From positions 62,001 through 126,000 of the forward strand of contig NZ_JARGZA010000005.1 in assembly GCF_030973515.1 (NCBI RefSeq): 64,000 nt of DNA, written 5' to 3'. Shown piece by piece: positions 1-64,000 of the stretch. Each line of letters begins with the position of its first letter. The first letter of the stretch is position 1. Below the pieces are notes generated by a model. It was not told where the DNA came from and ran no database searches. It worked only from the letters and a program-made list of their open reading frames with translations. Both the position numbers and the translations under genes were made by a program. The stretch is from Jannaschia maritima. GTDB taxonomy: Bacteria > Pseudomonadota > Alphaproteobacteria > Rhodobacterales > Rhodobacteraceae.

Positions 1-596
1 TCATCGGCGCGGCGATCGGCGGGCAGGAATCGCTGAACTCCACCCGTCCGCTGCGCGGGCCCGACGACCTGGTGGACTTCAAGTTCCGCTCGCCCCCCGG
101 CATGCAGACGGAGATCTTCGCCAAGCTGGGCGCGTCCCCCATCGTGATGGACTTCACCGAGATCTTCACCGCCTTGGAGACCGGGATCATCGACGGGGCC
201 GACGCGTCCTCGCTGGCGGTGAACGTGGGCCTCGGCATCTACGACATCGCCAAGCACACGACCTATCCGGGCTTCCATTCGATGTCGTCCGACCACCTCG
301 CCTGCCGCACCGACGTGTGGGAAGCGATGCCGGAAGCCCACCGCGCGATCATCTCGACCGCGCACAAGGCGATGGCGATGGACCTGATGATGCGCACCCT
401 GGTCGAGAACGGCGAAGCGGTGCGCGACCTGCCGGAACAGGGCGTCACCCTCTACGACTGGTCGGCGGAGGACCGCGCCGCCTTCCGCGCGGCGGCGCAG
501 GAATCCTGGGCCGAATGGGCGGAGAAGACGCCCGAGACCGCCGAGATCGTCCAAAGCCACCGCGACTTCATCCAGCGCATCGGCCTGAGCGAGTGA
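1..596 (+). CDS. TRAP transporter solute-binding protein (DctP family), C-terminal part
   Basis: This is the periplasmic substrate-binding subunit of a tripartite ATP-independent periplasmic transporter. The open frame enters from the left edge (codons in phase with base 3), so the signal peptide and N-terminal lobe are missing. The visible 198 residues include the DctP-type stretch FKFRSPPGMQTEIFAKLGAS, the segment EIFTALETGIIDGAD that the family uses in its ligand-binding cleft, and AKHTTYPGFHS. The substrate is probably an organic acid, but it cannot be read from this part. The gene ends in TGA and is followed at once by a strong hairpin. The membrane subunits are not downstream; they would have to lie to the left of the window. 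Confidence 0.88.
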   Translation, partial: IGAAIGGQESLNSTRPLRGPDDLVDFKFRSPPGMQTEIFAKLGASPIVMDFTEIFTALETGIIDGADASSLAVNVGLGIYDIAKHTTYPGFHSMSSDHLACRTDVWEAMPEAHRAIISTAHKAMAMDLMMRTLVENGEAVRDLPEQGVTLYDWSAEDRAAFRAAAQESWAEWAEKTPETAEIVQSHRDFIQRIGLSE

Positions 597-605
597 TCGT
601 CCGGA

Positions 606-630
606 CGCCCCCGCCTCGCGGGCGGGGGCG
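606..630 (+). terminator. Rho-independent-type terminator after the TRAP gene
   Basis: Ten-base perfect arms CGCCCCCGCC and GGCGGGGGCG are separated by a 5-base loop (TCGCG) and followed by TTCGT. It begins 10 bases after the stop codon. The T-tract is weak, as is usual in GC-rich genomes. Confidence 0.7.
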
Positions 631-977
631 TTCGTCACGGACCGGGCGGCCCAGGCCGCGGGCGCCGAATCACCGCATCCGTCGGACGGATGGCCGACGC
701 GGAGCAGACGCATCGCAGACACCCGCCGTCCCGTGCGATCGGCGCCCCTCCGCCCGCCGGCGATGCCCCGCACCCCGCCCGAAGCCCTTGCCTCGTTGAA
801 CGCCGCCCCGGGTTGCACCGCCGCCCGCTCGGCGACAGACTGATGGCACCGGGGCACCCTCCGCACCCCCGGGCCGGAGAAATTTTCGCCGCAGTGCAGC
901 GAAACGGTTTCCGGCCTCGCCGGCCCTCGATGCCGTCCGTGCGCGGGGCGCGCACGCCCCCCCCCCCCCCCGGCGGC
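631..977. other. Intergenic region between convergent genes, no gene seen
   Basis: No convincing coding sequence is present. The region holds a 6-base-arm palindrome at 884-904 (TTTCGC and GCGAAA around a 9-base centre), an 8-bp hairpin at 938-956 and a 15-C run at 957-971. Several short blocks (around 694-720, 765-790 and 870-900) recur in the same order in the gap at 32370-32930; this is described under findings. Confidence 0.5.
938..971. repeat. Perfect hairpin abutting a 15-base poly-C run at the xylA 3' end
   Basis: Arms CGTGCGCG (938-945) and CGCGCACG (949-956) enclose a GGG loop. The 15-C homopolymer starts at the next base. Read on the xylA strand this is a G15 run followed by a perfect 8-bp hairpin, six bases after the xylA stop codon. 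The hairpin may help terminate xylA. The homopolymer length is likely to vary between isolates or sequencing reads. Confidence 0.6.
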
Positions 978-2282
978 TCAGACGTAGCGGTTGACCAGGT
1001 TCTCCAACCGCTCCTGCCCGCCGGATACCGGCTGCGGGTCCAGCCCCGCCCCCTCCGCCCGGTCGGCGATCGCGTCCAGCGTCGCGTCGCCGTGCAGCAT
1101 CGCCGCGTTCTCCGCCTCGTCCCACTTGGCATAGCGGGCCTCGCGCCGCCGTTCCAACGCGCCGTCCTCCAGCATCGCGGCGGCCGCCATCAACCCCCGC
1201 GCGCAGACGTCCATCGCCCCCACATGGGCGGCCACCAGGTCCACCGGATCCAGCGACTGACGCCGCAGCTTCGCGTCGAAGTTGGTGCCCCCGTTCGCGA
1301 ACCCGCCCCCGCGCAGGATCTCGTAGTAGGCCATCGCCACTTCGGGGACGTTGTTGGGGAACTGGTCCGTGTCCCACCCGGACTGATAGTCGTTCCGGTT
1401 CATGTCGATCGACCCGAAGATGCCCAGCGCGTTGGCCGTCGCGATCTCGTGCTCGAAGCTGTGCCCCGCCAGGATGGCGTGCCCCTGCTCGATGTTGACC
1501 TTGACCTCCCCTTCCAGTCCGAACCGCTTCAGGAAGCCATAGACCGTCGCGACGTCGTGGTCGTACTGGTGCTTCGTGGGCTCCTGCGGCTTGGGCTCGA
1601 TCAGGATGTCGCCCTTCAGGCCGATCCTGTGCTTGTGCTCCACCACCATCGACAGGAACCGCCCCATCTGCTGCAGTTCGCGGTCCATGTCGGTGTTCAG
1701 CAGCGTCTCGTAGCCCTCGCGCCCGCCCCACAGGACGTAGTTGACGCCGCCCAGCTTGACCGTGGCCCCCATGGCGGCGCGCACGATCGACGCGCAGTAG
1801 GCGAAGACGTCCGGGTCGGGGTTGGTGGCCGCCCCGCTCATGTAGCGGCGGTCGGAGAACATGTTCGCCGTCCCCCACAGGAGCCCCGGGCCCCCGCCCT
1901 CCATCTTCGGACCCATGTAGTCGGTGATCTCGTCCAGCCGGGCGTTGCTCTCGGCAAGGCTGGCCCCCTGGGGCCGGATGTCGTGGTCGTGGAACGCGTA
2001 GAACGGCACGCCCAGGATGCGGAACAGATCGAACGCCGCATCCACGCGCTGCCTGGCCAGGTCCATCGTGTCGCCGGGGAACCAGGGCCGCTGGAACGTC
2101 TGCCCCCCGAACGGGTCGCCCCCTTCCCAAACGAAGGAATGCCACCAGCAGACGGCGAAGCGCAGGTGGTCGCGCAGGGGCTTGCCCATCACCACCCGGT
2201 CGGCGTCGTAGTGCCGGAACGCCAGGTCCCCGTCGCCGTCCGGGTCGAAGCGGATGGGGTCGATTCCGTCGAAGTAGCTCAT
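978..2282 (-). CDS. xylA: Xylose isomerase
   Basis: It converts D-xylose to D-xylulose in the cytoplasm using two divalent metal ions. The 434-residue length is standard for the class II enzyme. The active-site segment [10 protein letters not shown] (residues 95-104) carries the catalytic histidine and aspartate. [15 protein letters not shown], the metal-ligand glutamate in [14 protein letters not shown] (near residue 230), NIEQGHA and [17 protein letters not shown] follow in the usual order. No xylulokinase or xylose transporter is adjacent. Upstream on the same strand is the tupA gene, with 58 bases between the genes, and the left neighbour is convergent. Confidence 0.97.
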
Positions 2283-2340
2283 GGCATCCAGGTCCTTCCA
2301 ATTCGGTCGGCGGCGGTGTCGCAGGTCCCCCGGGGGCGGG

Positions 2341-3177
2341 TCAACGCGTAGGGCGGGATCGCATCGGCATCGCGTCCGCTTGCCCGTTGGGGTGGAACAG
2401 GACCTGCCCCTCCACGACGTACGATCCTATGGCCGCCTGTCCGTCGAGCCCGAGCATCCATTCCACGAAGGTCGCCGCGTCGTCGGCGTTCCCGTCCGGG
2501 CAGACCTGCGGCGACACGGCGACGATGCCGTACTGATTGAAGAGCGAAGGGTCGCCCTGCACCACGATGGCGTGGTCGCCGCGGTTGGCGAACGTCGCCC
2601 AGGTGGCCCGGTCCGTCAGGGCATAGCCGTCCATGCCGACCGCCACGTTCAGCGTGGCGCCCATGCCGGACCCCGATTCCCGGTACCATGCGCCGGAGGC
2701 CGCCGCGGCATCGACCCCCGCCCGCGCCCATAGCCGCCGCTCAGCACGGTGCGTGCCGCTGTCGTCGCCGCGCGACACGAAGACGGCCCGCGCCTCGGCG
2801 ATGCGCGTCATAGCATCCGCGATCGGCAGGCCCGCGACGCCGGCGGGGTCGGCGGCGGGCCCGATCAGGACGAAGTCGTTCGCCATCAGGTCGTGCCGTT
2901 CGATGCCGTATCCGGCGGCGACGAACGCCTCCTCCTCCGCCTCCGCATGGACGATCAACACGTCGCCGTCGCAATTGCGCGCGTTGCGGATGGCCTGCCC
3001 CGTGCCGACCGCGACCACGGCGACGTCGATCCCCGTCGCGCGCTCGAAGCGGGGCAAGACGTGGTCGTAGAGGCCCGAATGCGCCGTCGAGGTGGTGGAT
3101 TGGACCACGATGCGCTCCGCCGAGGCGGGGGGAGCGGCCAGCAGGACGATCGCCGCCATCCATCCCCGGGCGGTCAT
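2341..3177 (-). CDS. tupA: Tungstate/molybdate ABC transporter substrate-binding protein (TupA-like)
   Basis: It is a periplasmic oxyanion-binding protein of 278 residues. A signal peptide of about 20 residues ([20 protein letters not shown]) precedes the mature start [19 protein letters not shown]. The TTST motif close to the mature N-terminus is typical of TupA and related tungstate binders. [13 protein letters not shown] and [15 protein letters not shown] further support the family. The start overlaps the stop of the ATPase gene by ATGA (3174-3177), so it is translationally coupled as the last gene of a permease-ATPase-binding-protein operon. Tungstate rather than molybdate is inferred from family likeness. 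Confidence 0.85.
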
Positions 3178-3893
3178 CGACGGCGCATCCCCGTTTCCGG
3201 CGGTGGGACCGCGCGGGGACCGGCATCCAGGAACCGCCGCGCGGGACCGTCGCCGACGATGCGCCCCGCATCCATCACCACGATGGAATCGGCCAACCGC
3301 CGCGCCTGCGCCACATCGTGCGTCACCATCAGGATGGTCGTGCCCTGCGCGCGTTCCGCAATCAGTACCGCTTCGATCATCGCGACGGAGGCGGGGTCCA
3401 GGCGGCCCGTCGCCTCGTCCAGCAGGAGCAGGTCGGGTGCCACGGCCAGGGCGCGGGCCAGGGCCAGGCGCTGCGCCTCGCCACCTGACAGGGCCCGCGC
3501 CGGGCGGCGGCCCAGACCGGCCAAGCCCACGCGCTCCAGAAGCCCGTCGCGCAAGCCCGCGTCCCGTACGCCCCGGGACCGCAGCGCGAAGTCCACGTTG
3601 GCCGCCACCGACCGCCGCAGCAGGACGGGCGACTGGAACACCATGGCCTGGGCCCGCCGCCCCAGCCGATCCAGCGGCCGCCCCCGCCACAGGACGTGGC
3701 CGTCGGTGGGCGGGATCAGACCGTGCAGGAGATGCAGCAGCATCGACTTGCCGGCGCCGTTGGGACCCATCAGCGCCGTGACGCCGCCGCCCGGAAGGGT
3801 CAGGTCCACGCCGTTCACGGGCACGGCGGCGCCCCGCTCCAGCCGCAGGGCCCGCGCCTGCAGCAAGGGGATCGCGCCCTCAGACGGCCGCAT
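3174..3893 (-). CDS. tupC: Tungstate-type ABC transporter ATP-binding protein
   Basis: This 239-residue single-domain ATPase energises the importer. It has Walker A GPNGAGKS (residues about 43-50), Q-loop VFQSPVLLRR, signature LSGGEAQR, Walker B LLLLDEAT and the switch histidine in VTHD. It lacks the extra C-terminal regulatory domain found in ModC, consistent with a TupC-type subunit. Its start lies 14 bases inside the permease gene and its end overlaps tupA by ATGA, so the three genes form one tight transcription unit. Confidence 0.9.
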   Translation of the reverse strand: MRPSEGAIPLLQARALRLERGAAVPVNGVDLTLPGGGVTALMGPNGAGKSMLLHLLHGLIPPTDGHVLWRGRPLDRLGRRAQAMVFQSPVLLRRSVAANVDFALRSRGVRDAGLRDGLLERVGLAGLGRRPARALSGGEAQRLALARALAVAPDLLLLDEATGRLDPASVAMIEAVLIAERAQGTTILMVTHDVAQARRLADSIVVMDAGRIVGDGPARRFLDAGPRAVPPPETGMRRR

Positions 3894-4587
3894 GGCGCGC
3901 GCCCGCCAGCCGGGCGCCCTGCGCCGCGGCGTTCACGCCCAGGGCCAGCGCCATCAGCACGACGCCCAGCGCCAGGGCCAGGGCCAGCTCGCCGCGCGAC
4001 GTTTCGAGTGCTATGGCGGTCGTCATCACGCGGGTCAGGTGGTCGATGTTGCCGCCCACGATCATGACGGCCCCCACCTCGGCCACGGCGCGCCCGAACC
4101 CGGCCAGCGCCACCGTGGCCAGCGCGTGCCGCCCGTCCACGATCAGCGCCCAGACCACCGCCGCCCGCCCCAGCCCGAGCGAGCGGAACTGCGCGTCGTA
4201 CTCCGCGTGGAGATCCTCCAGCACCTGACGCGACAGGGCGATCACGATGGGGGCGATCAGGATACACTGCGCCGCGATCATCGCCGTGGGGGTGTACAGC
4301 AGCCCCAGGAACCCCAGCGGCCCCGCCCGGGACAGGTGCAGATAGACCAGCAGCCCGACCACGACGGGGGGCAGGCCCATGCAGGCGTTGACCAGCACCA
4401 AGACCGCCCCGCGCCCCGGGAACCGCCCCACCGCCAGCGCGGCGCCGATGGGAATGCCGAATAGACAGGCCAGCGCGGTGGCGGTCAGGCTGACGCGCAG
4501 GGACAGAGCGACCACCTCCCACAGGGCGGGGTCGCCGGACAGGACGAGATCCAGCGCGAGGGCGAACGCGGCGGACAGGTCGCCCAC
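3880..4587 (-). CDS. tupB: Tungstate-type ABC transporter permease
   Basis: This 235-residue inner-membrane protein has five or six predicted hydrophobic segments, for example LSLRVSLTATALACLFGIPI, and the ABC permease EAA-like loop around ALAGFGRAVAEVGAVMIVGG. The length and the coupled ATPase and binding-protein genes match TupB. It is the promoter-proximal gene of the operon and lies only 4 bases downstream of the SDR stop codon, so the SDR may be cotranscribed. Confidence 0.88.
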   Translation of the reverse strand: MGDLSAAFALALDLVLSGDPALWEVVALSLRVSLTATALACLFGIPIGAALAVGRFPGRGAVLVLVNACMGLPPVVVGLLVYLHLSRAGPLGFLGLLYTPTAMIAAQCILIAPIVIALSRQVLEDLHAEYDAQFRSLGLGRAAVVWALIVDGRHALATVALAGFGRAVAEVGAVMIVGGNIDHLTRVMTTAIALETSRGELALALALGVVLMALALGVNAAAQGARLAGARHAAV

Positions 4588-4591
4588 CGGG

Positions 4592-5335
4592 TCAGACCGT
4601 GTAGTTCAGCGCAAGGCGGCCGCCGTCGACGTAGACGGTCTCGCCCGTCACGTAGCCCGCCTTGGGGCTCGCCAGGAACGCCACCACGTCCCCGATCTCG
4701 CGCGCGGTGCCGGGACGCTTCAGGGGGGTGCGGGACATGGCGCGATCGAAGGCGGCCGGATCGGCGTTGACGGCGGCCATCATGGCCGTGTCGATGCTGC
4801 CCGGCCCGACCGCGTTGACCCGGATCCCATGTGGCGCCAGCGCGAGCGCTGCGACTTTGGTCAGCTGCATGACGCCCCCCTTCGACGCGCAATAGCCGGC
4901 GATCTGGGGAATGGCGACCTGGGCGTTGATCGACGACATGTTGACGATGGCGCCGTCCGAGATCCCCTGCGAAACCATGGTCCTGGCGGCGCGCTGGGTG
5001 GCCGCGAAGACGCCGACGAGGTTCAGGTCGAGGGATTGGCGGAACTGCTGCTCCGTCATCGCGAGGAAGTCGGCGGCGATGGCGGCGGCGGCGTTGTTCA
5101 CCAGGACGGCGACGGGCCCGACCTCCGCCTCCACCCGGTCGAAGAGCGAGGCGATATCGGCCGTGTCGGACATGTCGCAGACATAGCCCGCGGCGCCCAT
5201 CCCCGCCGCGACATCCCTGACCTTGGGCTGGATGTCGACCAGCACGACGGTGCATCCGTCCTCGGCCAACGCCTCCGCGCAGGCCAGTCCGATGCCCTGC
5301 GCGGCCCCCGTCACCAATGCGATCCGTTCGGCCAT
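4592..5335 (-). CDS. SDR family oxidoreductase
   Basis: A 247-residue classical short-chain dehydrogenase/reductase using NAD(P)(H). The nucleotide-binding motif TGAAQGIG is near residue 12, NNAA follows the central strand, the catalytic serine lies in NMSSINAQ, and YCASKGG supplies the Tyr and Lys. Substrate is unknown. I chose the ATG at 5335 because AGGGAGCAGG precedes it; an upstream in-frame start would run through the C-tract leader of the repeat. The repeat at 5397-5590 lies just upstream, so any promoter must be within or beyond it. Confidence 0.88.
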   Translation of the reverse strand: MAERIALVTGAAQGIGLACAEALAEDGCTVVLVDIQPKVRDVAAGMGAAGYVCDMSDTADIASLFDRVEAEVGPVAVLVNNAAAAIAADFLAMTEQQFRQSLDLNLVGVFAATQRAARTMVSQGISDGAIVNMSSINAQVAIPQIAGYCASKGGVMQLTKVAALALAPHGIRVNAVGPGSIDTAMMAAVNADPAAFDRAMSRTPLKRPGTAREIGDVVAFLASPKAGYVTGETVYVDGGRLALNYTV

Positions 5336-5396
5336 GACCTGCTCCCTGCCTGTATCGTCCGACGTCTTCCACGGCACGGAACGGGTGTAAATCGGC

Positions 5397-5438
5397 GTGC
5401 ACCCCCCGTGCACCCCCCGTACACCCCCCGTGCATACG
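5397..5438. repeat. Repeat leader, locus 1 (three C6 tracts at 11-bp spacing)
   Basis: Forty-two bases made of GTGCA, C6, GTGCA, C6, GTACA, C6 and GTGCATACG. The same layout with the same length occurs at 51573-51614 and 63923-63964. On the minus strand it presents three G6 tracts with 5-base spacers, about 60 bases upstream of the SDR start. Confidence 0.9.
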
Positions 5439-5590
5439 ATCGGCGTACCGGGGGCCGGTTCCATCGTCGCGCGACCGTCACGCTCGGGGGGTGCATCCGA
5501 CGATCCACGCGGGCGGACCGCGCTGCGGACCTCGGGTCGATCCCCCGGATCGACCCGTCCCCCGCGGGACTGGTCCTTCCCCCCGCCATG
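5430..5590. repeat. Diverged single copy of the 165-bp structured repeat unit
   Basis: After the leader, the block at 5517-5583 matches the units at 51.6-52.3 kb, sharing for example GCGCTGCGGACCTCGGG and TGGTCCTTC. It holds a perfect hairpin with arms GGGTCGATCC (5534-5543) and GGATCGACCC (5547-5556) around CCC, in the position where the array units have arms GGGACGGTCC and GGACCGTCCC. Together with the leader it fills most of the 347-base gap between the divergent SDR and ptsP genes. Nothing else was seen there apart from a possible TATACC -10 element near 5647. Confidence 0.8.
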
Positions 5591-5682
5591 CGACCGGTCG
5601 CCGCCGATCGGTGCCGCCGCCCGTTCCCCCCGCCCGGGCGATCGCCTATACCGGCGCCCGAACGAGGGGACGACCGACCGCC

Positions 5683-7920
5683 ATGCCCGCCCGCAAGGAA
5701 ACCGAGAGCCGCAAGCTGCTCCGGCGGCTCCAGGCCGTCATGGCGGAAGATTGCCGCGGGCAGGAGCGGCTGGACCGCATCACTGCGATGGTCGCTGATT
5801 CCATGGGCACGGACGTCTGCTCGATCTACCTGCACCGCGATGCGGACACATTGGAGCTGTGTGCCACGCGGGGCCTGAACGCGGATGCCGTGCATGTCAC
5901 CCGCATGCGCATCGGCGAAGGGCTGGTGGGTCGCGTCGCGCGCCGGCGGGCGGCGATCAACACGGCCGACGCGCCGGGGACGCGGGGCTTCCGCTACATG
6001 CCCGAAACCGGCGAGGAGGTGTTCAGCAGCTTCCTGGGCGTGCCCGTACAGCGGGTGGGCGAGCGGCTGGGCGTGCTGGTCGTGCAGTCGAAGTCGGCGC
6101 GCACCTATTCGGACGACGAGGTCTATGCCCTGGAGGTCGTCGCCATGGTGCTGGCCGAGATGGCGGAGCTGGGCGCCTTCACCGGCGAAGGGGAGGCCCT
6201 GCGCGCCCCGCACGCGTCCCAGGTCCTGTTCCGGGGCGTCACCGGCCAGGAGGGCGCAGCGGCGGGCGTGGTCCACCTGCACGACCCGCGCGTGGTCATC
6301 ACCAAGCCCATCAGCGACGACCCGGAATCGGAGAACACCCGCCTGCTCGACGCCATCGAGAAGCTGCGCCTGTCGGTCGATTCGATGCTCGACGCGGCCC
6401 AGGCCGACCGCGCGCAGGCGGAGGTGATCGAGGCGTACCGGATGTTCGCCTATTCCCGGTCGTGGCTGCGACGGATGGAGGCCAGCATCGATGCCGGCCT
6501 GTCCGCGGAGGCCGCCGTCGAAAAGGAGCAGACAGCCGCGCGCACCCGGATGGAGCAGGCGGGCGACGCGTATCTGCGCGACCGCCTGGCCGACCTGGAC
6601 GACCTGTCGCACCGCCTGCTGCGGATGCTGACGGGCCAGGGGCGCGGGGGCACGCCCGTGCCCGACGGCGCGATCCTGGTCGCGCGCAACCTGGGCCCCG
6701 GCGAGCTTCTGGAATACGGCGCCAAGAAGCTGCGCGGCGTCGTGCTGGAGGAGGGGTCGGTCGGAAGCCACGCCGCCATCGTGGCGCGCGCCTGGGCGAT
6801 CCCCCTGGTGATCCAGGCGCGCGGCATCCTGCAGGAGGCCCTGTCGGGCGATCCGATCCTCGTGGACGGGGACCAGGGAGTCGTCCACTTGCGGCCTGAC
6901 GACATGGTCCGCGCCGCCTTCGACGACAAGCTGGCGATGGCCGCGGACGCGCAGCAGCGATACGCCGCGATCCGCGACACGCCCTGCGTCACCCGCGACG
7001 GGCAGCGGGTCGAGCTGCTGATGAACGCGGGGCTGATGGCCGACCTGCCGTCGCTGCCGTCGTCGGGCGCCGAAGGCGTGGGCCTGTTCCGCACCGAGTT
7101 GCAGTTCCTCGTGCGCAACCACGTGCCCCGGCGCGGCGATCTGGCGTCGCTCTATGCCCGCGTGATGGACGCGGCGGGGGGCAAGCCGGTCACGTTCCGC
7201 ACGCTCGACATCGGGTCGGACAAGGTCCTGCCCTACATGAAGGCCGCCGACGAGCCGAACCCCGCGCTGGGTTGGCGCGCGATCCGCGTGGGCCTGGACA
7301 AGCGCGGCGTGATGCGGATGCAACTGCAGGCGCTGATCCGCGCGGCCAACGGCCGGCCCCTGCGCGTCATGTTCCCCTTCGTCGCCCAGATGGAGGAGTT
7401 TCTGGAGGCCCGCGCCCACCTGACCCGCGAGCTGCATCGCGAACGGTCGCTGGACCACCCCCTGCCCGCGTCGCTGCAGGTGGGATCGATGATCGAGACG
7501 CCGTCGATGGCCTTCGCGCCGCGGCGGTTCTTCCAGGAAGCGGACTTCATTTCGATCGGTGGCAACGACCTGAAGCAGTTCTTCTTCGCCGCCGACCGCG
7601 AGAACGAGCGCGTGCGGAGACGCTACGACACGTTGAACGTCAGCTTCCTGTCCATCGTGGAGCAGATCGTCGCGCGCTGCGACGAGGTCGGAACGCCGGT
7701 CAGCTTCTGCGGCGAGGATGCCGGCCGCCCGGTGGAGGCGCTGTGCTTCGCCGCCATGGGCCTGCGCTGCCTGTCGATGCGCCCCGCCAGCATCGGGCCG
7801 GTGAAGCACATCCTGCTGCGTGCGGATCTGGGCCAGGTGCGGGACGTCATCGCGCGGGCGCGTGAGGCGGGGGAGCAGTCGGTGCGCGAAGCGGTGATGG
7901 CGTATCTGCGGACGCGGTGA
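5683..7920 (+). CDS. ptsP: Phosphoenolpyruvate-protein phosphotransferase PtsP (nitrogen PTS enzyme I)
   Basis: EI-Ntr takes the phosphate of PEP and passes it to the NPr/EIIA-Ntr regulatory relay. The 745-residue protein has an N-terminal GAF sensor domain (about 1-170), the phospho-histidine domain with VGSHAAIVARA (His near residue 363) and the PEP-binding barrel with NPALGWRAIRVGL, GSMIETPSMAFAPRR, GGNDLKQFFFAADREN and the catalytic cysteine in SFCGEDAGRP (near 677). I chose the ATG at 5683, preceded by GAGGGG, because the longer frame enters the repeat. The gene is transcribed away from the SDR across the repeat-filled gap. Confidence 0.95.
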   Translation: MPARKETESRKLLRRLQAVMAEDCRGQERLDRITAMVADSMGTDVCSIYLHRDADTLELCATRGLNADAVHVTRMRIGEGLVGRVARRRAAINTADAPGTRGFRYMPETGEEVFSSFLGVPVQRVGERLGVLVVQSKSARTYSDDEVYALEVVAMVLAEMAELGAFTGEGEALRAPHASQVLFRGVTGQEGAAAGVVHLHDPRVVITKPISDDPESENTRLLDAIEKLRLSVDSMLDAAQADRAQAEVIEAYRMFAYSRSWLRRMEASIDAGLSAEAAVEKEQTAARTRMEQAGDAYLRDRLADLDDLSHRLLRMLTGQGRGGTPVPDGAILVARNLGPGELLEYGAKKLRGVVLEEGSVGSHAAIVARAWAIPLVIQARGILQEALSGDPILVDGDQGVVHLRPDDMVRAAFDDKLAMAADAQQRYAAIRDTPCVTRDGQRVELLMNAGLMADLPSLPSSGAEGVGLFRTELQFLVRNHVPRRGDLASLYARVMDAAGGKPVTFRTLDIGSDKVLPYMKAADEPNPALGWRAIRVGLDKRGVMRMQLQALIRAANGRPLRVMFPFVAQMEEFLEARAHLTRELHRERSLDHPLPASLQVGSMIETPSMAFAPRRFFQEADFISIGGNDLKQFFFAADRENERVRRRYDTLNVSFLSIVEQIVARCDEVGTPVSFCGEDAGRPVEALCFAAMGLRCLSMRPASIGPVKHILLRADLGQVRDVIARAREAGEQSVREAVMAYLRTR

Positions 7921-8057
7921 GGGTGAGGTCGGGAGCGGGGAGGACCGAGGCGAAATCCGCCGTCTCCGCACCATACGGGACGCCGCCGTTGCATTCGCTC
8001 GGGTAAGGGGAAAGGGTGTAACCCGCATTTGAGCGTCCGTATCTTTGCGAGGTCGCA

Positions 8058-8816
8058 ATGACCCTACGATTGTCCAGTGAGTTCTTCCGTGCTGCCGAGC
8101 AAAGAGCGGCCGCCGCGTGGGACCGCGAGGTGGCGATCGAGCTGGTGGCACTCCATCCCCGGCACATGGCTGCACTGGGGGTGTCGGAGGACGAGGTGGT
8201 GGCCTTCGTGCGCGGGGTGCGGGACTATGCGGTCGGCTACGGCGTGACCGGCCGGCGCGAGACCTTCCGCGTCGTCGTCGTGGCCCTGGCCCTTGGCCTC
8301 CACTTCCCGCACGACCCGCGGCTCGCCGATGCCGTTGCCTATGCCTTGGGGCGCAAGGCGATCCCGGAGGCCCGGCGGACCGCGATGCTGGGGGACATGG
8401 CGGAAGCGTGGCTCGGCGCCACGTGGGACGGCCGCGGACTGGCGGAGCGCGGCGCGGCGCTGGTCGATCGGGTGCGCGGGCACGCGCGTGGACCGACGGA
8501 CCGCGACGGCATGTCCGATGCGCTGGGCGGCCTGGTGCCCCAGAGTCCCACGGTCGCCACGCCCGCGCGGCGCAGGGCGTTCCTGGATGCGGTGCTGGCG
8601 CAGGCGGAGGGCTACGGCCTGCGCACCGCGGGGCAGCGGCTGGCCTATGCGGGTGGCGCGCTGCTCCACGGGGTCTATTGGTTCGACGATCCCCTCTTCG
8701 GGCATCTGCGCGGAATGGTGGAGGGTGCCGCCACCCCCGGCGATCTGTGCGATGCGATGGGCGCGTTCTATGCCCGCTTCGGCGACGCGTCGGCGGAGGT
8801 GGCGGATGGATCCTGA
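8058..8816 (+). CDS. Putative helper/adaptor protein of a polymorphic-toxin module
   Basis: A 252-residue soluble alpha-helical protein with no signal peptide. It resembles in general character the accessory proteins encoded ahead of type VI or other secreted effectors, with motifs like HPRHMAALG, FVRGVRDYAVGYGV and LGLHFPHDPRLADAV. The pattern 'GYG..., 25 residues, FxxDPLF/DPRL' occurs twice (about residues 55-95 and 175-215), suggesting an internal duplication. Its end overlaps the effector start by 11 bases, so the two proteins are probably made together. The function as an effector chaperone is inferred only from position and general resemblance. Confidence 0.5.
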   Translation: MTLRLSSEFFRAAEQRAAAAWDREVAIELVALHPRHMAALGVSEDEVVAFVRGVRDYAVGYGVTGRRETFRVVVVALALGLHFPHDPRLADAVAYALGRKAIPEARRTAMLGDMAEAWLGATWDGRGLAERGAALVDRVRGHARGPTDRDGMSDALGGLVPQSPTVATPARRRAFLDAVLAQAEGYGLRTAGQRLAYAGGALLHGVYWFDDPLFGHLRGMVEGAATPGDLCDAMGAFYARFGDASAEVADGS

Positions 8817-10323
8817 CGATCCCCGCGGCCCGGGTCGGGTCGCTGCGGGCTTCGCCGCCGCCGACCGGCAGCCCTCGGGCGCGGTGGGTCAGGTCTGCGA
8901 GACCTGCCCCGACAACTGGGTCGAGGCGGGCGCGCGCGACGAGCAGACCGGCGAGCCGCTTACGGGCCTGGGCTACCGCGTCTACGACCTGTCGTCGGGC
9001 GATCGGGTGGCGCAGGGGGTCCTGGACGACCGGGGAGAGGGTCCGCGTCACTGGATCCCCATGGCGAGCCAACAACTCTACGTCGTCTACGGCACCGATG
9101 CGGCCATGGACGAGGCGGAGGGCCGAATCGAGGAGGTCCGCCGCCAGCGCGCGCTGGAGATGAACGCCCGCCCCGACTGGCACGGCATCCCCGCGGGGCT
9201 GGAGGAGGGCGCGTTCCACGACGCCTATGACGCCCAGACCGAACGGAACGGCCGGCGGACCCAGATCAGCCGGGGGTTCCTGACGGGCGCGTATCACGGC
9301 GCGACGCGCATCGGTCATCACCTCGCCTCGCCGCTCGACTGGGATGCGGCGGAGCAAGAATACTATCTCGACGAACGCGCGCGGGCCTGGGACGAGTACC
9401 AGCTCGTCACCGGCGCGCGCGAGGCGTCGCGGTGGGAAAGCTTCTTCGGGGGCAGCGGACAGGGGGCGTCCTTCGGCTTCGGCGACGAGGCGATGGCGGG
9501 CTTCGACGCGATGATCACCTCCCGGACCTACGAGGAAGCGGTCGACGCCCGACGGCAGATCATGGAGGCGCGGCGGATCGCCAACCCCGGCACCTTCATC
9601 GGCGGCGAGGTGGCGGGCGCGATCCCCACGGTCTTCGTGCCGGTGGGCGGTGCCGTGGGCCGCGCCGTGCAGGCGGGCCGTGGCGCGCGCGGCGCGGTGG
9701 CCGCGGGCGCGCGCACCGGGGCGGGCACGGGCGCCCTGATGGGGGCGGGCCAGGACGAGGGCGGGCCGATCGACCGCCTGGACGGCGCCGCCTTGGGGGG
9801 CGTCACGGGCGGCGCGGCGGGCGCGGTCACGGCGGGCGCCGGCGTGCTGGTCGCACGCGGCGTCGCGAAGACGCGGATCTGGGGGCGGTTCAGCCTCAAT
9901 CGTGGAACCGGCCGCCTCCGTCCGCCCGCAAGGGAGCTTCTGGCGAACGAAGGGCGCCTGATCGGAGCGGAGCAGGGCCTGCAATCGCGCACCGCCGGCC
10001 TCTTCGACGACGTCGTACCGGGCACCCACGGGGACGACGCGGCGAAGTACCTTTGGACGATCGACGAACGCGGCATCAACATCGCGTTGGAGCAGACGCC
10101 GTTCCCGACGCCTCGGGGCAACATCGTGCACACCAACCTCAGCAGTCGCGCCTCCATCGGGGGCGAGGCATGGTTCGGGCCGAACAACGCCGTGACGATC
10201 AACGCCGGGTCCGGTCGTTTCGGGGACGGGGCCGGGATCACGGAACGCCAATGGCGGGCCGCGGCGCGATACTGGCGACGCTTGGGATATGACGTCGACG
10301 CAATTCCGTACGGATCGAGGTAG
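8806..10323 (+). CDS. Modular candidate polymorphic-toxin effector
   Basis: A 505-residue protein in three parts. The N-terminal part (about 30-110) contains VCETCPDNWVEAGARDEQTG and a beta-rich segment (LGYRVYDLSSGDRVAQGV). The middle (about 200-355) contains GASFGFGDEAMAGFDAMI and a long Gly/Ala-rich hydrophobic stretch, as in phage-type and effector translocation regions. The last 90 residues (from KYLWTIDERGINIALEQTPF to the end) form a compact domain with NAGSGRFG and a W...W..LGY pattern. The layout of trafficking part, glycine-rich middle and small C-terminal domain, followed directly by a tiny gene, is that of a toxin. The catalytic activity is not recognised. The start at 8806 was chosen over longer frames because they overlap the upstream gene entirely. 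Confidence 0.55.
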   Translation: MDPDDPRGPGRVAAGFAAADRQPSGAVGQVCETCPDNWVEAGARDEQTGEPLTGLGYRVYDLSSGDRVAQGVLDDRGEGPRHWIPMASQQLYVVYGTDAAMDEAEGRIEEVRRQRALEMNARPDWHGIPAGLEEGAFHDAYDAQTERNGRRTQISRGFLTGAYHGATRIGHHLASPLDWDAAEQEYYLDERARAWDEYQLVTGAREASRWESFFGGSGQGASFGFGDEAMAGFDAMITSRTYEEAVDARRQIMEARRIANPGTFIGGEVAGAIPTVFVPVGGAVGRAVQAGRGARGAVAAGARTGAGTGALMGAGQDEGGPIDRLDGAALGGVTGGAAGAVTAGAGVLVARGVAKTRIWGRFSLNRGTGRLRPPARELLANEGRLIGAEQGLQSRTAGLFDDVVPGTHGDDAAKYLWTIDERGINIALEQTPFPTPRGNIVHTNLSSRASIGGEAWFGPNNAVTINAGSGRFGDGAGITERQWRAAARYWRRLGYDVDAIPYGSR

Positions 10324-10325
10324 CG

Positions 10326-10664
10326 ATGAAGTTCTGGCAGTTGGTGTCGTTGCTGAGGGACCGTCGTCCGATCCTCGCCGCGACGTTCGAGGATCCGAGA
10401 TGGCGGGGCTATGGCGCCTGGCTCCGCGACTTCGACGCCATCGTGAACGAACAGGACAGGGCCAAGCTGGACGCGTCGATGCCGGACGATCTGGTCCGGG
10501 CCGCCCTGCGCGAGGCGGGCATCGCCGTGTATCGGTCGGGCCGAACCCTCCGGTCGCGTCGTGCCGCCGAGACGGACCGCGTCGTGCCGGCCGAGGAGGT
10601 GTTCGACAGCTACGGGGGCGACGTCGTGGAGGAGATCTTCGAAAGAGGTTCGGTCCAGGTGTGA
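10326..10664 (+). CDS. Small protein, putative immunity protein
   Basis: A 112-residue, highly charged cytoplasmic protein starting 2 bases after the effector stop. No domain is recognised. Features visible are an N-terminal helix MKFWQLVSLLRDRRPIL, several acidic clusters and a C-terminal EEVFDSYGGDVVEEIFE. Size, position immediately after the effector, lack of a signal peptide and high charge all fit a cognate immunity gene, but this is inferred from context only. Confidence 0.5.
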   Translation: MKFWQLVSLLRDRRPILAATFEDPRWRGYGAWLRDFDAIVNEQDRAKLDASMPDDLVRAALREAGIAVYRSGRTLRSRRAAETDRVVPAEEVFDSYGGDVVEEIFERGSVQV

Positions 10665-11005
10665 CGACGCCCTTCGATCGCCCGGAGGGCTCGGCGGGCG
10701 GTACGACGGGCCTTTCCCGCGGGCGGGGTTCCGCCGTCGCGACGGACCGCGGCGCTGGCCGCGCTCGGGCGGGGGATCGGGCCGAAGCGACCGGGCATCG
10801 CGGCGGAGGTCCCTGCGAGGGTCGCATTCGGGCCATGGGGCCGGACGACCGATCGGGCCCGTCGCGCCTGGACCTGTGACGCCGCATCCGGGCGTGCGCG
10901 GCGCATGCATGCGTGGCGTGCCGCCGGAACCATGCCCGAGGGATCGACGCAACGTTCGCCCGCCGCCTGACGTTCCCTCGGAACGAGGTGGAGGAGGACA
11001 CCGCA
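10665..11005. other. Intergenic region, no gene seen
   Basis: A 341-base gap after the putative immunity gene. I see no convincing coding sequence. A small hairpin (arms CGTTCC 10971-10976 and GGAACG 10980-10985) lies just before the strong ribosome binding site AGGAGG (10992-10997) of the next gene. Confidence 0.5.
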
Positions 11006-12133
11006 ATGGCCGACCCGTCCCTGTCCTTGGGCGTCGAGGAGGAGTACCTGCTCGTCGATCCGGAGACGTTCGACCTGGTGCCCGCGCCGGACGGCCTGTT
11101 CGACGCCTGCGCGGACGCCCTGGGCGACCAGGTCACGCCGGAGTTCCTGCAATGCCAGTTGGAGGTCGGCACCGCCGTCTGCGCGGACGTGGCGGCCGTG
11201 CGCGACGACCTGGCCCGGCTGCGCGGCACGGTGGCGGCGGTGGCCGACCGGTTCGGCGTGGTGCCCATCGCGGCCAGCACGCATCCCTTCGCCGAATGGG
11301 GCCGGCAGGTCTTCACCGACCGCGCCCGCTATCGCGACCTGGAGGCCGACCTGGCGGGCGTGGCGCGGCGGATGCTGATCTGCGGGATGCACGTCCATGT
11401 CGGGGTGGAGGACGAGGATCAGCGGATCGACCTCTTGAATCAGGTGTCGTACTTCCTGCCGCACCTGCTGGCGCTGTCCGCGTCCTCGCCGTTCTGGGAG
11501 GGGACGGAGACGGGGCTGAGCTGCTACCGGTTGACGGTGTTCGACAACATGCCGCGCACGGGCCTGCCGCCGCGCCTGGGCAGCTTCGCCGAGTACCGCC
11601 GGTCGGTGGACACCTTCGTGCGCTGCGGCGTAATGGAGGATGCGACCAAGCTGTGGTGGGATCTGCGCCCCAGCGACAAGTACCCGACCCTGGAGGCGCG
11701 GATCTGCGACGTGGTCCCCCGGATCGACGACGCGGTGGCCATCGTCGCGGTGATCCAGTCGCTGTTCGCGATGCTGCACGACCTGCACCAGCGCAACCAA
11801 CGGTGGCGGATCTACGACCGGTTCCTGATCGACGAGAACCGATGGCGGGCGCAGCGCTATGGGGTCGAGGGGACGATGATCGACTTCGGCCGGGGCGAGT
11901 CGGCCCCGTTCGGCGCCCTGATGGAGGAATTGGTCGATCTGCTCCGCCCCCATGCGGATGCCCTGGGCTGCCTGCCGGAGGTCGAGCGTGCGCTAGGCAT
12001 CGCGCGGGACGGGTCCAGCGCGACCCGGCAAGTGGCGGCCTATCGCGCCGCGATGGACGGCGGCGCGGACGAGGGCGCGGCGTTGCGGGCGGTGGTGCGC
12101 GATCTGGCGGCGGAGTTCACCGAAGGCGTGTGA
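11006..12133 (+). CDS. Carboxylate-amine ligase, glutamate-cysteine ligase type 2 family (YbdK-like)
   Basis: An ATP-dependent enzyme of the GCS2 family that joins a carboxylate to an amine; the YbdK branch has weak glutamate-cysteine ligase activity and an uncertain physiological substrate. The 375 residues match the family. SLGVEEEYLLVD (residues 7-18) is the diagnostic N-terminal motif, and ICGMHVHVGVED and LEARICDVVPRIDDAVA are conserved blocks. AGGAGG eight bases before the ATG at 11006 supports the start. It is a single-gene unit that converges on the SMP-30 gene. Confidence 0.88.
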   Translation: MADPSLSLGVEEEYLLVDPETFDLVPAPDGLFDACADALGDQVTPEFLQCQLEVGTAVCADVAAVRDDLARLRGTVAAVADRFGVVPIAASTHPFAEWGRQVFTDRARYRDLEADLAGVARRMLICGMHVHVGVEDEDQRIDLLNQVSYFLPHLLALSASSPFWEGTETGLSCYRLTVFDNMPRTGLPPRLGSFAEYRRSVDTFVRCGVMEDATKLWWDLRPSDKYPTLEARICDVVPRIDDAVAIVAVIQSLFAMLHDLHQRNQRWRIYDRFLIDENRWRAQRYGVEGTMIDFGRGESAPFGALMEELVDLLRPHADALGCLPEVERALGIARDGSSATRQVAAYRAAMDGGADEGAALRAVVRDLAAEFTEGV

Positions 12134-12158
12134 CGCCCCCGCACGGATGCGGAGGCGT
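12133..12158. terminator. Bidirectional terminator-like hairpin between convergent genes
   Basis: Arms ACGCCCCCGCA (12133-12143) and TGCGGAGGCGT (12148-12158) pair with one mismatch around CGGA. It fills the 32-base gap between the two convergent stop codons. Confidence 0.6.
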
Positions 12159-12165
12159 CGGACCG

Positions 12166-13368
12166 TCAGGCCGGACCCGCGCCCTGGGTGCCGGTATAGA
12201 CCGAATAGATCGACTGGGACGCCGCCATGAACAGGCGGTTCCGCTTGGGCCCGCCGAAGCAGACGTTGCCGCACACCTCCGGCAGGCGGATGCGGCCCAT
12301 CAACTGGCCGTCCGGCGCCCAGACGGTGACGCCGGAATAGCCCACGTTCCGCCCCGCGTTGGACGATGCCCACAGGTTGCCCGCCACGTCGCAACGCAGG
12401 CCGTCGGGGCCGCACTTGATCCCGTCCACCATGCAGTCGGAGAACACCCGCCCGTTCGCGAGCGTGCCGTCGTCCGACACGTCGTAGGCGAAGATCAGCC
12501 CCTCGCCGCCGTCCCCGTCATCCCCCGGCCCCGGTCCCGTGGATGCGATGTAGAGGATGCTCTGATCGGGCGAGAAGCACAGCCCGTTGGGGTCCGGCGT
12601 CTGGTCGTGGCCCGCCACGCGGGTGATCGTGCCGTCGGGCGCCACGCGGTAGGTCGCGGTGTCCATCTCGCGCACGTAGTCGCCGATCTCGGGCGGCTGG
12701 CCCAGGGTCGGGTCGAACAGCCCGTCGGGGTTGGACCGTCCGCCCGCCGCATCCGGCGCCCCCTCGTAGAGCTGTCCGCCATAGGGCGGGTCGGTGAACC
12801 AATAGCTGCCGTCGGGATGGGCCACGACGTCGTTGGGGCTGTTGAAGCGCTGCCCTTCGAAGGTGTCGGCGATCACCGTCACCGACCCGTCCAGCTCGTA
12901 GCGCACCACCCGGCGGTTCAGGTGCTCGCAGGACAGCTGCCGCCCCTGATAGTCGAACGTGTTCCCGTTCGAGTTGCCGGACGGATAGCGGAACGTGCTG
13001 ACATGCCCGTCCTCGTCGAGCCAGCGCATCTGCCGGTTCTCCGGGATGTCGGACCAGACCAGGAACTTGCCGACGCTGTTCCAGGCCGGCCCTTCCGCCC
13101 AGCGCGCGCCGGTCCACAGGCGCTCGATGCTGGCGTTGGGCTGCATCACGGACCACAGGCGGTCGTCGACCGACACCAGGTCGGGATCCCAGAAATAGAC
13201 GTTGGGCTCCGCGCCCGGCCCGAAGTCGCGGCGCGGTTCGGTGACGGTGCTGCGCGGGTCCACCGCGGTCGATTGCGCGTTCGCGGCCACGGCGGTCAGC
13301 GCGGCGGCGCCCCCGCCGATGGCGCCCAGCGCCTGCCTGCGGGACAGGCCGGTCTTGCTATAGGTCAT
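12166..13368 (-). CDS. Tat-exported SMP-30/gluconolactonase-family protein
   Basis: A 400-residue beta-propeller lactonase-like enzyme. The N-terminus has a twin-arginine signal (LSRRQALGAIGGGAAAL, residues 8-24) ending near ANAQ, so the protein is exported folded, probably with bound calcium or another metal. Propeller motifs include ARWAEGPAWN, SPNDVVAHPDGSYWFTDPPYG, DPNGLCFSPD and GPDGLRCDVAGNLW, which carry the metal-binding glutamate and asparagines of the family. The substrate is likely a sugar lactone, but that is family-level knowledge only. It stands alone with no sugar dehydrogenase beside it. Confidence 0.88.
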   Translation of the reverse strand: MTYSKTGLSRRQALGAIGGGAAALTAVAANAQSTAVDPRSTVTEPRRDFGPGAEPNVYFWDPDLVSVDDRLWSVMQPNASIERLWTGARWAEGPAWNSVGKFLVWSDIPENRQMRWLDEDGHVSTFRYPSGNSNGNTFDYQGRQLSCEHLNRRVVRYELDGSVTVIADTFEGQRFNSPNDVVAHPDGSYWFTDPPYGGQLYEGAPDAAGGRSNPDGLFDPTLGQPPEIGDYVREMDTATYRVAPDGTITRVAGHDQTPDPNGLCFSPDQSILYIASTGPGPGDDGDGGEGLIFAYDVSDDGTLANGRVFSDCMVDGIKCGPDGLRCDVAGNLWASSNAGRNVGYSGVTVWAPDGQLMGRIRLPEVCGNVCFGGPKRNRLFMAASQSIYSVYTGTQGAGPA

Positions 13369-13461
13369 GCGTTCCTCCCATGCGGTGCTTTCCGCCCGGA
13401 AAGCGTATGCGCAGGTGGGCGCGTCACCGGCATGGGTTCTGCCCGGTCGGCGGGTCGCCGC

Positions 13462-13923
13462 CTATGGGTCGGACGCCGCCTCCGCCTCGATCCGGCGGGC
13501 CATGTCGGCGATGCGGGCGCGCAGGGTCCGCTCGATCTGGCCCTGCGCCAGCGAAACGGCCTTCAGGACCAGCCGCCCCGCGAAACCGCGCGCCGTGGCG
13601 TCCACGGTCAGGTCGATGCGGGTGCCCGTTCCTTCCGCCACGAGGGCGACGGTGCCCAAAAGGACCATGCCCTCGATCCCCGCGCTCAGATCGGCGCGGT
13701 GCGGGGGGTCCAGCGCGGTCAGCTCCAGCGCCACGTCGCGCTCCTTGCCCTGCACGGGCAGGCGCATGTCCCATCGGGTGCCGGGGCCCACGGGACCCGG
13801 CGGCGTGCGGACCATGGCGGGGTCGCGCTGGCGGGCGAAGGCCTCCAGGCGGTCGGGGTCGAACAGCTTGGCCCAGACGGCGCCCATCGGGGCCGCGACG
13901 TGCTCGGAGGCGGTCAGGCGCAT
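13462..13923 (-). CDS. SRPBCC/CoxG-like small protein
   Basis: A 153-residue protein with the START-like fold of the CoxG/SRPBCC superfamily: MRLTASEHVAAPMGAVWAKL begins the first strand and helix, and a long C-terminal helix (FAGRLVLKAVSLAQGQIERT) closes the cavity. Such proteins bind hydrophobic ligands or act as helpers; no specific role is visible. Its start shares one base with the nudC stop (TGATG), so it is translated with nudC. Confidence 0.75.
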   Translation of the reverse strand: MRLTASEHVAAPMGAVWAKLFDPDRLEAFARQRDPAMVRTPPGPVGPGTRWDMRLPVQGKERDVALELTALDPPHRADLSAGIEGMVLLGTVALVAEGTGTRIDLTVDATARGFAGRLVLKAVSLAQGQIERTLRARIADMARRIEAEAASDP

Positions 13924-14876
13924 CAGTCCAGCCGCCCCGCGACCCAGGCATCCAGCAGGAACCGCGCAATGGCGCCGGGCCGCGCCGGGCTGAACGTATC
14001 GTCCCGACCCGACAGGATCCCCATCATGCGTTCGCGGTCGATCCACTGGGCGTCGGCCAGCTCGTCGGGGTCCAAACGGATGTCGTCCGACGTCGCGCGG
14101 GCATGCGCGCCCAGCATCAGCGAATGGGGGAAGGCCCAGGGCTGGCTGGCGACGTAGTCGACCGTCCCGCAGCGCACGCCCGTCTCCTCCCACACCTCGC
14201 GGCGCACGGCGCCCTCCATCGTTTCGCCGGGTTCCATGAAGCCCGCGAGGCACGAGTAGAAGCCTTCGGGCCAGGCGGGGGACCGGCCGACGAGGGTCTG
14301 GTTGCCGCGGGTGACCAGCATGATGACGACCGGATCGGTGCGGGGGAAGTGCTGGCGGCCGCAGGACGGGCACGCCCGCATCCAGCCCGCCATGCCCGAC
14401 ATGGTCGCGGCCCCGCAATGGGCGCAGTGTCCGTGGGTGCGGTGCCATTCCAGCACCCCCTTGGCCGATGCCGCGATCTCGGCGTCCAGGGGGGACAGGC
14501 GGGTCATCACGGCGCGCAGCTCGGCGAACGACGACCCCGCCGGCAGGTCGGCATGGGTCTGGCGCGACGGGTCCAGGAACGCGCCCAGCCCTTCGTTGTC
14601 GCCGTCCATGTTCAGTGCGGACACGTCGCGCGCGAACAGGGCGTGGCCGTCCAGGCGCCCGATCAGCACGGGAAAGCCCGTGTCGGGGAAGGCATGGCCC
14701 GGCAGCGTGACCAGCGCGTCCCCGTCCGCGTCGACCAATGGCTTGCCCCGCCACAGCGGCAGGGTCCGCGCCGGCAGGCGGTCCAGAGCGCCGGGATCGC
14801 GACGCAGGTCGTCGGCGCGGTCGAGGCCCGCGCCCCCGAAGGTCACGGATTCCGCGCTCCAAATGGTGTTGGTCAT
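13923..14876 (-). CDS. nudC: NAD+ diphosphatase NudC
   Basis: It hydrolyses NAD(H) to NMN(H) and AMP and, in characterised relatives, removes NAD caps from RNA. The 317 residues contain a zinc ribbon with cysteines at about 151, 154, 169 and 172 (CAHCG and CPSCG), the Nudix box at about 212-233 (AGFMEPGETMEG ... REVWEETG) and the NudC-specific SQPWAFPHSLMLG. All catalytic glutamates of the Nudix box are present. It forms a two-gene unit with the CoxG-like gene. Confidence 0.95.
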   Translation of the reverse strand: MTNTIWSAESVTFGGAGLDRADDLRRDPGALDRLPARTLPLWRGKPLVDADGDALVTLPGHAFPDTGFPVLIGRLDGHALFARDVSALNMDGDNEGLGAFLDPSRQTHADLPAGSSFAELRAVMTRLSPLDAEIAASAKGVLEWHRTHGHCAHCGAATMSGMAGWMRACPSCGRQHFPRTDPVVIMLVTRGNQTLVGRSPAWPEGFYSCLAGFMEPGETMEGAVRREVWEETGVRCGTVDYVASQPWAFPHSLMLGAHARATSDDIRLDPDELADAQWIDRERMMGILSGRDDTFSPARPGAIARFLLDAWVAGRLD

Positions 14877-14961
14877 GGGATCCTCTGGTCCGCCGCGGGG
14901 CGGTCCCTAGTTGCTGGACGGGGGCACGGCAACCGCCCCGCCACACCGGAGCCGTCGTCCC

Positions 14962-15651
14962 ATGAAGGCCATCGCCGTCCTGATCCTGTCGCTGGCCTTC
15001 GCGGCCAGCCCGCTGCTGGTGGACGGCTTCGCGGGGTTCGAGCCGTCGCAGTTCCCCGTCGTGGTCGAGGAACCGCCCGTACAGCCCGCGGGCTGGGCCT
15101 TCGCGATCTGGGGCCCGATCTATGCCTGGCTGATCGTGTCGGCCGCGTACGGGGTCCTGTTCCGCCGCGACGATGCGGGCTGGGACGCCGCGCGTCCGCC
15201 TCTGATCGTCAGCCTGGGGGTCGGGGCCGTGTGGATCCCGGTCGCCAACGCCTCGCCCGTCTGGGCCAGCGTGCTGATCTGGGCGATGCTGGGGGGCGCG
15301 GTCTGGGCGCTGCTGCGCGCGCCCCGTCGGGACCGGATGTGGTTCGCGTGGCCCGTGGGGCTCTATGCCGGGTGGCTGACGGCGGCGTCCTGCGTGTCTT
15401 TGGGGATCCTGGCGATGGGGTACGGCCTGCCGCCCTTCGGGCCGGTGGGGTGGTCGGTGCTGTTCCTGGTCGTGGCGCTGGGGATCGCAGGGGCGGTTCT
15501 GTGGCGGCGGGCGGTCTGGACCTATGCGGCGGCGGTCGCCTGGGCGCTGGTGGGTGTCGTGGCGGCGAACGGGTTCGGGATCGTGGCGACGCTCGCCGGG
15601 TTCGGGGCGGTGGGGGTGGCCAGCATGGCGGTGCGGATGTTCCGCGCCTGA
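14962..15651 (+). CDS. Multi-pass membrane protein, TspO/MBR-like
   Basis: A 229-residue integral membrane protein with about seven hydrophobic segments. PAGWAFAIWGPIYAWL near residue 43 is typical of the tryptophan-rich proteins annotated as TspO/MBR-related, and tryptophan is unusually frequent throughout. These proteins are linked to tetrapyrrole or stress responses, but the ligand here is unknown. The ATG at 14962 is preferred because it starts directly at the hydrophobic signal-like stretch MKAIAVLILSLAFAASPLLV. It is divergent from nudC (85-base gap). Confidence 0.65.
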   Translation: MKAIAVLILSLAFAASPLLVDGFAGFEPSQFPVVVEEPPVQPAGWAFAIWGPIYAWLIVSAAYGVLFRRDDAGWDAARPPLIVSLGVGAVWIPVANASPVWASVLIWAMLGGAVWALLRAPRRDRMWFAWPVGLYAGWLTAASCVSLGILAMGYGLPPFGPVGWSVLFLVVALGIAGAVLWRRAVWTYAAAVAWALVGVVAANGFGIVATLAGFGAVGVASMAVRMFRA

Positions 15652-15717
15652 CCCGAAACTGCGTCGCCATCGAAGCATGGCGTCGGGGCACCATCATGCG
15701 CCGCCCGGGCAACGCGC

Positions 15718-15732
15718 CCGCCCTGTGGGCGG
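15718..15732. terminator. Short GC hairpin between convergent genes
   Basis: Arms CCGCCC and GGGCGG around TGT, close to the stop of the minus-strand SDR. It is a plausible but weak terminator. Confidence 0.4.
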
Positions 15733-15737
15733 ACGGC

Positions 15738-16517
15738 TCAGATCGTCGCGTTCGTCGCCCCCCCGTCGAGCAGGACGTTCTGGCCCACGATGAACCCCGC
15801 CTGCTGCGAGCACAGGAACGCGCAGGCCGCTCCGAACTCCGCCGGGGTGCCGTAGCGACGGGCGGGGATCGTGGCCTCGCGATTGGCGCGCGCCTCGTCC
15901 ATCGTGATGCCCTGGGCCTTCGTCACGCCGGTATCGAGCGCCGTCGCGCGGTCGGTGTCGTGGATGCCAGGAAGCAGGTTGTTAATCGTCACCCCCTTTT
16001 CGGCCACCTGCCGCGCGGTGCCCGCCACGTAGCCGGTCAGGCCCGTGCGCGCGGCGTTCGACAGGCCCAGCTGCGGGATGGGGGCCTTCACCGATTGCGA
16101 GGTGACGTTGACCACGCGGCCCCAGCCCCGGTCCATCATCGCGGGCAGGCAGGCCTTCATCAGCGCGATGGGCGTCAGCATGTTGGCGTCGAGGGCCGCG
16201 ATGAAGTCGTCGCGGTCCCAGTCCGACCAGAGCCCCGGTGGCGGCCCGCCCGCATTGGTCACCAGAATGTCGGGCGAGGACGCGGCCTTCAGCACGGCCG
16301 CCTGCCCGTCGGCGGTGGTCACGTCGGCGGCGACGGTCACGACGTCCACGCCGTGCGCGTCGCGAATGGCCTGGGCGGTCGCCTCCAACGCGTCCGCCCC
16401 CCGCGCGTTCAGGATCAGGTCGACCCCTTCGGCGGCCAGCGCCTCGGCGCAGCCACGCCCCAACCCCTTGGAGGACGCGCAGACCAGCGCCCGCTTGCCG
16501 CGTATTCCCAGATCCAT
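15738..16517 (-). CDS. SDR family protein with replaced catalytic Tyr/Lys
   Basis: A 259-residue protein with a Rossmann fold. The N-terminal motif is ASSKGLGRG rather than TGxxxGIG and the central motif is NAGGPPPG. The catalytic serine position is in NVTSQSVKAP, but the expected YxxxK is replaced by LSNAARTG, so both Tyr and Lys are missing. This LSNxxR pattern is shared by a known atypical SDR subfamily, so it is not damage. The reaction is unknown. It converges on the TspO-like gene and is divergent from the next SDR (98-base gap). Confidence 0.82.
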   Translation of the reverse strand: MDLGIRGKRALVCASSKGLGRGCAEALAAEGVDLILNARGADALEATAQAIRDAHGVDVVTVAADVTTADGQAAVLKAASSPDILVTNAGGPPPGLWSDWDRDDFIAALDANMLTPIALMKACLPAMMDRGWGRVVNVTSQSVKAPIPQLGLSNAARTGLTGYVAGTARQVAEKGVTINNLLPGIHDTDRATALDTGVTKAQGITMDEARANREATIPARRYGTPAEFGAACAFLCSQQAGFIVGQNVLLDGGATNATI

Positions 16518-16615
16518 GGACCCCTCCCATCGCGTCTCCGTCGACGGGCAGACTGTCCCATCCGGCCTTGCCGCGCCACCCCGTTTGCGGTCCCTATGCG
16601 CGGGGAGGACCGACC

Positions 16616-17356
16616 ATGCGCATGCAGGACAGGACGGCCATCGTGACGGGCGGGGGATCGGGCTTCGGCGCGGGCATCGCGCGGGCCTTCGCGCGGGAGG
16701 GCGCGCATGTGCTGGTGGCGGACATCGCCGGGGACGCGGCGCGCGGCGTGGCGGCCGAGATCGGCGGCGCTCACCTGACGGTGGACGTGTCGAAGGGGGA
16801 CGACTGGGCATCCCTGCGCGACGACGCGATGGCCCGCTGGGGCCGCATCGACGTGCTGGTGAACAACGCGGGCGTCACCCACCTGCCCGCGCCCATGGAG
16901 GACGTGTCGGAGGACGACTTCGATCGCGTCCTGGCCGTGAACGCCAAGTCGGTCTTCCATTCCGCTCGCACGATCGTGCCCGCGATGAAGGCCGCCGGTC
17001 GCGGCGCGATCCTCAACGTCGCATCCACCGCGGGCGTCAGCCCACGGCCACGTTTGAACTGGTACAACGCCAGCAAGGGCTGGATGATCACGGCCACGAA
17101 GGCGATGGCAGTGGAATTGGCCCCCGACGGCATCCGCGTGAACGCGATCAACCCCGTGGCGGGCGAGACGCCGCTTCTGAAGTCGTTCATGGGCGAGGAC
17201 ACGCCGGAGGTGCGTGCGAGGTTCCTGGCGACGATCCCCTTGGGGCGATTCTCGACGCCCGAAGACATGGGCGAGGCGGCGGCGTTCCTGTGCTCCGACG
17301 CGGCGGGCATGATCACGGGGGTGGCGTTGGAGGTGGATGGGGGGCGGTGCATATGA
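16616..17356 (+). CDS. SDR family oxidoreductase (classical)
   Basis: A 246-residue classical SDR with TGGGSGFG at the cofactor site (about residue 11), NNAG, the active serine in NVASTAG, and YNASKGW supplying Tyr and Lys. VDGGRCI closes the C-terminus as in FabG-like enzymes. GGGAGG lies 8 bases before the ATG at 16616. It heads an operon with the cupin gene (16-base gap) and two further coupled genes. Substrate unknown; a sugar or hydroxy-acid alcohol is plausible for the subfamily. Confidence 0.88.
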   Translation: MRMQDRTAIVTGGGSGFGAGIARAFAREGAHVLVADIAGDAARGVAAEIGGAHLTVDVSKGDDWASLRDDAMARWGRIDVLVNNAGVTHLPAPMEDVSEDDFDRVLAVNAKSVFHSARTIVPAMKAAGRGAILNVASTAGVSPRPRLNWYNASKGWMITATKAMAVELAPDGIRVNAINPVAGETPLLKSFMGEDTPEVRARFLATIPLGRFSTPEDMGEAAAFLCSDAAGMITGVALEVDGGRCI

Positions 17357-17372
17357 CCGGGGGAAACGGAGC

Positions 17373-17723
17373 ATGAAGGTCGATCTGCAGGAACGGCTGT
17401 CGGACATCGCGACGCATTGGGCACCCGAAACGGTTGCCACCTACAACGACAACGAGGTCATGGTGGTGAAGGTGAAAGGCGAATTCCCCTTCCACTTGCA
17501 CGAGGACACGGACGACTTCTTCCTGATCCTGAAGGGGGAGGTCACGATCGACGTCGAAGGGGAGGATCCGCAGGTCTGCAAACCAGGGCAGTTGTGCATC
17601 GTGCCAAAGGGACGCACCCACCGGCCCCGGGCCGAGCGGGAGGCGGAGATCCTGCTGATCGAGCCCAGGGGCGTGCGGCAGACGAACGACGGCCATCGGA
17701 TCGAAGCTCGCAAGACCGCATGA
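17373..17723 (+). CDS. Small cupin-domain protein
   Basis: A 116-residue single-domain cupin. The first motif appears as GEFPFHLHEDTDDFFLILKG (metal ligands His, His and Glu/Asp) and the second as PGQLCIVPKGRTHRP. It is likely a metal-binding enzyme or sugar-epimerase-like fold, but such small cupins cannot be assigned by sequence alone. It overlaps the next gene by ATGA. Confidence 0.8.
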   Translation: MKVDLQERLSDIATHWAPETVATYNDNEVMVVKVKGEFPFHLHEDTDDFFLILKGEVTIDVEGEDPQVCKPGQLCIVPKGRTHRPRAEREAEILLIEPRGVRQTNDGHRIEARKTA

Positions 17724-18043
17724 AGCTCGCCGCCCGCATCCACGTCCTGGCCGGTCCCTTCGCCTCGCAGCAGCTCGCCTATGCCCATCTGCTGGACGTG
17801 GCGCAGGACCATGCCCTGTCCCCGGACTTCGACCACGTCGAGGTCGTGACCGGCCCGCCCCTGCCCCGCCTGCGCGGCTATTTCGACGATGCCGTCGCCG
17901 CGGACCTCGCCCGCGCGGCGGGGGGCGATGTGCTCGTCCTGGTGCTGCCCGGCGCTCTGGTGACGGGGCGGTTCCCCGAAACCGCGCATCTGCGCGACCT
18001 GGGCGTCCATCAAGGCCACGTGACGCGGGCGGCCCTGCAATGA
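17720..18043 (+). CDS. Hypothetical protein between cupin and P1-peptidase genes
   Basis: A 107-residue soluble protein with no family I recognise. It has an N-terminal hydrophobic start (MKLAARIHVLAGPFASQQL), a mid-region rich in valine and proline, and GGDVLVLVLPGALVTGRF that would form a buried strand. It overlaps both neighbours by ATGA (17720-17723 and 18040-18043), so it is certainly expressed with them. Confidence 0.6.
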   Translation: MKLAARIHVLAGPFASQQLAYAHLLDVAQDHALSPDFDHVEVVTGPPLPRLRGYFDDAVAADLARAAGGDVLVLVLPGALVTGRFPETAHLRDLGVHQGHVTRAALQ

Positions 18044-18990
18044 GGCCCGGCCCCCGGGACCGGATCACCGACGTCGCGGGCCTGCGCGTGGGCAACGCGC
18101 ACGACGAACGCCTGCGGTCGGGCACCACGGTCCTGACCGGCGACGCCCCCTTCACCGCCGCCGTCCACGTCATGGGCGGCGCGCCTGGCACGCGCGAAAC
18201 GGACCTGCTGGCCCCCGACACGCTGGTGCAGGAGGTGGACGCCCTCGTCCTGTCGGGCGGGTCGGCCTTCGGACTCGCGGCCTGCGACGGCGTGATGGCG
18301 GGCCTACGGGATGCGGGGCGGGGCTTCGCCGTCGGCGACGTCCGCGTTCCCATCGTACCGGGGGCGATCCTGTTCGACCTGCTGAACGGCGGCGACAAGG
18401 ATTGGGACGCGAATCCCTATCCCGACCTGGGGCGGGCGGCGTTCGAAGTGGCGGGGTCGGATTTCGACCTGGGCAGCGCGGGCGCGGGGTTCGGCGCGGG
18501 CGTCATGGACCTGCGAGGGGGTCTGGGATCGGCGTCGCTGGTGCTGGAATGCGGCGTCACCGTCGGCGCGCTGGTGGCGGTGAACGCCTTGGGGCGGGTC
18601 TGCGACGGGGCGGGCCGGTTCTTCGCAGATCCGGACGTTCCGGGCCGGATGCCGCCCGGGTGGGAGCCCTATGGCGATGCCGCGCGGGGGGAGAACACCA
18701 CGATCGCGATCGTCGCCACGGATGCCGTGCTGAGCCAAGCGCAGGCGACCCGGCTGGCGGTGGCCGCGCATGACGGGCTGGCGCGGTCGATCCTGCCCTC
18801 GCACACGCCCCTGGACGGGGATCTGGTCTTCGCCGCCGCGACGGGCGCGGTGGCCTTGCCGGATCCGGTCTGGGACGGGCTGCGGCTGGGCCATGCGGCG
18901 GCGCAGTGCCTGGCCCGGGCCGTGGCGACGGGCGTGCGCGCCGCCGGACCGGGGGGCCACCTGCCGAGCCACCGGGAGCGGTTCGGCTAG
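18040..18990 (+). CDS. P1 family peptidase (DmpA-type aminopeptidase/esterase)
   Basis: A 316-residue N-terminal-nucleophile hydrolase of the DmpA/L-aminopeptidase D-esterase family, which cleaves itself into two chains. RITDVAGLRVGNAHD at the N-terminus, VLSGGSAFGL, GAGFGAGVMDLRGGLG and the segment GENTTIAIVATDA, which contains the likely self-cleavage nucleophile Thr, are all family marks. It is the last gene of the SDR/cupin operon; the partners give no clear pathway. The stop is 16 bases from that of the convergent tadA. Confidence 0.87.
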   Translation: MRPGPRDRITDVAGLRVGNAHDERLRSGTTVLTGDAPFTAAVHVMGGAPGTRETDLLAPDTLVQEVDALVLSGGSAFGLAACDGVMAGLRDAGRGFAVGDVRVPIVPGAILFDLLNGGDKDWDANPYPDLGRAAFEVAGSDFDLGSAGAGFGAGVMDLRGGLGSASLVLECGVTVGALVAVNALGRVCDGAGRFFADPDVPGRMPPGWEPYGDAARGENTTIAIVATDAVLSQAQATRLAVAAHDGLARSILPSHTPLDGDLVFAAATGAVALPDPVWDGLRLGHAAAQCLARAVATGVRAAGPGGHLPSHRERFG

Positions 18991-19006
18991 GACCCCGCCC
19001 ATAGGC

Positions 19007-19450
19007 TCAACGACGTCGGTCGAAGAAATCGCGCAGCAGGGCCGCGGCCTCGACCGCCCCCTCGCCTTCGACGATCTCGGGGGCGTGATGGCTTTGCGGA
19101 TGCGCGAACACCCGCGCGCCGTGGCAGACGCCGCCCGACTTGGGATCGGCGGCGGCGAAGTGGACCCGGTCCAGCCGTGCCGCGGCGATCGCGCCCGCGC
19201 ACATGGCGCAGGGCTCCAGAGTCACCCACAGGACGCAGCCGGTCAGACGTTCGGACCCCAGAGCGGCGCAGGCCGCGCGGATGGCGATGATCTCCGCGTG
19301 CGCGGTGGGATCCGACCTCTCCCGGCACCGGTTGCCCGCCACCGCCAGCAGCGCGCCACCCCGGCTGACGGCGGCACCGACGGGCACCTCGCCCCGCGCG
19401 GCGGCCTCGCGGGCGGCGCCCAGGGCATCGGACATGAAGCTGCGGAACAT
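19007..19450 (-). CDS. tadA: tRNA-specific adenosine deaminase
   Basis: It converts adenosine 34 of tRNA-Arg(ACG) to inosine, an essential wobble modification. The 147-residue protein has the zinc site HAE (residues 51-53, in DPTAHAEIIAI) and EPCAMCAGA (79-87). The C-terminal FxxRR (DFFDRRR) is also typical. A shorter start at 19435 (MSDALGAA) is possible. It is divergent from the pseudouridine synthase gene with a 79-base gap, a common pairing of RNA-modification genes. Confidence 0.95.
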   Translation of the reverse strand: MFRSFMSDALGAAREAAARGEVPVGAAVSRGGALLAVAGNRCRERSDPTAHAEIIAIRAACAALGSERLTGCVLWVTLEPCAMCAGAIAAARLDRVHFAAADPKSGGVCHGARVFAHPQSHHAPEIVEGEGAVEAAALLRDFFDRRR

Positions 19451-19529
19451 GGCCCGATCCCTGGCCCACCGCCCCGCCCGCGGCAAGCGGGGGCTTCCCC
19501 CGGACCCGGGCCCGGCGTAGGGCACCGCG

Positions 19530-21020
19530 ATGACCGACGATACCGAACGACAGGGCGAACGGATCGCCAAGGCCATCGCGCGGGCGGGCGTGGCGTCCCG
19601 GCGCGACGCGGAGGCCATGATCGGGGACGGCCGCGTGAAGGTGAACGGCAGGACCGTCAGCAACCCCGCCACGCACGTGACGGAGGGGGACGCCGTGACC
19701 GTGGACGGCGTCCCCCTGCCCGCGCCCGAAGCCGCGCGCCTGTGGCTGTATCACAAGCCCACGGGCCTGGTGACGTCCGCGAAGGACGAGAAGGGGCGCG
19801 ACACGGTGTTCGACGCGCTGCCCCCCGAACTGGGGCGGGTGCTGTCGGTCGGACGGCTGGACCTGAACTCCGAAGGGCTGCTGCTGCTGACGAACGATGG
19901 TGCGTTGAAGCGAGTGCTGGAGTTGCCCGACACGGGCTGGTTGCGGCGATACCGCGTGCGCGTGAACGGCGCGCCGTCGGAGAAGGCGCTGGACCAGCTG
20001 CGCGCGGGGTTGGAGGTCGATGGCGAGGCCTTCGCGCCCATGCAGGTCGAACTGGACCGGGTGCAGGGGGCGAACGCCTGGCTGACGGTGGGCCTGCGCG
20101 AGGGCCGCAACCGCGAGGTGCGGCGCGCGATGGACGCGGTGGGCGCGGCGGTGAACCGGTTGATCCGCGTGAGCTATGGGCCGTTCCAGCTGGGCAAGCT
20201 GGCCCCCGGCGCGGTGGAGGAGGTCCGACCGAAGACGCTGCGCGACCAGTTGGGCAACCTGTTCGACGGTGCGATCGCGGACGGGCGCCGGGACGGCCCT
20301 CGCCGCCGCGACGCCGATGCGGGCCGCGACGGGGCGGGCAGCGCCGCCGGACGGCGCCCCCGGCCGTCGGGCGACCGGCTGGTGGATGGCGGACGGGGCC
20401 GGCCGAAGCGCGAAGGGCCGCCGAAGGATCGCCGCGACGACGAGGCGGGCGCAGGCGGGCCGCGCCGCAACGGGCGTCCCGGCAAGGCGGACCGGTCCGG
20501 CAGGAAGGACGGGTCCGGGCCGCGGACGGCCGACCGCGCGCCCCGTGGCGGCGACGGCGATCGGCACCGGAAGCCGGACGGACCCCGGGAACCGCGCGGC
20601 GACGGACCGCCCCGTGGGGATGGGCCGCGCAAGGGCGCTGGCGACCGGCCGTGGCGCAAGGATGGGGACCGGCCGCCGCGCGGGCCGGATCGTCCGCCGG
20701 GCAGCAAGGGGCCGGGCGGCGATCGCAAGGGTCCTCGGGGCGACCGGCCGCCGCGTGACGACCAGAAGGCCCCCCGGGGGAACCGCCCGCCGCGGAGCGA
20801 CCGACCGGACGGGCCCCGCCCGCCCCGACCGGTGACCGGTGGCAAGCCGCGGACCGCGCATCCGCCGATCACGCGCAACGATCGGGAGGACAAGCCCAGG
20901 ATGACCAAGGAGGAACGTCTGGACTGGCTGCGCAACGACCCCTCCAAGAGCCTGCGCAGCGGACCCCGCAAGGGAAAGCCGATCCGGGGCAAGCCCAGGG
21001 GACCGAAGCCCAAGGGCTAA
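19530..21020 (+). CDS. rluB: 23S rRNA pseudouridine synthase (RluB-type) with a long disordered tail
   Basis: It isomerises uridine in 23S rRNA, as RluB does near position 2605. An N-terminal S4 RNA-binding domain (RIAKAIARAGVASRRDAEAM, about 11-60) is followed by the catalytic domain with GRLDLNSEGLLLLTND (Asp near 111) and LREGRNREVRRAM. After about residue 245, instead of a short end, there are about 250 residues of almost only Arg, Gly, Pro, Asp and Lys (repeats such as GDRPP, PPRGD, RDD). Such tails bind RNA non-specifically in other alphaproteobacterial homologues. RluB rather than RluE/RluF is inferred. Confidence 0.9.
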   Translation: MTDDTERQGERIAKAIARAGVASRRDAEAMIGDGRVKVNGRTVSNPATHVTEGDAVTVDGVPLPAPEAARLWLYHKPTGLVTSAKDEKGRDTVFDALPPELGRVLSVGRLDLNSEGLLLLTNDGALKRVLELPDTGWLRRYRVRVNGAPSEKALDQLRAGLEVDGEAFAPMQVELDRVQGANAWLTVGLREGRNREVRRAMDAVGAAVNRLIRVSYGPFQLGKLAPGAVEEVRPKTLRDQLGNLFDGAIADGRRDGPRRRDADAGRDGAGSAAGRRPRPSGDRLVDGGRGRPKREGPPKDRRDDEAGAGGPRRNGRPGKADRSGRKDGSGPRTADRAPRGGDGDRHRKPDGPREPRGDGPPRGDGPRKGAGDRPWRKDGDRPPRGPDRPPGSKGPGGDRKGPRGDRPPRDDQKAPRGNRPPRSDRPDGPRPPRPVTGGKPRTAHPPITRNDREDKPRMTKEERLDWLRNDPSKSLRSGPRKGKPIRGKPRGPKPKG

Positions 21021-21038
21021 GGGGCCGGCGCGCCTGCA

Positions 21039-22361
21039 TCACGACCGGACGAAGCGCAGGCCGGTGAAACGACGGCGCATCCGCGCGGTGCGGGGCGCCA
21101 CGCGCGCGGGATCGTCCGCCCGCAATCCGTCCGCGACCAGCGTGGCCAGCTCGGCGACATCGCCCGCCCCCACGCCGCGGCGGACGATCTCCGGCGTTCC
21201 GAACCGCAGGCCGTTCATGTCCCCCGCCACCGGCGGCCGGGGCAGCCCGATCCCGCAGGTCAGGAGGCCCGCCTCCCGCAGGTGGCGGGCCATGCGCTGC
21301 CCACCCCCGAACGGCGCCGCATCCATCGCAAACTGGTGGCTTTCGGTCCGGCCGCGCGGGGTCTCGAAGACCGGCAGGTCGCGGACCGCCAGCGCTTCGG
21401 CCAGCGCTTGCGAGACCGCGACCATCTCGGCGGCGTAGTCCCGTCCGAACGTGCGCCAGTCCAGCAGGGCCATCGCCAGCGCCGCCACCCGCCCCGCATC
21501 GAAGTTGGCCGTCAGCCCGGGAAAGGCGATGCGATCCAGTCGTTCGGCGAGATCCGCGTCCCGGGTGACGATCAAGCCGCCCGCCGGCCCGCCCAGCGAC
21601 TTGTAGGTGCTCATGGTCATCAGATGGGCGCCCTCGTCCAACGGATTGGGCCAGGCCCGCCCGGCGATCATCCCGCATTGGTGCGCCGCATCGAACAGCA
21701 CGGTCGCGCCGACCGTGTCGGCGATCTCGCGGATGGCGCCCGTGGGATGCGGAAACAGGTTCAGGCTGCCGCCCACCGTGATCATCCGGGGCCGCACGTC
21801 GCGTACGAGATCCCGCAATCCGCCCGGATCGACGGTGTACCCGTCCGCGTCCACCGGCGCCTCGTGGATCGCAAGCCCGTAGAGGCCGGCGCATCCGGCG
21901 GCGTGGTGCGTCACGTGCCCGCCGATGGCGGCGGGCGGAACGATCACGGCGTCCCCCGGCCGGCAGACCGCCATGAACGCATAAAGGTTCGCCAGCGCGC
22001 CCGAACCCACGCGGATCTCGGCGAAGGCCGCGTCGAAGATCTCGGCGGCGAGGGCCGCGGCCACGATCTCGACCTCCTCCACGCCTTCCAGCCCCATCTC
22101 GTACTTCTCGCCCGGATAGCCCAGGGACGGCCGGGTGCCGAGGCCCGAGGCCAGCAAGGCCTCGGCGGCGGGGTTCATCACGTTGGCGGCGGGATTGAGG
22201 TTGAAGCACTCCTCGTCGTGGATCGCCCGGTTGCGCTCCACCGCCGCGGCGATGCGCCGGGCCACGGCCGCCGCATCGGCTTCCGCCGTGGCGCAAGCCA
22301 CGTCGCGGACCAGAAGCTCCACGCCGTCCGGCACCCAACCGCGTCGTGCCAAGGTCGTCAT
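21039..22361 (-). CDS. Serine hydroxymethyltransferase-like PLP enzyme
   Basis: A 440-residue fold-type I PLP enzyme resembling glycine hydroxymethyltransferase. IHDEECFNLNPAANVMNPAA and LGTRPSLGYPGEKYEMGLEGVE mirror the SHMT substrate region, LFDAAHQCGMIAG carries the Asp and His of the cofactor site, and STYKSLGGPAGG contains the PLP lysine where SHMT has TTTHKTLRGPRGG. The changes around the lysine suggest a side branch acting on a different serine/threonine-like substrate. GGGAGGACG precedes the ATG at 22361. Confidence 0.82.
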   Translation of the reverse strand: MTTLARRGWVPDGVELLVRDVACATAEADAAAVARRIAAAVERNRAIHDEECFNLNPAANVMNPAAEALLASGLGTRPSLGYPGEKYEMGLEGVEEVEIVAAALAAEIFDAAFAEIRVGSGALANLYAFMAVCRPGDAVIVPPAAIGGHVTHHAAGCAGLYGLAIHEAPVDADGYTVDPGGLRDLVRDVRPRMITVGGSLNLFPHPTGAIREIADTVGATVLFDAAHQCGMIAGRAWPNPLDEGAHLMTMSTYKSLGGPAGGLIVTRDADLAERLDRIAFPGLTANFDAGRVAALAMALLDWRTFGRDYAAEMVAVSQALAEALAVRDLPVFETPRGRTESHQFAMDAAPFGGGQRMARHLREAGLLTCGIGLPRPPVAGDMNGLRFGTPEIVRRGVGAGDVAELATLVADGLRADDPARVAPRTARMRRRFTGLRFVRS

Positions 22362-22629
22362 GGTCGTCCTCCCAATGGTGTCGCGATCCTTACTAGTACC
22401 CGTCGGTCGGCGGCCGCGACCCCGAAAGAGGATCGGATGCGGCGGGGGGGGGCGATATGCGGTGCGACCGTTCCGGACCATGCGTCGGCCATCGCGACCC
22501 GGACGATCGCCCGGGCGCCGGACGGCATCGCCCGGCCGGGCCGAGTGGTCCGGAAGTCCTCCGTTCCCTCGAAACACGGCCCGTGGCGACTAGTTGCCCT
22601 TCCAGACCCGTCCGAACGGAGCCCTGCCC

Positions 22630-24123
22630 ATGCTGCGCCTCGCCTGCCTGATCCTCGCCCTGGCGCTGCCCCTGGCCGCGCCCCTGCCCGCCGACGCGCA
22701 GGCCCGGTCCATCCGTTTGTCCGCGCCCTTCGACCCGGGCGTGCTGACCCGGTCCGAACGCCGCACGCTGCAAGCCGCGTTGGCGCTGCAGGGCGATTAC
22801 GACGCGTTGCTGGACGGTCTGTGGGGTCGCGGCAGCCGGGCGGCGCTGGACAGCTACGCCGCGCGCACGAGCCGGGTGCGCGGCGCCACGTGGCGCGACG
22901 TCCGGTCCCTGATGCGGGCCTATGACGCCGAATGGGACGCCAACGACTGGGGGCCGGTCTGGCACGACGCCGAACGCGTGTTCCACCTGCGGCCCGACGG
23001 GCTCCTGGACCGGCAGGACCTCGGGGACGAGACGCGCTTCGTGTCGCCCGACGGCGGCTTGATCCTGGTTTCGCGGATCGACACGCGCAATCCGATCGAC
23101 CTGCACGATGCGGTGGCCGCCGACGCACCCCGCGGCACCGATCCGTACCGCCTGTCGGAGGATCGCCGCATCGTCACGGCCGCGTCCATGCGCGAGGGGC
23201 GGGAGGTGTACATGAGATCCGACTTCGGCGGCGGGGTGTGGATGACGCACATGGTGCTCGCGGACGCGGCGAACGAAGGCCGGATGGGACTGATCGCGTC
23301 GTCCTTCGCACGGGAACGGATCGGCCCGCTCGACCCCCGATCGGGGCCCGTGCTGGGCGCGCTGCTGCGCGGCGCATCCAACCTGCCCGGCCCGGAGGTG
23401 GCGGAGGCCCCGCGACCGCAGCCCGGCGGGGGCGACCCCCTGGACCGCGTGCTGGGGCTGGTGCTGGACCGTGCCCTGGACCGCCTGCTCGACGACGAGC
23501 CCGAGCCCGAGCCGCAGCAGCCCCGTCCGCAGGCGACCGATCCCCTGCCGCGCCCGGACCTCACGCCGCAGATCCGTGCCGCGTCCGGCTTCTTCGTGAA
23601 CACCACCGACATCGTGACGACGGATGCCATCGCGGACCTCTGCCGCCGCGTGGCGCTGGCCGACGGGACGCGCCTGCAGCCCGTCGCGACCGACCGTCGC
23701 GCGGGCGTCGCGGTCTATGCCGCGCCGGGACGCAGCGGCGACTGGCTGGCCCTGGCCGGGGACACGCCGACGCGGGACGACACCCTCTATGCGGCGGCGC
23801 GGCCGCCGCGCGCGGCGGAAACGCAGATCCTGCGGGGACGCGCCGACGGCACCTATGACGGGGGACGCCGCATCGCGCACGATCTGGGCGCGCCCCGCCG
23901 CGGCGAGGCGGGCGCCCCCCTGATCGTGCGCGACGACGTCGTGGCCGGGGTATGGACCCGCGACCGCACCGGCGACGCCCTGTCCGCCACGGGGCTGGCC
24001 GAAGTCCTGACGCGCGAACGGGTCCCGTACATGGCCGCGGACACCCGTGGCCGGGGCACGCGGGTCGGCGTGACCGGACAGGCCCGTCGGGCGGTGGTCA
24101 CGCTGATGTGCGAGGATCGCTGA
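22630..24123 (+). CDS. Secreted pseudo-serine-protease with peptidoglycan-binding-like N-terminus
   Basis: A 497-residue exported protein: signal peptide about 1-24 (ending ADAQA), a peptidoglycan-binding-like helical segment (LTRSERRTLQAALALQGDYD ... GRGSRAALDSYA, 39-78), a middle domain, a proline/glutamate-rich linker (about 250-305) and a C-terminal trypsin-like domain. Two catalytic positions look lost: where the family has TNAHVV the text is TTDAIA (near 330), and where it has GDSGGP it reads GEAGAP (near 426). It therefore probably binds rather than cuts. It is divergent from the SHMT-like gene with a 268-base gap in which I see nothing further. Confidence 0.65.
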   Translation: MLRLACLILALALPLAAPLPADAQARSIRLSAPFDPGVLTRSERRTLQAALALQGDYDALLDGLWGRGSRAALDSYAARTSRVRGATWRDVRSLMRAYDAEWDANDWGPVWHDAERVFHLRPDGLLDRQDLGDETRFVSPDGGLILVSRIDTRNPIDLHDAVAADAPRGTDPYRLSEDRRIVTAASMREGREVYMRSDFGGGVWMTHMVLADAANEGRMGLIASSFARERIGPLDPRSGPVLGALLRGASNLPGPEVAEAPRPQPGGGDPLDRVLGLVLDRALDRLLDDEPEPEPQQPRPQATDPLPRPDLTPQIRAASGFFVNTTDIVTTDAIADLCRRVALADGTRLQPVATDRRAGVAVYAAPGRSGDWLALAGDTPTRDDTLYAAARPPRAAETQILRGRADGTYDGGRRIAHDLGAPRRGEAGAPLIVRDDVVAGVWTRDRTGDALSATGLAEVLTRERVPYMAADTRGRGTRVGVTGQARRAVVTLMCEDR

Positions 24124-24142
24124 CGCAGACCGCCCCGTCATC

Positions 24143-24157
24143 TTAGAACCGTTCCAA
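24143..24157 (+). promoter_or_regulatory. Irr-type iron-control element (ICE box) upstream of the NifU-like gene
   Basis: TTAGAA, CCG, TTCCAA form an inverted repeat that matches 12 of 14 arm positions of the alphaproteobacterial Irr consensus TTTAGAA-N3-TTCTAAA when extended by one base on each side. It stands in an AT-rich island 61 bases before the ATG of an iron-sulfur cluster gene, a recurrent Irr target. A TTGACA hexamer starts at 24162. Confidence 0.6.
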
Positions 24158-24217
24158 AACCTTGACACGCCGCGCGTCCGTTGGCACCTGTATCCTCCGC
24201 TAGCGAAGGGGGCTGCC

Positions 24218-24778
24218 ATGTTCATCCAGACCGAGACGACGCCGAATCCCGCGACGTTGAAGTTCCTGCCGGGGCAGACCGTGCTGGACGCGGGCACCGC
24301 CGACTTCCCCGACGCCGATGCGGGCGCCCCGTCGCCCCTGGCACGCCGGATCTTCGGCGTGTCGGGCGTGGGCGGGGTGTTCCTGGGCAACGACTTCGTG
24401 ACGGTCACGAAGGACGACGGCACCGAATGGGACCACGTGAAGCCCGCCATCCTGGGTGCGATCATGGACCACTTCCAGTCCGGCGACCCCGTGATGGAGG
24501 GCGAGACGCAGGCTGCGCACGGCGCCAACCACGACGAGGCCGACACCCAGGTCGTGGGGCAGATCAAGGAGCTGCTGGACACGCGTGTCCGCCCCGCCGT
24601 GGCGCAGGATGGGGGCGACATCACGTTCCACGGCTTCGATCGCGGCGTCGTGTATCTGCAGATGCGGGGCGCCTGCGCGGGCTGTCCGTCGTCCACGATG
24701 ACGTTGAAGATGGGCATCGAGAACCTCCTGCGTCACTACATCCCCGAAGTGCTGGAGGTGCGGCCCGTCGGTGTCTGA
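24218..24778 (+). CDS. NifU family iron-sulfur scaffold protein
   Basis: A 186-residue protein with an N-terminal Nfu domain (MFIQTETTPNPATLKFLPGQ, 1-90) and a C-terminal NifU domain with the cluster-binding CAGCPSS (cysteines near 152 and 155). It carries and delivers Fe-S clusters. The iron box upstream fits control by iron status. It leads the operon nifU-like/tsaB/rimI, with tsaB starting at a GTG 8 bases before its stop. This order is common in the Rhodobacterales. Confidence 0.93.
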   Translation: MFIQTETTPNPATLKFLPGQTVLDAGTADFPDADAGAPSPLARRIFGVSGVGGVFLGNDFVTVTKDDGTEWDHVKPAILGAIMDHFQSGDPVMEGETQAAHGANHDEADTQVVGQIKELLDTRVRPAVAQDGGDITFHGFDRGVVYLQMRGACAGCPSSTMTLKMGIENLLRHYIPEVLEVRPVGV

Positions 24779-25385
24779 CCGCACGGTCCTGGGGTTCGAC
24801 ACGTCCGGCCCCCATTGCGCCTGTGCCGTCCTTCGCGGGGGCGCCGTCCTGGCCGAAACGTTCGAGCCGATGCAGCGGGGGCAGGCCGAGCGCCTGATGC
24901 CCCTGGTGGAGGACGTGCTGCGCATCGCGGGGCTGAGCTGGACCGACCTCGACCGTATCGGCGTCGGAACCGGGCCGGGCAACTTCACCGGGCTGCGCAT
25001 CGCGATCTCCGCCGCGCGCGGCCTGGCGCTGGGACTGGACGTGCGGGCCGTGGGGGTGGGATCGGTCGTGGCGTATTCGGATGGGCTCGACGACGTGTGC
25101 GTGGCTCTGCCCGCGCCCCGCCACCGGATCCACCTGGGCTGGGGGGGACGGCTGGTGACACGCGACGCGAACCTGCCACCGCCGGAGGGATGGCCCGGTC
25201 GCGTGACCGGCCCCGCCGCCGCCATGGTCGCCGCCCCCTCGGTCGCGCCCGCCCCCCTGGCCGCGTCGATCGCCCGGCTGGCCGGTGGGGCATCGGAGCC
25301 CGTGCCCCCGCCGGCTCCCATCTATCCGCAGCCTGCCGATGCCGCGCCGCCCGCCGATCCGCCGCCCGTCATCCTTCCGCATTGA
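24771..25385 (+). CDS. tsaB: tRNA threonylcarbamoyladenosine biosynthesis protein TsaB
   Basis: TsaB is the scaffold partner of TsaD in making t6A37 of tRNAs that read ANN codons. The 204-residue protein begins VLGFDTSGPHCACAVL, the ASKHA-fold phosphate loop, and has the TsaB-typical GVGTGPGNFTGLRIAISAARG (split here at residues 63-83). It lacks the metal-binding histidines of TsaD, as expected. The start is a GTG overlapping the previous gene. A proline-rich C-terminal tail ends the protein. Confidence 0.93.
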   Translation: MSDRTVLGFDTSGPHCACAVLRGGAVLAETFEPMQRGQAERLMPLVEDVLRIAGLSWTDLDRIGVGTGPGNFTGLRIAISAARGLALGLDVRAVGVGSVVAYSDGLDDVCVALPAPRHRIHLGWGGRLVTRDANLPPPEGWPGRVTGPAAAMVAAPSVAPAPLAASIARLAGGASEPVPPPAPIYPQPADAAPPADPPPVILPH

Positions 25386-25433
25386 TTCAGGATGCCCGTT
25401 CGCTAAGCTGATCGCGGCGATCGAAGGCACCAC

Positions 25434-25892
25434 ATGACCTCACCCGACGATCTGGCGGCGCTTCACGCGTCCGCCTTCGACGGCGCTGCCCGATGGTCCG
25501 CTGGATCCTTTGCGGCAGCGCAGCGCGACCCCACGTGCTTCTTCGTGCCGGAGGACGGCGACGCGCACGGCTTCGCGCTGGGTCGGGTCATGGCCGACGA
25601 GGTGGAATTGCTGACCCTGGTCGTGGCCCCCGACCGCCGCCGCCGCGGAACGGCCACGGCGTTGCTGGATGCGTTCGAACGGCAGGCCGCCGCGCGCGGC
25701 GCGGAAGCCGCCTTCCTGGAGGTGTCCGCCGACAACGTGCCGGCCCGCGCGCTCTATGCCCGGGCCGGATGGCGCGAGGTCGGGCGCAGGCCCGGCTACT
25801 ACGGAGGCACGGACGCCATCGCGATGCGCAAGGACCTGGCGGGGGGCCTGTTCCGCGACGGCACGGGGGGCGCATCCGCCGACCAGCCTTGA
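25434..25892 (+). CDS. rimI: Ribosomal-protein-alanine acetyltransferase-like GNAT protein
   Basis: A 152-residue acetyl-CoA-dependent N-acetyltransferase. The acetyl-CoA loop is VVAPDRRRRGTATALL (residues 63-78), followed by EVSADNVPARALYARAGW, which is diagnostic for the RimI branch. Its position directly after tsaB is the usual one. RimI acetylates ribosomal protein S18 in E. coli; the target here is inferred. Confidence 0.85.
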   Translation: MTSPDDLAALHASAFDGAARWSAGSFAAAQRDPTCFFVPEDGDAHGFALGRVMADEVELLTLVVAPDRRRRGTATALLDAFERQAAARGAEAAFLEVSADNVPARALYARAGWREVGRRPGYYGGTDAIAMRKDLAGGLFRDGTGGASADQP

Positions 25893-25990
25893 CCTTCCCG
25901 CCCCCCTGCGGCCTAAATCCGCCATGAATAAGGGGCGCCGGGGGGACATCCCGCACATCCGCGCGCCCGTCCAACGGGAGAATCGAAGAC

Positions 25991-26995
25991 ATGCGTGTCA
26001 TGACGAAGCTGATGGGGGCCGCCTGCGCGCTGGCCCTGACCACGGGGGCGGCCGCCGCCCAGGACGCCGAACCCGGCCTGATCATCGACCTGGGCGGCAA
26101 GTTCGACAAGTCGTTCAACGAATCCGCCTTTAACGGCGCCCAGCGCTGGGTCGAGGAGACGGGCGGCGAGTACCAGGAAACGGAACTGGCCAACGAGGCG
26201 CAGCGCGAGCAGACCATGCGCCGCATGGCCGAGCGGGGCGCGAACCCGATCGTGGTGCTGGGCTTCGCCAACGCGTCCACGCTGGACGTGGTCGCGGACG
26301 ACTATCCCGACACCGACTTCGTGATCGTCGACATGGTCGTCGACAAGCCCAACGTGAAGTCCATCGTCTTTTCCGAGCACGAAGGCTCGTATCTGGTCGG
26401 CATGATGGCCGCGATGGCGTCCGAGACCGGCACCGTCAGCTTCATCGGCGGCATGGACGTGCCCCTGATCTCGAAGTTCGCGTGCGGCTATGCGCAGGGC
26501 GCTAAGGCGGTCGATCCGGACACGAACGTCATCGTCAACATGACGGGCACGACGCCCACGGCCTGGAACGACCCGGTGAAGGGCGCGGAATTGACGCGCA
26601 GCCAGATCAGCCAGGGATCGGACGTGGTGTTCGCCGCGGCCGGCGGCACGGGCATCGGCGTGCTTCAGGCCGCCGCGGACGAGGGGATCCTGGCGATCGG
26701 CGTGGACAGCAACCAGAACTATCTGCATCCGGGCTCCATCCTGACGTCGATGGTCAAGCGCGTGGACAACGCCGTCTACGACAGCTTCACGCAGGCCGCC
26801 GCGGGCGAGCTGGAAAGCGGCATCTCGGTCATGGGGCTGGACAACGAAGGCGTTGGCTTCGCCATGGACGAGAACAACGCCGACCTGGTGGATGCCGACA
26901 TGCAGGCCGCCGTCGAGGAGGCGAAGGCGCAGATCATCGCCGGCGAGATCGAGGTCCACGACTACACCTCCGACCTGTCCTGCCCGGCCTTCTGA
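25991..26995 (+). CDS. BMP family ABC transporter substrate-binding lipoprotein-like protein
   Basis: The periplasmic binding subunit of a nucleoside-type importer (BMP/PnrA/Med family). 334 residues with a signal peptide ending near AAAAQ (23). FDKSFNESAFNGAQRW is the family's ligand loop, and FIGGMDVPLISKFACGYAQG, AAAGGTGIGVLQAA and GVDSNQNYL are conserved. No lipobox cysteine is seen, so it is soluble rather than lipid-anchored. It heads an operon with a SnoaL-like gene, the ATPase and two permeases. Purine nucleosides are the likely ligand at family level. Confidence 0.92.
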   Translation: MRVMTKLMGAACALALTTGAAAAQDAEPGLIIDLGGKFDKSFNESAFNGAQRWVEETGGEYQETELANEAQREQTMRRMAERGANPIVVLGFANASTLDVVADDYPDTDFVIVDMVVDKPNVKSIVFSEHEGSYLVGMMAAMASETGTVSFIGGMDVPLISKFACGYAQGAKAVDPDTNVIVNMTGTTPTAWNDPVKGAELTRSQISQGSDVVFAAAGGTGIGVLQAAADEGILAIGVDSNQNYLHPGSILTSMVKRVDNAVYDSFTQAAAGELESGISVMGLDNEGVGFAMDENNADLVDADMQAAVEEAKAQIIAGEIEVHDYTSDLSCPAF

Positions 26996-26998
26996 AAC

Positions 26999-27355
26999 GT
27001 GGCCGACGCGGGTGAGATGCTGGTGACGCTGCTGTCGGCCTGGAACGAGGCCGACGCGGACGCCCGCGCGACGATACTGGACGAGGCCCTCGCGGCCTCG
27101 TTCCTTTACGAGGATCCCCATGCGCCCGCGCCCTTCGAGGGGGCGGACGGCATGGCGCAGTACCTGACCATCTTCCGCACGAACCTGCCCGACGCCATGC
27201 TGCTGCCCCTGGGCACGCCGCAGGTGACGCACGGCATGGCGAAGGTCCGCGCCAGGTTGAACCGCGGGGGCGAGCCGTTCGCCGAGCTGACCTTCGTGGC
27301 GCAGGCCGGCGACGGCGGATTGGTGCGGGTCACGGGCTTCGTGGAATCCGAATGA
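26999..27355 (+). CDS. SnoaL/NTF2-like small protein
   Basis: A 118-residue protein of the nuclear-transport-factor-2-like fold: an N-terminal helix (LLSAWNEADADARATILDEA), a loop FLYEDPHAPAPFEGADGMAQYL and strands ending RVTGFVE. Starts with GTG 3 bases after the binding-protein stop and overlaps the ATPase start by ATGA, so it is part of the transporter operon. A role with nucleosides or their breakdown products is possible but not shown. Confidence 0.7.
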   Translation: MADAGEMLVTLLSAWNEADADARATILDEALAASFLYEDPHAPAPFEGADGMAQYLTIFRTNLPDAMLLPLGTPQVTHGMAKVRARLNRGGEPFAELTFVAQAGDGGLVRVTGFVESE

Positions 27356-28914
27356 CCGGACCTGGGGGCACGGACGCCGCGGAACCGTTGGCGATCGAAC
27401 TCCGGGGCATCTCCAAGGCGTTCGGGCCGGTGCAGGCCAACAAGGACATCGACATACGAGTCCGCCGCGGCACGATCCACGGCATCATCGGCGAGAACGG
27501 CGCCGGCAAGTCCACGCTGATGTCCATCCTGTATGGCTTCTACAGGGCCGATGCGGGCGAGATCCTGATCGGCGGCCGCCGGGTCGAGATCGCGGACAGC
27601 CAGGCCGCGATCGACGCGGGCATCGGCATGGTGTTCCAGCACTTCAAGCTGGTCCCCAACTTCACCGTGCTCGAGAACGTGATCCTGGGCGCGGAGGACG
27701 GCGCGCTGTTGCGGCCCAGCCTGGCCAAGGCGCGCAGGCTGCTGACCGACCTGGCCCACGAATACGAGATGGACGTCGATCCCGACGCGGTCGTCGAGGA
27801 TCTGGGCGTGGGTCAGCAGCAGCGGGTCGAGATCCTGAAGGCCCTGTACCGGGAAGCCGACATCCTGATCCTGGACGAGCCCACGGGCGTCCTGACGCCC
27901 GCGGAGGCCGACCACCTGTTCCGCATCCTCAAGGGTCTGCGCGATCAGGGGAAGACCATCATCCTGATCACCCACAAGCTCCGCGAGATCATGGAGGTGA
28001 CCGACAGCGTAAGCGTCATGCGGCGGGGCGAGATGACGGCCACGGTGTCGACCGCCGAGACGTCGCCCGAGCAACTGGCCGAGTTGATGGTGGGCCGCAA
28101 GGTGCTGCTGCAGGTCGACAAGGCCCCCGCCACGCCGGGCGACGTCATCCTGGAGGTCCGCGACCTGCACGTGGTCGACGACCAGGGGGTGGAACGCCTG
28201 AAGGGCATCAGCTTCGACATCCGCGCGGGCGAGGTGCTGGGCCTGGCCGGCGTCGCGGGCAACGGTCAGTCCGAACTGCTCGAGGTTCTGGGCGGCTACG
28301 AGAAGGCCACCGGCACGATCCGGATGAAGGGTCGACCCATCGACGTCACGGGCACAGCGTCCGACGCCCGCACGCGCCGCGCGCGGGGCATCGCCCACGT
28401 GCCGGAGGACCGGCAGCGCGAAGGCCTGATCATGGACTTCCACGCATGGGAGAACGTGGCCTTCGGTTATCACCACGACGCGATGTTCGGCCGCGGCGTC
28501 CTGATGGACCAGGCCGCGATGCGGGCCGATTGCGCGGCCAAGATGGAACGCTTCGACGTCCGCCCCCCGGACCCGAGCCTTGCCGCCAAGAACTTCTCCG
28601 GCGGCAACCAGCAGAAGATCGTGCTGGCCCGCGAGATCGAGCGCGACCCCGACCTCCTGCTGATCGGCCAGCCCACCCGCGGCGTCGACATCGGCGCCAT
28701 CGAGTTCATCCACGAGCAGATCGTGGCCCTCCGCGACCGAGGCAAGGCCATCCTGCTGGTCAGCGTCGAGCTGGACGAGATCATGGCCCTGTCCGACCGC
28801 ATCGCCGTCATGTTCGACGGCCGCATCATGGGCGAACGCCTGGCGTCGGAAACCGACCAGGGGGAACTGGGCATGCTGATGGCGGGGATGACGGGCGCGG
28901 AGGCCGCCGAATGA
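27352..28914 (+). CDS. Nucleoside-type ABC transporter ATP-binding protein (double ABC)
   Basis: A 520-residue protein with two ABC domains in tandem, like sugar (RbsA) and nucleoside transporters. The first domain has Walker A GENGAGKST (near residue 48), LGVGQQQR as signature and LILDEPTGVLTP. The second has a degenerate Walker A (LAGVAGNGQSE, near 300), signature FSGGNQQK and LLIGQPTRGVD, the pattern usual for this family. It is coupled to the permease gene by ATGA at 28911. Confidence 0.94.
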   Translation: MTGPGGTDAAEPLAIELRGISKAFGPVQANKDIDIRVRRGTIHGIIGENGAGKSTLMSILYGFYRADAGEILIGGRRVEIADSQAAIDAGIGMVFQHFKLVPNFTVLENVILGAEDGALLRPSLAKARRLLTDLAHEYEMDVDPDAVVEDLGVGQQQRVEILKALYREADILILDEPTGVLTPAEADHLFRILKGLRDQGKTIILITHKLREIMEVTDSVSVMRRGEMTATVSTAETSPEQLAELMVGRKVLLQVDKAPATPGDVILEVRDLHVVDDQGVERLKGISFDIRAGEVLGLAGVAGNGQSELLEVLGGYEKATGTIRMKGRPIDVTGTASDARTRRARGIAHVPEDRQREGLIMDFHAWENVAFGYHHDAMFGRGVLMDQAAMRADCAAKMERFDVRPPDPSLAAKNFSGGNQQKIVLAREIERDPDLLLIGQPTRGVDIGAIEFIHEQIVALRDRGKAILLVSVELDEIMALSDRIAVMFDGRIMGERLASETDQGELGMLMAGMTGAEAAE

Positions 28915-30068
28915 ACGACGCGCTGCCGACCTGGGTCGACGTCATCCTCGTGCCGCTGATCAACCTCCTGCTGGCGCTGGTCCTGTCGGGCGTGGTCGTG
29001 GCCCTGATCGGCAAGGACCCGTTCGAGGCGCTGTACATCCTGGTGAACGGCTCGGTCGGCTCGGCCTATGGCTGGGGCTACACGCTGTTCTATGCGACGA
29101 ACTTCATCTTCACGGGCCTGGGCGTGGCGGTCGCGTTCCATGCGCGGCTGTTCAACATCGGCGGCGAGGGGCAGGCTGCGCTGGGGGGGCTGGGCGTCGC
29201 GCTTGTGCTGCTGAACCTGCCCCTGCCGCACTGGTCGGTCGCCATCCTGGCCGCGACGGTCGGCGCCGCGCTGTTCGGCGCGGCCTGGGCCGCGATCCCC
29301 GCCTACCTTCAAGCCAAGCGCGGCAGCCACATCGTCATCACGACAATCATGTTCAACTTCATCGCATCCGCCCTGATGGTGTTCCTGCTGTCACGCGTCC
29401 TGCTGGTGCCCGGCGCGGGCGGGTCGCCCGAAACGGCGCGCTTCGCCGACGCCGTGCATCTGCCCAACGCCTACGACGTCCTGCCCTGGCTGGGCTTCAG
29501 CCGGTCGACCCCGTTGAACGTCTCGTTCTTCCTCGCCATCGCCGCCTGCGTCTTCGTTTGGGCGCTGATCTGGAAGTCGCGCCTGGGCTACGAGATCCGC
29601 GCCTTCGGCCATTCGGAGCAGGCGGCCAAGTATGCCGGGACCTCGCCCACCAAGATCATCATGATCGCCATGCTGATCTCGGGCGGGCTGATCGGACTGA
29701 TGGCGACCAACTCCGTCATGGGCGAGGCGGAACGCCTGGTCATCGACCCCGTCCAGGGCGCGGGCTTCGTGGGCATCGCGGTCGCCCTGATGGGACGGTC
29801 GCATCCCGTGGGCGTGTTCCTGGCGGCGCTCCTGTTCGGCGCGCTGTATCAGGGCGGGGGCGAATTGACCTTCGAGATGAACGGCATGACGCGCGAGATC
29901 ATCCTCGTGATCCAGGCGTTGGTGATCCTGTTCACCGGGGCGCTCGACAACATGGTCCGCGCCCCGTTGGAGGCCGCGTTCCTGTCGCGCCGCCGCCGTC
30001 CCGCCGCGCCGGGTCCGACCAGCCCGAAGGGCGCCGACAACGATCCCGTCACCGGGACCCAGTCGTGA
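28911..30068 (+). CDS. Nucleoside-type ABC transporter permease (first)
   Basis: A 385-residue inner-membrane protein with about ten hydrophobic segments. RLFNIGGEGQAALGGLGVAL is the family signature, followed by KRGSHIVITTIMFNFIASAL and the cytoplasmic loop RLGYEIRAFGHSEQAAKYAG. It matches the YufP-type permease of BMP systems. Unusually, the second permease does not follow: two LysE-family genes sit between them. Confidence 0.93.
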   Translation: MNDALPTWVDVILVPLINLLLALVLSGVVVALIGKDPFEALYILVNGSVGSAYGWGYTLFYATNFIFTGLGVAVAFHARLFNIGGEGQAALGGLGVALVLLNLPLPHWSVAILAATVGAALFGAAWAAIPAYLQAKRGSHIVITTIMFNFIASALMVFLLSRVLLVPGAGGSPETARFADAVHLPNAYDVLPWLGFSRSTPLNVSFFLAIAACVFVWALIWKSRLGYEIRAFGHSEQAAKYAGTSPTKIIMIAMLISGGLIGLMATNSVMGEAERLVIDPVQGAGFVGIAVALMGRSHPVGVFLAALLFGALYQGGGELTFEMNGMTREIILVIQALVILFTGALDNMVRAPLEAAFLSRRRRPAAPGPTSPKGADNDPVTGTQS

Positions 30069-30147
30069 CATCCGATCCCGCAGGATCCGGGTCGTCCCTT
30101 CACCCGGTGGAAGGCAGGCTGATCCCCCGTCCATTCCGGAGGATCCC

Positions 30148-30780
30148 GTGACCGACATCGCCCCGTTCCTGCCCGGCTTCGCGGCCGCCTATGCCATCCT
30201 GTTCGTCGCGGCATCGTCACCCGGACCCGCGGTCGCCATGTTGCTGGGCATAGGGACCGCACGCGGCCGACGCCCCGCCCTGGTGGCGGCGGCAGGCATC
30301 GCTTCGGGCAGCGTGGTCATCAACCTCCTGACCCTGATCGGCGTGGGCCTGCTGCTGCAGCAGGCGGCCTGGGCCATGACGGGGCTCCGCCTGATCGGGG
30401 CGGCCTATCTGCTGTACCTCGCCTGGGGATCGCTGCGGAAGGCCATCGCGCCGCCCGCCGTCGCCACCGCGGACGTGCCGGCGTATTCCTCCCCGCGCTA
30501 CTTCGCGATGGGGGTGCTGCTGCAGGTGACGAACCCGAAGGCCATCGCGTTCTGGCTCGCCATCGCGGCCGTCGGCGCCACGCAGGGCGGCGGCCCGGGC
30601 ATCGTCCTGGCCTTCGTCGCGGGCGCATGGCTCGTCAGCTTCGCGTGTCACGGCGCCTGGGCCATCCTGCTGTCGGCCGCGCCGATCCGGACCCTCTATG
30701 CCCGCTTCCGCCGCTGGGTCGAAGGCGCCCTGGGCGGCTTCATGGCGCTGATGGCTCTCCGTCTGGCGACCGACCGGTGA
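30148..30780 (+). CDS. LysE family exporter (first of two)
   Basis: A 210-residue membrane protein with six hydrophobic segments. It begins with the LysE/RhtB block (SSPGPAVAMLLGIGTARGRR) and has LRLIGAAYLLYLAWG and QVTNPKAIAFWLAI. Such proteins export amino acids or related metabolites; the substrate is unknown. It starts with GTG, 79 bases after the permease stop, and overlaps the second copy by GTGA. Confidence 0.88.
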   Translation: MTDIAPFLPGFAAAYAILFVAASSPGPAVAMLLGIGTARGRRPALVAAAGIASGSVVINLLTLIGVGLLLQQAAWAMTGLRLIGAAYLLYLAWGSLRKAIAPPAVATADVPAYSSPRYFAMGVLLQVTNPKAIAFWLAIAAVGATQGGGPGIVLAFVAGAWLVSFACHGAWAILLSAAPIRTLYARFRRWVEGALGGFMALMALRLATDR

Positions 30781-31400
30781 CGGGTCTGACGGAATACCTG
30801 CCCGGGTTGTTCGCGGCCTGGAGCATCCAGCTGGTATCGGCCCTGACACCCGGTCCCGTCGTCGCCGTCATCCTGGCCCGTGCCGCGACGGGGGATCGAC
30901 TGGGCGCATTGCGCGGCGCGCTGGGGACCGCGACGGCGGCGGGGATCCTGGCGCTTGCCGTGTCCCTCGGTCTGGCATCCGCTGCGGCCGTGCTGAGCGA
31001 AGGGTTGTGGTGGGTCCGTTTCGCCGGCGCGGCCTTCCTGCTCTGGCTGGCCTACGGCGCGTTCCGCCGGGCCGCGTCGGGCACCAGGGCGCCGTCCCGG
31101 TCCGCAGCCGGCGGCGGTTATCGCGCGACCCTGGCGGTCAGCCTGTCCAGCCCGAAGGCCCTGGCCTTCTGGCTGGCCATCGCGGCCCTGGGCGGCATCG
31201 TCGACGCGCCCTGGCCGGTCGTCGCGATCTTCGTCGCCGGTGCCGTCGCGCAATCCGCATTGATCCATGCCGCCTATGCCTTGGTCCTATCCTCGCCCCC
31301 CGCGCGCGCCGCCTATGCCCACGCGCGGCGGTGGATCGAGGTGACGTTGGGTGCCGTCTTCACGCTCTTCGCCTTCCGCCTCGCCACCGATCGGAGCTGA
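30777..31400 (+). CDS. LysE family exporter (second of two)
   Basis: A 207-residue paralogue of the upstream gene: ALTPGPVVAVILARAATGDR, VRFAGAAFLLWLAYGAFRRA and SLSSPKALAFWLAIAALGG align with it segment by segment, so the pair arose by tandem duplication followed by divergence. It starts with GTG at the previous stop (GTGA) and ends 3 bases before the second ABC permease, so all five genes are likely cotranscribed. Paired LysE proteins may form a heteromeric exporter; this is inference. Confidence 0.86.
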   Translation: MTGLTEYLPGLFAAWSIQLVSALTPGPVVAVILARAATGDRLGALRGALGTATAAGILALAVSLGLASAAAVLSEGLWWVRFAGAAFLLWLAYGAFRRAASGTRAPSRSAAGGGYRATLAVSLSSPKALAFWLAIAALGGIVDAPWPVVAIFVAGAVAQSALIHAAYALVLSSPPARAAYAHARRWIEVTLGAVFTLFAFRLATDRS

Positions 31401-31403
31401 TCC

Positions 31404-32369
31404 ATGGACTTCGCCGATGCCATCCAGATCCTCGACAGCGCGCTTCGCCTGGCGACGCCCCTGCTGCTGGCCTGCCTGGCAGGGCTGTTCAGCGAACGGG
31501 CGGGGATCTTCGACATCGGCCTGGAAGGCAAGCTGCTGGCGTCGGCCTTCTTCTCGGCGGCAGCCGCGTTCGCGACCGGATCGGCCTGGATCGGGCTGGC
31601 CGCGGGCATCGGGGCCAGCTGCGTCCTGGCCTTGGTCCACGGCGTGGCCTCCATCACGTTCCGGGGAAACCAACTGATCTCCGGCGTTGCGATCAACTTC
31701 CTGGCGTCGGGCATGACGGTCGTCATCGGCGAGGCCTGGTTCGCCCTGGGCGGCCGCACGCCGCAACTGGAGGGCCCGGCCCGCTTCGGCAGTGTGGACC
31801 TTCCCTTTGCCGCCGCGCTGGCCGACGTCCCCGTCCTGGGGCCGATCTACGCCGAGATCCTGTCGGGCCATTCGATCCTGGTCTACCTTGCGCTGGGGAC
31901 CGTGCCGCTGACGTGGTGGATCCTGTTCCGCACCCGGTTCGGGCTGCGTCTGCGGGCCGTGGGCGAGAACCCCGCCGCGGTGGACACGGCGGGCGTCAGC
32001 GTCGTCGGCCTGCGCTATGCGGCCGTGATGATCGCGGGCGTCCTGTGCGGCATCGGCGGCGTGTATCTCGCCACCGCGCTGTCCGCGGGCTTCGTCAAGG
32101 AGATGTCGGCGGGCCGCGGCTTCATCGCGCTCGCCGCCCTGATCTTCGCCAAGTGGCGACCCTGGTATGCGCTGGGGGCCTGCTTCCTGTTCGGCCTGTT
32201 GGAAGCCCTGGGCAACCGGTACCAGAACATCGACATCGCCGGGTTCGACGTGCCTACGCAGTTCATGCAGGCCCTGCCCTATATCCTGACCGTGGTGATC
32301 CTGGCGGGCTTCGTCGGCAAGGCGATCCCGCCCCGTGCGGGTGGCGAACCCTACGTGAAGGAACGCTGA
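31404..32369 (+). CDS. Nucleoside-type ABC transporter permease (second)
   Basis: A 321-residue membrane protein of the YufQ-type branch. GLFSERAGIFDIGLEGKLLA is diagnostic, and FRGNQLISGVAINFLASGM and GLRLRAVGENPAAVDTAGVS (EAA-like loop) follow. It completes the BMP transporter started at 25991, with the LysE pair inserted before it. A gap of 561 bases follows. Confidence 0.93.
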   Translation: MDFADAIQILDSALRLATPLLLACLAGLFSERAGIFDIGLEGKLLASAFFSAAAAFATGSAWIGLAAGIGASCVLALVHGVASITFRGNQLISGVAINFLASGMTVVIGEAWFALGGRTPQLEGPARFGSVDLPFAAALADVPVLGPIYAEILSGHSILVYLALGTVPLTWWILFRTRFGLRLRAVGENPAAVDTAGVSVVGLRYAAVMIAGVLCGIGGVYLATALSAGFVKEMSAGRGFIALAALIFAKWRPWYALGACFLFGLLEALGNRYQNIDIAGFDVPTQFMQALPYILTVVILAGFVGKAIPPRAGGEPYVKER

Positions 32370-32877
32370 GGCCGGGATCGGGGGGCCACCCCGCTGGGCC
32401 GAATCCCACCCGATCGGATGTCGGAGGCACGCGGCTCGATCGACCACCCTGCCACCCCCGCCGTCGCGCCCGCCGCCTATGCGACCCGCCATGGTCGGGC
32501 TCGACCCGCCGGTCCGGGGCACGCCGGTCACACGCCCGTCGCACGCCCGGGGCACATTTGTCCGACACGCAGCAGACATGCGGCAGACGCTCCGCAGACG
32601 CCGTCCGGCACGCCCCCCGCGCCGCATCCGAACGCCCGCCCGCCGGAGCGGGACGGGCGCCGCGCCCTTGCTATCAAGCCCGAACCGCACCCCTTGCCCC
32701 GCACCCCGCTCGACGCCACACTCCCCCCTCGGCGCACCCCCCCGGACGCCCCCGCGCCCCAGGCCCGAGAAGAAAACACCGCCGCAGCGCAGCATTGCCG
32801 CATCCGCCATTAGGTCCAACCGACCTGCCGACATGGCGCCACGGGGTCGCGGACCGATCCCGGCCGGTCGCGCGGGT
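32370..32877. other. Long intergenic region without a recognisable gene
   Basis: About 500 bases with no convincing coding sequence on either strand. Several blocks resemble the gap at 631-977 in the same order: CCGACACGCAGCAGAC (32562), GCCCCGCACCCCGC (32696) and GGCCCGAGAA followed by GCCGCAGCGCAGC (32763-32793). It could hold a small RNA or a decayed gene. I see no terminator with a T-tract after the permease. Confidence 0.4.
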
Positions 32878-32906
32878 TTGACACCGCCCGACGCGTGCCC
32901 TTTAGA
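32878..32906 (+). promoter_or_regulatory. Near-consensus housekeeping promoter for tauE
   Basis: TTGACA (32878-32883) and TTTAGA (32901-32906) are separated by exactly 17 bases. Transcription would begin near 32913, giving an untranslated leader of only about 18 bases before the ATG at 32931. This also argues against an upstream GTG start at 32895, which would lie inside the promoter. Confidence 0.7.
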
Positions 32907-32930
32907 CGGACCACACCCGCCCGTCCGGTG

Positions 32931-33860
32931 ATGCCCGTGCAGATCTACCTTCCCATCGCCGAGGTATCGGTCAACGCCTTCCTCCTGTTGGGGCTGGGCG
33001 GAATGGTGGGCGTCCTATCTGGCATGTTCGGCGTCGGCGGCGGCTTCCTGATGACGCCGCTTCTGTTCATGATCGGCATCCCGCCCGCCGTCGCCGTCGC
33101 GACGGAGGCGAATCAGATCGTGGCGTCCTCCTTCTCGGGCGTGTTGGCGCACGTGAAGCGACGGACGGTCGACTTCCGCATGGGCTGGGTGCTGCTGATC
33201 GGGGGCCTGGTCGGCGCGGCCCTGGGCGTGCAGCTCTTCAACTACCTGCGTGGGTTGGGGCAGGTCGATCTGCTGGTCCGCCTGTGCTACGTCGTGTTCC
33301 TCGGCGTCATCGGCGCCCTGATGTTCGTCGAAAGCCTGAACGCGATCCGCAAGGCGCGTCGGACGGGCCCCGCGCCCAAGACGGTGCGCCGCCAGCGGGG
33401 ATGGCTGGACGCCCTGCCCTTCAAGATGAAGTTCCGGACCAGCGGCCTCTACATCAGCGTGATCCCGCCCCTGCTGGTCGGCCTGTCGGTCGGCGTCCTG
33501 GCCGCGATCATGGGCGTGGGCGGCGGGTTCATCATGGTGCCGGCCATGATCTATCTGCTGGGGATGCCGACGAAGGTCGTGGTCGGCACGTCGCTGTTCC
33601 AGATCATCTTCGTCACGGCGTTCACGACGCTGCTGCACGCGACGACGAACTATACCGTGGACATGGTGCTGGCCGTCCTGCTGCTGGTGGGCGGGGTCGT
33701 CGGGGCGCAGGTGGGCACCCGCATCGGAACGCGCCTGAAGGCCGAACAGCTCCGCATCCTCCTGGCGCTCCTGGTTCTTGCGGTCTGCGGCACGCTGGCA
33801 GCCGGCCTCCTGCTCGAACCGGCTGAGCTTTACTCCCTGGGGACGGGGGTGGACCGGTGA
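32931..33860 (+). CDS. TauE/SafE family sulfite (organosulfonate) exporter
   Basis: A 309-residue membrane protein with about eight hydrophobic segments. The two duplicated family motifs are visible as SGMFGVGGGFLMTPLL (near residue 30) and AAIMGVGGGFIMVPAM (near 200). The family exports sulfite, sulfoacetate or similar anions, and the substrate here is inferred. It starts with the sequence MPVQIYLPIAEVSVN and overlaps the TIGR02186 gene by GTGA, a constant pairing in alphaproteobacteria. Confidence 0.93.
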   Translation: MPVQIYLPIAEVSVNAFLLLGLGGMVGVLSGMFGVGGGFLMTPLLFMIGIPPAVAVATEANQIVASSFSGVLAHVKRRTVDFRMGWVLLIGGLVGAALGVQLFNYLRGLGQVDLLVRLCYVVFLGVIGALMFVESLNAIRKARRTGPAPKTVRRQRGWLDALPFKMKFRTSGLYISVIPPLLVGLSVGVLAAIMGVGGGFIMVPAMIYLLGMPTKVVVGTSLFQIIFVTAFTTLLHATTNYTVDMVLAVLLLVGGVVGAQVGTRIGTRLKAEQLRILLALLVLAVCGTLAAGLLLEPAELYSLGTGVDR

Positions 33861-34612
33861 TCCGGGTCCTGGCCCTCCTGATTCTCGCATGGGCGACACC
33901 GGCCTCGGCGGAGCGCGTGGTCGCCGCCCTCTCACAGAACCGCGTGCAGATCGACACGGCCTTCACCGGGTCGGAGATCCTCGTCTACGGCGCGATCGTG
34001 CGCGACCTGCCCGCCCCCGACGACAGCAAGCTGGGCGTCATCGTCACCGTGTCCGGGCCGGAGGTTCCGACCACCGTGCGACGCAAGGAACGGCGGCTGG
34101 GGATCTGGGTGAACACCGATGCCGCGGTGATCGAACGGGCGCCCAGCTTCTATGCCGTCGCGGCCAGCGCCCCCATCGCCCAGATCCTGCTGGGGTCGGA
34201 GGACGAACGATACTTCATCTCGCCCGGGCGGGCGCTGCGCGGCGTGATGGCGGCCGAAGGCCTGAACGCGGACAAGTTCACGGAAGCGCTGATCCGGATC
34301 CGCGAGCGGGAAGGCGCGTTCCAGACCTCCGACAGTCCACTGTTCCTGACCGACGACACCCTGTTCAGCACCGAGGTCCGGCTGCCGGCCAACCTGGTCG
34401 AGGGGACCTATGCGATCCGCATCTTCCTGACGCGCGACGGAGTCGTCCGCACGCGCTACGACACGGTCATCTCCGTCCGGAAGGTCGGACTGGAACGGTT
34501 CCTCTACAACTTGGCGCACGAGCAACCGCTGATCTACGGACTGATGTCCCTCGGGATCGCGATCTTCGCGGGGTGGGCCGCATCGGCGGTGTTCCGGTTC
34601 ATCAAGGCCTGA
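33857..34612 (+). CDS. TIGR02186 family membrane-anchored periplasmic protein
   Basis: A 251-residue protein with a signal peptide (ending PASA, about 18), a periplasmic beta-rich domain and one C-terminal membrane segment (GLMSLGIAIFAGWAASAVF, about 228-246). RVVAALSQNRVQIDTAFTGSE is the family opening. Starts with GTG overlapping the TauE stop. It is found almost only next to TauE, so it probably assists that exporter on the outer face of the membrane. Confidence 0.88.
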   Translation: MIRVLALLILAWATPASAERVVAALSQNRVQIDTAFTGSEILVYGAIVRDLPAPDDSKLGVIVTVSGPEVPTTVRRKERRLGIWVNTDAAVIERAPSFYAVAASAPIAQILLGSEDERYFISPGRALRGVMAAEGLNADKFTEALIRIREREGAFQTSDSPLFLTDDTLFSTEVRLPANLVEGTYAIRIFLTRDGVVRTRYDTVISVRKVGLERFLYNLAHEQPLIYGLMSLGIAIFAGWAASAVFRFIKA

Positions 34613-34622
34613 CGCGCCGCCG

Positions 34623-37028
34623 TCAGCCCCGCAGCGTCCCACCGGTCGCCTTGATCACCTTCTCCACCACCTTCGCACCGACCGCCTCGATCTGAGCATC
34701 GGTCAGGGTGGCGTCGGTCGGCTGCAGGCGCACGGCGATGGCCACGCTCTTGCGTCCCTCCCGCAGCGATCCGCCCGTGAACTCGTCGAAGACGCGCACC
34801 GACTCGATCAGATCCTTGTCCGCCCCCGCCGCGGCGCTGACGACATCCTGCGCCGCGACCCGGCCGTCCAGTTCGAAGGCGAAGTCGCGTTCGACCGCCT
34901 GCAGGTCGGACAGCACCAGGGGCGCACGCGCCGCACTGGTGGCCTTCGGGAACGGAACGCCCTCCGGCAGGACGGCGAAGGCCACGGCGGGACCCTTCAC
35001 GTCGAGGGCCCGCAGCACGCGGGGATGCACCTCGCCGAAGATCGCCAGGATCTTCTTCGGCCCCAAGCCGATGCGTCCGGATCGGCCGGGATGGAACCAG
35101 CCCGGCGCATCCCGCAGGATCTGCGCCCGTGCCGGCGCCCCGATGGCCGACAGGATCGCCTCGGCGTCGGCCTTCGCGTCGAACGCATCGACGGGCCGGC
35201 GCTCGCCGTGGACCCCGCGCGGCGCGGCATGCCCCGTCAGCAGACCCGCGACCTCGACGTGCTGCGCCCCGGGCTCGCCGTCGTCGAAGGCGGCCCCCAC
35301 CTCGAAGAGGGCCAGATCGTTCTGCCCCCTCGCCTGGTTGCGGGCCGCGGCCCGAAGCAACCCAGGCAGGAGCGAGGGTCGCATATGGGACAGATCGGCG
35401 CTGATCGGGTTCTCCAGCCGGGTCGTGTCGGTCCCGCCGCCGAACAGCGCGGCGGCGGCCCCGTCCACGAAGCTGTAGGTCACGCATTCGTCGTAGCCCA
35501 GCGCCGCCGCGGTGCGTCGAGCCATCCGTTCGCGCGACTGCATCGGCGTCAGGACGGGCCTCGCCACGCCGGGCGGGCGGGCCATCGGACGCCCCTTCAG
35601 CTCGGTCAGGGACGCGATGCGCGCGACCTCCTCCACCAGGTCGGCCTCGCCCTGCACGTCGCCGCGCCAGGGCGGAACGTGAACGGTGACGGCGGGCGCC
35701 TCGCCCTCCACGCGGAAGCCCAGCGCGGTCAGGGACGCGCGCTGATCGGCCGCCGGGATGTCCATGCCGACCAGTGACACGACGCGATCGGTGGACAACC
35801 CATAGCTGCGCGCCACGTCGGGCACCGCGCCCGCGACGACCCTGTCGGACGCTTCGCCGCCCGCGTGGTCCAAGATCATGGCCGCGGCATGATCGACCCC
35901 ATCGGGCGTGAAGACCGGGTCCACCCCGCGTTCGAACCGATAGCGCGCATCCGAGTTGATCCGCAGGGCCCGGCCCGCCGTGGCGATCTGCACGGGATCC
36001 CAATACGCACTCTCGATCAGGACGTTGGTGGTCGCGTCCGTCACGCCGGAATGCCCGCCCCCCATGATGCCCGCGATGCTTTCGGGACCCCCATCGTCGG
36101 AGATGACCATCGCGCCCGCCGGCAGCACGTAGTCACGATCGTCCAGGGCCGTGATCGTCTCGCCCCCCGCGGCGCGGTGAACGCGCAGGTCACCCTGCAC
36201 GACGTCGGCGTCGAAGACATGCAGGGGCCGGTTCAGGTCGTGGGTGAACCAGTTGGTCACGTCCACCAGGAAACTGATGGGACGCAACCCTATGGCGCGC
36301 AGCTTGGCCTGCAGCCATTCGGGGCTGGGACCGTTCGTCACGCCGCGCACCATGCGCAAGGCGAAGACGGGGCAGCCATCGCGCGTGTCGTCGTCGATGG
36401 TCACGCCCAGCGGACAGGGGAACGTGCCGTCCACCACCGGATCGGGCATGTCGCGCAGGGTGCCCAGGCCGCGGGCCGCCAGGTCGCGGGCGATGCCGCG
36501 CACGCCCAGGGCATCGCCGCGGTTGGGGGTGATGGCGATCTCAATCACCGGATCCACCTTGGCGGGGTCGTTCGCGGCCAGCCAGTCGACGTAACGTTCG
36601 CCAACCTCGCCCGAGGGGAGTTCGATGATGCCGTCGTGTTCGTCCGACAGTTCCATCTCGCGCTCGGAGCACATCATGCCGTGGCTTTCCACGCCTCGGA
36701 TCCTGCCCACCTGGATCGTCGTGTCGATGCCGGGGACATAGGTGCCGGGGCTGGCGACGACGACCGTGATGCCCGCCCGCGCATTGGGGGCACCGCAGAT
36801 GATCTGGGTCGGGCCGTCGGCCGTCGCAACGCGACAGACCTTCAGACGATCCGCATCGGGATGCCCCTCCGCCGCCTCCACGAAGCCCAGGCGGAAATCG
36901 TTCAGCCGCGCGGCGCGATCCTGCACGCCCTCCACCTCCAGGCCCAGGTCGGTCAGGGCATCGGCGATCGTGGCGACGTCGGCCTCGGTGTCCAGGTGGC
37001 GCTTCAGCCAGGATAGCGTGAACTTCAT
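34623..37028 (-). CDS. pheT: Phenylalanine-tRNA ligase beta subunit
   Basis: The 801-residue tRNA-binding subunit of the alpha2-beta2 synthetase. Domains in order: EMAP-like tRNA-binding region (about 40-150, with ICGAPNARAGITVVVASPG), B3/B4 editing domain (about 205-385), B5 domain (about 400-470), the catalytic-like core (YDECVTYSFVDGA near 515) and the C-terminal anticodon-binding ferredoxin fold (about 705-801). All parts are intact. pheS lies on the same strand, but two small chemoreceptor-like genes separate them, so this gene may have its own promoter in the 81-base gap upstream. Confidence 0.97.
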   Translation of the reverse strand: MKFTLSWLKRHLDTEADVATIADALTDLGLEVEGVQDRAARLNDFRLGFVEAAEGHPDADRLKVCRVATADGPTQIICGAPNARAGITVVVASPGTYVPGIDTTIQVGRIRGVESHGMMCSEREMELSDEHDGIIELPSGEVGERYVDWLAANDPAKVDPVIEIAITPNRGDALGVRGIARDLAARGLGTLRDMPDPVVDGTFPCPLGVTIDDDTRDGCPVFALRMVRGVTNGPSPEWLQAKLRAIGLRPISFLVDVTNWFTHDLNRPLHVFDADVVQGDLRVHRAAGGETITALDDRDYVLPAGAMVISDDGGPESIAGIMGGGHSGVTDATTNVLIESAYWDPVQIATAGRALRINSDARYRFERGVDPVFTPDGVDHAAAMILDHAGGEASDRVVAGAVPDVARSYGLSTDRVVSLVGMDIPAADQRASLTALGFRVEGEAPAVTVHVPPWRGDVQGEADLVEEVARIASLTELKGRPMARPPGVARPVLTPMQSRERMARRTAAALGYDECVTYSFVDGAAAALFGGGTDTTRLENPISADLSHMRPSLLPGLLRAAARNQARGQNDLALFEVGAAFDDGEPGAQHVEVAGLLTGHAAPRGVHGERRPVDAFDAKADAEAILSAIGAPARAQILRDAPGWFHPGRSGRIGLGPKKILAIFGEVHPRVLRALDVKGPAVAFAVLPEGVPFPKATSAARAPLVLSDLQAVERDFAFELDGRVAAQDVVSAAAGADKDLIESVRVFDEFTGGSLREGRKSVAIAVRLQPTDATLTDAQIEAVGAKVVEKVIKATGGTLRG

Positions 37029-37109
37029 CCGTCTCGTCCGGTCGGGGGCATGGGTCCGGCGGGGACCTATACGCTTCGATGTCGGGGTGGAACCCGTCCG
37101 CGGCCCCGA

Positions 37110-37763
37110 TCAGCTCAGATGCGCCCGCCCGTTCGCCGCGGCCGCCGCGGCGCGACCGGCGAGGTCACGGACGTCCTTGGCGATGACCGTGAACACCTGT
37201 CCGGACGTCCCCCCGGCCCGGGCGGCTTCCACGGCGGCGTTCACCGCGACCAGCCGGACGGTGCGGGCGATCCCCTCGATGTCGTGGCACATGGACAGGA
37301 TCTCGGCGTTGCGCGCCTGCAACGCGACCTCCGCCTCACGGATGCGGTCCCATTCGGCCAGGATCTGCGAGGTCATGATCGCCTGCACGGCCGGGACGAC
37401 CCGATCGGCCATCGATGCGAAGAACCGCCGCGCTCCGTCCAGATCCGGATCGGTCCCCAGCCCAGCGTGCAGCGCGTCGAACCCCCGCACGACGCGGCAC
37501 GCCTCCGCGTTCCGCACCGCTTCCTCCGCCCAGACGACCGACAGGGCGGCGATGGCGGCGGAGCAGTGGCCGACCGCGTCGCGCAGGTCCCTACGCGCCG
37601 CGGCCTTGGCCGATCCGTCCGGCGCCGTGGCGCACATCAGCGCCCGACCCGCCACCAGGGACAGCGCGGCGCGAAGGCGTCCCATGGCGGTGATCCGGCC
37701 GGCGGCCGTCGACAGGTCGAGATCCGCGTCGATGCCCCTGGAAACGGCAGACGCGGCGTTCAA
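37110..37763 (-). CDS. Soluble mini methyl-accepting-chemotaxis-like protein
   Basis: A 217-residue helical protein without membrane segments. The C-terminal part IARTVRLVAVNAAVEAARAG and VFTVIAKDVRDLAGRA corresponds to the signalling tip of chemoreceptors, but only the tip is present, with no HAMP domain, no sensor domain and no long coiled-coil. Its start overlaps the next gene's stop by 4 bases (37760-37763). It may act as a small signalling partner or decoy, but the role is unknown. Confidence 0.65.
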   Translation of the reverse strand: MNAASAVSRGIDADLDLSTAAGRITAMGRLRAALSLVAGRALMCATAPDGSAKAAARRDLRDAVGHCSAAIAALSVVWAEEAVRNAEACRVVRGFDALHAGLGTDPDLDGARRFFASMADRVVPAVQAIMTSQILAEWDRIREAEVALQARNAEILSMCHDIEGIARTVRLVAVNAAVEAARAGGTSGQVFTVIAKDVRDLAGRAAAAAANGRAHLS

Positions 37764-38428
37764 GGGGCCCGGTCCGAGGCGATGTCCGCACGCGTCCGAG
37801 CCAGCAAGGTGGACGCCTGGGTCGCCAGGTTGCGCACCTCGGTGGCGATGACCCCGAAGGCCGCGCCGGACGCGCCGCCGGTCCGCGCCGCCTCCACCGC
37901 CGCGTTCAAGGACACCAGCCGAATGGTCCGGCCGATCTTCTGCATCTCCTCGAACATTCCCTCCATGCGGACGGATCGGTCGCGCAGGGCTACGATCGCT
38001 TCTTCCCGCTCCTCGGTCAGCATCACGTCGAAGGCGCCCACGATGTTATAGAGCGCAGGCAAGGCCGTCCACCGCGCCTGCCGGGCCAGACGCGTCGCGA
38101 TCCGGCTGTCGAGGCACAGGTCGTCCCGCGCGTCGAAGGGCAGCAGCACGTCGGCGAAGTCGCGCACCGCGGCGATGTCGGCGGCGACCGTACGGGGCAG
38201 CGCGGCCATGCAATCGGCGGAATCCGCCAGCGTGGCGTGCAGGTTTCGGATGGCGGTGCGGAACTCGGCCTCCGCCTCGGCACGGACCTCCTCCGTTTCG
38301 GCCGTGACCACGAGCACGGCCATCATCCCGGCCGTCAGGACGAAGCCGCGGCATCGTCCGACGCGCATCATGGAACCACGGCAGTCGGGCAGGCGCCGGG
38401 CGGTCCGCGAAGGGGGCGACGTGGTCAT
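37760..38428 (-). CDS. Membrane-anchored mini methyl-accepting-chemotaxis-like protein
   Basis: A 222-residue protein with one hydrophobic segment near the N-terminus (GFVLTAGMMAVLVVTAE, about 28-44), a helical region with cysteines, and a chemoreceptor tip IGRTIRLVSLNAAVEAARTG plus VIATEVRNLATQAS. Its tip is clearly related to that of the downstream gene, so the two arose by duplication. HAMP and methylation helices are missing. A later start at residue 20 or 21 (MMRVGRC) is possible. It sits 41 bases downstream of pheS. Confidence 0.65.
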   Translation of the reverse strand: MTTSPPSRTARRLPDCRGSMMRVGRCRGFVLTAGMMAVLVVTAETEEVRAEAEAEFRTAIRNLHATLADSADCMAALPRTVAADIAAVRDFADVLLPFDARDDLCLDSRIATRLARQARWTALPALYNIVGAFDVMLTEEREEAIVALRDRSVRMEGMFEEMQKIGRTIRLVSLNAAVEAARTGGASGAAFGVIATEVRNLATQASTLLARTRADIASDRAP

Positions 38429-38469
38429 CCCCCCCGCCTAGGGCAAGGACCTTAACGCGGCATGAAGCG

Positions 38470-39534
38470 TCAGCCCGCGTGGCGCGCGGGAACCTGCAGC
38501 GCCCCGAACCCGTAATGGCGCAGCCATCGCAGGTCGCTGTCGAAGAACGCGCGCAGATCCGGGATGCCGTATTTCAGCATGGCGATGCGGTCGATCCCCA
38601 TGCCGAAGGCGAAGCCTTGCCACGCGTCCGGATCGATCCCCCCCGCACGCAGCACCTTCGGGTGGACCATCCCGGAGCCCAGGATCTCCAGCCAGTCGTC
38701 GCCCTGCCCCAGCTTCAGCGTCCCACCTTCCCACGAACACCGGATGTCGACCTCCGCCGACGGTTCGGTGAAGGGGAAGTGCGAGGCGCGGAACCGCAAC
38801 TCCAGGTCGTCCAACTCGAAGAAGGCGCGGCAGAACTCCTCCAGGCACCATTTCAGGTTGGCCATGGAGATGTCGCGGTCCAGCGCCAGCCCTTCGACCT
38901 GATGGAACATGGGCGTGTGGGTCTGGTCGTAATCGGCACGATAGACCCGCCCCGGGCAGATGACCCGGATCGGCGCGCCACGGTCCTGCATCGCGCGGAT
39001 CTGCACGGGGCTGGTATGGGTGCGCAGCACGTGGGGCGGGCGGTCGTCGCCGTCCGCGCGCGCCATGTAGAACGTGTCCATCTCCGCGCGGGCAGGATGA
39101 TGACCGGGAATGTTCAACGCGTCGAAGTTGTACCAGTCCGTTTCGATCTGGGGACCTTCGGCGACACCGAACCCCATATCGGCGAATATGGCCGTCACTT
39201 CCTCGGTCACCTGGCTGACGGGGTGGATCGTGCCCCGGCGGCGGGTGCGGGCGGGAAGGCTGACATCCAGCCATTCGGACGCCAGGCGTTCGTCCAGGGC
39301 CGCATCCTCCAACCCATGCTTGCGGGCGGCCAGGGCGGATGCGATCTCGTCGCGCAGGGCGTTCAGGGCGGGACCGGCGGTCTTGCGTTCCTCGGGCGTC
39401 ATGCGGCCCAGTTCGCGCATCATCAGCGCGACCTCGCCCTTCTTTCCGATGGCGGCCAGGCGGACCTCCTCCAGCGTGCCCTCGTCAGCGGCGTTGCGGA
39501 TTGCGGTCAGGTACTTGTCGCGCAGGTCGTCCAT
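38470..39534 (-). CDS. pheS: Phenylalanine-tRNA ligase alpha subunit
   Basis: The 354-residue catalytic subunit. An N-terminal coiled coil (about 1-85) is followed by the class II core: motif 1 in [20 protein letters not shown], motif 2 in [20 protein letters not shown] and motif 3 in [37 protein letters not shown] completes the phenylalanine pocket. It is the first gene of a minus-strand run pheS, two mini chemoreceptor genes, pheT. Confidence 0.97.
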
Positions 39535-39592
39535 CGGCCCCTCCGGTCAATCGCGGCGGGGGTATCGCGCCCCTTCAGCACGCGCAACCGCG

Positions 39593-40369
39593 TCAGGCAG
39601 ACAGCCCCTCGCGCCTGCGCCGCCTGCGCCGGGCCAGGAGGTTCAGCACCTCCACGAAGGCCGCGAAGGCCATCGCGGCGTAGATATAGCCCTTCGGCAC
39701 GTGCCGCCCGAACCCGTCGGCGACCAGCACCATCCCGATCATCAAGAGGAAGGACAGGGCCAGCATCACGACCGATGGGTTGGCTTGCACGAACCGCATC
39801 ACGGGGCCGGACGCCAACAGCATCATCGTCACGGCCACGATCACGGCGGCCACCATGATCGGCACCTCGTCGGTCATGCCCACGGCGGTCAGGATGGAAT
39901 CGATCGAGAAGACCAGGTCCAGCAGGATGATCTGCACGATGGCGGCGGCCAGCGTCGACGAGGCGCCGCGCGGCTTGCCGGTGGCCGTCTCCTCCGGGTT
40001 CAACTTCTCGCGGATCTCGGACGTGGCCTTCCAGAACAGGAACAGCCCGCCCGCGATCAGGATGATGTCGCGCCAGGAGAACTGCGTCTCGAAGGTCGGC
40101 TCGCCATGCTCGCCCGGTGGGCCGGTCAGCCCCAGATCGATGACGGGCGCCGTCAGGCCGACGATCCATGCGATGCCTGCCAGCATCCCCAGCCGCAGGA
40201 CCAGGGCCAGGGCGATGCCGACCCGGCGCGCGGTGTCCTGCTGATGGACCGGCACCTTGGCGGCGACGATGGAGATGAAGATCAGGTTGTCGATCCCCAG
40301 CACGATCTCCAGCGTGACGAGCGCGGCGAAGGCGGCCCAGGCTTCGGGCGACGTCAGCAGTTCGAGCAT
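39593..40369 (-). CDS. TerC family membrane protein
   Basis: A 258-residue integral membrane protein with seven or eight hydrophobic segments. Acidic residues within membrane helices, TLEIVLGIDNLIFISI near the start and LLDLVFSIDSILTAVG in the middle, are the hallmark of TerC, a family linked to tellurite resistance and manganese or other metal export. A basic tail (LLARRRRRRREG) ends it. The ATG at 40369 has AGGGGA nine bases upstream, while the alternative at 40378 has that motif directly abutting it. Confidence 0.9.
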   Translation of the reverse strand: MLELLTSPEAWAAFAALVTLEIVLGIDNLIFISIVAAKVPVHQQDTARRVGIALALVLRLGMLAGIAWIVGLTAPVIDLGLTGPPGEHGEPTFETQFSWRDIILIAGGLFLFWKATSEIREKLNPEETATGKPRGASSTLAAAIVQIILLDLVFSIDSILTAVGMTDEVPIMVAAVIVAVTMMLLASGPVMRFVQANPSVVMLALSFLLMIGMVLVADGFGRHVPKGYIYAAMAFAAFVEVLNLLARRRRRRREGLSA

Positions 40370-40447
40370 GGGCGGCATTCCCCTATCGGCGCTTGGGGGA
40401 ACATGGTTTCATCCCAGCGACGTCAAGCATTCCCCGAAGGTCCCGCC

Positions 40448-40936
40448 ATGATCCGCACCACGATCCTCGTCCTGACTGTCGCCTGCGCCGCACAACCGGC
40501 TGCCGCACAGGACCGGTATGTCGGGGTGGTCGTGGGAACCGCCCATGTCGGAACGGGCGATCTGAACGACGTTAATCCGGGCGTGACGTTCGGTCGGCGC
40601 TGGGACGCCGCCCGGCCGGGCTGGGAATGGCACGTCGAGGGTGGCGTCTTCTACAATTCGTACCGGGAGGTGTCGCCGATCGTCCTGGCCGGGCTGTCCG
40701 CACCCCTGACGCGGGTGCCCGGTGGTGAACTGCGCGGCGCGTTGAGCGTCGGGACGGCCTATTACGACGAGCTCGCCAACGAAATCTCGGACATCCCCAA
40801 CCTCGAAGGGTTCATACCGCTCGCGACTGCGACGCTCGCCTACCGGCGGGAGCAGGCGGAGTATCGCCTGACGCTCCTGCCCACCGCGGACGACGTGGAC
40901 GCGGTGATCAACCTGTCGGTGGCGATCCCGTTCTAG
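40448..40936 (+). CDS. Small exported beta-barrel-like protein
   Basis: A 162-residue protein with a signal peptide ending AAAQD (about 21) and alternating hydrophobic strands: YVGVVVGTAHVGTGDLNDVN, WEWHVEGGVFYNSYREV and a C-terminal VDAVINLSVAIPF that ends in Phe, as outer-membrane barrel proteins do. It is too short for a large porin and resembles small OmpW- or lipid A-modifying-like barrels, without a firm match. The stop shares CTAG with the convergent SGNH gene. Confidence 0.55.
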   Translation: MIRTTILVLTVACAAQPAAAQDRYVGVVVGTAHVGTGDLNDVNPGVTFGRRWDAARPGWEWHVEGGVFYNSYREVSPIVLAGLSAPLTRVPGGELRGALSVGTAYYDELANEISDIPNLEGFIPLATATLAYRREQAEYRLTLLPTADDVDAVINLSVAIPF

Positions 40937-41595
40937 GGCAGCACCGACGCCAACGCCGCCCCGATCAACTGGGATCCGCGCGGCGAAGGATGCACGGCGT
41001 CGGCTGCCAAGAGCGACCCGTCCGCCGGATCGATCACCGTGCCCGCGTCCAGGAAGGTCAGCCCGCGCGTCCGGTCCGCCAGCGCGGCCATGCGCGCGTT
41101 CATCACGTCGAAGGCGGGCTGGCAGGCCGAGAACCCGGTCGTGACCTCCGGGTTCGCATCGTAGTAGCCGACATAGACCACCGGCGAACCTGCCGCGAGC
41201 ATGTCGGCCACCAGGGCTGGAATCGCACCATCCAGGCCGGGCCCGATCAGCGCGTCGCGCGCGCTGTCCACGTCCGCCGTGCCGCAGGTACCGCGCAGGT
41301 CGTTCCCCCCGCCCGTCATCGCCACCGCAGCCCAACGGCCCCGGTTCGCAGCCCATTGCCCGGCGATGTCCAGCCCCAGGGCCGACAGCACGCCGTTGTC
41401 CTGCACGACCCGCGACCCCGACCGCGACGCGTCCACCAGCGGCAGCCCCCGCGTCGTGGCCGCGACCTCCGGTATGCCCCTGTCGCCGTTCCACGCCATC
41501 ACGCTGTCGCCTATGGTCAGCAGGCGTCCCGCGTCGGGCGCGGGCGTGCCGCAGCCGCCGAAAATCGCGAGGGCGCATAGGGCAAGGAAGCGCAT
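40933..41595 (-). CDS. SGNH/GDSL hydrolase lipoprotein
   Basis: A 220-residue exported esterase-like protein. The N-terminus MRFLALCALAIFGGCGTPAP has a lipobox with Cys15, so it is lipid-anchored. Block I is TIGDSVMAW (Ser31), block III is GGGNDLRG and block V is DAVHPSPRG (Asp and His), making the catalytic set complete. The substrate may be an ester of cell envelope or dietary lipids. The stop codon shares the CTAG with the convergent gene. Confidence 0.82.
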   Translation of the reverse strand: MRFLALCALAIFGGCGTPAPDAGRLLTIGDSVMAWNGDRGIPEVAATTRGLPLVDASRSGSRVVQDNGVLSALGLDIAGQWAANRGRWAAVAMTGGGNDLRGTCGTADVDSARDALIGPGLDGAIPALVADMLAAGSPVVYVGYYDANPEVTTGFSACQPAFDVMNARMAALADRTRGLTFLDAGTVIDPADGSLLAADAVHPSPRGSQLIGAALASVLP

Positions 41596-41616
41596 GATCG
41601 TGTCCCCTGGACATGG

Positions 41617-41644
41617 AAAGGGCCGCCCCGGATGGGGACGGCCC
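41617..41644 (-). terminator. Terminator of the rpmI-rplT unit
   Basis: On the minus strand the arms GGGCCG and CGGCCC, continued by CCC with GGG after one mismatch, form a 10-bp stem followed by TTT. It lies 24 bases past the rplT stop. Confidence 0.65.
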
Positions 41645-41667
41645 GTACTCGTCGCGCGACGTCGGAC

Positions 41668-42036
41668 TCAGGCGGCGGGCGCGGCAGCCTTCGCCTGGTC
41701 CACGATGGCCGCGAAGGCGGCCGGTTCGTGCACGGCCAGGTCGGCCAGGACCTTGCGGTCGACCTCGATGCCGGCGTTGGACAGCGCGTTGATGAAGCGC
41801 GAATACGTCATCTCGGCGTCATGGGCGCGGACGGCGGCGTTGATCCGCTGGATCCACAGGGCGCGAAACTGGCGCTTGCGGTTCTTGCGGTCGCGCGTGG
41901 CGTACTGGTTCGCCTTGTCGACGGCCTGGGTGGCGGTGCGGAAGGTCTTGGACCGACGGCCATAATAGCCCTTTGCGGCCTTCAGGACCTTCTTGTGGCG
42001 GGCATGGGTGACCTTGCCGGACGTGATGCGGGACAT
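41668..42036 (-). CDS. rplT: 50S ribosomal protein L20
   Basis: A 122-residue basic protein essential for 50S assembly. The N-terminal arm [20 protein letters not shown] and the core [20 protein letters not shown] are diagnostic. It lies 13 bases downstream of rpmI. The usual infC gene is not upstream; pyk is instead. Confidence 0.97.
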
Positions 42037-42049
42037 GTTCTATCCTCCT

Positions 42050-42250
42050 TCAGCGGTCGTAGGGCATGAAGCCCTTGACGATCTTGGCGTCGGGCTTGGA
42101 CAGGGTGGTCATGCCGCGCGCGTCGCGGATGAACTTGTTGGTGCGTTTGATCATGCCGTGGCGCTTGCCGGCCTGACCCGACATCACCTTGCCGGTGGCG
42201 GTCACCTTGAAGCGCTTCTTCGCGCTCGACTTCGTCTTCATCTTGGGCAT
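42050..42250 (-). CDS. rpmI: 50S ribosomal protein L35
   Basis: A 66-residue, strongly basic ribosomal protein: [40 protein letters not shown] chose the ATG at 42250 because AGGAG lies 7 bases upstream and this gives the family length; a 12-residue upstream extension is not part of L35. Cotranscribed with rplT. The 120-base gap to pyk is AT-poor and holds no recognised leader element. Confidence 0.96.
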
Positions 42251-42370
42251 TTCGGGCTCCTGGGTCATCGTGGCCGCGGCAGGCATCCCAATCGCCCGGA
42301 CGCGGTAAGGCGGCCCGCCTAGCGGGGCGGACCGGAAATGGCAAGCGATGCGGCGGATGGGCGATAGGCC

Positions 42371-43825
42371 CTATTCGTCGTCGTCCGTTTCGGCCCCGAA
42401 GATCAGCCGCTCGTCGCAGGGCGCGACGCGCAGGATGTTGGTCGAGCCGGACACGTTGAACGGCACGCCCGCGGTGACGACCACGTGGTCCTTCAGGGTG
42501 GCGAAGTCGTTGGCCTTCGCCGCGCGCACTGCGGAGACGACGGCGTACTTGAACCGCTCCACCGGCTGGGTGGTCACGCAATGCGTCCCCCAGGCCAGGC
42601 CCATGCGGCGCGCGGCCTCCAGGAAGGGAGTCAGCGCGATGATGGGCACGCGCGGGCGTTCGCGGCTGACCTTGAAGGCGGTGGCGCCGGAATGGCTGAA
42701 CACGCAGATGGCGACGACGTCCGTCGTTTCCGCGATCTCGCGCGCGGCGGCCACGATGCCGTCGGCGGTGGACGTGCGCTCCGCCTGGCGGCTGGCCTCG
42801 ATGATCTCGCGGTAGGTCGGATCGCTCTCGACCGACAGGGCCACGTCGTTCATCGTGCGCACGGCTTCCAACGGATAGGATCCGGCCGCGGATTCGGCGG
42901 ACAGCATGATCGCGTCCGCCCCCTCGTAGATCGCCTGCGCCACGTCGGATACCTCCGCCCGCGTGGGCATGGGGCTGTCGATCATGCTTTCCAGCATCTG
43001 GGTCGCGACGATGACCGGCTTGGCCGCCGCGCGGCACTTGCGGATCAGGCGCTTCTGAATGGGGGGGACGTTCTGGACGGGCAGTTCCACGCCCAGGTCG
43101 CCGCGGGCGACCATGATTCCGTCGGACGCTTCCAGGATCTCCTCGAAGCAGTCGACGCCGGCGGGCTTCTCGATCTTCGACAGGACCGACGCCCGCCCGC
43201 GGGCCAGCTTGCGCGCCTCCTCGACGTCGGAAGCGCGCTGCACGAAGGACAGCGCGAGCCAGTCGACGCCCAGCCCGCAGACGAACTCCAGGTCGTCGCG
43301 GTCCTTCGCCGACAGGGCGGCCAGGGGCAGCACGACGTCGGGGACGTTCACGCCCTTGCGGTTCGATATCGTGCCCCCCGTCACCACCGTGCAGTCGGCG
43401 GATTCCGCATCGCAGGCATCCACCTTCAGCGACAGCTTGCCGTCGTTCACCAGCAGCGTCGCGCCGGGGCGCAGCGCCTCGAAGATCTCGCGGTGGGGCA
43501 ATTGCACGCGGGTCGCGTCGCCCGGCGCGTCGTCGAGGTCGAAGCGGAACGGCTGCCCGGCCTCGATCTCGACCGCGTCGTCCGCGAACACGCCGCAGCG
43601 CAGCTTCGGCCCCTGGAGGTCGGCCAGGATGCAGATGGGACGGCCCGTGTCCCGCTCGATGTCGCGAATGATGTTGTGACGGGCGCGGATCTCCTCGTGG
43701 CCGCCATGGCTCATGTTCAGGCGGAACACGTCCGCGCCGGCCTCGAACAGGCCGCGGATCGTCTCGTAGTCGTCGGAGGCGGGGCCAAGGGTCGCGACGA
43801 TCTTGACGTTGCGGTGTCGTCTCAT
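42371..43825 (-). CDS. pyk: Pyruvate kinase
   Basis: It converts PEP and ADP to pyruvate and ATP, the last step of glycolysis. The 484-residue protein has RLNMSHGGHEEIRARHN, LADLQGPKLRCG, the catalytic lysine in SVLSKIEKPAGV, the metal-binding ARGDLGVELP and TQMLESMIDSPMPTRAEVSD. The C-terminal allosteric domain is complete. Transcribed divergently from the N-formylglutamate amidohydrolase gene (111-base gap). Confidence 0.97.
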   Translation of the reverse strand: MRRHRNVKIVATLGPASDDYETIRGLFEAGADVFRLNMSHGGHEEIRARHNIIRDIERDTGRPICILADLQGPKLRCGVFADDAVEIEAGQPFRFDLDDAPGDATRVQLPHREIFEALRPGATLLVNDGKLSLKVDACDAESADCTVVTGGTISNRKGVNVPDVVLPLAALSAKDRDDLEFVCGLGVDWLALSFVQRASDVEEARKLARGRASVLSKIEKPAGVDCFEEILEASDGIMVARGDLGVELPVQNVPPIQKRLIRKCRAAAKPVIVATQMLESMIDSPMPTRAEVSDVAQAIYEGADAIMLSAESAAGSYPLEAVRTMNDVALSVESDPTYREIIEASRQAERTSTADGIVAAAREIAETTDVVAICVFSHSGATAFKVSRERPRVPIIALTPFLEAARRMGLAWGTHCVTTQPVERFKYAVVSAVRAAKANDFATLKDHVVVTAGVPFNVSGSTNILRVAPCDERLIFGAETDDDE

Positions 43826-43936
43826 GCGGCACTTCCGTTAACGCTATCGGTCCGGGGGCCTTCTGCCCGTTGCGTCACCGTCCCGCAAGCGCCCGCGGGG
43901 TGGCGTCGGGGCGGGGCCTGCCGTATCGCAACAGCC

Positions 43937-44707
43937 ATGGACGACCGCGCCTTCGATCACGAAACCGCCTTCCTCGTCACCAACCCGCGCGCCACGGGAC
44001 GATGGGTGGTGACCTGTGACCATGCGTCGAACGCCGTGCCCCGGTCCGTGAACGGGGGCGACCTGGGGTTGCCCCCCGCCGACATGAATCGGCACATCGC
44101 GTACGACGTGGGGGCGGCCGGGTTGGCCCGCGCGCTGGCCCGCCGCCTGGGGGGACCGTGCGTCGAGTCCACCTTCTCGCGCCTGGTGATCGATCCCAAC
44201 CGGGGGGAGGACGATCCCACCCTGCTGATGCGCTTGTACGACGGGACGATCATACCGGCCAACCGCCGTGCCGACGCGGCGGAGCGCGAACGCCGCCTGG
44301 ACGCCTTCCACCGCCCCTATCACGCCGCGCTGGCCGACACGCTCTCGGCGCGTGCGGATCCGGTGATCTGCGCGGTCCATTCGTTCACGCCGCAACTGCG
44401 CGGCCGCCCCTACAGACCGTGGCAGGTGGGCGTGCTGTTCGCGGACGACCGCCGCCTCGCCGATCCCGTGATCGCGCATCTGCGGCGGCAGCCCGACCTG
44501 ATGGTGGGGGCCAACGAGCCCTATCGCGGCGACCTGCCCGGCGATTCGATGGACCACCATGCCTTGCGGCATGGACGCCTCCACGTGTTGATCGAGGTGC
44601 GCAACGACCTCATCTCGACGGAAGCGGGCCAGCGGGACTGGGCCGACCGCCTGGCGCCCGCCCTGCAGGGCGCCCTGACCGACCTGGAGGAGACGACGCA
44701 TGGATGA
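43937..44707 (+). CDS. N-formylglutamate amidohydrolase family protein
   Basis: A 256-residue zinc-type hydrolase (FGase family) that releases formate or an acyl group from an amino-acid amide; in histidine degradation it yields glutamate. CDHASNAVP (about 27-35), TFSRLVIDPNRGEDDPTLL, AVHSFTP and MDHHALRHGRLHVLIEVRND are the conserved metal and substrate segments. No hut genes are adjacent, so the natural substrate is uncertain. It overlaps the DUF1244 gene by 8 bases. Confidence 0.9.
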   Translation: MDDRAFDHETAFLVTNPRATGRWVVTCDHASNAVPRSVNGGDLGLPPADMNRHIAYDVGAAGLARALARRLGGPCVESTFSRLVIDPNRGEDDPTLLMRLYDGTIIPANRRADAAERERRLDAFHRPYHAALADTLSARADPVICAVHSFTPQLRGRPYRPWQVGVLFADDRRLADPVIAHLRRQPDLMVGANEPYRGDLPGDSMDHHALRHGRLHVLIEVRNDLISTEAGQRDWADRLAPALQGALTDLEETTHG

Positions 44708-45008
44708 CGCGACACGCACCCGGATCGAGGCGGCGGCCTTCCGCCGCCTGCGCGACCATCTTCTGAACGAACGGCCCGACGTGCAGAACATCGACATGAT
44801 GAACCTGACGGGCATGTGCCGGAACTGCCTGTCCCGCTGGTCGCAGGAGGCGGCGGCGGCCGAGGGCATCGACTGGTCGAAGGAGGAGGCACGCGAATGG
44901 TTCTATGGCGAGCCGTTCGCGGAGTGGAGGTCCAAGCACCAGCGCGAGGCCACCCCCGATCAGAAGGCCGCCTTCGACGCCAGCCACCCCCGGGAGGGCG
45001 CGTCGTGA
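44700..45008 (+). CDS. DUF1244 family protein
   Basis: A 102-residue conserved alphaproteobacterial protein of unknown function. Its invariant core is visible as RLRDHLLNERPDVQNIDMMN followed by MCRNCLSRW, where the two cysteines could bind a metal, and then EAREWFYGEPFAEWRSKHQ. It is coupled to the upstream hydrolase (8-base overlap) and to the next gene by TGATG. Confidence 0.9.
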   Translation: MDDATRTRIEAAAFRRLRDHLLNERPDVQNIDMMNLTGMCRNCLSRWSQEAAAAEGIDWSKEEAREWFYGEPFAEWRSKHQREATPDQKAAFDASHPREGAS

Positions 45009-45292
45009 TGGTCCGCATGATCCTGGCCGCCGCGATGGCGGCACTTCTGGCCGTGCCCGCGGCAGCACAGACGTTCCAGGGCCAATCGGTCCCGCAGATG
45101 CGTCTGGTCGTCGACCGGGAACTGCCCCGGCACGGGTTCCGCGACGTCGACGTCCGCGATCTTAGCACCAACCAAGTCGTGCAGATCTACGGCGCCGTGA
45201 CGAACACCACGCGCAAGTCGGCCGCCGAACGGCAGGCCATCATCACGTCCGCCCTGGGTCGTGGGCTGTTCGGCACCGTGCTGCGCCGCTAG
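45008..45292 (+). CDS. Small exported hypothetical protein
   Basis: A 94-residue protein with a clear signal peptide (MVRMILAAAMAALLAVPAAAQ, cleavage near 21 after AAA). The mature part SVPQMRLVVDRELPRHGFRD followed by VQIYGAVTN looks like a small conserved periplasmic domain with no function known to me. Starts one base inside the DUF1244 stop. Its TAG stop shares CTAG with the convergent transaminase gene. Confidence 0.65.
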   Translation: MVRMILAAAMAALLAVPAAAQTFQGQSVPQMRLVVDRELPRHGFRDVDVRDLSTNQVVQIYGAVTNTTRKSAAERQAIITSALGRGLFGTVLRR

Positions 45293-46143
45293 ATCGCGGT
45301 TCGGCGGCTTTCGTCGAGATAGATCTCGCGCAGGCGCTTGGCCGTGGGTCCGGGCTCGCCCGTGCCGACCTTGCGCCCATCGATCGCGACCACCGGCGTC
45401 ACGAAGGTGGAGGCGGAGGTGACGAACGCCTCGTCCGCCTCCGCCGCCTCCTCGACGGAGAAGGGCCGCTCCTCGACCTTCATCTGCGCCTCGCGAGCCA
45501 GGCGCAGCACGGCGGCACGGGTGATGCCGTGCAGGATTTCCGTGCCCAGGTGGCGGGTGACGATGGTGTCGCCCGTCACGATGTAGGCGTTGTTGCTGCT
45601 GCCTTCGGTGACGTGCCCGTCCTCGACCATCCAGGCATCGTCGGCGCCCTTCGCCTTCGCCTCCATCTTGGCCATGCTGGGATAGAGCAACTGCACCGTC
45701 TTGATGTCCCGCCGCCCCCAGCGCAGGTCGGGCAGGGTCACGACGGACATGCCCCTCGCCGCCAACGGGGAATCCGCAAGCCCGGGCTTCGACTGCGTGA
45801 ACAGCACCATCGTCTGCGGCGTGTCGTCGGCGGGAAACACGAAGTCGCGGTCCGCCGCGCCCCGCGTGATCTGCAGGTAGACGCCGCCCTCCTCCACCGC
45901 GTTCTCCGCGACCAGCCGGCGGTGGATGTCCAGCAACTCGTCGCGGGTGACGGGCATGGTCATCCCCAACTCGCCCAGGGAGCGTTCGAGCCGGGCGCAA
46001 TGCCCATCGAAGTCGAGCAGCTTGCCGTCGAGGACGCTGGTCACCTCGTAGACGGCGTCGGCCATCAGGAAGCCGCGGTCGAAGATCGATACCTGCGCCT
46101 GGTCTTCTGGCAGATAGTCCCCGTTGACGTATACGGTTCGCAT
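45289..46143 (-). CDS. D-amino-acid transaminase / branched-chain-type aminotransferase
   Basis: A 284-residue fold-type IV PLP enzyme. YVNGDYLPEDQAQVSIFDRG opens the domain, and KTVQLLYPSMAK contains the PLP lysine. EGSSNNAYIV and ITRAAVLRLA form the cofactor cup, and FVTSASTFVTPVVAIDGRKV is typical of the D-alanine transaminase branch. It probably makes D-amino acids or degrades them. The ATG at 46143, preceded by GAGGGGG, is preferred over an upstream in-frame start with a low-complexity extension. Confidence 0.87.
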   Translation of the reverse strand: MRTVYVNGDYLPEDQAQVSIFDRGFLMADAVYEVTSVLDGKLLDFDGHCARLERSLGELGMTMPVTRDELLDIHRRLVAENAVEEGGVYLQITRGAADRDFVFPADDTPQTMVLFTQSKPGLADSPLAARGMSVVTLPDLRWGRRDIKTVQLLYPSMAKMEAKAKGADDAWMVEDGHVTEGSSNNAYIVTGDTIVTRHLGTEILHGITRAAVLRLAREAQMKVEERPFSVEEAAEADEAFVTSASTFVTPVVAIDGRKVGTGEPGPTAKRLREIYLDESRRTAI

Positions 46144-46210
46144 CGCGTGCCCCCTCGTTGGTCGGTTCCCGTCCCTTTGGGACTGGCCGCGGGGCGGGGT
46201 CAAGCCGGCG

Positions 46211-46519
46211 TCATGGCACGTCGGTACCGGGTGCGAAGTCGGCCGGCGGCGCGGCGCGGGCGGGGGTAGATCGCTTGAAGGCATAATGAGCCGACGCGCC
46301 GTTGGACCGTTCCATCACGATCAACGCGGACCGGACGAGGCGGCCGCCCTGGTGGATCTGCACGTGGCCCGGCAGCCGGGGCGCGATGTCGCAGGCGATC
46401 TCGAACCCCGCGTCGTCGCAGGCGAGCAGCGGATAGCGGTCCATGCCGACCTGCACCGCCAGCCCCGCCGCGGCGCGCGTGCGCACGAACGCCGTGCCGG
46501 TTCCCGTTCCCTCGGCCAT
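46211..46519 (-). CDS. Small cytoplasmic protein, possibly PilZ-like
   Basis: A 102-residue protein starting MAEGTGTGTAFVRTRAAAGL with GGGAGGA at the right distance upstream. The run CDIAPRLPGHVQIHQGGRLV and SALIVM could be strands of a small barrel such as PilZ, but the diagnostic RxxxR ligand motif is not clear, so I do not assign it. It follows cobM on the same strand after a 144-base AT-richer gap. Confidence 0.45.
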   Translation of the reverse strand: MAEGTGTGTAFVRTRAAAGLAVQVGMDRYPLLACDDAGFEIACDIAPRLPGHVQIHQGGRLVRSALIVMERSNGASAHYAFKRSTPARAAPPADFAPGTDVP

Positions 46520-46569
46520 GCCCGAATCCTCCCGTCCACAACCATAACACGAACGCACGTGTGACAGGA

Positions 46570-46660
46570 TACCGTAAACGATCCGCCCGTATCCCGTCGT
46601 CTTGGGGAAGGAACGCACCCTTGAGTAAAACGATCCCCTCTCCGGCGTTATCGTTTCGTG
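46570..46660. promoter_or_regulatory. Three copies of an AAACGAT motif between cobM and the small gene
   Basis: AAACGAT occurs at 46576-46582 and 46628-46634, and inverted (ATCGTTT) at 46650-46656. The last two form a 7-bp inverted repeat with a 15-base spacer. This is an AT-richer island in a GC-rich window. It could be an operator for the downstream small gene or a weak terminator for cobM. Confidence 0.4.
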
Positions 46661-46663
46661 ACG

Positions 46664-47431
46664 CTATCCACGCGCTACGGGCCGCAGCACGTGGGGGCGG
46701 GCCGCGTCGTAGAGGGCGCTGTCGCGGAACGCGCCCACCTCCCCCAGGGCGGGGCCTACCAGGATCAGGGCGGTGCGGGTGATCTTGGCGGCACGGACCT
46801 GTTCGCGGATGTCGGACAGGGTGCCCCGCAGGATCGCCTGGTCGGGCCAGGACGCGCGGTAGACGACCGCGACGGGGCAGTCGGCGCCGTAATGGGGGAT
46901 CAGCACGCGCTCGATCTCGCGTAGGGCCCGGATGCCCAGATGGATCGCCAGGGTGGTGCGGGTGCGGGCGAAGTTCTCCAACGTCTCGCCCGGGGGCATG
47001 CCGGTGGACTTCATCGACATGCGCGTCAGGACGATGGATTGCGCGATCTCGGGAATCGTCAGTTCCTGCTCCAGCGCGGCCGCGGCGGCGGCATAGGCCG
47101 GCACGCCCGGCACGATGGCGAAGGGGATGCCGTCGGCGCGCAGGCGGCGGATCTGCTCGGCTACCGCGCCATAAAGACTGGGATCGCCCGAATGCACGCG
47201 GGCGACGTCGTGACCCGCCGCATGGGCGGCCACGATCTCCGCATGGGTCTCGTCCAGGGTCATGGGGGCGGTGTCCAGGACGCGGGCGTCCCGTGGTGCT
47301 TCGGCCACGACGGCTTCGGGCACCAGCGACCCGGCATACAGACAGACGCGGCAGGATCGGATCAGGCGCTGGGCCTTCAGGGTCAGCAGTTCCGGATCGC
47401 CGGGGCCTGCGCCTATGAAATGGACGGTCAT
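46664..47431 (-). CDS. cobM: Precorrin-4 C11-methyltransferase
   Basis: It methylates C11 of precorrin-4 with S-adenosylmethionine in corrin-ring synthesis. The 255-residue protein begins VHFIGAGPGDPELLTLKAQR, the SAM tetrapyrrole methylase loop, and has HSGDPSLYGAVAEQ and VPGVPAYAAAAAALEQELT, which are specific for CobM/CbiF. Its start lies 17 bases from the start of the plus-strand SnoaL-like gene, so this gene probably has its own promoter. Confidence 0.93.
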   Translation of the reverse strand: MTVHFIGAGPGDPELLTLKAQRLIRSCRVCLYAGSLVPEAVVAEAPRDARVLDTAPMTLDETHAEIVAAHAAGHDVARVHSGDPSLYGAVAEQIRRLRADGIPFAIVPGVPAYAAAAAALEQELTIPEIAQSIVLTRMSMKSTGMPPGETLENFARTRTTLAIHLGIRALREIERVLIPHYGADCPVAVVYRASWPDQAILRGTLSDIREQVRAAKITRTALILVGPALGEVGAFRDSALYDAARPHVLRPVARG

Positions 47432-47448
47432 CGCGCTATTCCCCTGCA

Positions 47449-47889
47449 ATGGTGGACGACCCCGACGCCTTCGTGCCCGCCTTCGTCGCCGCGTGGATGG
47501 CGCGGGACGGGGACGCCCTGGCCGCGCTCTTCGCGCCGGACGCGGACTTCGTGAACGTGGTCGGCATCTGGTGGGAGGACCGGGCGGACATCGCGCGGGC
47601 GCATTCCTATGCGCTGAGATCGTTCTTCGCCGAAACGCGGTTGGTGCCGGGGCGGGTCAAGGTGCGGGACCTGGGCGACGTGGCCGTGATCCACGCCCGC
47701 ATGGCGTTGACCGGACAACGGTTGCCGGATGGGGGCCGGGCGGGGGCGCGCACCACCATCCTGTCCTTCGTGCTGGAACGCACGTCCGGGGGCTGGCAGG
47801 CCGTGTCGGCGCAGAACACCGACGTCGTGCCGGGCGCGGAGACGCGGGTGGCGCAAGACGACCGGCTGTCGCCGGGGGACTATCGCTAG
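47449..47889 (+). CDS. SnoaL/SgcJ-like (DUF4440-type) protein
   Basis: A 146-residue NTF2-like protein: VDDPDAFVPAFVAAWMARDG, DALAALFAPDADFVNVVGIW and a C-terminal strand GGWQAVSAQNTDVVPGAE. It is the only plus-strand gene inside the cobalamin cluster, squeezed between cobM and the cbiG-cobJ fusion with gaps of 17 and 5 bases. There is no sign that it takes part in corrin synthesis. Confidence 0.75.
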   Translation: MVDDPDAFVPAFVAAWMARDGDALAALFAPDADFVNVVGIWWEDRADIARAHSYALRSFFAETRLVPGRVKVRDLGDVAVIHARMALTGQRLPDGGRAGARTTILSFVLERTSGGWQAVSAQNTDVVPGAETRVAQDDRLSPGDYR

Positions 47890-47894
47890 AACGG

Positions 47895-49670
47895 TCATGC
47901 CAGGTCCCCGCCGGTCATCTTGCGGGCATAGCCGCGCGGCGTGAACACGCGCATCCCGTCGCCGGTGCGGACCAGGCGGGTACGACTGGACCCCACGACC
48001 ACGACCGTCAGCATGTCGACCTCGTCCACGTCGAGATCGGCCAAGCGGCGGAAGCGGACCTCCTCCTCCGGCCGGCCCAAACTGGAGGCCAGCACGACGG
48101 GCGTGTCCGCCGGGCGATGGGCCAGCAGGATGTCGCGGGCTTCCGTCAGCAGGGTCCGGCGGCGGCGGGACACGGGGTTGTAGAACGCGATCACGAAGTC
48201 GCCTTCCGCGGCGGCGCGCAGGCGGCGGACGATGTCGTCGCGGGGCGTCAGCAGATCCGACAGCGAGATGGCACAGAAGTCGTGGCCCAGGGGCGCTCCG
48301 GCCCGGGCGGCGGCGGCCTGCAACGCGCTGATGCCCGGGGCGCAGGCGATGGCGACGCGGCGGGCGGCGTCCGACACCTCGCCCTTGGCGATCAGTTCGT
48401 AGACCAGGGCGGCCATGGCGTAGATGCCCGCGTCGCCCGAACAGACCAGCGCCACGTCGGCCCCCTGTCCCGCCCGTTCCAGCGCATGGCGGCAGCGATC
48501 GGCTTCGCCCCCCAGGGGGAAGTTGGCGCGCGGCTTACCCGCCGCCAGGGGGCCCAGCAGGTCGAGGTAGAGCGAATAGCCCACCAGCTCGTCCGCATCC
48601 GCGATCATGCGACTGGCTTCGGGCGTCCGCCACGCGGCCTGGCCCGGTCCGATGCCGACGATGGACAGGTGCCCCCTGGTCCGACCGCCCGGCGTGGTGA
48701 TGGGCAGGGCCGCTCGGGCCAGCGCGGCGGTGACGGTGGCGGCCTTGCGCTTGGGGGCGACCAGGACGCCGCCGCTGCATGCGACCGCGGCGGCCTCGGC
48801 CACCGACGGCGTTCCGACCTCGGCCAGGACGACGTCGGACGGGTTGGGGACGGCGATGTCCGCCAGTTCCGCGACGGTGAAGGCGCGCAGGTCGCAGCCC
48901 AGGCCGGCGGCCACCGCTTGCAGCGCGGGTTCGTCCAGCTTCAGGTCCAGAGTCGCCACGGCGGCGACCGCGCCGTGGGCCACGTCCGCGTCGCGCAGCA
49001 CGTCGCTCGCCAGCGCCCAGGCGGCGGCGGGTTCGGCGTCGCGCGCGCAGCCCATGCCCAGCACGAAGCGGCGTGGGTGATAGACCAGCCGCGCGGGGCC
49101 CCCTTCCGCGGGGGCGTCGGTGACCGAGATCTCCACCTCGTCGCCGAAAGGCAGATCGAACAACGGCTCGCCGGTCTGCGTCGCCCCGCCGCCCGACAGA
49201 AGTGCCGCCATGACCCCCTTCGCATCGTCCGGGTTCGCCAGGACGTAGCCGGGGGGCGGTTCGTCCAAGGCGATGCCCAGCGCCACGTCGCCCGCCGTCG
49301 TGACCGCCGCGACCCCGTCCAGGGCGTCCGCGATGCGGCGCGCCAGCCGGTTCGCGCCGCGATGGCCGCCCAGCAGCGGCACCACCACGCCGCCGTCGTC
49401 GGACACCGACAGGACCGGCGATTCGGCCCGCTTGTCGTTCAACATCGGAGCGACGCCCCGGATCAAGATCCCCGATGCGCAGATTCCAATGACGGCGTGG
49501 CCCGCGGCGAACAGGTCGCGGGCATGCGCCAGCGCGTCGGGGAATGTCGCGTCGCAGCCGTCGGTCCGCCCCTCGCGGCCATGCAGGGGGCAGCCCAGCG
49601 CGTTGGCGACGCGGCGCGCCGTGAGTAAGCCGGATGCGTTCAATGCCAGGACGACGGGCTTCAGGTCCAC
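47895..49670 (-). CDS. cobJ: CbiG-like / precorrin-3B C17-methyltransferase CobJ fusion
   Basis: A 591-residue fusion. Residues about 1-330 are CbiG-like in three parts: ICASGILIRGVAPMLNDKRA and LLGGHRGANRLARRIADALD (CbiG N-terminal domain), a middle segment and a CobE-type C-terminal domain. Residues about 335-591 are the CobJ/CbiH methylase (LSIVGIGPGQAAWRTPEASR, GDAGIYAMAALVYE, FYNPVSRRRR) that contracts the ring and methylates C17. It starts with GTG, overlapping the cobI stop by 10 bases. CbiG is a lyase/hydrolase of the cobalt-early route, so the fusion is of mixed pathway flavour. Confidence 0.9.
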   Translation of the reverse strand: MDLKPVVLALNASGLLTARRVANALGCPLHGREGRTDGCDATFPDALAHARDLFAAGHAVIGICASGILIRGVAPMLNDKRAESPVLSVSDDGGVVVPLLGGHRGANRLARRIADALDGVAAVTTAGDVALGIALDEPPPGYVLANPDDAKGVMAALLSGGGATQTGEPLFDLPFGDEVEISVTDAPAEGGPARLVYHPRRFVLGMGCARDAEPAAAWALASDVLRDADVAHGAVAAVATLDLKLDEPALQAVAAGLGCDLRAFTVAELADIAVPNPSDVVLAEVGTPSVAEAAAVACSGGVLVAPKRKAATVTAALARAALPITTPGGRTRGHLSIVGIGPGQAAWRTPEASRMIADADELVGYSLYLDLLGPLAAGKPRANFPLGGEADRCRHALERAGQGADVALVCSGDAGIYAMAALVYELIAKGEVSDAARRVAIACAPGISALQAAAARAGAPLGHDFCAISLSDLLTPRDDIVRRLRAAAEGDFVIAFYNPVSRRRRTLLTEARDILLAHRPADTPVVLASSLGRPEEEVRFRRLADLDVDEVDMLTVVVVGSSRTRLVRTGDGMRVFTPRGYARKMTGGDLA

Positions 49671-50356
49671 GGATCGGCCCCCTTCGCGATCAGCAGCATG
49701 GAAAAGTAGGGCGCGCGGTCGGGAGCCTGCGCCAGCGGCCGGACGACCTGCCCGTCCAGCGTGGCCCGTTCGACGTAGGTGGCGGTCAAGCCCATTCCGT
49801 CCAGCAGCGCGCGCAGGCGCGGCAGGTGGCGGCCGACCTTCATCAGCGCGACCGCGTCGGCGGCGTCGATGCGCGCGCGCAGGTCCTCGTCGGGCAGGGT
49901 CGCGGGCAGGATCGTCAGCACCGCGTCGCGCGCGGCCAAGGGCCAGGCGGCGGCGGCGGCGCAGGCCGTGACGGAGGTGATGCCGGGAGTGACGCGCACG
50001 GGGAAGCGGTCGCGCAAACGAGCCGCGACGTACATGAAGCTGCCGTAGAGCATGGGGTCGCCTTCGCACAGGCAGACGACGTCATGGCCCGCCCCCAGCG
50101 CTTCGGCGATGGCCACGGCACCCGCGTCGTAGGCCGCCTGCGCGGGCTGTCGCGCCGTCGTCATGGGCACGTCGATGCGGATTTCGCGCGCGTCGTCCGC
50201 GATGTGCGCCGCGGCGATGGATCGCGCGAAGCTGTCCCCGCCCAGGGGCGCGGGATAGGCCACGACGCGCGCGCATTCGATCAGGCGGGCGGCGCGCAGG
50301 GTCAGCAGGTCGGGCGCGCCGGGGCCCAGGCCAACACCGTGGAGCGTGCCGGTCAT
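49661..50356 (-). CDS. cobI: Precorrin-2 C20-methyltransferase
   Basis: It methylates C20 of precorrin-2 using SAM. The 231-residue protein starts LHGVGLGPGAPDLLTLRAAR and has CLCEGDPMLYGSFMYVAARL and the proline loop VTPGITSVTACAAAAAWPL, all typical of CobI/CbiL. It overlaps cobL by ATGA (50353-50356) and the fusion gene by 10 bases, so the three are one translational unit. Confidence 0.94.
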   Translation of the reverse strand: MTGTLHGVGLGPGAPDLLTLRAARLIECARVVAYPAPLGGDSFARSIAAAHIADDAREIRIDVPMTTARQPAQAAYDAGAVAIAEALGAGHDVVCLCEGDPMLYGSFMYVAARLRDRFPVRVTPGITSVTACAAAAAWPLAARDAVLTILPATLPDEDLRARIDAADAVALMKVGRHLPRLRALLDGMGLTATYVERATLDGQVVRPLAQAPDRAPYFSMLLIAKGADPWT

Positions 50357-51558
50357 CGCTTGACCAGCGACCATTGCGTGACATCCATCGACGGACGCCA
50401 ACCGCGGAAGCGGCCCACGGGTTCGGCGCGCGACACCGACAGGCGGACCAGATCGCCCCCGAGCCGTGCGTGCAGCGCCGTCAGGACGGCCTCCGATTCC
50501 AGCGTGACGGCGTTCGACACCAACCGACCCAGGGGCTTCAGCGCCGCCAGCGCGGCGTCGGCCACGGGTTCCGACAGGCCGCCGCCGATGAAGATGGCAT
50601 CCGGAAAAGGCAATCCTGCCAAAGACTTGGGCGCCGCTCCGTCGCGCAGGTCCAGGCGGGGGGCGCCCAGGGCCAGCGCGTTCTCGGCGGCCATGGCGCG
50701 GCGGTCGGCGCGGGGCTCGATCCCTATGGCGCGGGCCGACCGGGCGGCGCGGATCCACTCGATGGCGACCGACCCGGACCCCGTGCCGATGTCCCACAGG
50801 AGCGCGCCGCGCATGGGCATCAGCTTGGCCAGGGTGGCGGCGCGGATCTCGCGCTTCGTCATGGTTCCGTCGTGGCGGAACAGGTCGTCGGGCAGGCCCG
50901 GCACGCGGGGCAGCAGGGCCGCGTGGGGGGCGGCCACGCAGTCGACGCAGAGCGTGTTGAACGGGGGCACGTCGTGGTCCCAGGCGGCGGCGGTGCCGTC
51001 GAAGCGCGCTTCCCGTTCGCCGCCCATGTTGGCCAGGACGGTCATGGAACTGTCGCCAAAGCCGCGTTCGGTCAGGTAGGCGGCGATCCGGGCGGGCGTC
51101 TCCGCGCCGGTGGTCAGGATGATAAGGCGTTGATCGGGCTGGATGAACGCGATCATCTGCTCGGCCGGGCGGCCGTGGACGGTCAAGGTCTCCACGTCGG
51201 CCATGGACCAGCCCATGCGGGCCGCGGCCAGTTGGAACGCGGACAATTGCGGGTGGTACGTGATCTGCGCGGGCGGGATGGCGCGGCCGATGCGGGCGCC
51301 CACGCTGAACCATAGCGGATCGCCCGTGGCCAGCACGACGACGCGGCGCCCGCGCAGGGATTCCAGCAGTTCGATCAAGGCGTCGAAGGGGCTGGGCCAG
51401 GCGATGCGGTCCGCGGTCACGGCGTCCGACAGGTGATGGTGGCGGTCGCCGCCGACGATCACTTCGGCCGCCTCGACGATGGCCCGGGCGGCGGGCGTCA
51501 GACCCGCCAGACCGTCCTCGCCGATGCCGACGACGTGGAGCCAGGGGCCGTCAGACAT
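50353..51558 (-). CDS. cobL: Precorrin-6Y C5,15-methyltransferase (decarboxylating), CbiE-CbiT fusion
   Basis: A 401-residue bifunctional enzyme that methylates C5 and C15 and decarboxylates the C12 side chain. The CbiE half (about 1-210) has LHVVGIGEDGLAGLTPAARA and LATGDPLWFSVGARIG. The CbiT half (about 215-401) is a small methyltransferase with MTKREIRAATLAKL, WDIGTGSGSVAIEWIRAA and FIGGGLSEPVADAALA. The ATG at 51558 follows the first G-tract of the repeat by only about 20 bases and shows no clear ribosome binding site, whereas longer starts would run through the repeat array. Confidence 0.94.
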   Translation of the reverse strand: MSDGPWLHVVGIGEDGLAGLTPAARAIVEAAEVIVGGDRHHHLSDAVTADRIAWPSPFDALIELLESLRGRRVVVLATGDPLWFSVGARIGRAIPPAQITYHPQLSAFQLAAARMGWSMADVETLTVHGRPAEQMIAFIQPDQRLIILTTGAETPARIAAYLTERGFGDSSMTVLANMGGEREARFDGTAAAWDHDVPPFNTLCVDCVAAPHAALLPRVPGLPDDLFRHDGTMTKREIRAATLAKLMPMRGALLWDIGTGSGSVAIEWIRAARSARAIGIEPRADRRAMAAENALALGAPRLDLRDGAAPKSLAGLPFPDAIFIGGGLSEPVADAALAALKPLGRLVSNAVTLESEAVLTALHARLGGDLVRLSVSRAEPVGRFRGWRPSMDVTQWSLVKR

Positions 51559-51572
51559 GGACCAATCGTCGC

Positions 51573-51614
51573 ATGCACCCCCCGTACACCCCCCGTACAC
51601 CCCCCGTGCATACG
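51573..51614. repeat. Repeat leader, locus 2
   Basis: Forty-two bases: ATGCA, C6, GTACA, C6, GTACA, C6 and GTGCATACG. Only the first base of the first spacer departs from GTRCA. On the minus strand it places three G6 tracts 20-43 bases before the cobL start codon. Confidence 0.92.
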
Positions 51615-52380
51615 CGCAGCCATATCGGCACCGTGCGTCGCGCGGGTCTTGAAGCCAACGAGCGTTCCGTGCGGGGGGTGGTCCGGCGGGCCGCCGGTGC
51701 GGCCCGCGCTGCGGACCTCGGGACGGTCCCCCGGACCGTCCCGCCCCTGCGGGACCGGCCCTCCGCCCCCGTGCATACGCGCAGCCATATCGGCACCGTG
51801 CGTCGCGCGGGTCTTGAAGCCAACGAGCGTTCCGTGCGGGGGGTGGTCCGGCGGGCCGCTCGCGCGGCCCGCGCTGCGGACCTCGGGACGGTCCCCCGGA
51901 CCGTCCCGCCCCTGCGGGATCGGTCCTTCGCCCCCGTGCATACGCGCGGGCATATCGGCACCGTGCGTTGCGCAGGTCTTGAATCCAACGAGCGTTCCGT
52001 GCGGGGGGTGGTCCGGCGGGCCGCTCGCGCGGCCCGCGCTGCGGACCTCGGGACGGTCCCCCGGACCGTCCCGCCCCTGCGGGATCGGTCCTTCGCCCCC
52101 GTGCATACGCGCGGGCATATCGGCACCGTGCGTTGCGCGGGTCTTGCATCCAACGAGCGTTCCGTGCGGGGGGTGGTCCGGCGGGCCGCTCGGGCGGCCT
52201 GCGCTGCGGACCTCGGACCGGTCCCCCGGACCGTCCCGTCCCGTCGCCCCATAGGGGCGCCGACATCGATCCTGGCCCGCCTTTGGCGGGACGGGGACCG
52301 GTCCTTCGCCCCCGTGCATACGCGCGGGCATATCGGCACCGTACGTTGCGCCAGGGTTGCGATGCGGCGGCGTTCCGTGC
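51606..52380. repeat. Tandem array of a 165-bp structured repeat (four units plus a partial)
   Basis: Units start at 51606, 51771, 51936, 52101 and 52314, each with GTGCATACGCGC. The first three periods are exactly 165 bases; the fourth is 213 because of an insertion. The fifth stops after about 67 bases. Each full unit has three hairpins in a row. H1 has arms GCGGGCCGC and GCGGCCCGC (unit 1: 51686-51694 and 51699-51707). H2 has arms GGGACGGTCC and GGACCGTCCC (51720-51729 and 51733-51742). H3 has GTCCCGC and GCGGGAC, sharing bases with H2. It fills the 837-base gap between cobH and cobL. The period is a multiple of three, so frames stay open but do not look like protein. Confidence 0.9.
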
Positions 52381-52395
52381 CGGGCGCGTGACGAG

Positions 52396-53025
52396 TCATT
52401 GCTCGCCCCCGGCGGCCAGGATCCCCAGCGCGTTGACCGCCGCCGACGCCATGGCGGAGCCGCCGCGGCGGCCGCGTAGGGTAACGAAGGGCGCGCGGGG
52501 CGTGGTCGCGAGTTCGGCCTTCGATTCCGCGGCGCCGACGAAGCCCACGGGGAAGGCCAGGATGCAGGCAGGCGGCGGGGCGCCGTCGTCGATGCGCTCC
52601 ATCAGGCGGAAGAGCGCGGTGGGCGCGTTGCCGATGGCGATGACGGCGCCGTCCGTGTCCCACAGATCCACGGCCGCCGCCGAACGGGTGGTGCGCTGCT
52701 CCGCCGCCATGGCGGGGATACGGGGATCGTTCAGGGTGCAGCGTATGTCGGCGGCGTCGGGCAGGAGGCGGCGGGTGATGCCCGACGCCACCATCTCGCA
52801 ATCGGCATAGACGGGCGCGCCGGCGCGCAGGGCCGCCATGCCGGAGGCGGCGGCATCCGGGGCGAAGGCGATGCGGTCGGCGATCTCGACCATGCCGCAG
52901 GCGTGGATCACGCGGACCACGAGTTCGGTCAGGTCGGACGGAAAGCGGTCGAGGTTCGCTTCCCTGCGGACCGTGGCGAAGGAGGCCGCGTAGATCGCCG
53001 CGGGGTCGGTGAGATAGGGCCTCAT
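52396..53025 (-). CDS. cobH: Precorrin-8X methylmutase
   Basis: It moves the methyl group from C11 to C12 of precorrin-8X to give hydrogenobyrinate (or the cobalt form, CbiC). The 209-residue protein has RVIHACGMVEIADRI, with the catalytic histidine, VYADCEMVASGITRRLLP, IAIGNAPTALFRLME and AFPVGFVGAAESKAEL, all of which are family blocks. It precedes the repeat array, and the array separates it from cobL by 837 bases. Confidence 0.95.
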   Translation of the reverse strand: MRPYLTDPAAIYAASFATVRREANLDRFPSDLTELVVRVIHACGMVEIADRIAFAPDAAASGMAALRAGAPVYADCEMVASGITRRLLPDAADIRCTLNDPRIPAMAAEQRTTRSAAAVDLWDTDGAVIAIGNAPTALFRLMERIDDGAPPPACILAFPVGFVGAAESKAELATTPRAPFVTLRGRRGGSAMASAAVNALGILAAGGEQ

Positions 53026-53048
53026 GCGGGGAACGTCGCACGGGACGC

Positions 53049-53129
53049 GTCATCCCCGAGCCCGATTTCCGGACCCCGCGCGATGTCGCGCTGGTGGTCG
53101 GAGGTTTCCAAGTCGAGCCCGGGGATGAC
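53049..53129. repeat. REP-like palindromic intergenic element
   Basis: Inverted arms GTCATCCCCG (53049-53058) and CGGGGATGAC (53120-53129) flank 61 bases. On the minus strand the right arm runs on as GGGCTCGAC. Palindromes of this GTCATCCCCGGGCTTGAC type are widespread dispersed repeats in alphaproteobacteria. This copy occupies the gap between cbiX and cobH. Confidence 0.65.
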
Positions 53130-53161
53130 CGCACCGGCGGCCGTTCCGAGGACACCCGTCC

Positions 53162-54376
53162 TCATGCCTTCACGCTCCGCCGGGCGGATTCGGGGCCGTG
53201 GGGGTGGTCGGCATGGGGGTATTCGGGGTGGGCGTGGTGGTGGTGGTCGTGATCGTGGGAATGGCCGTGGTGGTGATGCCCGTCCCCGTGGTGGTGGTGG
53301 CCCTTCTGCATCTCCAGCCGGCACAGGCCCGTGCAGAACGTGTCGCAGAGCGTGCAGTCGGCGACGTTGGAGCCGGGCGCGCTGGCTCCCTGCCCTTCGA
53401 CGTGGTGGTGATGGCTCTCCTGGACCGAGCCGACCTCGCCCTCGAACCCCAGGACGGCGGCCCGGTACTTGCACAGGACGCAGGTGGCGGGGGGGACCGC
53501 GCCGAAGGCGGGATGGGTCCGCCCGGCCGCGTCGACGTGATGGTGGCGGCCGTCGCGCAGCGCGAGGACCTGGTCGCGATAGCCGCAGATCCCGCAATTG
53601 GGCAGCGGCGTGTCGGTCAGCAGTTCGCGCGCGCGTTCGGCGAAGGTTTCCAGCACCTGGGGGTGGTCGCCCAGGTATCCGGCCTTGACGAACGCGATGT
53701 CCGGATGGGCGGCGGCGACCCGGTCGGTGAACCCATAGATCCGGTCGATCAGGATGCCGGAGAACAGGAAATAGGGGAACACCACGACCCGGCGGTAGCC
53801 CAGCTTGGCCGCGTGCTGCAGGCAGGGCTCCACCAGGGGGAAGGTGACGCCGGAATACCCCACCTCCAGCCAGCCGGTGCCCAGGCCCTCGTGCAGCATC
53901 CGCGCGATCTTGGCGACGTTGCCGTTGGCGTCGGGGTCGCTGGCGCCGCGCCCGATCACCACGAGGCAGGTGTCGTGCAGGGGGACCGGACCGTACGCCG
54001 CGTCCGCGGCGGCGATGGCGTCCCGGACGCGGCCCGCGGCGGCGGCCAGCATCTTGGGATCCACCCCAAGCTCGCGCCCATAGCTGACGTCCAGACCGTG
54101 CTCGGCGGCATAGCTGTTCAGCACCGTGGGGATGTCGTTCTTGGCGTGCATCGCGGCGAAGAGCATGCCGGGTATGGCCAGGATGCGGTCGCAGCCCGCG
54201 TCCCGCAGCCTGTCCAAACCGTCGCGGATCACGGGGTCGGCGAATTCCAGGTATCCGTACTCGACCGCCCAATCGTCGGGCAGGTGCGCGGGCAGCTTCG
54301 TGGCCAGGGTCGCGAACTCGTCCACGGCGGATTGGCTGCGCGAGCCGTGGCCGCAGATCATCAGGCCGGTCCTCAT
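53162..54376 (-). CDS. cbiX: His-rich sirohydrochlorin cobaltochelatase (CbiX-like)
   Basis: It inserts cobalt into sirohydrochlorin or a related ring. The 404-residue protein is the long form: two chelatase domains (MICGHGSRSQSAVDEFATLA at the start, then LHDTCLVVIGRGASDPDANG and FPYFLFSGILIDRIYG), then a cysteine-rich region (PNCGICGYRDQ, CVLCKYRA, CTLCDTFCTGLC) that can bind an Fe-S cluster, and a C-terminal tail of about 45 residues that is half histidine. The histidine tail probably stores or delivers cobalt. It overlaps the small membrane-protein gene by ATGA (54373-54376). Confidence 0.9.
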   Translation of the reverse strand: MRTGLMICGHGSRSQSAVDEFATLATKLPAHLPDDWAVEYGYLEFADPVIRDGLDRLRDAGCDRILAIPGMLFAAMHAKNDIPTVLNSYAAEHGLDVSYGRELGVDPKMLAAAAGRVRDAIAAADAAYGPVPLHDTCLVVIGRGASDPDANGNVAKIARMLHEGLGTGWLEVGYSGVTFPLVEPCLQHAAKLGYRRVVVFPYFLFSGILIDRIYGFTDRVAAAHPDIAFVKAGYLGDHPQVLETFAERARELLTDTPLPNCGICGYRDQVLALRDGRHHHVDAAGRTHPAFGAVPPATCVLCKYRAAVLGFEGEVGSVQESHHHHVEGQGASAPGSNVADCTLCDTFCTGLCRLEMQKGHHHHGDGHHHHGHSHDHDHHHHAHPEYPHADHPHGPESARRSVKA

Positions 54377-54561
54377 GCGGGCTGGTCCTCCGCGTCGCCT
54401 TCCGCGTGCGGCTCGCCCTCCGGCTCCTCCGGGGCGTCGTCGTCCTTCTTCAGCCAGCCCCAGATCCCGGCCGCGAGGGCGGCCCCGATCACGGCGCCCG
54501 CGACCCAATGGTCGTGGCCCGCGGCCTGTTCGATATGGCCCAAGTGGTATGCGATGGACAT
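54373..54561 (-). CDS. Small membrane protein upstream of cbiX
   Basis: A 62-residue protein: MSIAYHLGHIEQAAGHDHWV with three histidines, one membrane helix (VAGAVIGAALAAGIWGWL, about 20-38) and an acidic tail (KKDDDAPEEPEGEPH). The histidines outside and acidic tail suggest a metal-handling role beside the cobaltochelatase, and small proteins of this form occur at cobalamin loci in the Rhodobacterales. The exact family is not certain. It is coupled to cbiX by ATGA. Confidence 0.65.
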   Translation of the reverse strand: MSIAYHLGHIEQAAGHDHWVAGAVIGAALAAGIWGWLKKDDDAPEEPEGEPHAEGDAEDQPA

Positions 54562-54666
54562 GGCACCCCCGGTGGCGCGCAGGGAGGCCGTCCGACGATG
54601 CCGCGCGCGGCCCCCGGCTTGGGTCGGCCTGCCCGGTCCACCTGTCCGGCGCCCCGCGGCGCGTCG

Positions 54667-54966
54667 TCACCGGCCGGGGTTAGCGGGGCCGTCCGGCGGG
54701 GGCAATGGCGGAAGCGACATGGCGGAGCGGTGGAACGACGACGCTATCCGTCTTCCATTCCGTCGAGCCGAGCCGGGAGCGCCAGCCCCGGCGGAACGGT
54801 CCGCGCGTGCGGCACGGGTCCGGAACCGCGTTTCCCGGTCACGCTCCGTCGGCGCGGGGGTGGCCAAGTCCTCGATGACCTTGTCGAGGCTCGTGCCCCG
54901 CGCATGGGCGAGCGCGCGCAGTCGGTCATGCGTGGCACCGGGAAGACGAATGGTCATCAGGCTCAT
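54667..54966 (-). pseudogene. Ribbon-helix-helix antitoxin-like gene, frameshifted
   Basis: The first part MSLMTIRLPGATHDRLRALA and GTSLDKVIEDLA is a ribbon-helix-helix DNA-binding domain of the antitoxin kind, and the family end ETRFRTRAARADRS follows. After that the frame turns into arginine/proline-rich text. One base fewer in the run of four Cs at 54786-54789 (plus strand) would give the expected short end (GLALPARLDGMEDG then stop, at 54744) for a 73-residue antitoxin. So it is frameshifted or carries a sequencing error. No toxin gene is next to it. Confidence 0.6.
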
Positions 54967-55074
54967 GGATCCGAGTCCCTTCCATCGTCCGAGATCTCGG
55001 CGGCGGTTCCGATCCGCAGGTCGTCGAACCGATGTCGGCCCCGGCGAAGGTCGCCATGTCGGCGGTGGCGTCCT

Positions 55075-55815
55075 CTAGACCCCGACCCGCCCGATGCCGG
55101 GCAGCTTCAGGGCGGGGCGGCGCCAGTCGATGCCGAAGGTCTGGCCCAGGGCCTGCAGCTCCAGCCCCGTGCGGGGGCCGGCGGACAGGCCGAGGAGGCC
55201 CCAGGCGGAGACGTGCAGGTCGCCGCCCGGGTCGCGGCCCCAGCGCAGGCCGGGGCCGCGCCAGTCCTTGCCCACCGCATGCGGCGGCAGGGTGGTGCCG
55301 ATCTCGGGCACCTCCCGCAGCAGATGCTCCACGAAGGTGTTGGAGTTGGGGCCGGGGAAGATGCGGTACGCGCCGCGCGCCGACCAGGGATAGGCCGCGA
55401 CCGCGTCCTCCAACCGGGGGATCAGCGCCGTGGCCTGCGCGCCCGTGACGGTGGCGCGGATCACCGGGTCGTTGGAGTACCAGCGCGCGTCGGGGGCATA
55501 GCCGTCGCGCCGCACCGGGTTGCCCCAGCCCACCACGTCGTGACGCGTCCATCGCCGGTCGCCCGCGCGCTTCCACACGATCCAGGAATGGACCGACACG
55601 GCGCCCTTCCAGCCCCCCGTCCGCGCGGTCATGACATGGATGGTGGCGTCCGCCACCTGCGCCGCGGCGGGCAGCACGCCGGACGGGCCCCAATCGGCGT
55701 CGTTCCAATGCCGCGGGCGGTCCTGCAGCGCCCACCACGCGGTGGAGGCCAGCACGGGCACGACGAAGAGGAGGAGGAACAGGGTCAAGGCGATGCGGAG
55801 GCTGCGGCGTATCAT
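55075..55815 (-). CDS. DUF3750 family membrane-anchored protein
   Basis: A 246-residue protein with one N-terminal membrane helix (IALTLFLLLFVVPVLASTAW, about 8-27) and an exported domain. The family blocks VHSWIVWKRAGDRRW, WSARGAYRIFPGPNSNTFVE and DWRGPGLRWGRDPGGDLHVS are evident. Function is unknown. I chose the ATG at 55815 (MIRRSLRIAL), where the membrane anchor starts. The divergent 108-base gap to the antitoxin-like gene has no feature I can name. Confidence 0.85.
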   Translation of the reverse strand: MIRRSLRIALTLFLLLFVVPVLASTAWWALQDRPRHWNDADWGPSGVLPAAAQVADATIHVMTARTGGWKGAVSVHSWIVWKRAGDRRWTRHDVVGWGNPVRRDGYAPDARWYSNDPVIRATVTGAQATALIPRLEDAVAAYPWSARGAYRIFPGPNSNTFVEHLLREVPEIGTTLPPHAVGKDWRGPGLRWGRDPGGDLHVSAWGLLGLSAGPRTGLELQALGQTFGIDWRRPALKLPGIGRVGV

Positions 55816-55911
55816 CGAACCCCGATATGGGTCGTGCCGCGCCGCGGCGAAAGGGCGGCATCGCGTCCTGTCGGATCCGTGATCGGTGGAGGGAACGGGC
55901 AAGCGGATGCG

Positions 55912-55940
55912 AAAAGGGGCGGCCCGCCGGACCGCCCCTT
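55912..55940 (-). terminator. Terminator of the vWA gene
   Basis: On the minus strand AAGGGGCGG and CCGCCCCTT arms are followed by TTTT, with a 9-base GC-rich loop. It starts 24 bases past the stop. Confidence 0.75.
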
Positions 55941-55963
55941 CCCCTTGGATCACGACCGCGCGG

Positions 55964-56938
55964 TCAGGCGGCGCGGCGGCGCAGGACGGCCAGGCTGCCC
56001 AGGCCGGCCAGCAGCAGCCAGGCGGCGGCGGGCAGCGGGATCACCGGGGTGCCGTCCCGCACGCCCACCAGCGTCAGCGACGCGGTGAGCATCTGCCCGC
56101 CGTCGAACGAGGCGACGACCGAGAAGACGTTGTCGCCTTCCGCGATCTCGAACTGCGGCAGGCTGAACCCGCCGAAGGCGTTGAACGTCAGGTTAGTGGC
56201 GCTGCCGTCGGGCAAGGTTCCGACGACGCTCGTGACACCGTTCAGGCCGCCGCCGCCGCCACCGAGCAGGATGTTGGCGATATCGTCCGGGTTGGAGCGG
56301 AAGTCGTAGAACGTGCCGCCGCCGGCATTGGCGATGGCCGATAGCGCGTTGACGCTGGCGCCGGGTAGCGCGACCGTGTCCACGATGCCGCCGCTGGCCA
56401 GGATCTGGCTGGCCGCGTTGTTGGCGAAAGTACCGCCGCCGCCGCCGTCGGCGAACAGGAGGACCCGGTCGCCTTGCTCGACGGTGTTGTCGACGACCTT
56501 ATTCAGGCCGGAGGCGATGCTCGTCGTGCCGCTCGCGTCGACGGAGTCGATGCCCGCGTTGATGTCGCCGATGGTGCCCTGCGACAGGACCGTGTCGACG
56601 AACACGTTGTTAGCGTTGCTGTCGAACTCGACGAGCGAGATGGTGCTGCCCTCCGACAGGCCCGCCACGACCGTCTTCGCCGCAGTGGCCTGCAGTTGCT
56701 GGCGGGAAATCGTCTGACCACCCACGTTCTGAGTGAGGCGCATCGAACCAGAGGAATCCAGCACGAAGGTCAGGTCCAGATCGGCGCTGAGCACGCCGTC
56801 GGAGGCCTGCCCCGTGACCGTGACCTGGTCGCCCACGCCGAATGTCAGGCCGCCCCCGGGAGCGAAGAGTTGAACGTCCTGTGCCGCGGCCGGCGACGCG
56901 ACCGCCAGCATCGCGAGCGCGATGAAATGCTTCTTCAT
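55964..56938 (-). CDS. Secreted von Willebrand factor A protein with VPLPA-type sorting tail
   Basis: A 324-residue exported protein. A signal peptide (MKKHFIALAMLAVASPAAAQ) is followed by a vWA domain, whose MIDAS metal site is DLTFVLDSSGSMRL (near residue 60) with ASGTTSIASGL. Glycine-rich stretches follow, then the tail IPLPAAAWLLLAGLGSLAVL with RRRAA. That tail fits the VPLPA-CTERM type of exosortase signal of Rhodobacterales: motif, membrane helix, arginine cluster. It is thus probably an exopolymer- or surface-associated adhesin. No exosortase gene lies in the window. Confidence 0.82.
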   Translation of the reverse strand: MKKHFIALAMLAVASPAAAQDVQLFAPGGGLTFGVGDQVTVTGQASDGVLSADLDLTFVLDSSGSMRLTQNVGGQTISRQQLQATAAKTVVAGLSEGSTISLVEFDSNANNVFVDTVLSQGTIGDINAGIDSVDASGTTSIASGLNKVVDNTVEQGDRVLLFADGGGGGTFANNAASQILASGGIVDTVALPGASVNALSAIANAGGGTFYDFRSNPDDIANILLGGGGGGLNGVTSVVGTLPDGSATNLTFNAFGGFSLPQFEIAEGDNVFSVVASFDGGQMLTASLTLVGVRDGTPVIPLPAAAWLLLAGLGSLAVLRRRAA

Positions 56939-56960
56939 GGATATACCCTCATGACGTCGG

Positions 56961-56984
56961 ATTGGTTAACGCCGGTTAACCAAT
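56961..56984. promoter_or_regulatory. Perfect palindromic operator upstream of the vWA gene
   Basis: Arms ATTGGTTAAC (56961-56970) and GTTAACCAAT (56975-56984) are separated by GCCG. This 24-base AT-rich inverted repeat lies 23 bases before the start codon and covers a possible -10 element (TATTGG, minus strand, 56980-56985). A -35 of TTGACC sits at 57002-57007 with 16 bases between. The layout suits repression by a dimeric regulator. Confidence 0.65.
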
Positions 56985-57067
56985 ACATGGGGTTTACGGT
57001 CGGTCAAGTCGGGTAGTCCGCACTTGACGCCCCTCGCGATCGCGCCATGGCCGCGTCCCCCGTGCCG

Positions 57068-57436
57068 TCAGCCCGCCAGCATGGGCCCCAGCGGCCGCCC
57101 CGCGACCAGGTGGACGTGGAAGTGCGGCACCTCCTGCCCGGCATGGCCGCCCGCGTTCGCGATCGCGCGGAACCCTTCGCCCGCCGCGAGGCCGCGTTCG
57201 TCGCAGATGCGCGCCACGGCGCGGGCGAAGTCCACGATCTCGGCCTCCGACGCTTGCGCGCAGAAGTGGTCGTAGGTGACGTACGGGCCCTTGGGGATCA
57301 CCAGGACGTGGACGGGGGCCTGGGGAGTGATGTCGTCGAAGGCGAGCGTGTGCTCCGTTTCCAGGACGGTGGCGTTGGGGATCTCGCCGCGCAGGATGCG
57401 GGCGAAGACGTTCGTGTCGTCGTAGGGGTGAGTCAT
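57068..57436 (-). CDS. HIT family protein
   Basis: A 122-residue histidine-triad nucleotide-binding protein (HINT/PKCI branch): FARILRGEIPNATVLETEHT and the triad HFHVHL at 105-110. It hydrolyses nucleoside phosphoramidates or dinucleotides. It stands alone; the minus-strand vWA gene starts 129 bases downstream of its stop. Confidence 0.93.
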   Translation of the reverse strand: MTHPYDDTNVFARILRGEIPNATVLETEHTLAFDDITPQAPVHVLVIPKGPYVTYDHFCAQASEAEIVDFARAVARICDERGLAAGEGFRAIANAGGHAGQEVPHFHVHLVAGRPLGPMLAG

Positions 57437-57526
57437 GGCGCGTTCCGATTTGGCGGGCGGGTGGGGATGGCGGCGACGATCCCGCCTGCCGCCCGCGATG
57501 GCAAGGGCCGGGGCGCGCGCCGCCGG

Positions 57527-58516
57527 TCAGTGCCCCTGGGGGATCACCAGGTCGGGCGGGCGGTGGCCGTCGGCGAAGGTGCGCATGTTGAGGATCGCGC
57601 GCTCCCCCATCTCCAACCGCGCCTCGTGGGTGGCGGAGGCGGTGTGGGGCGTCAGCACAACGTTGGGCAGGGCGCGCAGGCGGGGGTTCAGGCCGCGCCC
57701 GCGCTCATAGACGTCGAGCCCCGCGCCCGCCAGCTCGCCCGCGCGCAGCATGCGCGTCAGCGCGTTCTCGTCCACGACCTCGCCGCGCGAGGTGTTCACC
57801 ACGACGGCGTGCGGTTGCATCAGGTGCAGGCGGCGGGCGTTCATCAGGTGGAACGTCGCGGGCGTGTGGGGGCAGTTGATCGACAGGACGTCCACGCGCG
57901 CGACCATGCGGTCGAGGCTGTCCCAGTGCGTCGCCTCCAACGGCGCTTCCAGGCCCGGATGCAGGCGGCGGCGGTTGTGGTAGTGGATCTGCATGCCGAA
58001 GGCGCGTGCGCGGGCGGCCACGGCCTGCCCGATCCGGCCCATGCCCAGGACGCCCAGGCGCAGGCCTCGCAGGCGGCGGCCCAGCAGGGCCTGCGGCGCC
58101 CAGCCGGCCCAGGTCCCCTCGTCGCGCATCAGGGCCATGCCCTCCGGCATCCGGCGCAGCACGGCCAGCATCAGCGCCAGGGTCATGTCGGCGGTGTCGT
58201 CCGTGGTGGCGCCCGGCGTGTTGGACACCAGGACGCCGCATAGGCGCGCGGCGCCCACGTCGATGTGGTCCACGCCCGCGCCGTAATTGGCGATCAGCTT
58301 CAACCGGTCGCCCGCCTGCCCCAGCAGCGGCGCGTCGATCACGTCGGTCAGGGTGGGCACCAGGATGTCGGCGCTGCGCATGGCATCGGCCAGGGCATCG
58401 CGCGACAGCGGCGCGTCGTCGTCGCGCAGACGGGCGTCGAACAACTCGGCCATCCGGGTTTCGACCGCGTCGGGCAGGCGTCGCGTCAGGACAACACTGA
58501 GCCGCTGCTTCGTCAT
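57527..58516 (-). CDS. D-isomer-specific 2-hydroxyacid dehydrogenase (glyoxylate/hydroxypyruvate reductase-like)
   Basis: A 329-residue NAD(P)H-dependent enzyme. The cofactor motif GVLGMGRIGQAVAARARAFG (near 155), the catalytic arginine in NTSRGEVVDENAL, the glutamate in LDVYERG and the histidine in VVLTPHTASAT are all present. IANYGAGVDHIDV is the substrate loop shared by the GhrB/GyaR branch, so glyoxylate or hydroxypyruvate is the likely substrate. Divergent from the SH3 gene (78-base gap). Confidence 0.92.
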   Translation of the reverse strand: MTKQRLSVVLTRRLPDAVETRMAELFDARLRDDDAPLSRDALADAMRSADILVPTLTDVIDAPLLGQAGDRLKLIANYGAGVDHIDVGAARLCGVLVSNTPGATTDDTADMTLALMLAVLRRMPEGMALMRDEGTWAGWAPQALLGRRLRGLRLGVLGMGRIGQAVAARARAFGMQIHYHNRRRLHPGLEAPLEATHWDSLDRMVARVDVLSINCPHTPATFHLMNARRLHLMQPHAVVVNTSRGEVVDENALTRMLRAGELAGAGLDVYERGRGLNPRLRALPNVVLTPHTASATHEARLEMGERAILNMRTFADGHRPPDLVIPQGH

Positions 58517-58594
58517 GCCCGACCCTTCCCCCGCTTCCGGCCCGGGCACGACCATGACAGGTTGATGCGGGCGCACAAGTAGGGGTTCGGGCAC

Positions 58595-59092
58595 ATGATC
58601 GGCGGCAGGTTCATCGGCGCGATGCTGGCCCTCCTGCTGCCCGCGATGGCCTGGGCGGAGGCGCGGGGGCCGCAGACCGGCCTGCCGCTGCCGCGCTACG
58701 TCACGATGAAGGCGCAGGAAGGCTATGCCCGGCGCGGGCCTGCGCGCGACCAGAAGATCGACTGGGTGTTCGTGCGGCGCGGCATGCCGCTGCGGATCAC
58801 GGGCGAGTGGGGCCATTGGCGGCGGGTCGAGGACCGCGACGGCATGGGCGGATGGATGCACCATTCGCTTCTGTCGGGCCGGCGCGCGGTGCTCGTGGAC
58901 GTGGACGAGCTGGCCCTGCGGCGGCGGCCCGACGCGGCGGCGCCCGTGACCGCCCGGCTGGCGCGCGGCGTGGTGGCGCGCCTGGGCGACTGCGCGGACG
59001 GATGGTGCGCGCTGGAACTGGACGCCGCGAAGGGATGGGCCCCCACCGCCGCCCTGTGGGGCGTGGCGGTGGACGAGGTGCGCGCGGACTAG
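58595..59092 (+). CDS. Exported SH3-domain protein
   Basis: A 165-residue protein with a signal peptide (cleavage after AWA, about 21) and two bacterial SH3 repeats: LPLPRYVTMKAQEGYARRGP with WVFVRRGMPLRITGEWGHWR, then VLVDVDELALRRRPDAAAPV with RLGDCADGWCALEL. Such domains bind peptidoglycan. The TAG stop shares CTAG with the convergent soxR. Confidence 0.85.
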   Translation: MIGGRFIGAMLALLLPAMAWAEARGPQTGLPLPRYVTMKAQEGYARRGPARDQKIDWVFVRRGMPLRITGEWGHWRRVEDRDGMGGWMHHSLLSGRRAVLVDVDELALRRRPDAAAPVTARLARGVVARLGDCADGWCALELDAAKGWAPTAALWGVAVDEVRAD

Positions 59093-59529
59093 GGCGCGCG
59101 TTCGACGAGCCGCGCGCCGGGGCCGTCCGCGCCCAGCGCGTCGCCGTCGTTGTAGAGTGGGCAGTTGACCATCGACAGGCAACCGCAGCCGATGCAGCCT
59201 GCGAGGTTGTCGCGAAGCTTCGTCAGCACCTCGATCCGATCGGTCAACTCGGCGCGCATGCCGGTCGCCACGCGGTCCCAATCGGCCTGTGTCATGGGCC
59301 GCTCGCCGGGTGGGCCCAACGCCGCGCGGATGCGGCCCAGCGACAGGCCCAGGCGCTGCGCGATGCGGATGAACGACAGGCGGCGCAGGTCGGCGCGGGG
59401 AAAGCGCCGGTGCCCGCCCCGGTCGCGGGGCGGCGCGATCAGGCCCTTCTTCTCGTAGAAGCGGATCTGACTGATCGACATTCCCGTGCGCTGCGCGACC
59501 TGCCCGATCGCGATCTCCTTCGGCAGCAT
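59089..59529 (-). CDS. soxR: Redox-sensitive transcriptional activator SoxR
   Basis: A 146-residue MerR-family regulator with an oxidation-sensing [2Fe-2S] cluster. The N-terminal winged helix (EIAIGQVAQRTGMSISQIRF) is followed by a dimerisation helix and the SoxR-specific cluster motif CIGCGCLSMVNC (Cys112, 115, 117 and 123). It is divergent from the VOC gene, with the operator between them; both probably respond to redox-active compounds. Confidence 0.96.
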   Translation of the reverse strand: MLPKEIAIGQVAQRTGMSISQIRFYEKKGLIAPPRDRGGHRRFPRADLRRLSFIRIAQRLGLSLGRIRAALGPPGERPMTQADWDRVATGMRAELTDRIEVLTKLRDNLAGCIGCGCLSMVNCPLYNDGDALGADGPGARLVERAP

Positions 59530-59541
59530 CGGATTTCCCCC

Positions 59542-59572
59542 TTGACCTGAACCATGGTCGAGGTCGGATCAG
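59542..59572 (+). promoter_or_regulatory. SoxR-type operator and promoter for the VOC gene
   Basis: TTGACC (59542-59547) and GATCAG (59567-59572) are 19 bases apart, the long spacer typical of MerR-family promoters. The imperfect palindrome at 59544-59565 (outer arms GACCT and AGGTC, inner ACCATGGT) matches 9 of 11 paired positions. It lies 29 bases before the VOC ATG, just outside soxR. Confidence 0.7.
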
Positions 59573-59600
59573 GACCGGGTCAACGTCAAGGAGAATCGCG

Positions 59601-59990
59601 ATGACCCGCCTGGAACACCTGAACGTCACCGTCCCCAACGCGGACGCCACCGCCGCGACCCTGTGCGACCTGTTCGGCTGGCGGGTCCGCTGGTCCGGCA
59701 CGGTGCTGGAAGGGGCGGGCCGGTCCGTCCACGTGGGCGAGGCGAGCAACGGCGGGACGTATCTCGCGCTCTATTCGCCGAAGGACGGAACGGCGGCGGC
59801 GCCGGACAGCTATGCGACCGCGCGGGGACTGAACCACGTGGCGCTGATCGTGGACGACCTGGATGCGATGGACGCGAAGGTCCGGGCGGCGGGCTACGTG
59901 CCCGGCAGCCACGCGGCGTACGAGCCCGGGCGGCGGTTCTACTTCGACGGCCCCGACGGGATCGAGTTCGAGCTGGTGAGCTACGGCTGA
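59601..59990 (+). CDS. VOC family (glyoxalase/dioxygenase-like) protein
   Basis: A 129-residue protein of the vicinal-oxygen-chelate fold: MTRLEHLNVTVPNADATAAT starts strand one, with a metal histidine; GLNHVALIVDDLDAMDAKV and FYFDGPDGIEFELVSYG supply the other ligands. AAGGAG lies 8 bases before the ATG. Being the divergent target of soxR, it probably detoxifies a redox-cycling or electrophilic compound. Overlaps the convergent phosphatase by 10 bases. Confidence 0.88.
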   Translation: MTRLEHLNVTVPNADATAATLCDLFGWRVRWSGTVLEGAGRSVHVGEASNGGTYLALYSPKDGTAAAPDSYATARGLNHVALIVDDLDAMDAKVRAAGYVPGSHAAYEPGRRFYFDGPDGIEFELVSYG

Positions 59991-60817
59991 TTCAGCGCGG
60001 CGGCGAAGTCGGGGGCGAGTTCGTCCCAGATGGCGGGGGTGCGGGCGGTCAGAAGGCGCCCCTCGGTCATGGTGGGGGCGTACTCGGTCCCGTCCAGGAG
60101 GCGGGCGACGCCCCCGGCCTCGCGGATGGCCAGAACGCCCGCCGCATGGTCCCAGGGGTGCAGGAAGGCGTTCAGCACGAAGTCGGACCCGCCCAGGCAC
60201 ATCAGGCGGTATTCGTGCAGCGACGCGCCCAAGCTGCCCGACCGCCGGATCGTCGGCGTCAACGCGGCCAAGCCGGCGCGCAAGACCTGGGGATACATGT
60301 ATTCGCCGATGTTGCCGCGCAGGCGGTCGCGGGGCGTGGCGTCCCGCGACATCGACAGCGTGCGCGCGGTGCCGTTCCGGTGGAACGTCGTGCCGCCGTC
60401 CGCGACGGCCAGGACCCAGTCGTCGAAGCCCGGATCGTAGAGGCAGCCCCAGACCGTCCGCCCGTCCTCCACCACCGCGACGATGACGCCGTAATTCGCG
60501 ATCCCGTGCGCGAAGTTCCACGTCCCGTCGATCGGGTCGATGATCGTGCAGCGCCCTTCGCCGATCCGCGACAGGATGGACGCGTCGGCGGCGACCGATT
60601 CCTCGCCCACCACGGCGTCGCCGGGCAGGATGGCGTGGAACCGCTCCGTCAGCGCCGCTTCCGCTTCCTTGTCGGCCACGGTCACGAGGTCGTCGAAGGA
60701 CGACTTCGCGTCGATGGCGCCGGGCGGCAGGTTCCGGAAGCGCGGCAGGATCACGGCGGCGGCCACCTCGCGGATGGCGGCGATCATCGCATTGGATTGG
60801 GCATGGGTCAGGGGCAT
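59981..60817 (-). CDS. Inositol monophosphatase family protein (possibly histidinol-phosphatase)
   Basis: A 278-residue Mg2+/Li+-sensitive phosphatase. The metal-binding blocks are VVGEESVAAD, CTIIDPIDGTWNFAHG (two Asp ligands and the catalytic Thr) and FLHPWDHAAGVLAIREAGG. Homologues in actinobacteria and rhizobia act in histidine synthesis or on inositol phosphates; the substrate here is open. The start at 60817 gives the family length. Confidence 0.87.
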   Translation of the reverse strand: MPLTHAQSNAMIAAIREVAAAVILPRFRNLPPGAIDAKSSFDDLVTVADKEAEAALTERFHAILPGDAVVGEESVAADASILSRIGEGRCTIIDPIDGTWNFAHGIANYGVIVAVVEDGRTVWGCLYDPGFDDWVLAVADGGTTFHRNGTARTLSMSRDATPRDRLRGNIGEYMYPQVLRAGLAALTPTIRRSGSLGASLHEYRLMCLGGSDFVLNAFLHPWDHAAGVLAIREAGGVARLLDGTEYAPTMTEGRLLTARTPAIWDELAPDFAAALNQP

Positions 60818-60871
60818 GGCGGCGGGATGACCCGGAGCGGGGGACGGGTCAAGCGCGACGATGCTCGCGAC

Positions 60872-60901
60872 GGGGGGCCCAGGGACGTGGTGCGGCCCCC
60901 C
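60872..60901 (-). terminator. Hairpin downstream of the peptidase gene
   Basis: Arms GGGGGGCC (60872-60879) and GGCCCCCC (60894-60901) with a 14-base loop. It lies 24 bases past the stop of the minus-strand peptidase gene. Confidence 0.5.
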
Positions 60902-60924
60902 GCGCCAGGCGGGAACGCGGTCGT

Positions 60925-62940
60925 TCAGGCGGCGGCGTCCAGCCCCCTGCCCTTCAACAGCGGGCCCACGTCGGGCATGCGGCCCCGGAAGCGCAGGTAG
61001 AGGTCGTCGGCCGGCTCCGATCCGCCCCGGGACAGGATGTCCGCTTCGAGCTTCTTCGCCAGGTCGGGGTCGAAGGGATCGCCCGCTTCCTCGAACGCGT
61101 CGAAGGCGTCGGCGTCCATGACCTCGGACCACATGTAGCTGTAGTACCCCGCCGAATACCCGTCGCCCGCGAAGACATGGGCGAAGTGCGGCGTGGCATG
61201 GCGCATGGCTATGGCGCGCGGCATCTCGATCGCTTCCAGCACCTCGGCCTGCTTCTGCATGGGATCGGCGGGCGCCGGACCGTCGTGGAAGGCCAGGTCG
61301 ACCAGGGCGGAGGCCACGTATTCCACCGTCTGGAACCCCATGTCGTAGGTCGCGGCCCCCAGGACGCGGTCCAGAAGGTCCTGGGGCATGGGCTCGCCCT
61401 CGGCGTTCGTGGCGAACTCCGCCAGCACGGCGGGTACGTCCAGCCAGTGTTCATAGAGCTGGGAGGGCAGTTCCACGAAGTCGCGCGCCACGCTGGTTCC
61501 GCTGACCAGGGGATAGGTCACGTCCGACAGCATCTGGTGCAGGGCGTGGCCGAACTCGTGGAAGAGCGTGCGCGCGTCGTCGTAGGACAGGAGCGCCGGC
61601 TCGCCCTTGGCGAAGTTGCAGACGTTGACGACGATCGGGCGGATGTCGCCCGCGAGCTTCTGCTGGGACCGCATGGCGCTGCACCATGCGCCCGACCGCT
61701 TGGACGAACGCGCGAAGTAGTCGCCCAGGAACACCGCCACGTGCCGCCCGTCGCGCGTCACCTCCCATGCGCGGACGTCCTCGTGATAGAGCGGCACGTC
61801 GAGTGGCGCGAAGTCCAGCCCGAACAGGCGGTTGGCGACGGCGAAGGCGGCTTCGACCATGCGGTCCAGGCGCAGGTAGGGCTTGACCGCCGCCTCGTCC
61901 AAGTCGTGCAGATCCCGGCGGCGGCGTTCGCTGTAGTAACGCCAGTCCCAAGGTTCCAGCGGTCCCACGATGCCATCGGCGCGGGCCAGTTCGGCCAGCG
62001 CCTCGCCGTCGGCCAGCGCGGCACGGCGGGCGGGCTGCCAGACCTGCATCAGCAGGTCGCGCACGGCGCCCGGCGTGCGGGCCATCTGGGTTTCCAGCTT
62101 GTAGTCGGCGAAGCTGTCGTAGCCCAGGAGCTTGGCGCGTTCCTCGCGCAGGGCCAGGATCTCGGCGGCCAGGCGACGGTTGTCGGTCTCGCCCCCGTTC
62201 GCGCCCCGCGACGTCCACGCCTCGAACGCGCGGCGGCGCAGGTCGCGGTCGGGATGGTTCGCCAGGAACGGGGTGATGTGGCTGCGGTTCAACGTCACCA
62301 CGGCGCCGGGGCGGTCGCGGTCGCGCCCCGCCCGGCGCAGCGCGTCGGCCGCGCTGGGTGGCAGGGCCGCGACCTGTTCGTCGGTCAGGTCCATGTACCA
62401 GTCGCGCTCGTCCGCCAGCAGGTTCTGGGTGAACTGCGTTCCCAGCACGGCCAGACGCGCCTTGATCTCGGTCAGACGTTCCGCTTCGGCCCCCTTCAGG
62501 GCGGCGCCCGCACGGACGAAGTTGCGATGCGTCAGATGCAGCACGCGGGCCTGTTCGGGCGTCAGGTCCAGGCTGTCGCGGCGGTCGTGCAGGTCGTCGA
62601 TGCGCGCGAACAGGGCGGCATCGTTGACGATCTCGGAGGAATAGGCGGACAGCTTCGGCGCCATGTCGCGTTGCAGCGCGTTGCGCGCGTCGTTCGCGTC
62701 GGCGCCGGTCAGGTTGTAGAACACGCCGGCGACCCGGTTCAGGTCCGCATCCGCCAGTTCCAGCGCGTCGATCGTATTCTCGAAGGTCGGCGGTTCCGCG
62801 TCGCCCGAGATGGCGCGGATGGCGGCGCGGCCACGGTCCATCGCCGCGTCGAAGGCGGGGGCGAAATGCGCGTCCTCGATCGCGTCGAAGGGCGGCAGGG
62901 CGTGGGGGCCAGTCCAGTCGGACAGCAGCGGGTTGGTCAT
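60925..62940 (-). CDS. M3 family metallopeptidase (peptidyl-dipeptidase Dcp / oligopeptidase A)
   Basis: A 671-residue cytoplasmic zinc peptidase that degrades short peptides. The zinc site is FHEFGHALHQ (near residue 460), and the third ligand glutamate lies in VELPSQLYEHWL about 25 residues later. The N-terminal helical domain (ENTIDALELADADLNRVAGV) and DYYFARSS-like channel residues are present. Length and motifs fit Dcp; whether it prefers dipeptide release cannot be told. Confidence 0.93.
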   Translation of the reverse strand: MTNPLLSDWTGPHALPPFDAIEDAHFAPAFDAAMDRGRAAIRAISGDAEPPTFENTIDALELADADLNRVAGVFYNLTGADANDARNALQRDMAPKLSAYSSEIVNDAALFARIDDLHDRRDSLDLTPEQARVLHLTHRNFVRAGAALKGAEAERLTEIKARLAVLGTQFTQNLLADERDWYMDLTDEQVAALPPSAADALRRAGRDRDRPGAVVTLNRSHITPFLANHPDRDLRRRAFEAWTSRGANGGETDNRRLAAEILALREERAKLLGYDSFADYKLETQMARTPGAVRDLLMQVWQPARRAALADGEALAELARADGIVGPLEPWDWRYYSERRRRDLHDLDEAAVKPYLRLDRMVEAAFAVANRLFGLDFAPLDVPLYHEDVRAWEVTRDGRHVAVFLGDYFARSSKRSGAWCSAMRSQQKLAGDIRPIVVNVCNFAKGEPALLSYDDARTLFHEFGHALHQMLSDVTYPLVSGTSVARDFVELPSQLYEHWLDVPAVLAEFATNAEGEPMPQDLLDRVLGAATYDMGFQTVEYVASALVDLAFHDGPAPADPMQKQAEVLEAIEMPRAIAMRHATPHFAHVFAGDGYSAGYYSYMWSEVMDADAFDAFEEAGDPFDPDLAKKLEADILSRGGSEPADDLYLRFRGRMPDVGPLLKGRGLDAAA

Positions 62941-62995
62941 GGTCGTCTCCTCGGGCTCCCCCGGAGGTAGGGGGCCCGAGGGGGCGTCGCCAGGG

Positions 62996-63514
62996 TCAGG
63001 TCGTCGTCCGCGTCACCGTGGTGCCGCCGCCCATGCGGCTGACGACGCCGTCGCGCTTGATCGCGTGCCACATGGCGCCCGCCACGTGCAGCACGGCCAG
63101 GCCCAGAACGACATAGGCCGCGATCCCGTGGACCTGCCCCAGCCAACCGGCCTTGACCCACAGGGCGGCCATGCCGAACAGCGGCATCGCGATCAGAAGC
63201 CCGTAGAACGCGAAATGCGTGGCGCGCGACAGGATCTGGATGGGTTTGGGTTCGTTGTCGGGGGGCGGCGGCGCGCCGTGCTTCAAGCGCAGGTACAGGC
63301 GGACCAGCATGGCGATGAGGATGCAGGTGCCGATGATCCCGTGGACGTAGAGGACCCCGTCCATGGGCAGGACCCCGTATTCCACCCCATACAGGTACGC
63401 CTGCTCCATCCGGCCGCCGGTGGCATACTGGAACAGGACCAGGAAGACGACCGTCCAGTGCATGGCGATATGGCGGACGTGATAGGCGCCGACGGGGCGG
63501 GCGGCTTGGGCCAT
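62996..63514 (-). CDS. Cytochrome b561-type membrane protein
   Basis: A 172-residue four-helix membrane protein of the prokaryotic cytochrome b561 family. Haem-ligand histidines are visible in YHVRHIAMHWTVVFLVLFQY, VLYVHGIIGTCILIAMLVRL, RATHFAFYGLLIAMPLFGMA and LGLAVLHVAGAMWHAIKR. It transfers electrons between quinol and a periplasmic partner. The start MAQAARPVGAY was chosen because a longer upstream frame is proline-rich and not family-like. Confidence 0.9.
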   Translation of the reverse strand: MAQAARPVGAYHVRHIAMHWTVVFLVLFQYATGGRMEQAYLYGVEYGVLPMDGVLYVHGIIGTCILIAMLVRLYLRLKHGAPPPPDNEPKPIQILSRATHFAFYGLLIAMPLFGMAALWVKAGWLGQVHGIAAYVVLGLAVLHVAGAMWHAIKRDGVVSRMGGGTTVTRTTT

Positions 63515-63654
63515 GGCGGGAACCTCAGGGAGCAAAGGGGTATCGTGGGTCGCAACGCCGCCCGGCGGGCGCGTGTTCCCCGAGACCGGGGGGAACCGGG
63601 GGGCGGGGGGACCGGTTGTCGCAGTGTGAACCGTCCCCAACCGGAGAGACCACG

Positions 63655-63792
63655 ATGACCCGTTTCCTTAAGATCGCCGCCCTGCTGGCCCTGCCCTTCG
63701 CCGTGTCCGGCTGCGCCGCCGCCGCCCTGGGCGCGGGCGGGGCCATCGCCGCCGACGAGTTGGCGGAGAACGAAGGCGGGAACCTGTTCTGA
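63655..63792 (+). CDS. Small lipoprotein (entericidin-like), first of two
   Basis: A 45-residue protein starting MTRFLKIAALLALPFAVSGC, with lipobox VSGC (Cys20) and a short Ala/Gly-rich mature part ending DELAENEGGNLF. CCGGAGAGA lies just before the ATG. The next lipoprotein starts at its stop (TGATG). Such twin tiny lipoproteins resemble entericidin A/B, where one counteracts the other, but a bacteriolytic role is not shown here. Confidence 0.7.
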   Translation: MTRFLKIAALLALPFAVSGCAAAALGAGGAIAADELAENEGGNLF

Positions 63793-63911
63793 TGGCACGC
63801 TTTTTCCTGATCCTGACGCTGCTCGGCGGGCTGTCCGCCTGCGGCACGGTGGGCGGCTTCGTGGACGACAGCGAGGCCGTGGGCGACGCGGTCAGCGACG
63901 CCCTGGACTGA
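63792..63911 (+). CDS. Small lipoprotein (entericidin-like), second of two
   Basis: A 39-residue protein: MARFFLILTLLGGLSACGTV with lipobox LSAC (Cys17), then a short acidic tail (GGFVDDSEAVGDAVSDALD). It is coupled to the first by TGATG. The stop is followed after 11 bases by the third repeat leader. Confidence 0.68.
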   Translation: MARFFLILTLLGGLSACGTVGGFVDDSEAVGDAVSDALD

Positions 63912-63922
63912 TAATTGTTGTC

Positions 63923-64000
63923 GTACACCCCCCGTACACCCCCTGTGCACCCCCCGTACATACGCGGGGGCACACCGGGGCTCGGGGGGAAAGGACCGCT
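63923..64000. repeat. Repeat leader, locus 3 (element runs off the window)
   Basis: Forty-two bases at 63923-63964: GTACA, C6, GTACA, C5T, GTGCA, C6 and GTACATACG. The element continues to the right edge with C- and G-rich text, so a unit may lie beyond the window. One C-to-T change breaks the second tract. Confidence 0.85.

What the first reader, a model, noticed from the sequence alone, without database searches (positions are those of the whole stretch)
5397..64000. A dispersed repeat family with a 42-bp leader of three C6 tracts
At 5397-5438, 51573-51614 and 63923-63964 the same leader occurs: three C6 tracts at 11-base spacing joined by RTRCA, closed by GTRCATACG, each exactly 42 bases long. 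An 11-base period is about one turn of the helix, and the other strand carries three G6 tracts that could form a G-quadruplex-like fold. All three copies have the same orientation and lie in intergenic DNA. I know of no named family of this form.
Basis: partly seen in the sequence, partly recalled or inferred. Interest (0 to 1): 0.85.

Follow-up and report, generated by a model that had tools for sequence, protein, structure and literature searches.

The report
Dispersed arrays starting skewed chromosome domains
Short triple-repeat DNA signposts, scattered by the dozen over some marine bacterial chromosomes, on average mark the start of a roughly 18-kilobase one-directional stretch of lopsided base composition, and related species often write the signpost in a different code at the same spot, which points to an unknown machine that works along the DNA from these sites.

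Summary
In detail: three 42-bp arrays, same strand, intergenic. It is not the leader of a mobile repeat. The own genome (genus Jannaschia) has 66 copies; seven of 20 genus genomes (own included), Nioella and scattered Rhodobacteraceae have it. Arrays persist at the same gap and orientation between species whose intergenic flanks no longer align. Other congeners carry a different 11-bp triple repeat, GGGTGATCYRC x3 (dialect 2); 12 of 30 tested loci sit at the place of a dialect-1 array elsewhere.

Unexpected: on average arrays mark the left edge of a GC-skew domain, starting about 2 kb left and running about 18 kb right. It holds at four-fold sites of genes on both strands, leaves TA skew unchanged and is several times the replichore effect. 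Dialect 2 shows the same short-range profile. An own-species 165-bp repeat occurs only right of arrays. A G-quadruplex is not supported.

Best reading: a loading site for a directional DNA-processing (recombination or transfer) machine, not identified. Against: one array-free genome still has skew domains, single arrays vary, and at the array-2 gene the link is mixed.

The parts
5397..5438 (+). array 1: three 11-bp units plus terminal half unit GTGCATACG (5430-5438)
51573..51614 (+). array 2; dialect-1 array at the same place in G007 and G015; dialect-2 array there in G001, G003, G004, G005, G016 (pattern hits) and degenerate, by eye, in G010 and G012
63923..63964 (+). array 3 (middle tract CCCCCT); G007 has an array in the same neighbourhood, with one gene placed differently
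5439..22000 (+). positive GC-skew stretch right of array 1 (2-kb bins left of the array -0.10 to -0.03; right +0.01 to +0.10 to about 22 kb)
46000..64000 (+). positive-skew stretch holding arrays 2 and 3; it starts about 5 kb left of array 2, further than average
51615..52395 (+). species-specific 165-bp body in about four tandem copies, directly right of array 2
5439..5600 (+). sequence right of array 1 that resembles the body (hairpin motif at 5519; that short motif is not specific to arrays)
50353..51558 (-). tetrapyrrole methylase gene (PF00590), start codon 14 bp left of array 2
4592..5335 (-). SDR oxidoreductase gene left of array 1
5683..7920 (+). GAF + PEP-utilising enzyme gene (PtsP-like) right of array 1

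Best explanation
SHOWN: the array (three 11-bp direct repeats, one unit per helical turn, plus a terminal half unit) is an oriented chromosomal signal whose place is conserved between species. On average it marks the left edge of a domain of about 18 kb in which G is favoured over C on the array strand, whatever the direction of genes or of the replication fork. Its repeat sequence has dialects that can occupy the same place in different species. INFERRED: a dialect-specific DNA-binding protein occupies the repeats side by side on one face of the helix and loads a machine that processes DNA in one direction for up to about 18-20 kb. The most likely process is strand exchange or gene conversion in which the invading or imported strand always has the same polarity. 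C:C mismatches, which mismatch repair largely ignores while repairing G:G (recalled), would then fix C on that strand and G on the other, giving C/G asymmetry without T/A asymmetry, and one-sided sharing of sequence between arrays. Whether the DNA comes from another cell (transfer signal) or from a sister chromosome (repair hotspot) is not decided; the first two rivals are special cases of this reading.
For: 66 arrays in the own genome, none for the reversed pattern. G000 against the 41 G007 arrays: the script called 18 same-place pairs; about 10-12 survive inspection (best neighbour 70-91% identical, same orientation), with intergenic flanks that by eye do not align. Skew, up to 215 of 221 arrays pooled: about 0 from -7 to -2 kb, 0.09 in the last 0.5 kb left, 0.046-0.079 to +6.5 kb, n falling to 15. 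Four-fold sites: +0.02 beyond -3 kb against +0.17/+0.20 in the first kb right for + and - genes; no TA shift. G007: 36 of 41 arrays positive at 0-2 kb; residual 0.18 at the array, 0.11 at 14-16, 0.07 at 16-18, -0.01 at 18-20, 0.05 at 20-22 kb. Inside domains 0.12-0.17 with the fork, -0.133 and +0.050 head-on, against 0.03 outside. Dialect 2: same profile within 1.5 kb, 30 loci; 12 of the 30 (10 distinct loci) at the place of a dialect-1 array. Array genomes 0.052 against G002 orthologous places 0.016, 27 positions, Wilcoxon p 0.0014. Body core at 18 places, all 18 (13 arrays) just right of an array. Right flanks shared among arrays, left flanks hardly: G000 533 against 11 pairs, G007 54 against 0. 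Right-hand gene points at the array in 131 of 213.
Against: G002 has skew domains but no 11-bp triple array in the 400 kb read, and some skew at orthologous places. At the array-2 gene the link is mixed: strong skew in G007, G005, G012, G001, G015 with an array, but also in G013 and G018 without one; weak in G003, G004, G010, G016, which have a dialect-2 array there; own genome (-0.19) no stronger than array-less G002 (-0.17) and G009 (-0.18). Some arrays show little or no skew (G007 382201, partly 1546225), and single domains end anywhere from 17.5 to 36 kb by the cumulative measure (17 arrays), so the 18-kb edge is a property of the average. Selection on codons could in principle make C/G asymmetry. 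Between-species identity rises only slightly right of -1.5 kb, about two standard errors, with pairs in both directions. In G007 part of the shared right flank is a generic repeat (54 pairs fall to 8 without it). No trans-acting protein was identified.
Confidence: 0.47

Rival explanations
1. Special case of the best reading: packaging-start (pac-like) sites for the Rhodobacterales gene transfer agent (GTA) or a related particle. Terminase starts at the array and fills about four successive 4-4.5 kb heads to the right; recipients recombine the fragment with fixed polarity.
For: One-directional domain of about 18 kb on average. GTA packaging start sites are an open question, and D. shibae particles show discrete over-represented regions (review PMC11841831, passages). 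GTA clusters lie in GC-skew peaks (PMC9836097). A GTA-like TerL is present in the own genome and in all 20 genus genomes.
Against: TerL is also present in genomes without either dialect, so it does not discriminate; in G010 (18 dialect-2 matches) TerL matches in two pieces and in G012 it has one TGA. The putative own TerS has no Pfam hit, and GTA TerS proteins are reported to lack a DNA-binding domain. The review describes GTA peaks as symmetrical, not one-sided.
Confidence: 0.17
2. Special case of the best reading: an orientation-dependent recombination/repair hotspot acting like a rare, long Chi site inside one cell.
For: Left edge near the array, long right side, C/G-only asymmetry, largely independent of fork direction; right-only occurrence of the body and right-biased sharing.
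Against: 41-66 copies per genome are very few for general break repair; dialect 1 and dialect 2 have opposite G-rich strands (read); a tandem-repeat array is unlike any Chi known to me (recalled).
Confidence: 0.17
3. Operator of a nucleoid-organising or regulatory DNA-binding protein (like SlmA/Noc/MatP sites or a PhoB-type box); the skew arises indirectly.
For: 11-bp helical-phase direct repeats of a 7+4 type; intergenic; spacing on the G007 contig more even than random (CV 0.70 against 0.97, P 0.008); conserved positions.
Against: No preference for divergent promoters: convergent gaps 56, divergent 32 of 213. Such sites are not known to me to set a one-sided strand asymmetry over many kilobases.
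Confidence: 0.22
4. Auxiliary one-directional replication start: the array strand is leading-like because forks sometimes start there.
For: G excess is leading-strand-like and starts near the array; iteron-like repeats beside an A-rich patch.
Against: The average domain fades near 18-20 kb instead of running on; the effect is several times the replichore effect.
Confidence: 0.07
5. Mobile or REP-like repeat, or a folded G-rich element.
For: Multi-copy; the body has strong inverted repeats.
Against: Orthologous positions, partly with a dialect swap; no body core found away from arrays; first tract dispensable outside the own species. Empty sites with target duplications were not searched for.
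Confidence: 0.04

Closest known systems
GC-skew peaks of Rhodobacterales (Koppenhofer et al. 2022, PMC9836097)
   Same: same order, G-over-C codon preference, deamination judged a small or no cause, peaks hold core and GTA genes
   Different: described there as codon preference, with no sequence signal in the parts I read; here domains have a start point and a direction
DNA uptake sequences (DUS/USS) and their dialects (recalled)
   Same: many dispersed copies, not tied to one kind of neighbouring gene, clade dialects
   Different: 40-bp triple array, dozens not thousands of copies, one-sided footprint; no link to competence tested
Chi sites of RecBCD/AddAB (recalled)
   Same: orientation-dependent, acts to one side over kilobases
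   Different: Chi is a short single motif, about a thousand copies per genome; here 41-66 long arrays
GTA/phage packaging starts (PMC11841831, PMC6854486, passages)
   Same: one directional process from a chromosomal point would fit headful packaging
   Different: no motif known; TerL present in array-less genomes; reported GTA peaks symmetrical
PhoB-type boxes and the triple 11-bp repeats of the pMV158 origin (recalled)
   Same: head-to-tail 11-bp direct repeats, one per helical turn
   Different: dispersed chromosomal sites, no promoter bias; no plasmid record matched array 2 at E 0.1
SlmA/Noc/matS/KOPS chromosome-organising sites (recalled)
   Same: tens of dispersed sites, fairly even spacing
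   Different: those are short or palindromic; these are followed by a strand-composition domain largely regardless of replichore

Membership tests
DNA uptake sequence | hundreds to thousands of copies | tested here: not met
   66 in G000, 41 in G007
DNA uptake sequence | bound by a competence pilin, raises uptake | not testable with these tools
   needs experiment
Chi site | short single motif, very frequent | tested here: not met
   about 40 bp, dozens of copies
Chi site | one-sided action | tested here: inconclusive
   one-sided skew and mostly one-sided sequence sharing; action itself not measured
GTA packaging start | presence tracks GTA genes | tested here: inconclusive
   TerL in 20 of 20 genus genomes; dialect 1 in 7, dialect 2 in 10 (three of them a single match)
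GTA packaging start | enriched at the start of packaged fragments | not testable with these tools
   no particle reads available
Transcription-factor operator (PhoB type) | located in promoters of a regulon | tested here: not met
   tandem 125, convergent 56, divergent 32 of 213 arrays with genes called on both sides
G-quadruplex element | conserved G tracts | tested here: not met
   first tract CCCC in 56 of 66 own arrays but 21 of 95 named loci; dialect 2 has no G6 tract
Mobile repeat (REP/MITE) | insertion at new sites with a defined unit | tested here: inconclusive
   about 10-12 positions shared by G000 and G007, 12 of 30 across dialects; empty sites with target duplications not searched
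Known structured RNA | Rfam match | tested here: not met
   0 matches in the window at gathering score

The most novel reading that the evidence does not exclude
A previously undescribed system in which dialect-coded triple-repeat arrays are start sites for directional DNA exchange between cells or chromosomes. Each array opens a recombination domain of about 18 kb, the recognition code is swapped between species at fixed chromosomal addresses, and the system, more than replication, has written the local strand asymmetry over roughly a quarter (G007) to a third (own genome) of the chromosome, taking 18 kb per array.
Probability: 0.35. Interest if true: 0.95.

Novelty: categorically new. Interest (0 to 1): 0.85.

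Why it matters
GC skew is normally read as a replication signature. Here a short cis element is followed by a skew domain stronger than the replication effect, with a start and a direction. Rhodobacterales GC-skew peaks, with their core and GTA genes, and the unknown start sites of GTA packaging are open in print (PMC9836097, PMC11841831, parts read); the arrays give coordinates at which both can be tested. Two repeat dialects at the same places in different species suggest a DNA-binding protein whose specificity changes while its chromosomal addresses stay.

Tried and rejected
Rejected or disfavoured: quadruplex function; leader of a mobile family; assembly artefact; promoter operator (gene-orientation counts); simple replichore polarity (28 of 41 G007 arrays point with the fork, counted by hand, parS taken as the origin and ter assumed opposite; effects separated); cytosine deamination (no TA shift at four-fold sites). 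GTA TerL as a discriminating partner: present in 20 of 20.

Led nowhere: plasmid and phage records (no match to array 2); one viral contig hit, L291, not examined; text search for the motif: 24 papers, the 20 listed look unrelated by title; the gene tree of the methylase was too weak to say how often dialects switched; dialect 2 outside the genus, no match in 394 family genomes; Rfam none. No structure prediction was run. Whole proteomes were not available, so no search for the trans-acting protein was made. Searches for a prior description.

My first gene caller was contaminated by shadow ORFs; conclusions on gene strand rest on the remade caller. In the pooled sets seven arrays of J. helgolandensis and J. 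pohangensis are counted twice (100% identical loci). One search used 72 of 95 named arrays. On re-checking I lowered the best explanation from 0.50 to 0.47 because dialect-2 carriers show weak skew at the array-2 gene.
Full report
OBSERVATION. The three 42-bp arrays are in the window at the stated coordinates. The three-tract pattern, 2 mismatches allowed, occurs three times against 0.18 expected, and none of 100 shuffles gives three. The unit is RTRCACCCCCC three times, then GTRCATACG. Copy 3 has CCCCCT in the middle tract.

COPY NUMBER AND SPREAD. The window lies in a 3.67-Mb draft genome (45 contigs, 99.98% complete). The two-unit pattern occurs at 90 overlapping places there, none for the reversed control. 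I collected 66 distinct arrays with up to 3 mismatches. Seven of 20 genus genomes, own included, have the array, G007 with 41 on one 3.25-Mb contig (merged). Of 394 sampled family genomes nine, own included, have a match, G221 with 75 places and G389 with 18. No plasmid or phage record matches array 2.

ANATOMY ACROSS GENERA. The constant part is GTRCACC at 11-bp spacing. The inner spacers are CCCC or CCCT in the loci found by pattern; the spacer of the first unit varies (CCCC 56 of 66 in the own genome; GGGC 22, CCCC 21, CCCT 17 of 95 in named loci; CCCC 27 of 60 in G001/G005/G007). The end is GTRCAKAC. An A-rich patch lies just left (A in 36 of 65 at position -7 in the own genome). Three full G6/C6 tracts are therefore not required.

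POSITION IS CONSERVED. Comparing flanks by tblastn, the script called 18 G000-G007 pairs in the same place and orientation. After inspection I accept about 10-12 (best neighbour 70-91% identical); the rest are low-identity, paralogous matches. In these, and in pairs between Jannaschia and Cypionkella or Nioella, the array stays while by eye the intergenic flanks do not align; between close Nioella species flanks do align. Two of the three window arrays have counterparts in G007: array 2 in the same gap, array 3 in the same neighbourhood with a VOC gene placed differently.

NOT A PROMOTER SIGN. With a six-frame coding model (87% coding in the window), 213 of 221 arrays have genes called on both sides: tandem 125, convergent 56, divergent 32. 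The right-hand gene points at the array in 131, the left-hand gene in 106.

THE SKEW DOMAIN. Oriented by the C-tract strand, pooled GC skew over up to 215 of 221 arrays is near 0 from -7 to -2 kb, rises to 0.09 just left of the array and stays at 0.046-0.079 out to +6.5 kb, where n has fallen to 15; raw TA skew is 0.01-0.03 near arrays. Each of the four genome sets shows it. Seven arrays are counted twice in these pools. At four-fold sites the skew is +0.019/+0.023 beyond -3 kb (+/- genes) and +0.165/+0.201 in the first kb right; TA skew follows gene strand. On the G007 contig the residual four-fold skew is 0.04 at -4 to -2 kb, 0.15 at -2 to 0, 0.18 at 0-2, 0.15 at 8-10, 0.11 at 14-16, 0.07 at 16-18, -0.01 at 18-20 and 0.05 at 20-22 kb. 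This edge is a feature of the average: single arrays reach their cumulative maximum between 17.5 and 36 kb (17 arrays) and a few show little skew. In the window, 2-kb bins are -0.10 to -0.03 left of array 1 and +0.01 to +0.10 to about 22 kb; left of array 2 the skew is already positive for about 5 kb.

NOT REPLICATION. With parS-like sites marking the origin and ter assumed opposite, skew outside domains is +0.032/-0.030 by replichore, but +0.120 and -0.171 in co-directional domains, and -0.133 and +0.050 in head-on ones, the last from 8 blocks.

DIALECTS. At the array-2 locus several congeners carry another 11-bp triple repeat, GGGTGATCYRC x3 + GTCNGAC, at the same spot: five by pattern, G010 and G012 degenerate by eye. 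A pattern search finds 1-24 such arrays in 10 of 20 genomes (a single match in G007, G015 and G018); G001 and G005 carry both dialects. Thirty dialect-2 loci, read to 1.5 kb each side, show 0.024, 0.048, 0.097 approaching from the left and 0.076, 0.061, 0.053 to the right. Twelve of the 30 (10 distinct loci, one resting on a 116-bit match) lie at the place and orientation of a dialect-1 array in another species. No match in the 394 family genomes sampled.

THE ARRAY-2 GENE IN 20 SPECIES. Coding four-fold skew of the methylase gene (array on the opposite strand, so negative is expected): with an array, G007 -0.38, G005 -0.34, G012 -0.42, G001 -0.28, G015 -0.27, G000 -0.19, but G003 +0.06, G004 -0.08, G010 -0.12, G016 -0.13. 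Without one: G008, G011, G017, G019, G006 -0.06 to +0.01, G014 -0.09, G002 -0.17, G009 -0.18, and G013 -0.43, G018 -0.40 (for G014 the upstream region was not read). One gene is noisy, but this is mixed evidence.

CONTROL GENOME. In 400 kb of G007 a blind search for 11-bp triple tandems returns seven hits, all arrays (seven of the eight known there); periods 10, 12 and 13 return none. In 400 kb of G002, which has neither dialect, it returns none at 10, 11 or 13 and one at 12, and k-mer statistics show no array-like motif. G002 still has local skew domains. At 27 positions orthologous to arrays, the array genomes average 0.052 and G002 0.016 (Wilcoxon p 0.0014); for arrays known at one locus only 0.056 against 0.009 (19 positions), for arrays shared by several loci 0.040 against 0.032 (8). 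This fits skew following arrays and fading after loss, but does not exclude that arrays settle in older skew domains.

ONE-SIDED SEQUENCE SHARING. The body motif follows 28 of 66 own arrays on the right and none on the left; 0 of 60 in G001/G005/G007 and 1 of 95 in named loci. A shorter hairpin motif raises this to 34, but it also matches in the window away from arrays. Genome-wide the body core (up to 3 mismatches) occurs at 18 places, all 18, at 13 arrays, within 600 bases right of an array. Right flanks (400 bp) match among arrays in 533 pairs in G000 against 11 left; G007 54 against 0; N. sediminis 11 against 0; four other sets 1-3 against 0; N. nitratireducens 0 and 0 (72 of 95 named arrays used). 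In G007 a generic CCGAGGTATTT repeat sits right of 12 and left of 1 of 41 arrays; without such flanks 8 right pairs and 0 left remain. Interspecies identity is only marginally higher right of -1.5 kb.

INTERPRETATION. The facts call for an oriented process that starts near the array, reaches about 18 kb on average, treats C and G differently and largely ignores gene and fork direction. Strand exchange with fixed strand polarity plus poor repair of C:C mismatches explains the C/G-only effect; this step is inference from recalled repair biochemistry. GTA packaging is attractive because its start sites are unknown and GTA and core genes lie in GC-skew peaks. But TerL is in all 20 genus genomes, in two pieces in G010, and the adjacent putative TerS has no recognised domain (reported lack of a DNA-binding domain).

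LITERATURE SEEN. PMC9836097: outline with abstract, two sections, passages. PMC11841831, PMC7947584, PMC6854486, PMC12946183: passages only. Tomasch 2018: not held. None of the passages read, nor the listings, mentions such arrays; this is a limited search.

Noticed in passing
L251-L270 (G007) and L343-L362 (G002): A second dispersed intergenic repeat around CCCCGAGGTATTT(C) gives the top intergenic k-mers in both 400-kb stretches; in G007 it lies right of 12 arrays and left of 1 within 400 bp.
   Followed up: partly
L382 (G010) and L368 (G012): The GTA-like TerL matches as two pieces in G010 and has one TGA inside in G012.
   Followed up: no
L291: One IMG/VR contig (79 kb) carries an array; not examined for whether it is viral or host DNA.
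   Followed up: no
G000:C18:14, G221:C7:5, L111:5, L170:17, G015:C81:5: Several assemblies break at or next to an array, so draft genomes may undercount arrays.
   Followed up: no
L303 (G013) and L308 (G018): Strong four-fold skew in the methylase gene although no array was seen upstream of it; perhaps another array or dialect nearby.
   Followed up: no
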